Virus record (IMG/VR): IMGVR_UViG_3300003323_000711 | Coordinates: 1-36,642 of that record | Source of the DNA: a virus | Direction: 5' to 3' (one strand) | DNA length: 36,642 bases | In this document: positions 1 through 36,642 of the stretch, one piece after another | Position numbering within the stretch: position 1 is the first letter of the stretch | Layout: the number at the start of each line of letters is the position of its first letter | Program-made: the position numbers and the translations under genes | Notes under the pieces: model-generated | Database searches by the model: none | What the model was told of the DNA's origin: nothing | Seen by the model: only the letters and a program-made list of their open reading frames with translations

Positions 1-671
1 GAAAGTGCCTGGCCGGCGGCCCCTGCCAGTCGGGTGCCAGCAGCCCCCAACTGTAAAGCTTCAGCCGCGCCACGTGAAACAGCACTCATAAACGAACCTG
101 CTCCGGCCCCGCCTATAGCAATAGGGATAGCAAACTCCGCTAATTGAAAAGCATTGTCGATCCACCAGGTAGGATCGGCCAGGGTAGCTCCCAGCGTTTG
201 CTGATCGGTACGGGCATAGGTCTCCCCGATCACATCTTTAGTTCCCTGTCTCAGGGATTCGGCAGCCTGGGTGAAAGCATTATCATAATCCCGGTTGTCC
301 CCCCATTCGTTTACCAAGGTACCGGTATAACCGGCCAGGTCAAGCAGACCTGCAGCAATATTAGGTACCAGACTAGCAGTACGGATTCCTAATTTTTCCA
401 TAACAGATTGATTCTGCCCACGGATCAGGTCAATCGGACGATTGGAGTATACGCCAGCTGGCATATAGTCAATATAAGAGTCTACATCGGTAGCATGTAC
501 CTGCCCACTGGATACCGGTGTAGTAGTTTGAGCGACATCCTTATATAAGGTATCCAACGTCCCTTGGGAGGGCCCCTTCCTGGGAGTTGCTGCAGGGGGA
601 TCACCTGGTCCCGGATCTGCAGCAGGATTATTGGCAGTGTATATATCATCTAACTTGGTAGGATCAATCAT
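1..671 (-). CDS. Phage internal virion (cargo-like) protein, C-terminus outside window
   Basis: The open frame starts at ATG 671-669, which overlaps the stop of the preceding gene as ATGA, and runs off the left edge, so only about 223 N-terminal residues are visible. The start region is rich in Pro, Ala and Asp and looks disordered. A small-residue hydrophobic stretch follows (residues about 180-195, IAIGGAGAGSF), then an Ala-rich segment. Position as the last visible gene of the virion operon, after the muzzle and other cargo-like proteins, suggests one of the large internal proteins that crAss-like phages eject into the host; in some of these phages the following gene is a giant virion RNA polymerase. 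No catalytic motif is visible in this part. The role is inferred from context only. Confidence 0.7.
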   Translation of the reverse strand, partial: MIDPTKLDDIYTANNPAADPGPGDPPAATPRKGPSQGTLDTLYKDVAQTTTPVSSGQVHATDVDSYIDYMPAGVYSNRPIDLIRGQNQSVMEKLGIRTASLVPNIAAGLLDLAGYTGTLVNEWGDNRDYDNAFTQAAESLRQGTKDVIGETYARTDQQTLGATLADPTWWIDNAFQLAEFAIPIAIGGAGAGSFMSAVSRGAAEALQLGAAGTRLAGAAGQAL

Positions 672-2947
672 TGCTGTATTTTTTTTAGCCAGGCACCTGC
701 AGTTCCAATATCTGTGGTCTGGAACTTCTTGCCGTCTGAGGTTTCCAATACTTCCCCATCCTCATTTACGAGATTGTAATACGTTCTTCCGCCTGCTTTA
801 TTTACGGACATGTGCACTGGTTGTCCGTCTATTTTACCAGTTACCCGGCCACCTTGCGGTAGAGTTGACAGGATACTGGCACCAGAACCAGGAAGAACAG
901 TCTCCGCAGCACGGGCGGCTTCAGGGGCATTTCCTTTGTTATTGGCCTTTAGCCATTTGTGACCCAATACCATACCGATATTGGAATTGGATACTGTAGC
1001 TTCGTATTGCTCGGTTGGTTTCCCCTTGTCGTCATAGGCCTGCACAGAGAAAATAGTCTGGCCATCCGGGGCGTAACCTTTGATTGCCTCGACTTTGAAA
1101 GATACTGGCCGGTCGTCTTCTGGTATCGGGTTCTGGTAGTCACCTGGCTTGGTCAGCTTCACGCCTTGTCCACCAGCGTGCACGATATTGGAAATATCCT
1201 TACGCTCCTGCTCGGAAAGATTAATATAATTCGAGGATAATGAATAGTTCTTTACGTTGTCTTCGTGTGTGTCCCGTAATGCTTTATTGAACTCTTGCAT
1301 CCTCTTACTATCGGAAAAGTCCTCTGTAAGCTTAAACAGAGAGCTGGCTTTACTTCCTTTACCAACAGGTACTATTACCGGCCCGCTGTCTGTATTGATG
1401 GTGACACCTGATATAGGTGAATGAGTACTGATACCTCCTCCACCGCCAACCGGTACAATGTTACCACTTACTTTCCCCTCTATAATAGCATCTGTAAGTT
1501 GTTCGGCAGAAATATTCTTGCCAGCTTTTGTTTTTATACCATTAGGATATAATTTCTTTACATCAGCCAGTAGCTCAGTGTTACTGGCATTCTTAAATGC
1601 TTCATAAGAGGTATAGCCAAGCTTCTGTGCAGTCTGCATCTTAGAGTAGTACATAATGTCATCTGCGCGACCTTTTACCATATTCAATCCAGCTTGCTGC
1701 TCCTTCAACGCTGTCAGTTGTGTTTGTAGTTGTGTTCTTTCCCTGGATCCAATATTACCACTTAACTGACGTTGTACCTGTACTATCTGGTTATCTACCA
1801 GACTCAGATCACGTTCAGTTTGCTTCAGGTTAGCTGATAACTTCCTGAAGTTCTTTTCATCTGCAGTCAGTTGGGAGTCCGGACCCTGTATCTGGTATGG
1901 GTTCATTCCTTCCTTCTCCCTCAGAGAACTTTCAAACTCGGCCAAGCCGTATGGATTGGCTGACATGTCAGATTCAGTCCATTTGTTGTCTACCTGATAC
2001 TTGCTGACTGCATAATTAAGAGCATTTCGTTCAATATCTCTTTGGGTAAGCTGGTTATATACAGCTTTAGCAGCTTCAGAAGTATCAATGCCGTACTTCT
2101 TAGCCATATCCAGTATATTAGCCTTAATTGTATTAGGTACATTTGCAATCTTACCAGTACTGTCTTTTACAGTTAAGGTGTCAGAAAAATTACCAGGATT
2201 ACTCCATAGCTTTGAAGACTGATGGCCGGCAATCCTACCCATCATGCTTTTGTATGCCTGCACATCAGCGGAATTACTCATAGCCGATGCCAATGCATTT
2301 TCAATTGTACCTGGCGCCAGACGTTCCCACTTACTACCACGTTTGATTAACCATTGACCACCGCTATTGACAACTTCACTACCACCCTTCTGAACAGCAA
2401 TGTCTTTCATTCGTTCATCCACCCACTTATTGAGATCAATATTCTTATCCGGACGTTCGCCAGTATATTTCCCAATTAATCTACCGGTAGCATCCCGCTG
2501 TAGTCCTTTATAACCCAGATCACTCATTTCTAGCAGTGCCTGTTTTTGGTTAGATGTGAGATTTAAATCCTTATCCTCCAGGTTCTTAGCATATTCCTGT
2601 CGTTGTTGAATTGGTGCCAGGAGCTCCCGGTACCGGTTGGTAAACTCCTGTCCTAACCGGGTTACCTGCGGAACAAGGTTTTCATAGTCCCCTCTTTTGG
2701 AAAACTCATCAAGTTTACCTTGGACCCTGCTTCGCAGATCCTCTGCAGTTGCCCGATCCTGTGGAAGATAGGACATGCTATCCAATCCCCCGCTGATGCC
2801 CAGGCTTCCTGCTTGAGCATTGTCGTATAATCCTTGCAAGTACTGTCCTACCTGTAAAGCCTCCGGAGCAGCAGATCCTGTATAAATAGGAATAGCCTGG
2901 CTATTGGCCAGGCGGTATGAATCATATAGTGAACCGTATCTTGCCAT
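668..2947 (-). CDS. Putative internal cargo protein, 759 aa
   Basis: The N-terminal two thirds are hydrophilic and helical, with Gln/Glu/Lys-rich coiled-coil-like segments at about residues 65-140 and 375-435. A glycine run (VGGGGG, about residue 505) leads into a more beta-rich C-terminal third with repeated aromatic and charged strands (residues about 510-759). There is no signal peptide, membrane helix or enzyme motif that I recognise. The gene begins 1 bp after the stop of the upstream 300-residue gene and its TGA overlaps the next ATG. Such long alpha-helical proteins downstream of the muzzle gene are cargo or ejection proteins in characterised crAss-like virions. That role is inference from order and composition. 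Confidence 0.75.
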   Translation of the reverse strand: MARYGSLYDSYRLANSQAIPIYTGSAAPEALQVGQYLQGLYDNAQAGSLGISGGLDSMSYLPQDRATAEDLRSRVQGKLDEFSKRGDYENLVPQVTRLGQEFTNRYRELLAPIQQRQEYAKNLEDKDLNLTSNQKQALLEMSDLGYKGLQRDATGRLIGKYTGERPDKNIDLNKWVDERMKDIAVQKGGSEVVNSGGQWLIKRGSKWERLAPGTIENALASAMSNSADVQAYKSMMGRIAGHQSSKLWSNPGNFSDTLTVKDSTGKIANVPNTIKANILDMAKKYGIDTSEAAKAVYNQLTQRDIERNALNYAVSKYQVDNKWTESDMSANPYGLAEFESSLREKEGMNPYQIQGPDSQLTADEKNFRKLSANLKQTERDLSLVDNQIVQVQRQLSGNIGSRERTQLQTQLTALKEQQAGLNMVKGRADDIMYYSKMQTAQKLGYTSYEAFKNASNTELLADVKKLYPNGIKTKAGKNISAEQLTDAIIEGKVSGNIVPVGGGGGISTHSPISGVTINTDSGPVIVPVGKGSKASSLFKLTEDFSDSKRMQEFNKALRDTHEDNVKNYSLSSNYINLSEQERKDISNIVHAGGQGVKLTKPGDYQNPIPEDDRPVSFKVEAIKGYAPDGQTIFSVQAYDDKGKPTEQYEATVSNSNIGMVLGHKWLKANNKGNAPEAARAAETVLPGSGASILSTLPQGGRVTGKIDGQPVHMSVNKAGGRTYYNLVNEDGEVLETSDGKKFQTTDIGTAGAWLKKIQQ

Positions 2948-2948
2948 G

Positions 2949-3851
2949 TTAACATATTTTATGCATCTTCCCGCCGAAGAGCTTTATATCTTTATAATCC
3001 ATACCTAATGGATCTTCAATCCCCTGATCCCTCCACTGTTTGCGTTGGCGATTAAGCACACCACTCTTTCCGTATATAGAAGACAATACACGGGCTTTAT
3101 CCATATCTGTTTTTGCTTTACGCTTTTCATTCTGTATCGCTACAAATTTATCAGCAGCGTTAGCCCAGTTGACAGACGATTCCCGTTGCCGGGCAACTTC
3201 TCTTTCAGACAGTAACATGTTATAGTCATCTGTCTTTGCATTGTTGGAAGCCGCTACCTGGGCGTTGGCTGCCGCCTGCTGGTTATCTATTCCTATGTTA
3301 GTATTTCGTTCCTGTTGACTGATCTTTGATAGTTCGTTTAGTTGTTGGCCAACATTATACTGTCTTACAGCAGCTGCAGTGTTGGCTGGCAAAGTCCGGT
3401 CAGCGGCTACGTTAGCTGCATTTATCTGTCGGTTTACCTGGTAACGATCATTATCCAGGTTTACCCGTCGGAACACTGGTGGACTATCCATAGTTGGTCT
3501 TGCTGGTACTGGTGGCCGGCGAAATGCGTTGATTATATTGGAAGCAAAAGGAGCAATACCATTTGCCATTTTTCCGACCTTGGCCCAGTTAACACGGCGA
3601 CTACCAGTACCAGGAGAAGCGGTAGAGCTTACTGGTACCCAGGCTTCAGAACTGTCACTACCTGTAAGGTTTATTGCTGGACCGGCTCCTGGAGAAGTAC
3701 TGGACATAACCGGTGCGGTTGCAAAAGGATCATCATACACTACACTATTAGGATTTTCCAATAAGGAATCCCAATTAGTTTTCCTTGGTCCAGGACCACC
3801 AGTAGCATATTTCTTTACCGGTTGCATCTTATTTAGCTTGATTGTTTTCAT
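2949..3851 (-). CDS. Putative cargo/tail protein with Asn/Gln/Ala-rich coiled coil, 300 aa
   Basis: The protein opens with a basic stretch ending in a KKYATGGPG motif; a near-identical YATGGP motif occurs in the neighbouring 628-residue protein. A Ser/Pro/Gly-rich disordered region follows (about 45-90), which contains the dispersed DNA motif read as SPGTG. A long Asn/Gln/Ala-rich helical segment covers about 130-260 and resembles helical cargo proteins of crAss-like phages. It overlaps the upstream gene by 4 bp. There are no catalytic residues to point to. Function is inferred from composition and its place between other internal proteins. Confidence 0.7.
   Translation of the reverse strand: MKTIKLNKMQPVKKYATGGPGPRKTNWDSLLENPNSVVYDDPFATAPVMSSTSPGAGPAINLTGSDSSEAWVPVSSTASPGTGSRRVNWAKVGKMANGIAPFASNIINAFRRPPVPARPTMDSPPVFRRVNLDNDRYQVNRQINAANVAADRTLPANTAAAVRQYNVGQQLNELSKISQQERNTNIGIDNQQAAANAQVAASNNAKTDDYNMLLSEREVARQRESSVNWANAADKFVAIQNEKRKAKTDMDKARVLSSIYGKSGVLNRQRKQWRDQGIEDPLGMDYKDIKLFGGKMHKIC
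3605..3623 (+). repeat. Copy of dispersed motif CAGTACCAGGAGA (19-nt extended match)
   Basis: The 19 bases here, CAGTACCAGGAGAAGCGGT, recur exactly at 26780-26798 in non-coding DNA. Exact 13-bp copies of CAGTACCAGGAGA, either strand, are at 3605, 10256, 13224, 14146, 26780, 26802, 31746 and 32892. Near copies (10-12 bases, one substitution at most) are at 883, 11918, 19578, 22046, 26306, 28498, 28537, 31675 and 33841. Here the motif lies inside the 300-residue gene and is read on the minus strand as Ser-Pro-Gly-Thr-Gly. The function is unknown. Confidence 0.85.
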
Positions 3852-5734
3852 ACAATACCCTGTTCCATTTTATATTGTTCCTGAGCATTAGCCAAACGTT
3901 GTTCCTTTGCTCTAAGTAGTTTTAATGCATTAACTCTATCAGGAGTCTGTGGCTTTTTCTCTATCTTACCAATAGACTTGGCTATCGGACGATGTAGCCG
4001 GGCGAAACCCAACTCTTTTGAGAATACAAAGTCACCAGCAGTTGTCTCACCATCCTCTACTTCAGCATTCATACTGGGAATCTGTATTCCACCTTCTGCA
4101 TGTGAATTGCCTATTAGCTCAGTAGCGTTGGAGTTAATAGGTTTAGCATATCCTCCGGTCATATACTTTTCAGATAACTCCGGATGTTTAAGCCTACCAC
4201 CAGATTCAAACGTATATTTAGCTTTCTTTAACTTGTTGTACTCATTGTAATACTTGTATAGATCGATTAGACCTACACCTTTTGGTTTATTCTTTAATAA
4301 CTGTGGGAATGTTTTAATAGCACTCCAATCAGTTTTTAAGAATCCCTCAATTTGTTCGTCTGTCAGGTTATTGAACTTTTCCTGGGCTCCTTTCAATACA
4401 TCGTCCATAGGAGGTATATTCCTTGGTTGTCCATTAGGGAGTTGTGTATTATCAAATTGACCAATTGTAAGAGAAAGCATTTGTTGCGTACTCTTTGGTA
4501 GCTTCTCATACCCAATTTTTTCTACCGCCTTGTTGAGCCTATCTTCAACAGGACCATATAGATCCTTATATCTTTTATTTGCCAGTGATTTGTCTACAGG
4601 GCGCTGTAACTTACCTCCATCCTGGTAACTGGGTATCCTAGCAAGATGAGGATCTGGCTTTCCCTGTCTTTGATTCCATACCTGCTGTTCAAAATTACTG
4701 GCACCTTCATAATCTAAACCCCAGTACCTATGCTGTGGATCATCGCTAAATTCAGTTACTTCAGGATAACCCTGCCTGGAAGTTAATGATCCTATCCAAC
4801 CATCCACTGGAGACACATCCCTGGTATTAAAGTAGTCCTGAACCAGTGATTTTACTCTTCCTTGCGGCCGTACATTGGGAAGAGAATTAGTATTCTTCAG
4901 CTGCTGAAATTCGTACTGGACGTATGGTACCATGTCTGGTGTTACACTAAAGTCCGGATTTGCTTTTCTGTAGGCATTAAGGTATCCGATACCGGTATCC
5001 TTAGTCCTGTCGTCTAAATCCTTACTACCACCAACCTTTAAATCCCTGTTCAGGTACCTCACAAACTTGTTCCAATCACCCCTCTGTTGCTGAGTTAGTG
5101 GTTTATAACCTTTTGGAATATTCTTCTCTTCATCAATGGGGCCTCCGGTGGCATATCTACCTACAGGTACCATTCTACCGCCATTTCTAAAGTAAGTTGC
5201 ACCTTTGTAACCCTGTACTAGTCCGGGATCCTGCATAATAGCTCTGGAAACAGCCTCATCGTACTTCCTCCTGGCATCGTTTGATTGACGGAACATCTCA
5301 GCTTCCTTACGACGAAGCTTCTTTCCTCTCAGCCAGCCCGATACGCCTCCTACAACCCCTCCCACTACAGCACCTACAGCTGTACCTATACCCGGTACTA
5401 CAGAACCGGCAGCAGCACCAGCGGCTGCACCGCCGAGTGCACCAGTACCAGTAGTAGCAACTGTAGATGGGTTGCCGTAATTGTTAGGGGTGTCGATGGC
5501 ATCGATCAGTCCAGTACCGAGCGCAGCTACACCCCCAACTACTCCAGCGGTATTTCCGGCACCGGCCGTTCCGCCCGCTTTCGGAGACCAGCCGGTATTA
5601 TTAATACCAGGCCGCTTTAGGTTTGTCCATGTAGGTGCTTCTCCTATGATTGCATCATAGGCTGAAGAAGAATCACCACCGTTTACAAACTTCCTTCTAC
5701 CTATCCTGTTTAAGCGCCTGTATACTTGTGTCAT
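3848..5734 (-). CDS. Putative crAss-like cargo/tail protein with glycine-zipper segment, 628 aa
   Basis: A basic N-terminus is followed by a Gly/Ala/Val-rich glycine-zipper stretch at about residues 95-140, able to insert in or cross a membrane. A long hydrophilic middle follows. The C-terminal part (about 540-600) carries an N-S-H-A-E-G-G-I-x-I ... E-V-E-D-G-E-T ... D-F-V-F-S-K-E-L-G pattern that I recognise from virion proteins of crAss-like and other Bacteroidota phages. Short Gly-Gly motifs (YATGGP, YQDGGKL, ESGGRL, YMTGGY) punctuate the sequence. The start at 5734 overlaps the upstream gene by 38 bp; no better-placed start is evident. A lytic domain in the middle cannot be excluded, but I see no catalytic motif. 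A role as an ejected internal protein is inference. Confidence 0.75.
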   Translation of the reverse strand: MTQVYRRLNRIGRRKFVNGGDSSSAYDAIIGEAPTWTNLKRPGINNTGWSPKAGGTAGAGNTAGVVGGVAALGTGLIDAIDTPNNYGNPSTVATTGTGALGGAAAGAAAGSVVPGIGTAVGAVVGGVVGGVSGWLRGKKLRRKEAEMFRQSNDARRKYDEAVSRAIMQDPGLVQGYKGATYFRNGGRMVPVGRYATGGPIDEEKNIPKGYKPLTQQQRGDWNKFVRYLNRDLKVGGSKDLDDRTKDTGIGYLNAYRKANPDFSVTPDMVPYVQYEFQQLKNTNSLPNVRPQGRVKSLVQDYFNTRDVSPVDGWIGSLTSRQGYPEVTEFSDDPQHRYWGLDYEGASNFEQQVWNQRQGKPDPHLARIPSYQDGGKLQRPVDKSLANKRYKDLYGPVEDRLNKAVEKIGYEKLPKSTQQMLSLTIGQFDNTQLPNGQPRNIPPMDDVLKGAQEKFNNLTDEQIEGFLKTDWSAIKTFPQLLKNKPKGVGLIDLYKYYNEYNKLKKAKYTFESGGRLKHPELSEKYMTGGYAKPINSNATELIGNSHAEGGIQIPSMNAEVEDGETTAGDFVFSKELGFARLHRPIAKSIGKIEKKPQTPDRVNALKLLRAKEQRLANAQEQYKMEQGIV

Positions 5735-6461
5735 GTAATACTATTTGTGTATTAGTGCTATTATCAAATTCCAACCGAACGCAGAACCATTTATCCTGTA
5801 AGGGCATTTGATTGTACCATACCGGATCAGGATCCACTTTATCCAGATCTACCTGGAAGTTATTGAATATGCTCTGGAGGAAGTCTCCTGCATTTTCTAC
5901 CAGTACATCCCTGAAATCATTGAAAGACCATTCCCCCTTCGTGCGTCGGATGTTCTTGTATTCAAGGCTTTCAAACACCTGTGACAGTGTAATCCTGCCT
6001 GAGTGCTGATAACTGTTCCAGATACTGATATGAGTCAGTGTACTGAACTGCTGGTCTGTTTGCTGTGTGTTCAGTACCTCTGTGATCCATGATATACTTT
6101 CCAGTAACAGATCAGAATCCGAAGCAAAGATAATATCGATAAAGAAGGACTTGGGTACAGTACCATCAAAGACCCCGTAGTTACCAGCATTGTGCAATCG
6201 CATCTTGTTGTCTTTGATAGAGTACAGCCTATCCCTGGTATGTATGTAGAAATCTGGTAGGTAATCATGGAAGAATACCCAGCCGTTACCAGTTACACTG
6301 TAGGACAGCGTAAAGCTTTTGTCTATAATTTCACCAGGTTCCACGTCACGAAACAAGTGGCAGTCACCGTTAGCTTTAATAAGATAAATACAGGAGTAGT
6401 CCTCCGGATCGGCTGCCGGGTTATAGTTAACTGCTCCTGGATTGGTACAACCTGCTGCCAT
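5697..6461 (-). CDS. Tail-associated protein with N-terminal GCTNPxAxNYNP cysteine module, 254 aa
   Basis: The first 25 residues after Met-Ala-Ala follow the pattern G-C-T-N-P-x-A-x-N-Y-N-P-x-A-D-x-x-D-x-S-C. This Cys/Asn-rich module is common in secreted and surface proteins of Bacteroidota, where it often occurs in tandem copies; here there is one copy. The rest is a mixed alpha/beta domain with many aromatic residues and no motif I know. It starts 1 bp after the muzzle stop codon and overlaps the next gene by 38 bp, so it is translated with the tail block. A tail or receptor-contact role is inferred from the surface-type module and location. Confidence 0.65.
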   Translation of the reverse strand: MAAGCTNPGAVNYNPAADPEDYSCIYLIKANGDCHLFRDVEPGEIIDKSFTLSYSVTGNGWVFFHDYLPDFYIHTRDRLYSIKDNKMRLHNAGNYGVFDGTVPKSFFIDIIFASDSDLLLESISWITEVLNTQQTDQQFSTLTHISIWNSYQHSGRITLSQVFESLEYKNIRRTKGEWSFNDFRDVLVENAGDFLQSIFNNFQVDLDKVDPDPVWYNQMPLQDKWFCVRLEFDNSTNTQIVLHDTSIQALKQDR

Positions 6462-6462
6462 A

Positions 6463-9400
6463 TTAAGTCACATTGTGGACAGTGATGTCCGGTGTTACAG
6501 ATGTTACGTTAAGTATATAACCTGAGTCAGGTTCGCTAAGTTTGAAGTACAGGTCCGTTATTGGCTTCTGGCAATTGTGACAGGTCCAGCCAAATGGTGT
6601 ACCCAGAGTTGGATTCGGGTCTCTCTGGAACATTACTGCCGGTACTGTGTAGGTAGTTACTCCTGCAGGTATATTCACCACATACGGACTTTCGGATGGT
6701 GTAAAGCTGGCAGCTGTTACACCTGGTGGCAGTGGGGTGAATAGCTCATAGCCCACTGCGAACTTTGTACCATTCCAGATCCTGTATATCTGTCCTGCCC
6801 AGATCTCCAGGTTAGCCGGTGTAGGGGAAGCAAAGACAAACTTCAGAGATACGGAGCCTTGTTCTGTACAGTTTACATCGCTGCAGAATTTCTCTACTGT
6901 TGCCGTAATAGCAATAGGCCCCGGGGGATCTGGATCTTCTGTAGGGCAAGCAACCAGGTCTTCTACTGGTTCAATGTAAGGTCCCAGGCCTCCAGTTTCG
7001 GTATTCTCTTCACAGTACCCGTCCAGCTCTCCATTTGTGAGCCTGCATCTGTTATTGAAAGTTTTCATACCAGTATTGGCACCATCACCACCTACCGGTT
7101 CTTCTGTAAGTACCCTTCTGCAAACGTAATTACCAGATCCTCCGGAAGTATCCAGCACCCAACCATCAGGACAGGTAGCAATATCAATTGTCTCTCCGAC
7201 ATAAGTAGAAGTCCGGAACAGGAAAGTAAGATCACTATCCTGTGTGGCGGCTTGGATTTCTTCGGTTGTGTTATCCATGATAGTGATAGCTGCAGCATCA
7301 TTCACTGAGCCATCTCCTATGGCCTGGAAGTTTATGAAGTTAGGGCCTGCTACCAGGTTTACCGGGAAGGCATACCATATAGAGAAGTTACTGGTACCAA
7401 AGCTACTGTCCCTGTCAACTATAGTTACACCGTTCAGGCTTACTTTGAAAGTATTGTCCCCACCTACCCCAACGAATACAGTCTTGGCAGTGGGAGAATC
7501 TATCCTGGTGGTGAATTGTAGTATTTGACCTGCAGTAAGACCATCTTTAAGCCCGTCGCAGTTTGTATCCACCCATACACCCTCCCGGTTCATCGGTGAC
7601 GCGGGACTGCCTGGATCAGGAGTGGCACCGCCCGGTGGATTACCACCATTTACTGTTTCGCCGGAGCCGGCTGGATTCCCTCTCCAGTAGTTTGAGGTGA
7701 GTAGTATCCAGTTAGCATCCGTGAGTGTGGAGTTATAGTTGTCCGTCAGCCATAGCTTGGTACCGTTCTGGCTATACTCAGGTGAGAGGTTTGATTCGGC
7801 TATACAGAAACCGCTGGAGATAATATCTGGTGGCATGGTTTCTTCCTTGTAGCAGTAGGTTCCATCAGGGGACAGTGTATAACCCGGTGAACAGGTTGGT
7901 CCTGTATATACTTCACACTCAGGATCTGTACCTACCCAGGTGATCACGTCCGGGGGCAACGGGCACAGACCGGTATTTACTTCCGGCGGAAAGTACGGTC
8001 CCTGGCCAACGTTTGGACTATTAGGTTCCACGTAACCGTCCAGTGTACCATTGGTACGCCGTGCACGGTTAGCCCAGGCCCTCATACCTGTATTCTTTCC
8101 GTCTACCTGTACACAGAAGGGATCTATTTTGTCCCAGGTGATCACATCCACCGGTGGATCTGGAGGACAATCATACCCGCTTTCTTCCGGATTATTAATT
8201 CCCATGTACTCTACGTACCTGTTCTGGTAGTATACTATATCCCCGATCTCCAGGGAATCCCAAAAGCCGGGGATATCCTGAAAGGTCTTTACTACAGTAC
8301 CAGTAGAAAGTATCCTGTTTTTGGCAGTCAGTAGTATGCGCTTGTATTTCTGATCCCAGCCGATAGTCAGGCCATTGCCCATGAATACATTCTTTTCCTT
8401 CACCTTGAGATACTCTCTAAGAAAGGTATTGATGGTGGCATTCATGGAGTTTAGACTGCCTTTATACAGATACATTTCTCCCAACTGAGCATCCACGAAT
8501 ACATATCCAATCGGTGTACGTATACACGCCAGGTCATGCCTGGTACCGGCATAGCCCAGTTTTGCGCTCATTGCTTCCTGTGGCTCAAACTGGAATATGT
8601 CCCCACTGCCTAGCGTTATAGCCAGTACGTCGCTTTCCAGCTTGGTCTTATCCTGGGTCAGGAACATGGCGTTTTCCATGTGGATGATCAGGCGGTCATC
8701 CATACCTTCCAGGTGACTGATCCGTCCCATGTTCTTCTGCATTTCGTAGAAGTCCAGGGGCTGGAAAGTTCTCCAGGAACGCGGCCGGCCAATCCGTGTA
8801 TTACGGCCGCCACGATGAATCCGGTAGGGGAATACTGTCAGCTCTTCCCGAAAAGGAGAGTATATGATAGAACTGACGAAGTCATTAAGAGAATTCAAAC
8901 TCTTGTCGTATCCAAACTGGTTAGGATCCTGGGAACGATCAAAGGTTATAATGTAGGTGGAGTTATTCTCTGTGTTAAGTGCCACTGGTTCTTTAGGGTA
9001 CCACTTTGAATAGGGATTGCCCGGGATCTCATACCGCAGCGCAACATTAGAAGCACTTTCACAGACAAACCGGCGGATTGCTTTCTTACCGGCAATACCA
9101 TTACCCCAGCCATCGTTGGTTTCGTGCCGGCCATAAGTATGGAAGGTATAATCAACAGCATATGTGTCACCTCCCCAGAAATAGTCTGTAGAAGTCAGAG
9201 CCTGTACACTTCCTGCACTTACTATGGACTGGGAATAGAATGAAGAGTACAGGTTACTTTTGACCGCTACCAGGTTGATCAAATAGGTTTCTTCAAAGGA
9301 CGGGCAACCAATTTCAGCTTCAGTGAAGCTTTGTCCTTTCACACGAATGCCACTGTCTCCGTAACTGATCCCCCAGTCAGTACCGGCAAACTTGCCGGCA

Positions 9401-11379
9401 AAGGTGTTCTCGTGACGGGAGTTTACAAATCCGTTTGTATTTACACCGTTTGGCAGGTAGGTGCTCTCTCGGATCTTACGTAGCGTCTTTCCTGCCCCGA
9501 TCTGTACAGGATTATTACCGATAGTATAGTCTATCAGGAATGCTTCAGGAAGATTGGCATTGTTACCCCCATCTTCCACATATCCCTCCGTGCGCAGGTT
9601 CTCCCGTCGCAGCTTAAACTGGGCACTGATGAAATTGGGTTCTATAGATGGTTTGTTAAACAGTACATCAAAGGCATGGGTACGAAAGGTATCTTCTCGC
9701 AGCTCTACTAACTCAAACCGGTTGTTAAAGCTACTGTCACCCTTATGCCATACAGAAGTTCTCCAATTACCACCGGACGTATAGATAGTAGAACTATCAG
9801 TGGGCAGGTCTTTATCAAAATCGTTCACTACCCCATGTAGCAACAGACTTTGGCCATATACGGTCATGTTCCCTACTGTACGTTTAGCATAGCCTATCTC
9901 ATACCCGTTCAGTACACCCTGGTACTTATCTGGGATACGCACGTTTACCGCACGTATGCCCAGTAAGTCCAGTTTGGTTTTTCCAAAGTCGGTTTCCGAA
10001 GGATAGAGATTCTTTCTTACCCAACGAAGGGATGGCATCTTATGGTGTAGTACTGGCTGACTACGTAGGTTAGGACCACCTAAGCTACTTGCATCAAAGT
10101 CTACTGTATCTGGGTACAGTTCAGTGTCATTCTTCCATACTCCGCAGCGGCCGGTCTTTTGTGCAATATCAAAATAGGTAATTGTGTCTTCCACTTTGTA
10201 GCGTGGAACCGGGTTAGTCTCTCCGCCGGCAGTAGCCTCTGTTGAATCCGTCAAATCTCCTGGTACTGGTGTCGGGCCGGCGATTACAAACCACTTCGTA
10301 AAACCTCCTTTGACTTTACGATACCTTATATAGAAGGCATATACCTCTTCATGCATATGCCCTTTTATCTTCCCGCTTACATGCTCAGCTGGTGGTGCCG
10401 TTGCAGTAATCAAATCACTTTTCCACTCTATCTGTACAGTGAGCGCATAAGGCTGCATATCATTAATATCCGGTTCTGTTTCCAGATCACCTATATACAG
10501 ATAATCGTTCAATTGGCCCATTGTGCCAACCTTACTATAGATAGCTGGCTGAACCAGAATAGACTCAACACTTATATCAGTAGTTAAGTTATCACCGGTG
10601 TAAGTGAAGGTGATTGTATCCCCACTGATGGGAATATAATCCTGTAATTCTACCGCTTTCGTTACACCTTGTATTTTTGATATGATAGCAAGGCGCAGCA
10701 TATCATAGTTGGTGTCTGCGTTTTCAATTGTAATGACCAGGGCTTTGTCTGTCAGGTTGCCGCTATTCCCAGGCCTTACAACAGTCACTGTACTTATGGC
10801 TGAGTAAGCAGTGGAAGTACCGTCATTTCGTTCATAGCCCACAGCTACAAAGTATGCACCGGATTCGAGTGATCCTCCTATTGTTTCTTCTGCAGAGATG
10901 TCCGGTACCTGGAAATCAGGGAATAATCTTAAATCGTCAATAGAGCTAAGGGATGGGTTGTCGCAATTCAGGTACTTGGGCCAACCGAATTCCCCACCTC
11001 TCTTATCTGTAAACACAATGGTCATCTCCCCTTTGTAATTACGCTGGCTCTGACCAGTGATGTACCACTCAGTACTGAACCCTAATTTATCCTCCAGTGC
11101 CCAGGTAGCGTCATCTACAATGGGCTCATAGGTTTCTGTAACAGGGTCAAAGTAGCCTATGGCTGAATTAACGTTATCAGTAGAAAAAAGTACAGGCTTA
11201 CTATCAGTCTCTATAACTCCAATATACCGGTATGGTACTACAACCTGCAATTTCTTAAATCCAGGTTCATTAGATACACTTCCCTGGACATCGAATTGAA
11301 TACCATTCTTACCAAATGGGTAGGTTCCTTGTGGCTGTTCTTCAGGCCTGGTATCAATATGCAGTTTGGTTACTTTCAT
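6463..11379 (-). CDS. Tail muzzle / tail stabilisation protein, crAss-like, 1,638 aa
   Basis: This is the largest gene in the window and lies directly after a ring-protein gene, where crAss-like phages encode the muzzle that closes the tail tube. The N-terminal pattern (P-x-G-T-Y-P-F-G-x-N-G near residue 20, then N-E-P-G-F, then Y-R-Y-I-G-V-I) fits that family. Residues to about 1050 are beta-rich. The C-terminal third is modular: a unit N-T-G-M-x(4)N-R-x-R-x-T-N-G-x-L-D-G-Y-x-E occurs at about 1090 and again at about 1435; Cys-rich C-P-D-G-W/S-P-G-Y units lie at about 1155 and 1405; and a PA14-like or lectin-like beta domain (about 1265-1375, with V-F-V-G-V-G-G-D-N-T-F-K-V) lies between. These modules probably face the host surface. 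The gene overlaps its upstream neighbour by 4 bp. Confidence 0.85.
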   Translation of the reverse strand: MKVTKLHIDTRPEEQPQGTYPFGKNGIQFDVQGSVSNEPGFKKLQVVVPYRYIGVIETDSKPVLFSTDNVNSAIGYFDPVTETYEPIVDDATWALEDKLGFSTEWYITGQSQRNYKGEMTIVFTDKRGGEFGWPKYLNCDNPSLSSIDDLRLFPDFQVPDISAEETIGGSLESGAYFVAVGYERNDGTSTAYSAISTVTVVRPGNSGNLTDKALVITIENADTNYDMLRLAIISKIQGVTKAVELQDYIPISGDTITFTYTGDNLTTDISVESILVQPAIYSKVGTMGQLNDYLYIGDLETEPDINDMQPYALTVQIEWKSDLITATAPPAEHVSGKIKGHMHEEVYAFYIRYRKVKGGFTKWFVIAGPTPVPGDLTDSTEATAGGETNPVPRYKVEDTITYFDIAQKTGRCGVWKNDTELYPDTVDFDASSLGGPNLRSQPVLHHKMPSLRWVRKNLYPSETDFGKTKLDLLGIRAVNVRIPDKYQGVLNGYEIGYAKRTVGNMTVYGQSLLLHGVVNDFDKDLPTDSSTIYTSGGNWRTSVWHKGDSSFNNRFELVELREDTFRTHAFDVLFNKPSIEPNFISAQFKLRRENLRTEGYVEDGGNNANLPEAFLIDYTIGNNPVQIGAGKTLRKIRESTYLPNGVNTNGFVNSRHENTFAGKFAGTDWGISYGDSGIRVKGQSFTEAEIGCPSFEETYLINLVAVKSNLYSSFYSQSIVSAGSVQALTSTDYFWGGDTYAVDYTFHTYGRHETNDGWGNGIAGKKAIRRFVCESASNVALRYEIPGNPYSKWYPKEPVALNTENNSTYIITFDRSQDPNQFGYDKSLNSLNDFVSSIIYSPFREELTVFPYRIHRGGRNTRIGRPRSWRTFQPLDFYEMQKNMGRISHLEGMDDRLIIHMENAMFLTQDKTKLESDVLAITLGSGDIFQFEPQEAMSAKLGYAGTRHDLACIRTPIGYVFVDAQLGEMYLYKGSLNSMNATINTFLREYLKVKEKNVFMGNGLTIGWDQKYKRILLTAKNRILSTGTVVKTFQDIPGFWDSLEIGDIVYYQNRYVEYMGINNPEESGYDCPPDPPVDVITWDKIDPFCVQVDGKNTGMRAWANRARRTNGTLDGYVEPNSPNVGQGPYFPPEVNTGLCPLPPDVITWVGTDPECEVYTGPTCSPGYTLSPDGTYCYKEETMPPDIISSGFCIAESNLSPEYSQNGTKLWLTDNYNSTLTDANWILLTSNYWRGNPAGSGETVNGGNPPGGATPDPGSPASPMNREGVWVDTNCDGLKDGLTAGQILQFTTRIDSPTAKTVFVGVGGDNTFKVSLNGVTIVDRDSSFGTSNFSIWYAFPVNLVAGPNFINFQAIGDGSVNDAAAITIMDNTTEEIQAATQDSDLTFLFRTSTYVGETIDIATCPDGWVLDTSGGSGNYVCRRVLTEEPVGGDGANTGMKTFNNRCRLTNGELDGYCEENTETGGLGPYIEPVEDLVACPTEDPDPPGPIAITATVEKFCSDVNCTEQGSVSLKFVFASPTPANLEIWAGQIYRIWNGTKFAVGYELFTPLPPGVTAASFTPSESPYVVNIPAGVTTYTVPAVMFQRDPNPTLGTPFGWTCHNCQKPITDLYFKLSEPDSGYILNVTSVTPDITVHNVT

Positions 11380-12218
11380 ATAAATCCTGTAATGTCGCCG
11401 TAAAATTGTTCGGGTTCATGGGTTGTGTAGAAGCTTTCGAAATAGTTAGCGGGGGGTATAAACCGGGTGTGTGCATTTACCTTCATTTCCATCTGATCCA
11501 CAGATGGGTAAGTTATCTGTCCGATAGCCCTGGCTGCATGTAGGTCAAACTTACGATCACAATAATCAAAGGAGAATACCGGGTCTTCCCAGCCTGCGCC
11601 GATCATACATCCTCTGCAGTACCAGTATATCGCTTCCTTATAGTTTTCGTTATCTGGTATCAATGGAAGCCCGTTATCATCCAGCGGTATTGTACTATAG
11701 TGTACCCTTACACAACCATCTGCAAAAGAGGTTTGTATATAACCACCTATACTGGTACTGTACCACTGTTCACAGGCCGGTAGGCAGTTATACTGGTCTA
11801 CAGAGATACAGTAAGGCAATTTGATAGCTGTACTATCGTAGATTAAGCCACCCTCATCTGGTACCTCTCTGGCATAGGGTATAGTTAGAAATGGAGTAAC
11901 ACCGGGTAGTTTTGCACCAGTACCAGGAAGAGTGCGCTGCTTAGGGGCGTTGAAGGTACGGGTACCGGTATTGTACTTCAGTCGGTGGCCGTTCCATTCA
12001 ACACCTTGTATAGTGATTAGCCCACAAGGTAACTTACCAACATGGAAGTTAATGTCTACATCTTGCCAGGCTGGCTGCAGGCTAACTTTTGTTTGCATCA
12101 GACCCATGGCCTCCGGGATCCATTCCTCCATATCAACAAGGAAGCCGGTATCCTGTACCCTGGTTTTGCGTACTATACGGCCCACCACCTCACTTATGCT
12201 GGTACTGGTGTGTATCAT
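11376..12218 (-). CDS. crAss-like tail ring protein, 280 aa
   Basis: The motif I-P-L-D-D-N-G-L-P-L-I-P-D-N-E-N-Y-x-E-A-I-Y-W-Y (about residues 185-210) matches the I-P-T-D-x-x-G-x-P-L-I-P-D signature I associate with ring proteins of crAss-like tails. The N-terminus contains a helical segment (about 25-45) and the centre is beta-rich with several cysteines. It lies immediately upstream of the muzzle gene, where ring protein genes are found in phicrAss001. Overlaps of 1 bp upstream and 4 bp downstream show a translationally coupled block. Identification rests on this motif and gene order. Confidence 0.75.
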   Translation of the reverse strand: MIHTSTSISEVVGRIVRKTRVQDTGFLVDMEEWIPEAMGLMQTKVSLQPAWQDVDINFHVGKLPCGLITIQGVEWNGHRLKYNTGTRTFNAPKQRTLPGTGAKLPGVTPFLTIPYAREVPDEGGLIYDSTAIKLPYCISVDQYNCLPACEQWYSTSIGGYIQTSFADGCVRVHYSTIPLDDNGLPLIPDNENYKEAIYWYCRGCMIGAGWEDPVFSFDYCDRKFDLHAARAIGQITYPSVDQMEMKVNAHTRFIPPANYFESFYTTHEPEQFYGDITGFI

Positions 12219-12901
12219 TAGCTTACGTTTTTCTCATTATCTTTTGAGTAGTCTTTAATCGGACAATACAGATACCTGTATTTTAACAAGGGGTTACTTG
12301 TTAGTGCCTCTGAGAACTCGTGCTTAAATCCGGTTGTAGCACCAGAGTTACGATTGGACGGCTCAAACTCATACACTGTTTCATTACGCATTCCTGGTTT
12401 ATACCAACCTATTCTACACCAGTCATCACCGGTGAAATAAATCAGTTTCGCATACTTGTTCTTACCGGCAACAGGATCGAATATCTTAGGCTGTAACCTG
12501 GTCTTAGACCAGTTTACCAGGCGTTGGGAAGAGGATCGGAAATCCCGTTCTACCCTCTTGGCACATATCTTACCACAACGGTTGATAGAAACGGCTTCTC
12601 CATTAACGATTGCAGTCTTGGCCTTATCGAAGAAGCACTCCACAATCTTTCTGAACTTTGTGTAACTATAGATCTCTACGATCTTGGAAGTCTGTATGGG
12701 CCTGGGCACCTGCACACGTTTACCATCAACTATTTCATGCCCGTATACAGTATCTATGTAATTGAGCTTATGGTATATATAGAAGTTGTGAATCTTGTTG
12801 TGATACTTGCCCCAATATTCCGGGTTATCGGCAAGTATCTTTGCAGCATATGCTTCCCATATATGCTTTACCAAATGTGTCTTAATGCCTTCTTGTTTCA
12901 T
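12218..12901 (-). CDS. Putative phage structural/neck protein, 227 aa
   Basis: The sequence has a recurring phage pattern: a helical N-terminus, a middle segment C-G-K-I-C-A-K-R-V-E-R-D-F (about 110-122), V-N-W-S-K-T (about 130), and an aromatic C-terminal half (D-D-W-C-R-I-G-W-Y-K, about 165-175, then V-Y-E-F-E-P). Proteins with this layout are frequent in phages of Bacteroidota in the same place, between ring proteins, but I know no proven function. The start codon overlaps the preceding stop by 4 bp and its stop shares one base with the next start. I am confident that the gene is real and not of its exact role. Confidence 0.7.
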   Translation of the reverse strand: MKQEGIKTHLVKHIWEAYAAKILADNPEYWGKYHNKIHNFYIYHKLNYIDTVYGHEIVDGKRVQVPRPIQTSKIVEIYSYTKFRKIVECFFDKAKTAIVNGEAVSINRCGKICAKRVERDFRSSSQRLVNWSKTRLQPKIFDPVAGKNKYAKLIYFTGDDWCRIGWYKPGMRNETVYEFEPSNRNSGATTGFKHEFSEALTSNPLLKYRYLYCPIKDYSKDNEKNVS

Positions 12902-13575
12902 GCCTCTTGCTTGTTTTTAGGTGATGCCAGATTGACTTCAATCTCCTGCCCGTTTGGAACATTGATACGGTTGTAATCCACTGTCAGCATATACTGGGTG
13001 ATCATTTGTGCCAAATCCCCTGTTACAGGGTATGGATCATTCCACCAGTCGCAGCCGTGGCCGGCATACTTGCAATTCAATTGCATTACTTCTGTAGGAC
13101 GGTCAAATACTCCATCCACCCGTATCATAGGCAGTTTTCTATTCTGCCTTACCTCTATGTAACCATTAGTATATTCATAGAAATAACTGTTTCTGGAATA
13201 CTTACCAGAAGAGAGACTTTCTACAGTACCAGGAGATGATAGACGAAACGGGTTGAGCCCGTCAATACTGCCTACATAATCAAAAGTGATGCTTCCACTT
13301 CTGAGTGGTGTAGGTATGACATACTTGGATCTGGCTACATTACACAATGGAATAGAAACATTACATGCCACTGCAGCTGCTTCTTCCATGGGTACAAATA
13401 ACGTCTGCCGGTATATGGCCCGTTGACTGGGGTGCTTTTCCAAAGATCTGCCAAGTAAAGTTGATCTCCAGTTATCCACTACCTCGCCTAACATTCGCTT
13501 GAACGGCTCATCGAATTCCCGGTCAAGATGACTGGCGATGATGGTCGTTATACTGTTCAGAGAAGGCTGTTGCAT
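12898..13575 (-). CDS. Putative ring/neck protein, 225 aa
   Basis: This is the first gene after the strong terminator at 13603-13634, so it probably heads a separate tail transcript. Residues 1-60 are helical; the middle and C-terminus are beta-rich with a C-x(6)-C-D-W-W cluster around residue 170. Its position between the decoration-like protein and further ring proteins matches the tail-ring gene cluster of crAss-like phages. The sequence TTATCCACATG places a perfect DnaA-box-like word across the start codon, which may be chance. A TATCTTTA word 20-30 bp upstream resembles the Bacteroidota -7 box (7 of 8). Confidence 0.65.
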   Translation of the reverse strand: MQQPSLNSITTIIASHLDREFDEPFKRMLGEVVDNWRSTLLGRSLEKHPSQRAIYRQTLFVPMEEAAAVACNVSIPLCNVARSKYVIPTPLRSGSITFDYVGSIDGLNPFRLSSPGTVESLSSGKYSRNSYFYEYTNGYIEVRQNRKLPMIRVDGVFDRPTEVMQLNCKYAGHGCDWWNDPYPVTGDLAQMITQYMLTVDYNRINVPNGQEIEVNLASPKNKQEA

Positions 13576-13602
13576 GTGGATAAACTGTTTGATTTAAAGA
13601 TA

Positions 13603-13634
13603 AATAAAAAATCCCCCGGGAGTACCGGGGGACC
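13603..13634 (-). terminator. Strong rho-independent terminator, minus strand
   Basis: A 7-bp GC stem (CCCCCGG at 13613-13619, CCGGGGG at 13625-13631) with the 5-base loop GAGTA is followed on the minus strand by a T run (ATTTTTTATTTAT). It lies 27 bp after the stop of the 424-residue gene and before the 225-residue gene, dividing the virion operon into a head part and a tail part. Confidence 0.9.
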
Positions 13635-13660
13635 GTGGCATGAAAGGAAGATGTGCGCTA

Positions 13661-14935
13661 TTATAACCCAATAATAGAGGCACGGCTGGCAGTTGGCAAG
13701 GCAATGATTGTGTATAGTGGTTGTGCGTAATTTCGTGTAGCTCCCTGTTCGGTCCTGGTACTCTTTATAATCACGTAACCGTATTGGATAGCAGCGTCCA
13801 CGTTGGTGGCTGGCTCACCGAATTCGGCAGGTGTAGTACCTTCCTGGGTGTACAGCGTAAGTCCCTGCTGAACCTTGAAGTAGTTTTCAAAGTCCTTCAC
13901 ATCGGCGTAAGTACCGATAGGTGCGATAGCCTTCTGAGTATGCGTCAGCACAATAGCACTGGCGTCGGCTGTCTGGCTCGGGGAGGTTTCAATATAAGCA
14001 CTGATCTTCAGTGTACGTGTAGAATCAGTACCAGTAACAGTAAGTGTGGTACCGGAACCTGACGCAGAGAAGATCTTGTCCAGGGTCTCGGCATTAATGT
14101 CTGCAGCCAGGGCAGTTACTGCTGCTGTTACGTTAGTTGTAACGGTCTCCTGGTACTGCCAGGAGGGATAAGGTAATGTCGTCGAGCTGGTGTCGATGAT
14201 CATTACATGCAGTATCTGGGTCACAGCTATTGTCCCACCAAAGGCGGCAGTCCAAACATCCCCCTGGCCGGCAGTATAGGCAATCGACTTTTTATCGGTA
14301 GCGGGAACAGGTACTGGAATTGGCGTAGTGATCTTGACAATTCCGTCAGCTTGCTTCCAGGCAAAGAAATACTTGCGGCCTACGTTGACTGGTAAAGTGG
14401 TAGAACCAAAGGCAACAGCGCCTTTAGTATCTTCCCAGTAAGCTGCCAGCGCACCTGCTGCGGCGTTGTCAACAAAGTCTTCCAGGGTAGTCTGGAATCC
14501 TACTACTGGGTTAACACCACCGGCAAAATTAGCCGTTACAATGGAGGAGAAGGTATTGCCGGTTTCTGAACCTGTAACAGTAACCCCGTTAAAGGACGTG
14601 CCAACAGGGCCGGTTAGCGTAAAGGTAGCGGAGGTGGTACCGGATGAAGCGGCTGTAAAACCTTGTGTATTGGCGTCTAGCATAGCCTCAATAGCAGCCA
14701 CGGCCAAGGCAGCAGTACTTTCCGCTGCAGTTACAGTAAAGGTATAAATGTAGCCTCCAATATTGAAAGTAATACTATCTCCAACTGTAGGAGATGCGGC
14801 AATTGTAACAGTATTCACTGAGGTGGCCGCTGTGCCGGCAGACGGACTATTACTAGTATCTACAGACTTTGCTATGATAATTTCAGCAGGCTTACCAATG
14901 GTGCCTTTGAAGAATCTATTTCTGATCCTGGTCAT
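13661..14935 (-). CDS. Putative capsid decoration / head-fibre-like protein, 424 aa
   Basis: The sequence is very rich in Thr, Ala, Ser and Val and low in charge. Two related beta modules can be seen: one at about 45-140 (V-G-D-S-I-T-F-N-I-G-G-Y-I-Y-T-F-T-V-T, then A-A-I-E-A-M-L, then a T-G-P/T-G-S region), and a second at about 225-320 (Y-Q-E-T-V-T-T-N, A-L-A-A-D-I-N-A, G-S-G-T-T-L-T-V-T-G-T). This strand-helix-strand pattern is widespread in phage decoration, tube and sheath subunits. Position after the capsid genes and before the terminator favours an outer capsid (auxiliary) protein. A tail-tube role is the alternative, less likely because crAss-like phages have short tails. Confidence 0.6.
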   Translation of the reverse strand: MTRIRNRFFKGTIGKPAEIIIAKSVDTSNSPSAGTAATSVNTVTIAASPTVGDSITFNIGGYIYTFTVTAAESTAALAVAAIEAMLDANTQGFTAASSGTTSATFTLTGPVGTSFNGVTVTGSETGNTFSSIVTANFAGGVNPVVGFQTTLEDFVDNAAAGALAAYWEDTKGAVAFGSTTLPVNVGRKYFFAWKQADGIVKITTPIPVPVPATDKKSIAYTAGQGDVWTAAFGGTIAVTQILHVMIIDTSSTTLPYPSWQYQETVTTNVTAAVTALAADINAETLDKIFSASGSGTTLTVTGTDSTRTLKISAYIETSPSQTADASAIVLTHTQKAIAPIGTYADVKDFENYFKVQQGLTLYTQEGTTPAEFGEPATNVDAAIQYGYVIIKSTRTEQGATRNYAQPLYTIIALPTASRASIIGL

Positions 14936-14953
14936 GGTAGTAAGTTTTAGGAA

Positions 14954-16000
14954 TTATAGAACTACTCTGGTATTGTTGTCGTTTTCAGCTAACTGTTGTC
15001 CCGGTACATTTTCAAGCCGGCCCTTCAGGTACTCAACAGCTAGATCGCATATTTGCTGGTGAAAACTCTCAGGCAGTTCGCTATCTGTTCCCAAACTTAG
15101 ACTAATGGGAAGTGCTTTCCTAATATAGGTAATACCAACCTTGTTTACTGTGAAGCTACTGTCGTAATATACGTATAGGGTATTACCTTTTAATTCACTG
15201 ATCGGAGAATAGTGAGAGGTTTTATAGAATTGAGTTGTGTTAACGGTTGGAATTTTATTTGATGGCAATAGCCGATTTTCTACATAGACACCCTGGTTCG
15301 TATGCCGTTGCAATGACCAGGTATACTTCTCGCTTACTGAAGTAGTAGTACCATCAACTGTTAATTCTGGATTAACGGTAGTACCACCGGGAACAACAAT
15401 GAGATAATGTTTAGGTTTAAACACATCATCAAGTTGTTCCCAGTAATAGCTGCCGATTGAGGTTATCCAGGGTATGATAAAGGATATGTCTTCTTTTCTT
15501 TTATAACCAGTATAGGTGTTACCATAAGGTAGATCATCTGGTATAGTTACTGTTTTCTCACCAAGGTTTACGGCTATCGTTTCGTAAAAAGGAGAAGTTC
15601 CCTTATCGGACGTAGTTTGCCTTAGTGTGTATACGTCTAAGCTTACAGCTTCCACCTTAGCTTCAACACCTGTACAAAGGGCTGTAGAATAGGACCAGTT
15701 GGTAAGCAGGTAGTTATAATCAGATGGCAGGAAACATTTATATCGGCTCTTACTGGGATCGATATATGGCACCAGCTCACTACCGGTAACGATAAGGTTT
15801 CTCAGTACATCTGTTCCTAACTGGTCTATTTCAAATCCGCCACTACCGTCTTTTTTGGGACGAATGCAACTCTGAATAAACCTGTTCTGCATCTTGTTGA
15901 GTACCCAGTCCTTTTCCTCAGGCTGGTATTTCCTGGTTCTGTGGGCCGCAACCTGCTGCAGGCTCTGGTCTAGTTCAATATGCATTTCCCGGACGGTCAT
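14954..16000 (-). CDS. Putative head-tail connector/ring protein, 348 aa
   Basis: The N-terminal signature (I-E-L-D-Q-S-L-Q ... P-E-E-K-D-W-V-L-N-K-M-Q-N-R-F-I, residues 8-42) is one I recognise from neck or ring proteins in crAss-like and related Bacteroidota phages. An F-L-P-S-D-Y-N-Y-L-L segment near residue 90 fits the same family. The C-terminus is beta-rich. It overlaps the preceding gene as ATGA and is followed 18 bp later by the decoration-like gene, so it is within the head/neck part of the operon. The exact ring is not assigned. Confidence 0.65.
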   Translation of the reverse strand: MTVREMHIELDQSLQQVAAHRTRKYQPEEKDWVLNKMQNRFIQSCIRPKKDGSGGFEIDQLGTDVLRNLIVTGSELVPYIDPSKSRYKCFLPSDYNYLLTNWSYSTALCTGVEAKVEAVSLDVYTLRQTTSDKGTSPFYETIAVNLGEKTVTIPDDLPYGNTYTGYKRKEDISFIIPWITSIGSYYWEQLDDVFKPKHYLIVVPGGTTVNPELTVDGTTTSVSEKYTWSLQRHTNQGVYVENRLLPSNKIPTVNTTQFYKTSHYSPISELKGNTLYVYYDSSFTVNKVGITYIRKALPISLSLGTDSELPESFHQQICDLAVEYLKGRLENVPGQQLAENDNNTRVVL

Positions 16001-16938
16001 TGTCTTGCTTGTTGAGCTGGTGTAAGTTGAGTTACTTTCTTCTTAGGTACAATAGGCTTTTTCAGTGCTTCCTGCAGAAGTGCCTTCAATAGCGTTATCT
16101 GGTCGGAGTTCTCTTCGTCCTTAAAGAAAGCAATTGTCTCTTCTAAAGAGTTACCAATGATAGCTTTTGTCTCTGCATCAGTATATTTACTGCCTATAAC
16201 TTTAAGCACACTGGTATTGACCATGCTTTTAATCCAGGCCCGGATCTCCAGATCTCCTTCATTTTTTACCTCGATGAACCTGGCGGAATTGGCCTCGGCC
16301 TGCTGGCGTAAAGCTTCCAATCGTAATCCGTCGTCTGAGAACTCCCGGGGATCGATACCCAACAAAGTAAGCATCATATCTACCTTGGTAGCATTCTGCT
16401 TCATTTCCAGGTAGATCTGCATGGCGGCATCCTTTTCGTCATTTTTCTTTGAGTTCTTGGCCTGTACGTTCTTGGGATCAAATACATAGAACTCTTTCAT
16501 CGAATTACCATTAGCCAGTTCTTTGGACATGGCCACAAACGGGTGTCCTATTGCATGTCTATAACGGAGATATTCCATTATTTTAATGGGGCGATTCCTA
16601 TTAGAAACCGGGTTTTCATTGTTGTCTTTGAGCCCTATTTCCAATGATACACCTAAGTCGAAAGGTACTTCCGTATCAATATCCTGGTAGAACTCGGAAA
16701 CTTTCTTTCTGAACTCACGATCCTCTTTTGGTACATCAAGCACCAACGGAAGCAGGATATCTTCTTCCTCGAAAGACAGGCCGCTACCGATCCGGATTGA
16801 ATTCTTCTCGTAGTACGATCCTATACTCTTCTTGGCCATGGAAAACATTTCTTCTACATCTTTTCCTTGTGCACGGGATAGTGTAGATCCGGCCCGAAAA
16901 ATTGTAACTACGTGGCTGTTAGGATGTTTCTCATTCAT
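15997..16938 (-). CDS. Hypothetical virion protein downstream of the capsid gene, 313 aa
   Basis: The open frame extends back to a GTG at 17031, but I place the start at ATG 16938 (M-N-E-K-H-P-N-S). The upstream 93 bp contain two hairpins and encode an odd basic, Trp/Arg-rich stretch that looks non-coding. The protein is hydrophilic and helical in its second half, with a Lys/Pro-rich tail (about 295-313, K-K-P-I-V-P-K-K-K-V). No enzyme motif is seen. Placement directly after the capsid gene and ATGA coupling to the connector-like gene suggest a head-associated protein. Function unknown. Confidence 0.7.
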   Translation of the reverse strand: MNEKHPNSHVVTIFRAGSTLSRAQGKDVEEMFSMAKKSIGSYYEKNSIRIGSGLSFEEEDILLPLVLDVPKEDREFRKKVSEFYQDIDTEVPFDLGVSLEIGLKDNNENPVSNRNRPIKIMEYLRYRHAIGHPFVAMSKELANGNSMKEFYVFDPKNVQAKNSKKNDEKDAAMQIYLEMKQNATKVDMMLTLLGIDPREFSDDGLRLEALRQQAEANSARFIEVKNEGDLEIRAWIKSMVNTSVLKVIGSKYTDAETKAIIGNSLEETIAFFKDEENSDQITLLKALLQEALKKPIVPKKKVTQLTPAQQARQ

Positions 16939-16985
16939 GTGTTTACTGTTTAGTGTTATAGTATACCGTTCAGGTTTTCTTAAAG

Positions 16986-17053
16986 GAAAGCTCCGGCACC
17001 AGGGCCAGAGCTTCCTGATTGTAAGAAACACCTAAACAGCAAGTTTCTTACAA
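16986..17053 (-). terminator. Two stacked hairpins after the capsid gene (terminator or processing site)
   Basis: On the minus strand the capsid stop codon lies inside the first hairpin: an 11-bp perfect inverted repeat, TTGTAAGAAAC / GTTTCTTACAA (arms 17043-17053 and 17019-17029, 13-base loop). A second stem (GAAGCTC / GAGCTTTC region, 16986-17014) with a GG/CC extension follows and is trailed by a short T stretch. Together they could end or stabilise the capsid transcript. The U tract is weak, so partial read-through is likely. Confidence 0.6.
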
Positions 17054-18580
17054 TCCTGCTACGCATTGTAAATCGAAGCAACGATTTGCCCTCATTATTT
17101 GAATACCGGCGGACTTCATACGAGTATACTCGGATTTATCCTGTACGGTAGTAAGGTACTTAGTCGCCTGTCCTCCAGTAGATCCCAACAGGATCTGCAG
17201 GGAACGTGGCATTGGGGTAAGACCTGGTACAACACCATCCAGAAAGGAACGGCCCTTTTGTGCTACGTGACGAATATTTGGCTGACCATCAACGTCACCA
17301 TCATCAATGAATACCATACGGTAGCTTTCCAGCGGCAGACCGCTTTCCGGATGAAGCGGGGAAACTTGTGCAGCACGGCCAATGTCAAATACTGGGTTAT
17401 GTTTCAGTTTGATAGTATGACCATCGATGTGGTAGAAGCCATCAAAATAACCACCCAGCATCAGGCCGTAGTTAGCACCTGTCACAAACTTGGAGGCAAT
17501 GTCGCCGGCGCCGAACGGACCCAGGAAAGTAGCTCCTTCAGCCATAAGTGCCCTGTGGAACTCCCGGCGGCCGCCAGTACCAGTATGAAGGGTAATGTTC
17601 ATCTTGGATGAATCCTCCATACCAAACAAGGCATAACCAACCTTATTGGACAGTGTCTTATAGGAGAGTTTGGAGTATGTGCTTTTGTTGGTGATCTGCT
17701 CCAGGATACCGGAAGTACGCGGAATTACTTTACCAGTCATTAGATCCTTCAACGGAATGGTGCCATCAGTAAGCCTGTTGTAGCGTGAGTACCAGTAGTA
17801 GTGCTCGCATTCTTCCATCCAGTTCTCTTCCATCTGCCACATGGCGTAATCCATCCACACATCAGTTTCTCCTTTGTCAGTCTGGACTTTAATGCGCATG
17901 ATCTTGTTGGCTGCGTTACCTGCCCAGGATAGACCGGCTCTCATGAATCCCATCTGGTTCTTGAACAGACCAGGCATAATCATATTGGACTCCGTAGAAC
18001 GAGATTCGGATTCTGCTACAGACGTATGCAGGCCGATCCATTTTACTTGAGGGTCCAGTTGATCCAGCGGACAGGAACTTTCATAGGTAGCCGGGTCCAA
18101 CTGGCATTCGTAGCGGTATCCACCACTAGCCGCCGGCTCACCATCACTGTGTACATAGGCCTGGATACCACCCTCGGATTGGATGATGTAGTATCTCTTG
18201 ATCCAGTTATCTGAGAATGTGATATAAAACCTACTGTGACCGTAACCTGGTTTGTCATCACCGGAATATTCAGTGGACAGTACTGTAGACACCTTAGTCC
18301 TACGGCCCATTACCGGATAAGTGAACTGCACATCATCAATTTCCGTTGCAGTATTATTTACACCATAACCTACACCACCAAGTGTCATCATCGAGATGGG
18401 GTACTTGGTATTGTAGTTACCCATGATGTATGTAAGCTTTTTGGTTAACTCCGATGGTTGGCCTTGACGCTGGTGATAGAAGTTGGTCTCATCCAGCAAT
18501 GACTTTGTATCGACTATCTGTTCCTGAACCTGGAACTTCATTTGAGGATACAAGGTATTGGCAGAGGTATTGGTAGCCAT
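17048..18580 (-). CDS. Major capsid protein, crAss-like, 510 aa
   Basis: Length (510 residues, close to crAss-like MCPs), position directly after a scaffold-like gene and two genes after the portal, and flanking hairpins around the gene all fit the main shell subunit. The sequence is balanced alpha/beta, rich in Gly, Tyr and Trp (M-W-Q-M-E-E-N-W-M-E-E-C-E-H-Y-Y-W-Y around residue 240), with no membrane segment. An HK97-type fold is expected from the family; the fold cannot be shown from sequence here. The start ATG at 18580 lies about 20 bp after the hairpin that spans the scaffold stop. No other gene in the block has these properties. Confidence 0.85.
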   Translation of the reverse strand: MATNTSANTLYPQMKFQVQEQIVDTKSLLDETNFYHQRQGQPSELTKKLTYIMGNYNTKYPISMMTLGGVGYGVNNTATEIDDVQFTYPVMGRRTKVSTVLSTEYSGDDKPGYGHSRFYITFSDNWIKRYYIIQSEGGIQAYVHSDGEPAASGGYRYECQLDPATYESSCPLDQLDPQVKWIGLHTSVAESESRSTESNMIMPGLFKNQMGFMRAGLSWAGNAANKIMRIKVQTDKGETDVWMDYAMWQMEENWMEECEHYYWYSRYNRLTDGTIPLKDLMTGKVIPRTSGILEQITNKSTYSKLSYKTLSNKVGYALFGMEDSSKMNITLHTGTGGRREFHRALMAEGATFLGPFGAGDIASKFVTGANYGLMLGGYFDGFYHIDGHTIKLKHNPVFDIGRAAQVSPLHPESGLPLESYRMVFIDDGDVDGQPNIRHVAQKGRSFLDGVVPGLTPMPRSLQILLGSTGGQATKYLTTVQDKSEYTRMKSAGIQIMRANRCFDLQCVAGL

Positions 18581-18597
18581 AATGAAGAAGAAATAAC

Positions 18598-18622
18598 AGG
18601 TGAGTAATTTTAAATCTCACCT
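18598..18622 (-). promoter_or_regulatory. Hairpin spanning scaffold stop, upstream of capsid gene
   Basis: Two perfect 7-base arms (AGGTGAG 18598-18604, CTCACCT 18616-18622) enclose an 11-base A/T loop. The scaffold stop codon lies in the loop. It sits about 20 bp before the capsid start and could be an attenuator, an mRNA end-protecting stem or a processing site that separates scaffold from capsid expression. There is no clear U tract, so a simple terminator is less likely. Confidence 0.55.
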
Positions 18623-19767
18623 AAAGTTAAATGCTTCTTACCTGTACTTGTACCTGTAGACCCGCTACTGGAGCCTGTTTTAGAGCTTTCAGCCTTCAAT
18701 CTTAATCTCTGTGAAGCTATTGTCTCCGCTTTCTTTTGTATAACTGATTTCAAATCTCCTTTTATGTGCTGGTAGAATAGAGATTCTACTTGTGTTTTGA
18801 GTTTACTTTCATCCAGTTCCTGAACAATCCAGAATTTGCGGGTCTGTGGATCGAACTGCAGATTATCCATCACAAACTGGGTGAACTCCTGCTTCTGGGC
18901 TTCCGGTACTACCAGGGACACTTCATCGTTAATTGCTTTTGTCAAGCGGTCACGGATACCTGTAACCGCTGTACTAATCAGTTGTTGCTGGCGCTCTTTC
19001 TCCTTTGCCAGCTCAGCAAGCTGCTGGCGCTGTGCTGTATCGATTGTCTGGTAGGCAGTGTTAGCCCTCTCTAGTAACTTATTGTCTTTGATTGCCTTTT
19101 GAACCAAGGCTTCAATTGTGTCTTCATCCAGACCCCTGGAACGCAGGTCGTGCCTGTACAGGTTTGTTTGAATCTCAACAGATTCCTTTACTTTATCCAG
19201 TTCAGGCAGTGTGTAGCCAGGTGTCTTATTGAAGAACTCTTCTTCACTTCCACCAGCTTCAATATGAAGCAGGAAGGCATACCCACGTGGGTTTCTGGTG
19301 GCCAGATCCTTTTCAAATTCATCAAAGGCATTTTCTCTTATAGCTTCGTCCCTGAGAGCCACGCCTTCAGGAGAAACCGGGTCTATGTCATCGGGATACT
19401 TTACTTCTACGTGCCGGCCTGTAATCTTCTCCACTACTTCGAAGAATTGTTCCTCTGTCTGCTCCTCTGCAGTTTGATCTCCCTTATCGTCTGTCTTACC
19501 TTCTTCCTTATTCTCACCTGCATCAGGCTCTTCCCCTTTCTGTTGATCCTGTCCTTCCTGACCCTCCTTATTACCTTCAGTACCAGGAGCAGGTGTGCTG
19601 GGGGTTGCTGGTGCAGGGCCACTGATACTGGGAATCTTAGGAGAACCATCTCCACCCTGTATACCACCGCTATCACCACTGGAGGTAGCATCGAGTTCCG
19701 CTAATGTCGGCGGCAGTGCCGGTGCGCCTTCTCCTTCCGGAGAACGCAATAATCTTACAATAGTCAT
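18610..19767 (-). CDS. Putative capsid scaffold protein, 385 aa
   Basis: Residues 1-100 are acidic and disordered (Pro/Gly-rich, then Glu/Gln/Lys/Asp-rich). The rest is largely helical with coiled-coil potential (about 225-280, A-K-E-K-E-R-Q-Q-Q), ending in a Ser/Gly/Thr-rich linker and a short basic/hydrophobic tail (K-K-H-L-T-L-G-E-I). Acidic helical proteins encoded between portal and MCP genes are usually scaffolds. The start codon shares one base with the portal stop (TAATG). No protease motif is visible. A near copy of the dispersed DNA motif (19578-19589) encodes P-A-P-G-T-E in the disordered part. Confidence 0.75.
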   Translation of the reverse strand: MTIVRLLRSPEGEGAPALPPTLAELDATSSGDSGGIQGGDGSPKIPSISGPAPATPSTPAPGTEGNKEGQEGQDQQKGEEPDAGENKEEGKTDDKGDQTAEEQTEEQFFEVVEKITGRHVEVKYPDDIDPVSPEGVALRDEAIRENAFDEFEKDLATRNPRGYAFLLHIEAGGSEEEFFNKTPGYTLPELDKVKESVEIQTNLYRHDLRSRGLDEDTIEALVQKAIKDNKLLERANTAYQTIDTAQRQQLAELAKEKERQQQLISTAVTGIRDRLTKAINDEVSLVVPEAQKQEFTQFVMDNLQFDPQTRKFWIVQELDESKLKTQVESLFYQHIKGDLKSVIQKKAETIASQRLRLKAESSKTGSSSGSTGTSTGKKHLTLGEI

Positions 19768-22193
19768 TACTGTTTAGTTTTAGGTTTTTGATTTGCTTTC
19801 TTACGATCTATCTTCAGCTTCTCTTTAGCGAGCGCGTGATCTTTCTTGTCTTTTTCTATTTGATGCTCCAGGGTCTTTCTCCTAGTATCAGCTTCCTGTT
19901 GCTTGAGCTTACGATTAGCTCTTTTCTCTTCTACATCAGCAAGTATCTTTTGCTGATCTAGGTTCAGGTAAGCTACCTCTACAGCGTCAGGTACGTTATT
20001 GTCATTGGAGTCACCATCCTGGTAAGTGAAAGTATTGAAGCTACCTTTGATGTATTCAATATCTTCTTTTCGGTCATACTCTTCGTGCATAGTACCACGC
20101 TTGAGAAGTTCCTTATATTCATCATGCCGTTGCTGTATCTCAAGTAACGCTTGTTCCTTTTCTTGCTCATCGGCAGCATTCTGTTGTGCAAGCTGCATTT
20201 CTATCTCTTCGATACGTTTGAGCTTCATTTTAAGTTCGGCGGCATTTACACTGTCAATCACCTCCATCACTGTTGAAGGCCTGGCATTGTTCTGTAACAT
20301 AGCCTGTGCATATCCCTTCATTTCGTTGAGCTTACGGATGTGTTCAGCAGAACCATCTACAAATACTCCCAGGTCTTCATTGGGAAAGTCTTCCGGATCT
20401 ATCTCCATTAGCTGGGTGCCAAATTCGTCGTCGTTGTAAACACTCCTAACACCTTTGGCAGTAAGGAACTTAGCATAGTCCATTATTCCCTGCAGTTCTT
20501 TCTCGATCAGTTCCTCAAACCCACTGAAGATCATATCTGTGATCACAGTACTCTGGAATACTGCCCGCTCGTTTACTCCCTGCAGGTCGGATGCATAAGT
20601 TTGCCCCTTACGCTGCCGGGTAATCCCTATTACATCATCCCACTGTTGCTTGTAGTAATCCATCAGGTTGATGAGTTCCTTGATATACTCAAACAGAGTC
20701 ATATCCAGTACCTGGTACTGGTTCCAGCTTTTATCAACACCTATTTGATTGCGGTCCAGCAAACCATAACCCAGAGCATCGGCGTAATAGAAGAATTTTT
20801 CATCATCCCAGTCGCCTTCATTCGGCACAGCATTCTTGTCCAATAGGACTATTTTTCCTTTACTCTTGGCAATTGTTTTTTCTATAACATAATTCAATAT
20901 AATCACCATGACCTGGAACGGTAGGCCAAGTTCCAGCACAGAGATATTATCAGCATGGAGGTCGGAGTACTTTCGGCCATTGTAGGATAGTTTACAAGCA
21001 GAAGCATTGTTCATTTCGTTACGCTGTACCTGTACCTCTCTCATATTCACATAGATACCGTTCTGTATATCTCCTATACGCTCACATTCATGCACAACGT
21101 TTACCCATTTCCATTCAACCCGTTCACCAGGACCAACTACGTAGTCCTCATCCACTTTCTTTTCTACGAAGTCCATCACCTCAAAATCAAAGTAGGTAAC
21201 AAACCCCACTTTCCTGCGGCCCTTCCATTGTACATGGAATACCGGTATCTTATTGCGTTCTTCAGGGGAAGTATATAACCCACGCATGTGATCGTAAAAC
21301 GTAGCAGGTGTAGAGAACCAGTATTGCCGCTCCAGGTCTTTTTGTTCCTGCTCCTTTAACTGCGACCAGTAACGGTCTACTACGCTGGATAGAGAATACA
21401 GGCGCCGGCACACAACCCATTCCCCATCCTCTATATATTCACTGCTATCACTATCTTTATCGTAATCGATCTGTAGTGGAGAAATATCCTCGTATACCAA
21501 TCCCTCGTTCACTACTCCTTTGTAAGAGAATGCCATACCAGCAATCAGCCAATGCTTGAACATCTTGTGTAGCTTCTTCTTGATGTTCTTTTCCCGGATG
21601 ACACGCCGAAGCCATTTCTGTCCTTTAATAGCAATGGCATCTTTGTAGGATGCATGATAGGCTTCTTTAACCTGATCAGGCAGCGGAGGTTCCTGTTCCA
21701 GTTGCTGCAATTGTTCCGGTGTCAGTTGCTCTCCCATTGCCTGTGCTTCCCTTAGTACTGTCTGGATAAATAACTGATCTAGGTTCTTTTTTATGGCACT
21801 GCTCAATCCTTCTGTGTAGCGGATGTAGCCATTTTCTCCCAGGTTCTCTACGTTATAAACAAAAGGTCTCCTCGGCCACTCACCGAGCAGCAGGTCTATG
21901 TTTGTCCTGAGTATAGTAACAGGCCTTACTTTGGCTGGGAATGCCTTATGCGCAGCATTACTGCTACTCAATGGGTTGGTGATGTGCTTAAACCAGGATA
22001 GGGGAAATTGGTTGTTATACACTTCGTATAACTCCAGCAAATTCTTCCTGGTACTGGTCTGAGACCCATATATAAAATTGCAGCGGCTGATATAGTGGTT
22101 AGCATTGGCCTTATACCAATCGTTATCCTTTTCACTATATGAGAGCATTTGTAAAGGCCGATTGGTTTGATCTACTGGTATCTCGTTAGCCAT
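19767..22193 (-). CDS. Portal protein, 808 aa
   Basis: The protein is of portal size for this group and lies between TerL and the scaffold. Residues 70-110 contain A-A-H-K-A-F-P-A-K-V-R-P and L-R-T-N-I-D-L-L-L-G-E-W-P-R-R-P-F, matching the pattern I-N-L-L-L-G-E ... R-P-F that I know from crAss-like portals. A wing/stem-like region with aromatic and charged alternation follows, then a long Glu/Gln/Lys coiled-coil C-terminal tail from about 640 ending in a strongly basic segment. It forms the dodecameric DNA channel at one vertex and docks TerL. It is separated from TerL by 32 bp without hairpins. Confidence 0.9.
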   Translation of the reverse strand: MANEIPVDQTNRPLQMLSYSEKDNDWYKANANHYISRCNFIYGSQTSTRKNLLELYEVYNNQFPLSWFKHITNPLSSSNAAHKAFPAKVRPVTILRTNIDLLLGEWPRRPFVYNVENLGENGYIRYTEGLSSAIKKNLDQLFIQTVLREAQAMGEQLTPEQLQQLEQEPPLPDQVKEAYHASYKDAIAIKGQKWLRRVIREKNIKKKLHKMFKHWLIAGMAFSYKGVVNEGLVYEDISPLQIDYDKDSDSSEYIEDGEWVVCRRLYSLSSVVDRYWSQLKEQEQKDLERQYWFSTPATFYDHMRGLYTSPEERNKIPVFHVQWKGRRKVGFVTYFDFEVMDFVEKKVDEDYVVGPGERVEWKWVNVVHECERIGDIQNGIYVNMREVQVQRNEMNNASACKLSYNGRKYSDLHADNISVLELGLPFQVMVIILNYVIEKTIAKSKGKIVLLDKNAVPNEGDWDDEKFFYYADALGYGLLDRNQIGVDKSWNQYQVLDMTLFEYIKELINLMDYYKQQWDDVIGITRQRKGQTYASDLQGVNERAVFQSTVITDMIFSGFEELIEKELQGIMDYAKFLTAKGVRSVYNDDEFGTQLMEIDPEDFPNEDLGVFVDGSAEHIRKLNEMKGYAQAMLQNNARPSTVMEVIDSVNAAELKMKLKRIEEIEMQLAQQNAADEQEKEQALLEIQQRHDEYKELLKRGTMHEEYDRKEDIEYIKGSFNTFTYQDGDSNDNNVPDAVEVAYLNLDQQKILADVEEKRANRKLKQQEADTRRKTLEHQIEKDKKDHALAKEKLKIDRKKANQKPKTKQ

Positions 22194-22225
22194 GATAGAA
22201 GTGTTTGAACAAAGTTAGATGGATA

Positions 22226-24328
22226 TTAGTAGGGCGTTGTGACTTCTCCGCCGTCCCCGTAATCGTTTTCACCGAAAAGCACTTTTTGGTTACTATAGAA
22301 CTTTCGTCCTTCTCTTCTTTGTTTAACCATGTGTGCCCGACGCTCTTTTAACATAAACATGGCCACAATACCAGAGGATATACAGTCATAGTTGCCGCTT
22401 TCTGGATTATGTTTTGCCATCTCACGCAAGAACTTTATCTTATAAAGCTGATTTATATTGTATATCATATTACCTTTTTCGTCCACTCCTCTTGGCTCCA
22501 TATGCCAATCCTCCAGGTACATTAGCCCTAGTTTCTTTCGTTCTGTTGGCATATTCATCAGGTAAGAGTTACCAGCACTCTTGGATGCCACTTCCTTATT
22601 ATGTATCATCTCTGGTTCATGCTCTAACCGGTGTAGTTTACGATGCGTCTTAGCGTATGTTACAACCGCTTGCCCGCCGCCGGATATTTCGCCTTGAGCC
22701 TTACAATTGTACATATCGCATAGCATGAATAAAATCTCAATGATGCTGTCAGAGTTTGGCATACGTCCCACGTACCATGCTACAGGCAAACCAACAAAGG
22801 ATGGATCTACATCGTTTTCCTGTTTCCATACTGTAATGTCGTATAGTGAGGTAAGATCTTCCGATTCATCTTTGTAGTATGGGTCAAATGTTACACAATA
22901 CATCCCTTCCGGCACCAGTCCATTTTGATCCTGGTAAGGTCGTTGTACTATACTAACGCATCCATTAAGCTCATCCGATTGGTTATGCGGATGCTCTTCT
23001 ACTGGTTTGGCTATTTCTTTTGGTAGTATGCTGAATAGCACACCACCTATTGCATCTGTACTTTTACTTCGAGTCAGTTTACCATGTCGGATCAATGCCT
23101 GAGCGGCCTTATTTGTCTCTAGGTATCTAATCTGAGCATTACAGGCGTCAACATTAAATCCGTTACCGGTTAACCGTTGCAGTGCCTCAGCTGGATTTCG
23201 GGGATATTCGGCCTTACGCCTATCCAGATCCTTTGGTTTGCCGCTTGTACGTTTCTTCTCCCTCTCCTTTTCATCGTCAGCAATGGCGCCTTCCATATCT
23301 ACATTACCTTCTTCATCCATGAACTCTTCATTGGCCCTAAAACAGGGAACAAAGTAACCACACTCTGTTCCGAACATTCCTTCTTCGTAGGGATTTGGAA
23401 ATTGCAGCATATCCCAGGCTTCCGGGTGGTTGAAGATATTCTCCAGTCCTTGAATTCCAGGCCCCTGTTCACCGCCAGTACCAAATACAGTAGCCTGGCC
23501 AACATATATGGAACCACTTCGTAAAGAACCAAGAGATACTTCCAATGCATCCTCCAGGTGAGGGAAAGAACCGCTCTCTTCAAAGGTTACCTTACGGCCC
23601 CTCTTACCACGGGTTTTCTTGGGCTTGTCCACGATCTGGGCTATGATCTCACTCATCACTCCCCGTTCAGTACCATATTCATCTTTGTAGGATGCCTTCT
23701 GGTGCATCAGGGTATTGTGCACCTGCCGGTTCTTTCTCCAGTACGGACAGTACTGGTTGATCCAGTCCAGTCCATCCTTTACCTTATCCATAATGGCGTC
23801 ACCTACCAGGAAGGATTCACCGCTGGCGAAGTAGTAACTTTTAGAACCATGAATGAAGTTGTAGTTGTAGACGCCGTCCCAGGCCTCCTTAAAAGAGAAC
23901 CCGGCGCCACGGGTTTTCAGACAGCACAGGTGCCGGCCTCCCGGGGAGTGCACCCCCATGAATTCTCCCCCGTACCAACTGATATGCTTGAAGTTCCACC
24001 ATTCATAGTCTATCTCCCAGAAAGCAGGAAAGGATACTACCTTCTCTGAAATCTTTGCAGACAGGCGGCCACGTTTATCTCTTACTTCTTTCAGTGCCGT
24101 TTCAGGTATGCGGAAGATGGGAAAGAAATTAAGGTAGCCATAGTGCCGGCCAGAGATCCAGAGATCACCAACCTTGTAACCATACTTACACCTACGCTCC
24201 TGCTCTTCCCAGTACTGGAAATAGTCACGGCTTCCCTGTGGCGCCAGTGTATACCGGCCCCCGTTCTTCTTCCATTCTATTGCAGCTTCAGAGAAATGTC
24301 TTGTGTTAACTAGTGCATGAAATCCCAT
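22226..24328 (-). CDS. terL: Terminase large subunit (TerL), 700 aa
   Basis: This is the DNA-packaging motor and headful nuclease. The ATPase domain shows a deviant Walker A (C-L-K-T-R-G-A-G-F-S-F-K, residues 136-147), comparable to the R-G-F-S type seen in crAss-like terminases; a Walker B with catalytic Glu (V-T-F-E-E-S-G, 247-253); and a coupling motif (V-F-G-T-G-G, 281-286). The RNase H-like nuclease domain shows candidate acidic residues D482 (V-T-F-D-P-Y), E547 (Q-G-E-I-S-G-G) and a late Asp (Y-D-C-I-S-S-G, about 654). The N-terminal region (H-F-S-E-A-A-I-E-W-K-K and L-W-I-S-G-R-H-Y-G-Y-L-N) is also typical. The next gene is the portal, as expected. Confidence 0.93.
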   Translation of the reverse strand: MGFHALVNTRHFSEAAIEWKKNGGRYTLAPQGSRDYFQYWEEQERRCKYGYKVGDLWISGRHYGYLNFFPIFRIPETALKEVRDKRGRLSAKISEKVVSFPAFWEIDYEWWNFKHISWYGGEFMGVHSPGGRHLCCLKTRGAGFSFKEAWDGVYNYNFIHGSKSYYFASGESFLVGDAIMDKVKDGLDWINQYCPYWRKNRQVHNTLMHQKASYKDEYGTERGVMSEIIAQIVDKPKKTRGKRGRKVTFEESGSFPHLEDALEVSLGSLRSGSIYVGQATVFGTGGEQGPGIQGLENIFNHPEAWDMLQFPNPYEEGMFGTECGYFVPCFRANEEFMDEEGNVDMEGAIADDEKEREKKRTSGKPKDLDRRKAEYPRNPAEALQRLTGNGFNVDACNAQIRYLETNKAAQALIRHGKLTRSKSTDAIGGVLFSILPKEIAKPVEEHPHNQSDELNGCVSIVQRPYQDQNGLVPEGMYCVTFDPYYKDESEDLTSLYDITVWKQENDVDPSFVGLPVAWYVGRMPNSDSIIEILFMLCDMYNCKAQGEISGGGQAVVTYAKTHRKLHRLEHEPEMIHNKEVASKSAGNSYLMNMPTERKKLGLMYLEDWHMEPRGVDEKGNMIYNINQLYKIKFLREMAKHNPESGNYDCISSGIVAMFMLKERRAHMVKQRREGRKFYSNQKVLFGENDYGDGGEVTTPY

Positions 24329-24385
24329 CCCGAGTCTGTTTAGGCCTTGCCTGCCAGCTGCCTGTTGCTCTTCCTGGGATCGTTA

Positions 24386-25096
24386 TTATTTTTTGTGGAT
24401 CAATTTCATTAAATCTTCCATGGACCTGCCATTAGAATCAGGGCCACCGGCACCAATTTCGGTAGCCTTCTTATTCTGGGCAATGTTAACAGAACCAGCA
24501 GCAATGTCCGCCTCACTCCAGCTGGATACTTTATCTTCGTTTTCACCTTTTACTGCAGTACCACGGATACCGGTACCGCCTTCCTTCATCTCTTCCTCTA
24601 CCCTACGAGCGAAGCTCTTGATACTGGCGTACATCTTATCCAGCTTATCGACGGTAGAGGCTATCTTATCAGGAGAGTGCCGTAGCTCTCCTGCCCTGGT
24701 AGTTTCTTTAAAGTCAATGTTCTCCAGATACAGATCCATCTGGTCCTGCATTTTTAGCAGTGCACGGTAGGTACGAAGAGACCTGGCAGCCTTCATGGCT
24801 AGTTCTTCGTACTTCTTAGAAGCAATTTCTACCACAGAGTCTATCTCTTGTAAGCCAGCGTAGTAAAGCGCTTCTTTATGCCGTTCTGTTTCCTCCCAAT
24901 CCCGGATAGGAGAGTTGAAATCGTTGAAGAAGTAGATGTAAGAGAACTCGCGGCGGGTCTGGCGTTTTAATTTGCCACTGGAATCACCTTTAGAACCTTT
25001 ATCCCGACGGTAAATAGCTTCAAACTCCGGGATCAGCATGATCCAGGGTTTATTCAGTTTAACTTCCATGTTCTCATCTATCTCAAACAGTCTCAT
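24386..25096 (-). CDS. Candidate small terminase or packaging-associated protein, 236 aa
   Basis: The N-terminal part (L-N-K-P-W-I-M-L-I-P-E-F-E-A-I-Y-R-R-D, then S-Y-I-Y-F-F-N-D-F-N-S-P-I, residues 15-62) is a pattern I have seen upstream of TerL in crAss-like phages. A long helical region (90-165) could oligomerise, and the C-terminus is disordered. I see no convincing helix-turn-helix. Its place directly upstream of terL and its coupling with the HU/IHF gene (14-bp overlap) make TerS the best guess, but unproven. The 57-bp gap before terL shows no strong hairpin. Confidence 0.6.
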   Translation of the reverse strand: MRLFEIDENMEVKLNKPWIMLIPEFEAIYRRDKGSKGDSSGKLKRQTRREFSYIYFFNDFNSPIRDWEETERHKEALYYAGLQEIDSVVEIASKKYEELAMKAARSLRTYRALLKMQDQMDLYLENIDFKETTRAGELRHSPDKIASTVDKLDKMYASIKSFARRVEEEMKEGGTGIRGTAVKGENEDKVSSWSEADIAAGSVNIAQNKKATEIGAGGPDSNGRSMEDLMKLIHKK

Positions 25097-25424
25097 TTCC
25101 TTTGTCTTTTAATTCCTCCAACCGGTAATCCAACAGTTGCATCCCGTTCAAGGCCCGGTAGATCATGTCTTTACCATTACGTTTGTTCATCTTAACCTTA
25201 TTCATACGGTTCAGTTTTGCAGCTTTAGGCTTAAACTTACCGAAGTAAGGCAACATCACTCCTTCCATAGTACCTTTCCTGATCACGTCGTAGATATAAT
25301 TACCTACAAAGTCAATGACATGTTTGGCTTCTCCTTTCGTGATCTTGTTCATGCGTGCTGTCTCTTCAAGGAGGTGGTCATTAGCCAATGGGATATCCTT
25401 GATAGAGGTTTTTAACCCAGCCAT
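25083..25424 (-). CDS. HU/IHF-family DNA-bending protein, 113 aa
   Basis: The core R-K-G-T-M-E-G-V-M-L-P-Y-F-G-K-F-K-P-K (residues 49-67) matches the strand-turn-strand of HU/IHF proteins, where V-x-I-P-x-F-G-K-F is diagnostic. Preceding helices (18-48) and a basic arm-like segment (68-90, rich in Lys, Arg and Asn) fit the fold. The length is slightly above the usual 90-100 residues. Crassvirales genomes typically carry IHF-like genes near the packaging genes, as here. It may compact or bend DNA during packaging or regulate transcription. It overlaps both neighbours by 13-14 bp. Confidence 0.85.
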   Translation of the reverse strand: MAGLKTSIKDIPLANDHLLEETARMNKITKGEAKHVIDFVGNYIYDVIRKGTMEGVMLPYFGKFKPKAAKLNRMNKVKMNKRNGKDMIYRALNGMQLLDYRLEELKDKGNETV

Positions 25425-26200
25425 CGTATATGTTTTAGATAATTAAGCGCTGCTAATACTTCAGACCGCAGGTATGGAAGTTCCTCTACAATAGGATCCG
25501 GTGTGCCCAGCCCCTCTATCTCATGCGGATAATGTATGATCCTACGTTTACCTGGTCTGAAGTTAAAGTACTCACCCATGTATTGATATATCGATAATTG
25601 TAGTGTGTAATGGTTATGGGTAGAGTCCTGCAGGTGGGAAAGTGAACCGAGCATCATCCTTGGGCCAGTCTTCGGATCATGGTAGGACTCCTTATTAATC
25701 TTCTCGTTGGTCTTGTAGTCGTCGATATGCATGTACTTGTGACCAAGTACCTTTTCAATGATAGGTTTGTCACAGCGACCGGCTATCCGCCAGTCATGGC
25801 GCCACAATTTCATTTCAGGATAAACGCCATCCCCCAAATCCTGGTAGCCGTAAGCTTTCCACCCATCGTAAATTACCGGCTGTTCCAGGTTATAAACCCT
25901 GAAATGTCTTCCGTTTACTAGATCAAATCCTCTATTATGCAGGAAGTCTTCCTTCTGACTGTGTATGAGGGTACCACGTTCACAGGCCCTGTCCCGCTTA
26001 CCATCCCACTTCTTTTTCCAGTACTCAGGAGTGTTTCCATACCGGTATGCCATGTACTGCGAACGCTCCTCTGTGTTAAACTGGTTGACAAATTGCTCCA
26101 CGATTTGCGTGGCAGAGCGGTAAGTGACATCACCCAGGTAGTATCTGTGTATGTCATGATCATACTGTACTTCAATATTAGGACTCAATTGCGATACCAT
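25412..26200 (-). CDS. PD-(D/E)XK superfamily nuclease (RecB/Cas4-like), 262 aa
   Basis: The motifs appear in the order expected for the RecB-like nuclease family: G-T-L-I-H (His80), P-E-M (Glu129), A-G-R-C-D (Asp144), H-I-D-D-Y-K-T-N (catalytic D-x-K at D161/K163), and Q-L-S-I-Y (Q201, Y205). There is no helicase domain and no cysteine quartet that would suggest a Cas4 iron-sulfur cluster. It is probably used for phage DNA recombination, replication-end processing or host DNA breakdown; a role in packaging is possible from its position. It overlaps the hypothetical gene upstream by 23 bp and the HU/IHF gene downstream by 13 bp. Confidence 0.85.
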   Translation of the reverse strand: MVSQLSPNIEVQYDHDIHRYYLGDVTYRSATQIVEQFVNQFNTEERSQYMAYRYGNTPEYWKKKWDGKRDRACERGTLIHSQKEDFLHNRGFDLVNGRHFRVYNLEQPVIYDGWKAYGYQDLGDGVYPEMKLWRHDWRIAGRCDKPIIEKVLGHKYMHIDDYKTNEKINKESYHDPKTGPRMMLGSLSHLQDSTHNHYTLQLSIYQYMGEYFNFRPGKRRIIHYPHEIEGLGTPDPIVEELPYLRSEVLAALNYLKHIRWLG

Positions 26201-26576
26201 CTACAAAATGTATTTCAGTTGGTTCTTTACTAAGTAACATCCATAGGCCCTCTTCTACTCCAAGCTTCTGAGCCTGTTCTTGGGAAAGATCTTCAAACTT
26301 GTACAAGTACCAGGAGATAGAGGCAGCGTACCTGCGCATCTCAGACAAGATGACCTGCCGGTTATACTCTGTAGACATAGGACTACTTCCTACTATTTGC
26401 TTTAACTGGTCATAGATTTTGGTAGGAAGTCTTCTAAGATTGACTGTACCGTGCTCATAGTTCAATAAAATACCAGTTGGATCATAATGCCAGTATGGGT
26501 AAATTATATCTGCACTATGTAACTGAACTACACCGACACTCTTCTGTACTTCGCTGATTACTTGTGTTACCTCCAT
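26178..26576 (-). CDS. Hypothetical protein heading the left operon, 132 aa
   Basis: I do not recognise this protein. It is a mixed alpha/beta chain with no signal peptide, membrane segment or metal motif. As the first gene of the minus-strand block, it follows the 26577-27279 control region, and a 12-bp palindrome lies directly upstream of its start codon. A near copy of the dispersed 13-bp motif (26306-26317) is inside it, read as I-S-W-Y-L. The 23-bp overlap with the nuclease start supports co-expression. It could be an early regulator or a nuclease partner, but nothing in the sequence decides this. Confidence 0.65.
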   Translation of the reverse strand: MEVTQVISEVQKSVGVVQLHSADIIYPYWHYDPTGILLNYEHGTVNLRRLPTKIYDQLKQIVGSSPMSTEYNRQVILSEMRRYAASISWYLYKFEDLSQEQAQKLGVEEGLWMLLSKEPTEIHFVDGIAIES

Positions 26577-26578
26577 CG

Positions 26579-26590
26579 TAAACTAGTTTA
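26579..26590. promoter_or_regulatory. 12-bp perfect palindrome at start of left operon
   Basis: TAAACTAGTTTA lies 3 bp from the start codon of the first minus-strand gene. A perfect dyad in this place suits a repressor or other dimeric regulator acting on transcription or translation start. The half-site AACTAG also ends both DnaA-box-like repeats to the right. Confidence 0.45.
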
Positions 26591-26645
26591 GATACTGCTT
26601 CAACGAAGTTACCAAACAGTTGTAGGGATACAAGCTATGGGTGGG

Positions 26646-26662
26646 AAACTGTGGACAACTAG
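26646..26662 (+). promoter_or_regulatory. Repeat with DnaA-box-like core (copy 1)
   Basis: The 17-mer AAACTGTGGACAACTAG contains TGTGGACAA, the reverse complement of TTGTCCACA, one base from the DnaA-box consensus TTATNCACA. A second copy with 15 of 17 bases lies at 27029-27045, and an inverted copy with 16 of 17 lies at 29561-29577. Confidence 0.55.
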
Positions 26663-26678
26663 TACTTGCGAGATAAAG

Positions 26679-26704
26679 CCCCCTGCCGGGAACGGCTAAA
26701 GGGG
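26679..26704. other. Two-tier hairpin with GGAA tetraloop
   Basis: An inner stem GCCG/CGGC (26685-26688, 26693-26696) is capped by GGAA. An outer stem pairs CCCCT (26680-26684) with AGGGG (26700-26704), leaving a 3-base bulge. No U tract follows on either strand. It may be an RNA structural element in the leader of the left operon. Confidence 0.5.
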
Positions 26705-26779
26705 TTACATCTGATTTGTCATATAAATAATCCTAACGAATATAGTCTTTTAACAAATAAAAAAGCCCTGGTCGTTATT

Positions 26780-26814
26780 CAGTACCAGGAGAAGCGGTCT
26801 ATCTCCTGGTACTG
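26780..26814. repeat. Inverted pair of the dispersed motif forming a 13-bp stem-loop
   Basis: CAGTACCAGGAGA (26780-26792) and its exact complement TCTCCTGGTACTG (26802-26814) enclose a 9-base loop. The left arm and loop start match 3605-3623 for 19 bases. On the minus strand the hairpin is followed by a gap and then CTTTTTTATT, so it may also act as a terminator in that direction, although the T run is about 13 bases away. Confidence 0.8.
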
Positions 26815-26829
26815 GTATAAAACAACAAT

Positions 26830-26847
26830 GGCCAGTGGAAACTGGCC
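26830..26847. other. 7-bp hairpin with GGAA tetraloop
   Basis: GGCCAGT (26830-26836) and ACTGGCC (26841-26847) enclose GGAA, the same tetraloop as the hairpin at 26679-26704. The hairpin lies 15 bp from the dispersed-motif stem-loop. No clear U tract is present. Role unknown. Confidence 0.5.
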
Positions 26848-26911
26848 TTGTATTCAAATGGGGTAATTAACCATATCAAACCTAAATCCTGATGCCCTTG
26901 ATGGAGAGTAT

Positions 26912-26942
26912 CAAAAATAATAGCCGGCGTTAACCGGCTATT
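26912..26942 (-). terminator. 9-bp hairpin with minus-strand T tract (terminator, or promoter element)
   Basis: AATAGCCGG (26919-26927) and CCGGCTATT (26934-26942) pair around CGTTAA. On the minus strand the stem is followed by ATTTTTG, as in a rho-independent terminator that could end the transcript of the 50-residue gene at 27280-27432. The same bases also read TATTTTTG, a match to the Bacteroidota -7 box, so a promoter cannot be excluded. Confidence 0.55.
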
Positions 26943-27028
26943 ACTACAATGAACGTTAACCGCAACTGGGTCGATTGGTGACATCACAAAGCTACTAAAG
27001 TAAGTGACAGATGTAACAATGGTAGAGA

Positions 27029-27045
27029 AAACTGTGTATAACTAG
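27029..27045 (+). promoter_or_regulatory. Repeat with perfect DnaA-box core (copy 2)
   Basis: AAACTGTGTATAACTAG contains TGTGTATAA, whose complement TTATACACA fits the DnaA-box consensus TTATNCACA exactly. It lies 383 bp from copy 1 in the same orientation. Confidence 0.55.
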
Positions 27046-27168
27046 ACACTATTCAATTAAGAGATAGCAACAGATAGTAGATACTACCCTGTTGGTTTCT
27101 TATCAACATTAGAGATTATGAAGTTAAAGAATAATTGCTGTAATGGTAAGGCAGTCTAAAAGACAACA

Positions 27169-27184
27169 GCCGGTAGACACCGGC
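27169..27184. other. 6-bp GC hairpin
   Basis: GCCGGT (27169-27174) and ACCGGC (27179-27184) enclose AGAC. There is no U tract. It is part of the series of hairpins in the control region. Confidence 0.4.
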
Positions 27185-27253
27185 CCAGTTGGGTGCCATA
27201 TATCTATTAAAATGATAAAACTTATAGTATCAATATAACGAAAAACCTGGAAA

Positions 27254-27267
27254 CGTGTGATCACACG
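27254..27267. promoter_or_regulatory. 14-bp perfect palindrome downstream of the 50-residue gene
   Basis: CGTGTGATCACACG is a perfect dyad without a spacer, followed by a second GTGTGA word at 27271-27276. In the minus direction a TTTCC...TTTTT stretch follows, so it could be a weak terminator for the gene at 27280-27432. A dimer-binding operator is equally possible. Confidence 0.45.
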
Positions 27268-27279
27268 GATGTGTGAATG

Positions 27280-27432
27280 CTATTTTTCATCAGATAGTTC
27301 AGCCAGTAACTCCTTCATGAACTGAGTTGCTTCCTCTGGAGTAAGACTGGAGAGATCTATCTCATGAACTGTTGTTGGCTCAGTAAATTGTATCCCCTGT
27401 ATCGGGTACGATACTGCATTGTTGTCTTGCAT
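27280..27432 (-). CDS. Small acidic hypothetical protein, 50 aa
   Basis: This ORF begins at ATG 27432 and ends at TAG 27280. The translation begins M-Q-D-N-N-A-V-S-Y-P-I-Q-G-I-Q-F and ends in a helical segment S-L-T-P-E-E-A-T-Q-F-M-K-E-L-L-A-E-L-S-D-E-K. The S-L-T-P-E-E-A helix cap, the amphipathic pattern and the lack of rare codons make a real small protein likely. It is the only gene I see in the control region, oriented towards the left arm but separated from it by 700 bp and several hairpins. Small acidic proteins in such places are often early regulators or host-takeover factors; there is no direct evidence for that here. Confidence 0.6.
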   Translation of the reverse strand: MQDNNAVSYPIQGIQFTEPTTVHEIDLSSLTPEEATQFMKELLAELSDEK

Positions 27433-27549
27433 GACGTTAGAGTTTAGAGTACTAAGGTACGAAAGCCCCCCGGTAGTTGTGTGATGAAAGTAGCCCCGGC
27501 ATACTTAGCAGGATAGAACCCACCCACTTAGAAGTGCGAAGATATGTTA

Positions 27550-27582
27550 CCCCCGGGGGACCACCTCATGCTTTGGTCCCCC
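27550..27582 (+). promoter_or_regulatory. Mutually exclusive GC hairpins upstream of right-arm genes
   Basis: GGGGGACCA (27555-27563) pairs with TGGTCCCCC (27574-27582), a 9-bp stem with a 10-base loop. The same G run can instead pair with CCCCC at 27550-27554. Two competing foldings before the first plus-strand genes resemble an attenuator. There is no U tract. The word CCGGGGGACC is shared with the terminator at 13603-13634. Confidence 0.5.
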
Positions 27583-27665
27583 ACTAAGTCTTGGATGGAA
27601 ATACCCCGTGCCTCTCAGATCGAGGATTGGATTTTCTGCCACATACATTTTAAAATACCATAGAC

Positions 27666-27830
27666 ATGATCAACACACTTCGTCTCATCCAAGCTGCTGC
27701 CATCATTGCTCAGATCACGGGTTCAAATGTCACTGCCATTCAGTTCGAAGATGGAAGTGGATGCAAGTTCAACTACCAATTGAATGGTTCATCAACTTGG
27801 ACATATACCGACTTAACCGGCAAGCTATAA
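27666..27830 (+). CDS. Small hypothetical protein, 54 aa
   Basis: ATG 27666 to TAA 27828-27830 encodes M-I-N-T-L-R-L-I-Q-A-A-A-I-I-A-Q-I-T-G-S-N-V-T, then an aromatic beta-like half ending W-T-Y-T-D-L-T-G-K-L. I prefer this frame to the overlapping frame of 77 codons (27608-27841), because its codon use matches that of the strongly biased 27888-28490 gene downstream (many C-ending Ile, Asn and Phe codons). The N-terminal helix is hydrophobic but short for a membrane span. It is followed 57 bp later by the 200-residue gene, probably in one transcript. Function unknown. Confidence 0.6.
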   Translation: MINTLRLIQAAAIIAQITGSNVTAIQFEDGSGCKFNYQLNGSSTWTYTDLTGKL

Positions 27831-27887
27831 GCGCTGGTTAAGTCTATTCTCTTATCATTTATTATCTCACACATAAACTCACCTACA

Positions 27888-28490
27888 ATGTCACAACAAG
27901 CTCGAATGATCAACATGGCCTCAGTCAAGGCTATAATGCAGCAGCGTATTGCCGTGCCTGAAACTATGGTTGGCGGCAAGAAGATCCTGTTCACCGTTCA
28001 GGGTAACGGTACAGAGATGTATGTCCAGGACAAGGGCGGCAACTATGTTAATTCAGCCGCTGATCCGGAAGAAGTGCTCAAGAAGAAGATCTTCAATGTT
28101 AAGGCCAATTCCACCCTGGCTATGGGCCTGAAGATTAACCGCGACCTATTGGCCGCTGGCGTCGCTGCTGAGAAAGCCGGCGACATGGACGAAGCACACG
28201 AACACTTCAGTAAGTATCTGAATGCTGTTCAGATCAGCTTCAACATCCTGCTGCCCAATAAGCTTGAGGCCAAGCTTTCCGATGGTGTGGAGATCGCTGC
28301 ACGTGTGCAGAAGATTACCACTGATAATGGATCACTGTTAACGCTGGATCCTGCAACCATCACTGTTGTTGAACCTGAATATCTGGGTAAGACCACATTC
28401 AGCTTCGACGAGTTCATGCCTACTGAGGAGGAAACAACCTCTGAAGAGGCGACGCCTGCTACTGATGCTGTTAAAGCATTGCAGGCCTAA
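27888..28490 (+). CDS. Hypothetical, probably abundant early protein, 200 aa
   Basis: I cannot name the family. Residues 1-125 are a compact alpha/beta domain (V-G-G-K-K-I-L-F-T-V-Q-G-N-G-T-E-M-Y-V-Q-D, then helices to N-I-L-L-P). Residues 126-165 look beta-rich (A-R-V-Q-K-I-T-T-D-N-G-S-L-L-T-L-D-P). The last 35 residues are acidic and disordered (E-E-E-T-T-S-E-E-A). An acidic tail on a beta domain recalls single-stranded DNA-binding proteins, but the usual aromatic OB-fold pattern is not clear. The codon choice is more strongly biased than in neighbours (GGC, AAG, GCC, CTG), which suggests high expression. A 13-bp hairpin follows the stop. Confidence 0.75.
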   Translation: MSQQARMINMASVKAIMQQRIAVPETMVGGKKILFTVQGNGTEMYVQDKGGNYVNSAADPEEVLKKKIFNVKANSTLAMGLKINRDLLAAGVAAEKAGDMDEAHEHFSKYLNAVQISFNILLPNKLEAKLSDGVEIAARVQKITTDNGSLLTLDPATITVVEPEYLGKTTFSFDEFMPTEEETTSEEATPATDAVKALQA

Positions 28491-28495
28491 TTTAC

Positions 28496-28549
28496 ATCAG
28501 AACCAGGAAGGGCCAGCGCTGTAACGCTCACTCTTCTCCTGGTTCTGAT
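28496..28549 (+). other. Long hairpin containing an inverted pair of the dispersed motif
   Basis: ATCAGAACCAGGA (28496-28508) and TCCTGGTTCTGAT (28537-28549) form a perfect 13-bp stem. The loop holds a small AGCG/CGCT inner stem. It begins 5 bp after the stop of the 200-residue gene. There is no U tract, so it may protect the 3' end or separate mRNAs rather than terminate. The arms are the A-variant of the dispersed motif (CAGAACCAGGA). Confidence 0.65.
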
Positions 28550-28579
28550 TCCTATTGCTAACCTAAAACACCTATTATC

Positions 28580-28687
28580 ATGAAAAAGATCTTAACGAAG
28601 GAAAATATCGCATTAGCACTGGGAGCAGCTGTTGGAATAGCATTCTGTGCTATCCAGGTATACTGCTACGTGCAGACTCACTATTAA
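28580..28687 (+). CDS. Single-pass membrane micropeptide, 35 aa
   Basis: ATG 28580 to TAA 28685-28687. The N-terminus is basic (M-K-K-I-L-T-K-E-N), followed by a hydrophobic helix of about 17 residues (I-A-L-A-L-G-A-A-V-G-I-A-F-C-A-I) and a short Tyr/Cys-rich tail. The positive-inside layout suggests an inner-membrane peptide with the tail outside. It is flanked by a hairpin upstream and a clear terminator downstream, which supports a real transcribed unit. It might be a superinfection-exclusion or lysis-related peptide; nothing proves either. Confidence 0.6.
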   Translation: MKKILTKENIALALGAAVGIAFCAIQVYCYVQTHY

Positions 28688-28722
28688 ATATTTGGGGTTT
28701 TTCATAGGATATGGTCAAAAAC

Positions 28723-28757
28723 GGGAGTGGATTTCTATCTACTCCCATTATCCTTTT
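28723..28757 (+). terminator. Rho-independent terminator, plus strand
   Basis: GGGAGTGGAT (28723-28732) pairs with ATCTACTCCC (28737-28746) over 10 bp, including one G-T, with loop TTCT. CCTTTTT follows at 28752-28758. It ends the transcript carrying the 54-, 200- and 35-residue genes. Confidence 0.85.
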
Positions 28758-28848
28758 TAGCCGCTGCGTGAGGTAGTCGGAGTCGGCGGGCGTGCGGGTG
28801 GCTATTTCTTAAGAAAGAGAGTTCACGCCTAGCGTGGGTTTGCGCCGA

Positions 28849-28917
28849 TTGTAGGGATAATTTCTATCCCTTTGACCCTAAAATTCACCCAATTTTGTAC
28901 CTTCAAGGGATAGAAAA
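28849..28917 (+). promoter_or_regulatory. Operator/iteron set upstream of the winged-helix gene
   Basis: Three AGGGATA sites lie within 70 bp of the gene start. TTGTAGGGATA is at 28849-28859; TTTCTATCCC at 28861-28870 forms a dyad with it (AGGGATA-n5-TATCCCT); and GGGATAGAAA at 28907-28916 is the exact complement of the second. TTGTAGGGATA also occurs at 26620-26630. A TTTG (28871-28874) and CAATTTTG (28890-28897) pair resembles Bacteroidota promoter boxes, but the spacing of 15 is short. This layout suits autoregulation or replication initiation by the encoded DNA-binding protein. Confidence 0.6.
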
Positions 28918-28927
28918 TATACCTACG

Positions 28928-29386
28928 ATGTCAAAAAATAAGCCTTTCCCAATACCTGCAGACTATCCATTTAAGGCCGATATTGAACAGTACCAGGCAA
29001 GCTTAAAAACCAGTTACGACAGCGTATCCGTTAAACGGACCACGATTACCGAGGAGATCACATACACTCGTAACCCTAACGGGTTATACGCTAAGCTGTT
29101 CCAGAACAAGAAGCTCCTGGATCTCTCGGCGTCCGCGTGCCTGGTAGTCGTGTACATCTGTTGCCACCTAAAGCACCAGCAGACTATGATACAGATACCA
29201 CTCAAGGACATCGGCCTCAGTAAGGTAACTTTCTATAAAGCGCTACTGGAGCTCACTCACATTAACGTAATTCGGAAAGTACCAGGGAAGAAGGAGATGT
29301 ACTGGATCAACGTAACTATGGTTGCCAACGGAGATACCAGGGAGACTGAGACTAAGCTACTAAATGGAGCGAGAGACAGTGAGTGA
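28928..29386 (+). CDS. Winged-helix DNA-binding protein, RepL-like, 152 aa
   Basis: I start the gene at ATG 28928 (M-S-K-N-K-P-F-P-I-P). The open frame extends to 28895 but would run through the operator. Residues about 60-130 fit a winged-helix replication or regulatory domain: Y-A-K-L-F-Q-N, L-S-A-S-A-C-L-V-V-V-Y-I-C-C-H-L, I-Q-I-P-L-K-D-I-G-L-S-K-V-T-F-Y-K-A-L-L-E-L (helix-turn-helix), then N-V-I-R-K-V-P-G-K-K-E-M-Y-W-I-N-V (wing). The order resembles plasmid RepL initiators and similar genes on Bacteroidota mobile elements. With repeated AGGGATA sites upstream and DnaA-box-like sites nearby, replication control is possible; a plain repressor is the alternative. A GC-rich hairpin overlaps the stop. 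Confidence 0.75.
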   Translation: MSKNKPFPIPADYPFKADIEQYQASLKTSYDSVSVKRTTITEEITYTRNPNGLYAKLFQNKKLLDLSASACLVVVYICCHLKHQQTMIQIPLKDIGLSKVTFYKALLELTHINVIRKVPGKKEMYWINVTMVANGDTRETETKLLNGARDSE

Positions 29387-29387
29387 C

Positions 29388-29662
29388 GGCCGCGAGCGGC
29401 CCGCACATCCCCCACCTCCTATTCCCCTTCTCAGCTCCTTTCTCTATTCCCTTTTCTATTCCACTTACACAATCTTACTGAGCTTTATACCTTCAGCTCC
29501 GTTACCACTTACCGCTCCATTACATAACACTTCAGTAGTACAAATCCACCTTATACAATACTACTTGTCCACAGTTTACAGCAAACCGTATCGCTGTATT
29601 TCATTTTCTATTTATCTTAGAAATCCGTAACCAGTAACTCAAACCTTAAATCTATACAGCTT
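29388..29662 (+). other. Non-coding stretch: GC hairpin, pyrimidine tract, DnaA-like repeat
   Basis: GGCCGC/GCGGCC (29388-29393, 29396-29401) forms a tight hairpin just after the winged-helix stop. From about 29404 to 29465 the plus strand is almost purine-free (C/T-rich), and strong strand bias continues to about 29540. The inverted DnaA-box-like repeat lies at 29561-29577. A frame of 88 codons covers this stretch, but its Pro/Ser/Leu/Tyr composition only reflects the C/T bias, so I do not call it. Confidence 0.55.
29561..29577 (-). promoter_or_regulatory. Repeat with DnaA-box-like core (copy 3, inverted)
   Basis: CTACTTGTCCACAGTTT matches the complement of copy 1 in 16 of 17 bases and holds TTGTCCACA. 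It follows the pyrimidine tract and faces copies 1 and 2 across 2.5 kb. Confidence 0.55.
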
Positions 29663-29938
29663 ATGTCCTCAATACCACACCTTGTAGTATACGTACTACT
29701 CTACGATAAAGACTGGAATGCTGATAACAGCTTCTTTATAACAGTATTTCCGGAACTACCTTCAATAAACCAGATAACTGAGGCTCTTAAAGACTCGGAT
29801 CTGTTACCAGCTCAGGGCATTAGCCAGGAAGACTATAGTAAACTGATAACAGGAAGATCTGTAACAGAGGGTAATATTAAATACTGGCTTATGCAGAAGA
29901 TATTCCCCGATTATAATCCCGCAACTCTTAAATCTTAA
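29663..29938 (+). CDS. Hypothetical protein, paralogue family A, 91 aa
   Basis: M-S-S-I-P-H-L-V-V-Y-V-L-L-Y begins a beta strand; F-P-E-L-P-S-I-N-Q-I-T-E-A-L follows; then a G-I-S-Q-E-D-Y-S-K-L-I-T-G-R-S-V segment. The next gene has the same order (L-V-I-Y-I-L-V ... L-D-L-P-S-I-D-Q-I ... L-S-E-E-N-Y-N-K-L-I-S-E-K-T-V), so the two are tandem paralogues. The same layout recurs at the N-terminus of the 275-residue protein at 31215. The stop and the next start overlap as TAATG. The function is unknown; the short alpha/beta domain has no catalytic motif. Confidence 0.7.
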   Translation: MSSIPHLVVYVLLYDKDWNADNSFFITVFPELPSINQITEALKDSDLLPAQGISQEDYSKLITGRSVTEGNIKYWLMQKIFPDYNPATLKS

Positions 29939-30249
29939 TGCTTATGCCCTCTACCAATCTCGTGATCTATATATTAGTATGTGGCCCTATTGTATCGCCT
30001 AAAACATATTCCGGAGAAGAATATATGGATCTCTTTCTTGACTTACCATCTATAGACCAGATAAAGAGGACATTTGGAACTTGTTTACTGTTACCTCCTA
30101 CCTTATCCGAGGAGAATTATAATAAGCTCATATCTGAGAAAACTGTACAAATTAAGAGTACAACCTATTCACTTATAGAGCATTTATGTGCGGATTACAA
30201 TCTTATAACTCCTAAAACAACCACAGATGGCGATACAACGAACACTTAA
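29938..30249 (+). CDS. Hypothetical protein, paralogue family A, 103 aa
   Basis: This is a tandem paralogue of the 91-residue gene upstream, with the conserved words V-I-Y-I-L-V, L-P-S-I-D-Q-I, L-P-P-T-L-S-E-E-N-Y-N-K-L-I-S-E and a C-terminal Y-N-L-I-T-P-K. I use ATG 29938 because it overlaps the previous stop (TAATG); an alternative ATG lies two codons later. The C-terminal Thr/Asp-rich tail overlaps the next gene by 23 bp. Duplicated short genes of this sort are common in phage early regions and may be host-directed. Confidence 0.65.
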   Translation: MLMPSTNLVIYILVCGPIVSPKTYSGEEYMDLFLDLPSIDQIKRTFGTCLLLPPTLSEENYNKLISEKTVQIKSTTYSLIEHLCADYNLITPKTTTDGDTTNT

Positions 30250-30463
30250 AGGTAATTGTGGCCAGGACGTACACATACAGTACCAGCAAAGGCTTACAGC
30301 TGTACGCCGGGCGGGTTACGAGATACGTAAACCTAGTAAACCTGGCAATCCCTGGTCATTCCGCAATGGAGATGGTAGCCATAGTGCTACCGGCTTCAAT
30401 TCAGAGCTAGATGCTCTGATCTACATAGAGAAAGAAATTGAGAGTAAGAAAGCTTTAAACTAA
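30227..30463 (+). CDS. Small basic hypothetical protein, 78 aa
   Basis: I do not recognise the family. The sequence is basic in its first half (R-L-T-A-V-R-R-A-G-Y-E-I-R-K-P-S-K-P-G-N-P-W-S-F-R-N-G-D-G) and ends in an acidic helix (S-E-L-D-A-L-I-Y-I-E-K-E-I-E-S-K). The strand-turn-strand start with conserved-looking Gly and Trp residues, then a C-terminal helix, suggests a small folded protein. It is coupled to the upstream gene by a 23-bp overlap and is followed 4 bp later by the next gene. Confidence 0.6.
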   Translation: MAIQRTLKGNCGQDVHIQYQQRLTAVRRAGYEIRKPSKPGNPWSFRNGDGSHSATGFNSELDALIYIEKEIESKKALN

Positions 30464-30467
30464 TACA

Positions 30468-30665
30468 ATGCTTACGCAATTACAAAAACTTGCTGTTAAA
30501 GACCTAGAGGCGTTACAACGTGAGATCCACTTAGAGCAAATAGAAATGTTCAATGAACAAAGAGCCAAGGAACCGGATAGCTTCAAGATAAAAGCATTAG
30601 GTGCAATAATACAAAAGAAGAGAGAACGGTTTGAAGCACTTATTAAAGGTCTTTTAGAAGAATAA
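30468..30665 (+). CDS. Small coiled-coil hypothetical protein, 65 aa
   Basis: The sequence is almost wholly helical: two Gln/Glu/Lys-rich amphipathic helices (residues 1-33 and 40-65) separated by E-P-D-S-F. No Cys, His or other functional residues stand out. It begins 4 bp after the previous stop and belongs to the same operon, which ends here before a folded non-coding region. Possibly a helical-hairpin adaptor or anti-host factor; this is speculation. Confidence 0.6.
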   Translation: MLTQLQKLAVKDLEALQREIHLEQIEMFNEQRAKEPDSFKIKALGAIIQKKRERFEALIKGLLEE

Positions 30666-30682
30666 ACCTTCCACACACTATC

Positions 30683-30772
30683 ATGATATATGGAGAAGAC
30701 ATGAAAAAGAGAGACGCGTCAGGTCTATCCGAGTTCATCCATGACAGTCAGGCGTCACTGTTATCGTGGTAG
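30683..30772 (+). CDS. Possible micro-ORF, 29 aa
   Basis: ATG 30683 to TAG 30770-30772 encodes M-I-Y-G-E-D-M-K-K-R-D-A-S-G-L-S-E-F-I-H-D-S-Q-A-S-L-L-S-W. It lies 17 bp after the previous gene. The GACGC/GCGTC arms at its middle could also make it part of the RNA structure that follows. I rate it low; a leader peptide is one possible role. Confidence 0.25.
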   Translation: MIYGEDMKKRDASGLSEFIHDSQASLLSW

Positions 30773-30893
30773 TGTGCCGTGGGAACAATTAAGATATTAT
30801 CCTGCTGCACTCTATTGTAACTACTCTGCGATAATAGTTAGCACATCGTTCGGTAATACACGTATTGTTAAGTCCGATTACAGTAGAGTGCAG
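30773..30893 (+). ncRNA. Folded non-coding RNA candidate (member 1)
   Basis: The core is a 16-bp stem with one G-T pair: CTGCACTCTATTGTAA (30805-30820) with TTACAGTAGAGTGCAG (30878-30893). Smaller stems such as AATAC/GTATT lie inside the loop. Upstream lie the words GCCGTGGGAACAA (about 30778-30790) and TTAAGATATTATCC, both shared (the second in near form) with the folded region at 32045-32147. The frame of 77 codons crossing this stem is judged spurious. Confidence 0.5.
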
Positions 30894-30928
30894 AGGGATA
30901 ACTTAACTAAACAGAAATCAAAACAACA

Positions 30929-31204
30929 ATGGACCTCGACTACAACGAAAAGCTTGACTACAACGAAAAGGTAGCAGTGCTACATATTAATATTGCCAGG
31001 CACTGTATAGGTAAAGACGATAACCAGGCCTCGAAGCACCTGCAAGCTGCTAGAGCTGCTCTTAAAGGCACAGATAGAAGACACTTAAGCTATTATAAGG
31101 CATTGATTGGGGTTGAACTGCTGCATACTGACAACAGGAATCTATCCAAGTTAGTACAACAGTGGGAAGAATCATTACCAAAACCTATTACACCAAACAC
31201 CTAA
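30929..31204 (+). CDS. Hypothetical helical protein, family B, with N-terminal 6-residue tandem repeat, 91 aa
   Basis: Residues 3-14 are L-D-Y-N-E-K-L-D-Y-N-E-K, encoded by an 18-bp tandem repeat (30935-30952, 30953-30970) that differs at one base, so it is a recent duplication. The rest is helical with the pattern Q-A-S-K-H-L-Q-A-A-R-A-A-L and a closing Q-Q-W-E-E-S-L. The C-terminal 65 residues of the 275-residue neighbour follow the same pattern (K-A-Q-A-H-I-S-A-A-K-E-A-M ... E-E-W-H-E-S-I). A helical-repeat (TPR-like) fold is possible. It begins 35 bp after the folded region upstream. Confidence 0.65.
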   Translation: MDLDYNEKLDYNEKVAVLHINIARHCIGKDDNQASKHLQAARAALKGTDRRHLSYYKALIGVELLHTDNRNLSKLVQQWEESLPKPITPNT

Positions 31205-31214
31205 ACTCACTACA

Positions 31215-32042
31215 ATGCAACCACAAACCGTTTATATACTAGAATACGCTGCTTCTGTACATACAGTCTTTTCAATACTGCCTACTAAAGAAGTAATAGA
31301 GGTAGTACTTCAACTTCCTATATCGGATCAGGCTTATACTGAGTTAATCTCAGAAGGTTCAACAGCTGTATTACCTCCTGATACCAGCTTAGGTGTAAGA
31401 ACCAGGCTATATGGGATGAAGGTAATACAAGTACAACAACTAGTTGTTAGGACTCCTGACTCCAAATGGGCATTATATGAACAAGAAGGAGACACGGAAC
31501 GTACAATCAAGTACTTTGATTTTAAACCGGGTACGCTTAGAGTCATGAAGGCTATTGGTTTACAGGAACCTCAACCATATAGTAGCTTCCAAAAAGCAGA
31601 TGCTATTATTAAAGGTGCCACCTCAGTATTCGATAACAAAGGATATTGGCTAACGGAACTTTCAAAGCAGAAGCCAGAACCAGGAGATGAAAGGGCTTAC
31701 CAGGGAGATCTCGGTCAGGCTGATAGTCTTACAAGCGAGAATGCTTCTCCTGGTACTGAACCTCTCCAGCCTGGCGTTGGTGGATCCAGTTTCACTGCGC
31801 AGTTCAGTTCAGTAGAACCGAATTCCAGAACTCCGTGGCAGGAATGTGCATATAAGCATCTGGTTGACGCTTGGACTTATATGCACATGTTACACAAACC
31901 TGGCTATGTATATAAAGCTCAAGCTCATATCTCTGCTGCTAAAGAAGCGATGCATAATCGCTGGACACTCTATGCTGTTGTAATAAGTAACAATGAAATT
32001 AATCGTTACGACGAAGAGTGGCATGAATCTATATGCAAGTAA
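31215..32042 (+). CDS. Two-domain fusion of families A and B, 275 aa
   Basis: The N-terminal 80 residues (V-Y-I-L-E-Y ... V-V-L-Q-L-P-I-S-D-Q ... Y-T-E-L-I-S-E) resemble the family A paralogues at 29663 and 29938. The C-terminal 65 resemble the 91-residue family B protein just upstream. In between lies a domain of about 70 residues (80-150) and a Gly/Pro/Ser/Glu-rich linker (about 155-205). That linker is encoded between two inverted copies of the dispersed motif (31675-31687, 31746-31758), the second read as S-P-G-T-E. The fusion implies that A and B proteins act together. The biochemical role is unknown. Confidence 0.65.
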   Translation: MQPQTVYILEYAASVHTVFSILPTKEVIEVVLQLPISDQAYTELISEGSTAVLPPDTSLGVRTRLYGMKVIQVQQLVVRTPDSKWALYEQEGDTERTIKYFDFKPGTLRVMKAIGLQEPQPYSSFQKADAIIKGATSVFDNKGYWLTELSKQKPEPGDERAYQGDLGQADSLTSENASPGTEPLQPGVGGSSFTAQFSSVEPNSRTPWQECAYKHLVDAWTYMHMLHKPGYVYKAQAHISAAKEAMHNRWTLYAVVISNNEINRYDEEWHESICK

Positions 32043-32044
32043 CT

Positions 32045-32147
32045 AAATCTCTCATCCAGTAGCCGTGGGAACAACACGTTGAAGTGCAATCTTGTGAGAG
32101 ATTTTAAGATACTGTCCAACGGACAGGGCTGTGAGTTCTATCAGGGA
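32045..32147 (+). ncRNA. Folded non-coding RNA candidate (member 2)
   Basis: A 10-bp perfect stem, AAATCTCTCA (32045-32054) with TGAGAGATTT (32095-32104), encloses a CGTG/CACG inner stem and the word GCCGTGGGAACAA (32061-32073). Next is a hairpin CTGTCC-AAC-GGACAG (32112-32126) and a TGAGT/ACTCA stem. The words GCCGTGGGAACAA and TTAAGATAC-T recur from member 1 at 30773-30893. The rest of the gap to 32240 shows no further structure; the next gene starts at 32241. Confidence 0.5.
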
Positions 32148-32240
32148 CTCATGGAATAGGTCTAATTATTTTACTTACATGCGTTGGTATACACCCCTTG
32201 TGTCTACTTGGGGTATTATTCAGACTTTTAAATTTCAATT

Positions 32241-32933
32241 ATGGAAAAGAAAACAGTTACATTACAATGGGACGCTGAAAGTATACCGGGACATATTATG
32301 GTAGCGATCCCTAATGATATAGTGAAGGAGATGATACTCATTATTGCTGAACGCATGCGTCAGATACAGATTGAAGGTTTCAGTACTGATAACGACGACA
32401 AATATGAAGAAGGTATACTTTCATCGGCCGGTATCTTTTATTTAATGGAATCAAAAGACCTTACGCTGAATGACAATGGAACACCATACTATTGGCCATT
32501 GCCAAATGAATTGTGGAAGCCTACTCCAAATGATCGCATCCGGGAGCTGCAAAAAGGATTGGCGCTTGGTGCAGCTGAATTGGGCCGGCTGATCCGGCTG
32601 AAACAAGAAGTCTCATCTACTAGTATTGATGGCGAACCAATAGCTAAAGAAGAGCCAAGGTTCCCCGAGCGAAAGCAGTTAGATGAGGCTGGCTTCGTAT
32701 TCAGAGGAACTGATAATAAGATATATCTGTGCAGAATGCGTACAGATACGCCATGGTTCTTTTACTGGCACCCTGATGGTGCGTGGGTTAGTTTAAAAGC
32801 TGTTACCCAAATAGATGTTTGGGGAGCCTATGAGCAACGTCTCTCAGATGAAGAAGCATTACTCTACCAGCTAAAAAATCCTGGATACAAATCTCCTGGT
32901 ACTGAAGATAACCAGGTCAAAGAAACAGATTAG
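32241..32933 (+). CDS. Phage protein with E-R-x-R-Q-I-x-x-E-G domain, 230 aa
   Basis: Residues 30-120 match a domain common in phage early regions: A-E-R-M-R-Q-I-Q-I-E-G-F-S-T-D-N-D-D-K-Y-E-E-G-I-L, then P-Y-Y-W-P-L-P, then W-K-P-T-P-N-D-R-I-R-E-L-Q-K-G-L-A-L-G-A-A-E-L-G-R-L. I know no proven activity for it. The C-terminal half (150-215) looks like a separate small beta domain with many aromatics (W-F-F-Y-W-H-P-D-G-A-W-V-S-L). The tail encodes the dispersed motif as K-S-P-G-T-E-D (32892-32904). It converges with, and overlaps by 17 bp, the minus-strand gene. Confidence 0.75.
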   Translation: MEKKTVTLQWDAESIPGHIMVAIPNDIVKEMILIIAERMRQIQIEGFSTDNDDKYEEGILSSAGIFYLMESKDLTLNDNGTPYYWPLPNELWKPTPNDRIRELQKGLALGAAELGRLIRLKQEVSSTSIDGEPIAKEEPRFPERKQLDEAGFVFRGTDNKIYLCRMRTDTPWFFYWHPDGAWVSLKAVTQIDVWGAYEQRLSDEEALLYQLKNPGYKSPGTEDNQVKETD

Positions 32934-33168
32934 ACGTAAACAGTCTCTTTGCTATAGCATTGAGATAGTCGAATTCTGGACTACCACGTTCAGCCGTGAA
33001 GGCTTTTACTCCTTTATATATCGTGCTTTCGTCCCCAAATAGTGCAATTAGCTCCATTTGGTGTGGGGTAACTTTGTACTCAGTTGGAGTTTCTTCAATT
33101 GTGGCAGTGTACCTCTTGCCCTGGTATTCGAAGGTTATGATGGATGGTTTGCTCACGGTCACGTTCAT
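32917..33168 (-). CDS. Small hypothetical protein, lone minus-strand gene in right arm, 83 aa
   Basis: M-N-V-T-V-S-K-P-S-I-I-T-F-E-Y-Q-G-K-R-Y-T-A-T-I-E-E-T-P-T-E-Y forms a plausible beta meander, followed by two helices (M-E-L-I-A-L-F-G and F-D-Y-L-N-A-I-A-K-R-L). The composition is that of a folded protein, unlike the antisense frames here. Directly upstream is a perfect -7 box with only a few bases to the start codon, so the mRNA may be nearly leaderless. Its 3' end overlaps the 230-residue gene tail-to-tail. Function unknown; opposed transcription might let it dampen its neighbour. Confidence 0.6.
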   Translation of the reverse strand: MNVTVSKPSIITFEYQGKRYTATIEETPTEYKVTPHQMELIALFGDESTIYKGVKAFTAERGSPEFDYLNAIAKRLFTSNLFL

Positions 33169-33173
33169 TTATT

Positions 33174-33181
33174 CAAATATA
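33174..33181 (-). promoter_or_regulatory. Bacteroidota-type -7 box for the minus-strand gene
   Basis: On the minus strand this reads TATATTTG, an exact match to TAnnTTTG. A TTG lies about 22 bp further upstream (near 33204-33206) as a possible -33 element. The start codon is 5 bp downstream, leaving almost no leader. Confidence 0.55.
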
Positions 33182-33195
33182 GTAAAATAATTGAG

Positions 33196-33408
33196 ATGGA
33201 AATCAATTCACTCGGCCACGTGGTCACAGAAAATATAACCGTAATTCCTCCTATGGGTAGTGCTTTTCAATTAAAGACTGACGGCACCTACCATCTGTTA
33301 AATTCTCCTATACCTGTATTTGTAGAAGCAAGCTTCGAACAAAGTGAACAAGAGATAGAGCGCAGGTATTGGGAAATGAGAAAGAGATTACGTTCTGTAA
33401 ATGGTTAA
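33196..33408 (+). CDS. Small hypothetical protein, 70 aa
   Basis: I take ATG 33196 as the start (M-E-I-N-S-L-G-H-V-V-T-E-N). The open frame extends back to 33058 but would overlap the minus-strand gene and its promoter. The first 40 residues are beta-like (I-T-V-I-P-P-M-G-S-A-F-Q-L-K-T-D-G-T-Y-H-L-L) and the last 30 form a charged helix (E-Q-S-E-Q-E-I-E-R-R-Y-W-E-M-R-K-R-L-R). It starts divergently from the minus-strand gene and ends inside the start region of the DUF4031 gene. Function unknown. Confidence 0.6.
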   Translation: MEINSLGHVVTENITVIPPMGSAFQLKTDGTYHLLNSPIPVFVEASFEQSEQEIERRYWEMRKRLRSVNG

Positions 33409-33412
33409 CACC

Positions 33413-33685
33413 ATGGTATACATTGACAACTTTAATGCGCCGTTCCGTAATATGGTTATGTGCCATATGATCGCTGATACTACAGAAGAACTGTTGGAAA
33501 TGGTAGACAAAATAGGCGTTAAGCGTAAGTGGATACAACATCCAGGTACTATTCATGAACACTTTGATATTTGTTTAAGTAAGAAAGCCGAGGCCCTAAG
33601 ACACGGCGCCAAAGAAATTACCTGGCGGGAGATGGGTACCATGATCAACCAGCGATTACAAACCCTTAAAACACCAAAAACATGA
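33413..33685 (+). CDS. DUF4031 domain protein, 90 aa
   Basis: The pattern V-Y-I-D-N-F-N-A-P-F-R-N-M-V-M-C-H-M-I-A-D-T-T-E-E-L ... I-G-V-K-R-K-W ... H-F-D-I-C-L-S-K-K-A-E-A-L-R-H-G-A-K-E-I-T-W-R-E is that of the DUF4031 family, small proteins frequent in phages and in bacteria. The conserved Asp, His and Cys residues suggest a catalytic or metal site, but the activity is unknown to me. I choose ATG 33413, which gives the usual M-x-V-Y start; an in-frame ATG at 33401 would overlap the previous gene by 8 bp. The stop overlaps the next start as ATGA. Confidence 0.85.
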   Translation: MVYIDNFNAPFRNMVMCHMIADTTEELLEMVDKIGVKRKWIQHPGTIHEHFDICLSKKAEALRHGAKEITWREMGTMINQRLQTLKTPKT

Positions 33686-34023
33686 GAACATTTTTCAAAT
33701 CCTTCGATATAGAAGAAAAAAGAGCTCACAGAATACTAGCCGAGCTCATCGTAGACATACAAGCAACTTGCATGTGCCAAAAATGTGGCATACATCCTTT
33801 AGAAGATCCAGCCGTAGAATTGGTACTTACCAATGAACGCCAGTACCAGGATAATGAACATCGGTTTACAATCTATGCACTGGCCCACCTGCTGCTGGAT
33901 TCTACTATATGGGAAGCTATTTACAAGTATGTCCCGTTCGATTTGGGTAAAGAGTTTGCTATAAAGCGAATCGAAGATCTGTTTGATTCCCTTTATAAAG
34001 AACGCATATCTCTCTTACAATAA
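33682..34023 (+). CDS. Hypothetical protein with CMCxxC motif, 113 aa
   Basis: A basic helical N-terminus precedes A-T-C-M-C-Q-K-C-G-I-H-P at about residues 30-41, a three-cysteine cluster that might bind metal with another ligand or be a half zinc finger. Residues 60-110 are helical and aromatic (F-T-I-Y-A-L-A-H-L-L-L-D). Near copy 33841-33851 of the dispersed motif is read here as R-Q-Y-Q-D. It is coupled to DUF4031 by ATGA, so the two may act together. The family is not recognised. Confidence 0.65.
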   Translation: MRTFFKSFDIEEKRAHRILAELIVDIQATCMCQKCGIHPLEDPAVELVLTNERQYQDNEHRFTIYALAHLLLDSTIWEAIYKYVPFDLGKEFAIKRIEDLFDSLYKERISLLQ

Positions 34024-34035
34024 GGGAATACTAAT

Positions 34036-34186
34036 TGTCGGGTTATTGGTTGTTTTTAATAGGTTTTGGTTCTTATTTTCCTAGTCCGTAAATCAATGCC
34101 CGACACGTAGTCTTCCCTGATCTACAACGGCTGAGTGGAGTGATGATCTACCTACCATGAGTTCCAGTCCTGGAGTGGCAGCCGTT
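34036..34186 (+). ncRNA. Folded non-coding RNA candidate (member 3), two compound stems
   Basis: The first stem joins TGTCGGG (34036-34042) to CCCGACA (34099-34105) and continues, after a small internal loop, with ATTG/CAAT; its loop is T-rich. The second stem joins AACGGCTG (34126-34133) to CAGCCGTT (34179-34186), with a CCAG/CTGG-type hairpin inside. The strand contains no frame worth calling. It fills most of the 256-bp gap before the 119-residue gene. Confidence 0.5.
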
Positions 34187-34224
34187 TCTAAAAGTCTTTT
34201 GTACTCTCGACGATAGATAACAGC

Positions 34225-34256
34225 TACCCGGGAAGGTTCTCCTTCCTGGTACTTTT
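34225..34256 (+). terminator. Hairpin with short T run before the 119-residue gene
   Basis: GGGAAGG/CCTTCCT (34230-34236 and 34241-34247) stacks through a bulged C onto TACC/GGTA, around a TTCT loop. CTTTT follows. The right arm contains TCCTGGTACT, one base short of the dispersed motif. It could end the folded RNA transcript or be a regulatory stem 24 bp before the next gene. Confidence 0.5.
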
Positions 34257-34279
34257 CCTGACTATTGAAAACATAGATT

Positions 34280-34639
34280 ATGATCGAAACGCTTAAAGAA
34301 ATATGGCCGGTATTATTGGGGTTTTTATTGGGCGCAATTATAGAACGTATTAACTGGAATCGGCTAATACCAATATTGAAAAAGCCCAGAAAGCCTGTTG
34401 TGTTATATGTACTACATCCTGGTGAAGTAAGAAGTAAATGCGATGGTAATTGGCATTACATATCATTAGCACAATTAGCTAGTTTATATGGGCTAAAACC
34501 TGGAACCTGGATAAGATATGATCCACGTACAGACTATCCATCGCATCTTGTACACCTATACCCACTTACAAATGGGCATTACAAACAGTTTATGCAAAAT
34601 CTACGTCGTTATAGTAAGGAAAAACAAACGACAAAATAA
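34280..34639 (+). CDS. Membrane-anchored hypothetical protein with ISLAQLAxLYG domain, 119 aa
   Basis: The N-terminus (residues 8-24, I-W-P-V-L-L-G-F-L-L-G-A-I-I-E-R-I) forms one membrane helix. After a basic linker, the soluble part carries L-H-P-G-E-V-R-S-K-C-D-G-N-W-H-Y-I-S-L-A-Q-L-A-S-L-Y-G-L-K-P-G-T-W-I-R-Y-D-P-R and L-V-H-L-Y-P-L-T-N-G-H-Y. This is a small domain I have seen in many phages of different hosts, normally without the membrane segment. Its function is unknown to me. Fusion to an anchor suggests action at the inner membrane. The non-coding RNA island follows. Confidence 0.7.
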   Translation: MIETLKEIWPVLLGFLLGAIIERINWNRLIPILKKPRKPVVLYVLHPGEVRSKCDGNWHYISLAQLASLYGLKPGTWIRYDPRTDYPSHLVHLYPLTNGHYKQFMQNLRRYSKEKQTTK

Positions 34640-34865
34640 ATTTTTGAGCAGCGTAGAGGTATACAACTATTCTTAATGAGTAGATTCTCGTGAATGTATG
34701 ACTGAAGCCAGCTCTAGGATCATAACTACTATAAATAACCCGCGGCTGGTAGGCGGCTATAGGTTTCCGGGTTAAGTACCTGGCCGCAATGATCCGATCA
34801 AAGTTCTTTACAGTTGTGGAATTTATATTGTAGTTGAAGATCTGCGACCTGTGTCTACAGGTTGC
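34640..34865. other. Non-coding leader of the RNA island, two hairpins
   Basis: There is no credible frame. TAACCCG (34736-34742) pairs with CGGGTTA (34768-34774), 7 bp. GCGACCTGT (34844-34852) pairs with ACAGGTTGC (34857-34865), 9 bp with loop GTCT, ending 5 bp before the first tRNA-like element. The T-rich start after the stop codon (ATTTTTGAG) is not a clear terminator. Confidence 0.45.
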
Positions 34866-34870
34866 CATTA

Positions 34871-35107
34871 TTCCGGTATACGCAAATGGTTAAGCGGGGC
34901 ATAAAGCGGTTTAATGAGCGAAAGCTTAGCGTAGAAAGGCTGTTGAGTATAAGTCGTTCTGAACAAACAACAACAAGAAACAGTGCCCTAACCGCAACCT
35001 GGCGAGGTCTCATATAGCGGTGTTTTCGGAGCATCAATTAAAACCGAGTTTAAATAAGCTATTGATTACGCAGATAAAAACGCAGGGTTCGATTCCCAGG
35101 CCGGAAC
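34871..35107 (+). ncRNA. tRNA-like ends enclosing about 160 extra bases
   Basis: TTCCGGT (34871-34877) pairs over all 7 positions with GCCGGAA (35100-35106, one G-T). A D-arm-like stem CGC/GCG (34881-34883, 34894-34896) has GG in its loop, and a T arm has loop TTCGATT (35088-35094) with one mismatch in its stem. Between D and T arms lie about 180 bases instead of about 22, with a GAAA-capped 5-bp stem (34915-34928), GCGGTT/AACCGC (34906-34911, 34990-34995) and ATCAAT/ATTGAT (35033-35038, 35061-35066). It may be a tRNA gene with an intron, a tmRNA-like chimera or a tRNA mimic. No CCA is encoded. Confidence 0.4.
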
Positions 35108-35108
35108 A

Positions 35109-35193
35109 CTCGGCGATATTGCCGAGCAGTCCCTTTAGTAGGGATGGGACTAAGCATTCTCAAAAACTAGCAACGGTATATCTATACCGTTGC
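35109..35193. other. Three consecutive hairpins between tRNA-like elements
   Basis: CTCGGC/GCCGAG (35109-35126) has loop GATATT. AGTCCC/GGGACT (35128-35151) has an inner CCC/GGG alternative. GCAACGGTAT pairs with ATACCGTTGC around a 4-base loop (35170-35193), the strongest of the three. None is followed by a T run. They may be processing signals between the tRNA-like units. Confidence 0.5.
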
Positions 35194-35234
35194 ACGTATC
35201 GTAAAAGATTGTCTTATTATACCATGGTTTGGTC

Positions 35235-35334
35235 TGCTGTATAGCTCAGTTGGTAGAGCAGCTTCATCAGGGATAGTCTGGACCGTTCAGACTTGACCGG
35301 GGGCAGGTCACAGGTTCGAGTCCCGTTACAGTGG
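35235..35334 (+). tRNA. tRNA-like gene with enlarged middle, anticodon not assignable
   Basis: The acceptor TGCTGTA (35235-35241) pairs with TACAGTG (35327-35333) over 7 positions, with two G-T pairs at the end. The D arm is canonical (GCTC-AGTTGGTA-GAGC, 35244-35259). The T loop is TTCGAGT (35315-35321), with one mismatch in the stem. The 49 bases between them are about 27 too many. They form AGTCTG/CAGACT with loop GACCGTT (35275-35293), which lacks U33, and GACC/GGTC with loop GGGGGCA (35295-35309), like a long variable arm; 15 bases before them are unexplained. No CCA is encoded. Confidence 0.45.
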
Positions 35335-35382
35335 CGATGCCTTTTTGCAGGGGCTCAATTGCTATTCAGAGAGAAAATGGAC

Positions 35383-35456
35383 TTCCGTGTAACTCAGCGG
35401 TCAGAGCACCAGGTGGGTTCCCCTGGAGGTCGTGGGTTCGAATCCCATCACGGAAG
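35383..35456 (+). tRNA. tRNA-like gene with 8-base anticodon loop, identity uncertain
   Basis: The acceptor TTCCGTG (35383-35389) pairs perfectly with CACGGAA (35449-35455). D arm: CTC/GAG, loop with GG. Variable loop: AGGTC. T arm: GTGGG-TTCGAAT-CCCAT, canonical. The anticodon stem CCAGG (35409-35413) pairs with CCTGG (35422-35426) and leaves the 8-base loop TGGGTTCC, or a 7-base loop with a bulge. No U33 precedes a normal triplet; if T35414 acts as U33, the anticodon would be GGG (Pro). No CCA is encoded. An 8-base loop is known from +1 frameshift suppressor tRNAs. Confidence 0.5.
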
Positions 35457-35460
35457 CAAG

Positions 35461-35519
35461 GCCAATACTTGGATGACGACCGAACACATTGAACCTCGTC
35501 AGCGGTGTGGAGTATTGGC
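35461..35519 (+). ncRNA. Structured RNA element downstream of the tRNA-like genes
   Basis: The outer stem GCCAATACT/AGTATTGGC (35461-35469, 35511-35519) is 9 bp and perfect. The inner stem TGACGA/TCGTCA (35474-35479, 35496-35501) has a 16-base loop. It begins 4 bases after the last tRNA-like element. It might be a small RNA or a 3' end for the tRNA transcript. Confidence 0.5.
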
Positions 35520-35576
35520 TTACATTACTAGGGCAGGTTGAAATATTAAAACGATGCCCATGATGAGGTACGCAAT

Positions 35577-35607
35577 AGAACCGGTACTCGTATCGGTTCT
35601 TTACTTC
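35577..35607 (+). terminator. Terminator-like hairpin ending the RNA island
   Basis: AGAACCGGTA (35577-35586) pairs with TATCGGTTCT (35591-35600) over 10 bp, including one G-T, with loop CTCG, and TTACTTCT follows. It separates the RNA island from the regulator gene starting at 35640. The T run is interrupted, so efficiency is uncertain. A TAAATTTA word (35608-35615) could be a -7 box for the regulator (7 of 8). Confidence 0.65.
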
Positions 35608-35639
35608 TAAATTTACTTTCTAACCCTTAAATATGAGTT

Positions 35640-36347
35640 ATGAAAACAGAAGTTCTATTAATAGAGAACAACAGACAACTGCAGCAGGAGATAAAAGAGG
35701 GACTTGAGAAGATCTGGGACGTGAACGTAACTATCCTTGACTGTACAATACGGATCAGGCATATCATCAGTACTAATAGGTATGACGCCGTTATTATAGG
35801 TTACAGAAGTGATCTAAAAAGCGTTATCGAAGGAGTAAGACTTTCTGATGTCTACATTCCTATTGCCATTTACGCTCACTTCTATCCAGGGGACAGCCTG
35901 GTAGAATACTTAGAAGCTGGTGTGGATATAACAATGATTCATCCACTTAGCTACATAGAGCTGGTTTGCCGGTTAAGAAGACAAATAACTAAAGCACCCG
36001 TCAAAACTTTAACAGACATTCAGGAACCTATCAAGTTTGTGCTTGGTCCTATAGTCTTTGATTTCACTAACCTGAAAGTCACAAATACAGTAACAGGTGA
36101 AGAGTCAGTTATTACTGCTAAGGAAGCAAACCTGTTTCGGTATTTCTGTGAGAACGTAAACAGTGACATTTCTCGAGTAAAGGCATTAAGCATGATATGG
36201 GGTGCAACCGATCACTATACGTCCAGGACAATGGATGTATACGTTAGCCGTATACGTAAAAGGATAAAGGATACGGATGATGTACGGTTGATTGTCAAAA
36301 AAGGAAAGACCATTAGATTAGAAGTAAACGAGATTAAAACTGCATAA
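35640..36347 (+). CDS. OmpR/PhoB-like regulator with degenerate receiver domain, 235 aa
   Basis: Residues 1-118 have the length and strand-helix order of a receiver domain, but the active site is lost: E-N-N (9-11) replaces the acidic pair, the phosphoacceptor position is G54 in A-V-I-I-G-Y-R, and the conserved Lys is H101 in M-I-H-P-L-S. Residues 130-230 are an intact OmpR-type winged helix: I-T-A-K-E-A-N-L-F-R-Y-F, V-S/R-x-K-A-L-S-M-I-W-G, then S-R-T-M-D-V-Y-V-S-R-I-R-K-R-I. It should bind DNA without phosphorylation control. No kinase gene is near. It probably acts as a phage transcription regulator, possibly acquired from a Bacteroidota host. It follows a terminator and leads the next operon. 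Confidence 0.85.
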   Translation: MKTEVLLIENNRQLQQEIKEGLEKIWDVNVTILDCTIRIRHIISTNRYDAVIIGYRSDLKSVIEGVRLSDVYIPIAIYAHFYPGDSLVEYLEAGVDITMIHPLSYIELVCRLRRQITKAPVKTLTDIQEPIKFVLGPIVFDFTNLKVTNTVTGEESVITAKEANLFRYFCENVNSDISRVKALSMIWGATDHYTSRTMDVYVSRIRKRIKDTDDVRLIVKKGKTIRLEVNEIKTA

Positions 36348-36348
36348 C

Positions 36349-36567
36349 ATGGAACAGGGAAGACGAATACAGATACCAGTTGTTCAGCTGGAGTATGTAG
36401 AAGGCAGCAACACTATCTGGATACACTCTCCTACTGGAGGTACGACATTGAGGATTAAATGCACTGGCACCATCAAATCTGACCAGTGCAAGAATAGTCC
36501 AATTTCACATGGCGATCTTATTGTCCAGGGGGATATTGAAATGTGTATCTCTGAGGATGCCGAATAA
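36349..36567 (+). CDS. Small conserved-looking phage protein, 72 aa
   Basis: The core L-E-Y-V-E-G-S-N-T-I-W-I-H-S-P-T-G-G-T-T-L-R-I-K-C-T-G, then C-K-N-S-P-I-S-H-G-D-L-I-V-Q-G-D-I-E-M-C-I, is a beta-rich pattern I have seen in phages of several hosts (H-S-P-x-G-x-T-x-L-R-I-K and S-H-x-D-I-x-V-x-G-D-I). The function is unknown to me. The His and Cys residues could bind metal. The start is 1 bp after the stop of the regulator, so the two are cotranscribed. Confidence 0.7.
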   Translation: MEQGRRIQIPVVQLEYVEGSNTIWIHSPTGGTTLRIKCTGTIKSDQCKNSPISHGDLIVQGDIEMCISEDAE

Positions 36568-36576
36568 AATCCTTAA

Positions 36577-36642
36577 CCAAGTTGTATGAGAAGCGAACCA
36601 GAAATGACGTATGGCGGTCAGGCGGGATAGCTACCAGCTTGG
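36577..36642 (+). other. Possible folded RNA at the right edge, partial
   Basis: CCAAGTTG (36577-36584) can pair with CAGCTTGG (36635-36642) over 8 bp, including one T-G, closing a 50-base loop. It continues the pattern of folded gaps in the right arm. The window ends at this point, so extent and function cannot be judged. Confidence 0.3.

Follow-up and report, generated by a model that had tools for sequence, protein, structure and literature searches.

Chi sites are asymmetric, dispersed, mostly intragenic words that occur on both strands and are specific to a lineage; the known ones are 5-8 bases long. Among DNA uptake sequences, inverted pairs occur as hairpins. The uptake sequences of Neisseria and Pasteurellaceae are short dispersed words, intragenic and in both orientations (PMC2346458). 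The stoperators of cluster A mycobacteriophages (repressor sites of L5 and Bxb1) are asymmetric 13-base sites with tens of copies per phage genome; they are mainly intergenic with one orientation relative to transcription, and their consensus drifts between related phages (PMC3029335). In SPbeta, the phage protein MrpR binds SPBRE, a conserved 15-base element repeated in the genome and located in promoter and intergenic regions (PMC10516654).

Here we analysed a window of 36,642 bases, a 36.6-kb fragment of a Crassvirales (crAss-like) phage that makes up an entire IMG/VR record. All motif counts for this phage refer to that partial record, about one third of the genome. The window encodes, in conserved order, the major head protein, portal, TerL, and the ring and muzzle proteins. 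We found Pfam matches to crAss_MUZ (7e-28), CrAss_Ring_1 (7e-29) and CrAss_Ring_2 (2e-13), PHROG matches to major head protein, portal and terminase (all 1e-73 or better), and a TerL whose best matches are Crassvirales. The crAss-like phages are viruses of Bacteroidota bacteria; Crassvirales rank among the most abundant viruses of the gut, and their persistence and genome management are poorly understood.

The first-pass annotation reported eight exact copies of a 13-mer in this DNA. All eight were found to be CAGTACCAGGAGA at the coordinates and strands it gave, with 0 expected from dinucleotide shuffles, and 24 sites were present vs 1.1 expected when up to two mismatches were allowed. The near copies that it listed are present, but some lie 1-2 bases away from the stated position (26305, 22044), and others have more than two mismatches (883, 28498). 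Its list lacked the copies at 3503(-), 5443, 8295, 11617, 11752(-), 12199(-), 14026, 17575, 20712(-), 28988 and 30278. We found that the broader unit is CAG(T/A)ACCAG, in most cases with GGA(GA) after it; it occurs 29 times over both strands of the window. The most over-represented word was CAGTACCAG, with 23 copies on both strands vs 0.36 (dinucleotide) and 1.4 (trinucleotide) expected. Motif finding by unconstrained EM ended up tracking codon periodicity, and its result was discarded. The sites are as follows.

3605..3617, plus: exact CAGTACCAGGAGA inside gene 2949-3851(-), antisense; the 19-base identity with 26780, confirmed here for 3605-3623 and 26780-26798, runs to 3623
10256..10268, minus: exact copy inside the muzzle-protein gene (6463-11379, minus), sense, peptide PVPG
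13224..13236, plus: exact copy within the ring-protein-2 gene, antisense (SPGT); the relatives G022 and G003 keep the core GGTACT at the corresponding aligned codon
14146..14158, minus: exact copy, sense (QYQE), within gene 13661-14935(-); absent from G022 through point substitutions
26780..26814, 26780-26792 plus and 26802-26814 minus: inverted pair of two exact copies, intergenic, 9-base spacer
28498..28547, unstranded: the A variant as an intergenic inverted pair, CAGAACCAGGA ... TCCTGGTTCTG, directly 3' of the stop codon of gene 27888-28490
31746..31758, minus: exact copy in ORF 31215-32042(+), antisense
32892..32904, minus: exact copy, antisense, close to the 3' end of ORF 32241-32933(+)
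883..891, plus: core copy CAGAACCAG
3503..3511, minus: core copy CAGTACCAG
5443..5451, plus: core copy CAGTACCAG
8295..8303, plus: core copy CAGTACCAG
11617..11625, plus: core copy CAGTACCAG, ring-protein-1 gene
11752..11760, minus: core copy CAGTACCAG, ring-protein-1 gene
11918..11926, plus: core copy; G022 keeps the core, flanks differ
12199..12207, minus: core copy, conserved in G022
14026..14034, plus: core copy, conserved in G022
15933..15941, minus: core copy CAGAACCAG
17575..17583, plus: core copy within the major capsid gene; G022 has lost it
19578..19586, plus: core copy; 15-base island kept in G022 amid a poorly aligned stretch
20712..20720, minus: core copy within the portal gene; in G022 these codons are spelled synonymously (CAATATCAA)
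22048..22056, minus: core copy in the portal gene
24490..24498, plus: core copy CAGAACCAG
28988..28996, plus: core copy inside the wHTH (replication-initiator-like) ORF
30278..30286, plus: core copy CAGTACCAG
31675..31687, plus: near copy CAGAACCAGGAGA
33841..33849, plus: core copy CAGTACCAG

Neither codon usage nor codon neighbours nor protein sequence accounts for the excess of the motif. In coding DNA, CAGTACCAG has 21 copies, far above the 2.3 +/- 1.4 found in codon shuffles (maximum 7, n=500) and the 3.5 +/- 1.7 found in neighbour-preserving synonymous shuffles (maximum 10, n=400). The coding 13-mer has 6 copies vs 0.24 in the latter shuffles (maximum 3). The copies encode QYQ, STS, PVP, PGT and WYW, so that a single duplicated protein linker, considered earlier as a source, does not account for them. 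Copies were found in all reading frames, on both strands, and in coding and non-coding DNA; together with counts far above the codon null, this supports the claim of the first-pass annotation of selection at the nucleic-acid level. By strand, the 29 core copies divide 17/12. 25 of the 29 lie inside genes, 12 in sense and 13 in antisense relative to transcription, and density is similar inside and outside genes, with 25 copies in 32.4 kb of coding DNA and 4 in about 4.2 kb of non-coding DNA. Spacing in the window is somewhat more even than random (largest gap 2.9 kb, P about 0.01), an evenness not repeated in L095, G003 and G011.

Between close relatives, sites are gained and lost through point substitutions, mostly synonymous. 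Site retention was 6/12 vs 10.6% for any 8-mer (p = 7e-4, about five times chance) and 6/10 in the reverse direction (p = 2e-4), and the flanks of retained sites were conserved no better than average. At homologous positions, G022 differs by point substitutions in aligned codons, with no inserted or excised element and no presence or absence of a block as a mobile mini-element would leave. This turnover, together with the above-chance retention, leads us to reject the tiny mobile palindrome suggested earlier. Site positions are mostly not common to different lineages.

Nearby relatives also have dispersed words built around the core AGTACC, in versions of their own. CAGTACCAG is found again in one close relative; CAGTACCGG(A) and GAAGTACCGG(W)AGAAG are the versions seen in others. 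We found 14 copies of CAGTACCG in L095 vs 0.8 expected, 16 of AAGTACCG in G003 vs 1.5, and 27 of AGGGTACC in G011 vs 1.8. The excess of AGTACC was 1.75-2.64x in the variant-bearing phages vs 0.73-1.66x in the other phages tested, and more distant crAss-like phages and lambda showed little or no core enrichment. The enriched phages cluster together in two trees with moderate support; L097/G428, nested among them, has weak core enrichment (1.38x). Since G430 reaches 1.66x and some controls 1.2-1.4x, the boundary between enriched and non-enriched phages is graded. The finding did not extend to all crAss-like lineages: G006, G017, G020, crAss001, ProJPt and lambda showed only background-level excess. 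The word that stands out in G432 is another element, rich in AT. A 17-base pattern occurred at ten loci in viral contigs, where only L059 was also core-rich, and a search of viral contigs for the hairpin pattern returned none.

In 395 sampled Bacteroidota genomes, the 13-mer never occurred more than once per genome; thus, it is not a common host motif. The hairpin-type pattern, sought across all GTDB genomes, was scattered over many phyla with no enriched host, and no prophage or host contigs were found by TerL. Uptake sequences resemble the motif as short dispersed intragenic words in both orientations, with inverted pairs as hairpins. However, they enrich the bacterial genome, whereas the word here is rare in all sampled Bacteroidota, from which the actual host may differ.

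An excess beyond the codon null that holds for both strands and every frame, the lack of orientation preference, the maintenance and turnover by point substitution, a core enrichment concentrated in related crAss-like phages, and the near-absence of the 13-mer from the sampled Bacteroidota argue for sites on double-stranded DNA. We consider it somewhat probable that CAG(T/A)ACCAGGAGA marks dispersed sites for a sequence-specific, most likely phage-encoded DNA-binding protein acting genome-wide. From the roles suggested earlier, a regulator, segregation or recombination site on double-stranded DNA remains. We infer that a protein reads the sites, that the phage encodes it, and that its binding has an effect. 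Binding of the putative reader might, for example, compact or segregate the phage genome or control recombination or replication, and the site and its reader would have co-diverged between phage lineages. DNA-binding proteins are encoded in the window and were counted in favour of this reading. Three candidate readers were considered.

25083..25424, minus: HU-like DNA-binding protein, family-conserved; Pfam PF00216 at E 2.9e-4, just below the cut-off
28928..29386, plus: winged-helix, replication-initiator-like protein with wHTH topology; weak profile matches, for its homologues only
35640..36347, plus: OmpR-family response-regulator-like protein, without a homologue in the relatives examined

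The HU-like candidate is conserved also in phages without the motif. The OmpR-like candidate is missing from motif-bearing relatives and has no relatives in viral contigs. Structure models of the HU-like and wHTH proteins have low confidence (mean pLDDT 62 and 61), and fold searches with them gave no match below E 0.001. None of the window proteins scanned, which represent part of the genome, matched ParB, and the 13-mer, compared with parS, is not a perfect palindrome.

A Chi-like recombination hotspot is an unlikely alternative. The asymmetric word would modulate a helicase-nuclease and protect or recombine phage DNA ends, with host AddAB/RecBCD, or the phage's own exonuclease, RecD/Dda-like helicase and Sak4-like annealing protein, as candidate partners. 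Like Chi, the motif is asymmetric, dispersed, mostly intragenic, on both strands and lineage-specific. An exonuclease-family gene lies at 25412-26200 in the window; among the proteins of relatives are a Sak4-like protein and an exonuclease-V-like helicase. However, 13 bases exceeds the length of known Chi sites, and a host Chi is expected to be enriched in its host, whereas the sampled Bacteroidota, which may not include the true host, hold at most one 13-mer each.

We consider a repressor-silencing array, as formed by mycobacteriophage stoperators or the SPbeta SPBRE, improbable. An asymmetric 13-base site in many copies (8 exact, 29 core), with a consensus varying between related phages, recalls stoperators (PMC3029335), and a conserved element repeated within one phage genome recalls SPBRE and MrpR. 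However, stoperators are mainly intergenic and one-way (PMC3029335) and SPBRE lies in intergenic and promoter regions (PMC10516654), whereas most copies here are in genes and without common orientation. HTH-type proteins are present in the window, as candidates only for a stoperator-like repressor.

Similarly little weight is given to the absence of any function, with the motif arising as a side effect of a codon-context or mutational bias particular to these genomes. Excess is also seen for the shorter words CTGGTA, CCAGTA and AGTACC, and other phages have weaker word excesses without an explanation; yet short-context bias would not be expected to extend to 11-13 bases, to appear in every frame, or to be retained at homologous places above the flanks.

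An RNA-level signal spread in transcripts (terminator, processing stem or RNA-binding-protein site) is very doubtful, including the RNA processing stem suggested earlier: two intergenic inverted pairs fold strongly (26780..26814 as a perfect hairpin, z about -4.4; 28498..28547 directly past a stop codon, z about -5, with a matching change in both arms), but the pair 31675/31750 folds no better than shuffles, most copies are unpaired single sites within genes, and the near-equal sense and antisense numbers speak against it.

Taken together, the copies across genes and on both strands, with altered versions in relatives, suggest a genome-wide address tag read by a putative protein. More tentatively, the crAss-like group may keep a genome-wide self-address code, in which one putative phage protein would use a dispersed intragenic site with a lineage-specific consensus "dialect" to recognise, compact, segregate or recombine its own DNA. 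No description of such a site was found in the literature searched, a search thin in subscription papers. Since several lineages have different versions, the site-reader pair might be found by comparison, as recognition residues changing with the site. A recognition site that is dispersed, intragenic and quick to diverge would indicate a so far unrecognised genome-wide DNA-binding system in Crassvirales, comparable with stoperators, uptake sequences and Chi and matching none of them.

All eight exact 13-mers of the first-pass annotation were confirmed at their positions, and 24 sites with at most two mismatches were found in the window against 1.1 expected. The strongest unit in an all-word count was CAGTACCAG, with 23 copies (expected 0.36 from dinucleotides, 1.4 from trinucleotides), mostly extended by GGA and often GAGA; including the A variant CAGAACCAG brings the total to 29 sites (plus 17, minus 12). 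The ten-base word maximum was 15 copies in the window; when every phage in the comparison was cut into 36.6-kb pieces, any other ten-base word reached at most 7. Coding CAGTACCAG occurred 21 times compared to 2.3 +/- 1.4 in synonymous codon shuffles and 3.5 +/- 1.7 (maximum 10 of 400) when neighbouring bases were kept; the latter shuffle gave 0.24 for the coding 13-mer, observed 6 times. Sites are spaced somewhat more evenly than chance would give, with a largest gap of 2.9 kb (P about 0.01), and even spacing was absent in three relatives checked. Another over-represented word is the near-palindrome ATACCGGTA, dispersed in 11 copies, 10 of them coding compared to 1.4-1.8 in shuffles, single shuffles giving up to 8-9.

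The IMG/VR virus record is a 36,642-base fragment, a minor part of the phage genome, with the following features.

About 0.7-26.6 kb, minus strand: Crassvirales structural genes (muzzle, ring proteins 1 and 2, major head protein, portal, large terminase), filling the left two thirds
About 26.6-27.9 kb: divergent non-coding stretch between the structural genes and small plus-strand genes
26646-26664, about 27036, 29559-29577: DnaA-box-like repeats (CTGTGGACAACTAG, CTGTGTATAACTAG, one reverse copy)
26780-26814: inverted motif pair, non-coding, 13-base arms, 9-base spacer
28498-28547: inverted motif pair, non-coding, directly after a stop codon
35235-35334, plus strand: tRNA-like gene
35383-35457, plus strand: tRNA-like gene, 8-base anticodon loop, called as four-base anticodon (ggtt)
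35640-36347, plus strand: full-length OmpR-family response-regulator-like protein

The DnaA-box-like repeats lie in or near the divergent region, close to a replication-initiator-like winged-helix gene, a possible origin of replication. The ggtt anticodon would be suitable for a frameshift-reading tRNA.

Both inverted pairs give much stronger folds than shuffled sequences do (z about -4 to -5), and pairing is kept at 28498-28547 because both arms carry an A/T change. These pairs may serve as terminators, which leaves many single intragenic copies unexplained. A signal specific to the phage's own host is a less likely reading. The 13-mer was present in just 37 of 395 Bacteroidota genomes, once in each; it is not a common host word in this sample, outside which the phage's own host may lie. 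Among the matches listed, the two-copy inverted pattern in GTDB genomes fell in scattered unrelated phyla.

The nearest relative, G022 (L059, 9.9 kb; capsid 92%, portal 83% identical), carries the window's own word and is 73% identical to the window over 9.9 kb. Six of 12 window copies of AGTACCAG are intact there compared to 10.6% for any 8-mer (p = 7e-4, few sites), and 6/10 in the opposite direction (p = 2e-4, few sites), while their flanks average about 66% identity. Where a copy has been lost or gained, the two sequences are separated by substitutions, many of them synonymous (window CAG TAC CAG vs CAA TAT CAA in G022 at 20720; TCT GCC GGC ACA vs TCG GCT GGT ACT at 14838). The proposed tiny mobile palindrome does not fit, because no insertion footprint was seen at differing sites. 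Codon usage was rejected as the source by both synonymous shuffles, and a single duplicated linker by the variety of peptides: copies encode QYQ, STS, PVP, PGT/TGT or WYW. Of the coding copies, 12 lie in sense and 13 in antisense orientation, and four further copies are non-coding.

As the annotation proposed, related phages were searched, and altered versions were found. L095 (capsid 72%) has CAGTACCG(GA) 15 times within 14.5 kb, read in many different frames; G011 (95.6 kb) has AGGGTACC/GGTACC words; in G003 (56.8 kb; terminase 66%) the version is GAAGTACCGG(W)AGAAG(S)G, sharing the register AGTACC.G..GAAG.G with the longest window copies (3605, 26780) and one G022 copy (1667). Site positions mostly differ from lineage to lineage, but a few coincide at the same codon, namely ring protein 2 column 118, portal column 508 and capsid column 352. 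AGTACC reaches 1.75-2.64 times codon-shuffle expectation in these four phages and the window, and 0.73-1.66 times in 15 others, among them crAss001, ProJPt-Bp1 and lambda. There is no sharp line between the two groups (G430, 1.66), and tree support for the grouping is moderate (two trees); L097/G428 stands at 1.38 although nested among enriched phages in both.

Other contigs carry their own words. G432 (L110, 97 kb) has 23 copies, spread over both strands, of a 25-base AT-rich element, TGAGCCTTCTAAAATAATAGAGG, which is not of the same kind as the window motif. G429 (L098, 94 kb) has CCACTGA words in strong excess (7-mer 86 copies; CCACTGAC 32 copies vs 3.7 in codon shuffles), possibly a dispersed word of another kind. 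Furthermore, dCTP deaminase-like proteins of G011 (94404-94946) and G003 (31240-31779) are 55% identical; none was found in contigs G008 or G015.

The motif is assigned to none of the known systems compared, because it differs from each. Chi sites are shorter. Stoperators are similar in length, asymmetry, number of copies and a consensus that varies by lineage, but they lie mainly between genes and point one way (PMC3029335), and our motif proved to do neither. SPBRE elements sit in promoter regions (PMC10516654). Uptake sequences are found inside genes (PMC2346458), but mark bacterial genomes.

Candidate readers, drawn from the window only, are an HU-like protein, the winged-helix protein and the OmpR-type regulator (best solved relative PrrA, E 5e-13; no relative found in IMG/VR contigs). 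No candidate could be linked to the motif: phages that lack the motif also encode the HU-like protein, and relatives that carry it have no OmpR-like protein. The excess, the strand symmetry, the retention of sites and the lineage variants were observed directly, and they are consistent with recognition of the motif on double-stranded DNA by a sequence-specific protein; this reader, its phage origin and the purpose of the reading are inferred. Of the arrangements considered, the motif would most resemble an array of scattered protein-binding sites, in which site and reader would diverge together between phage lineages.
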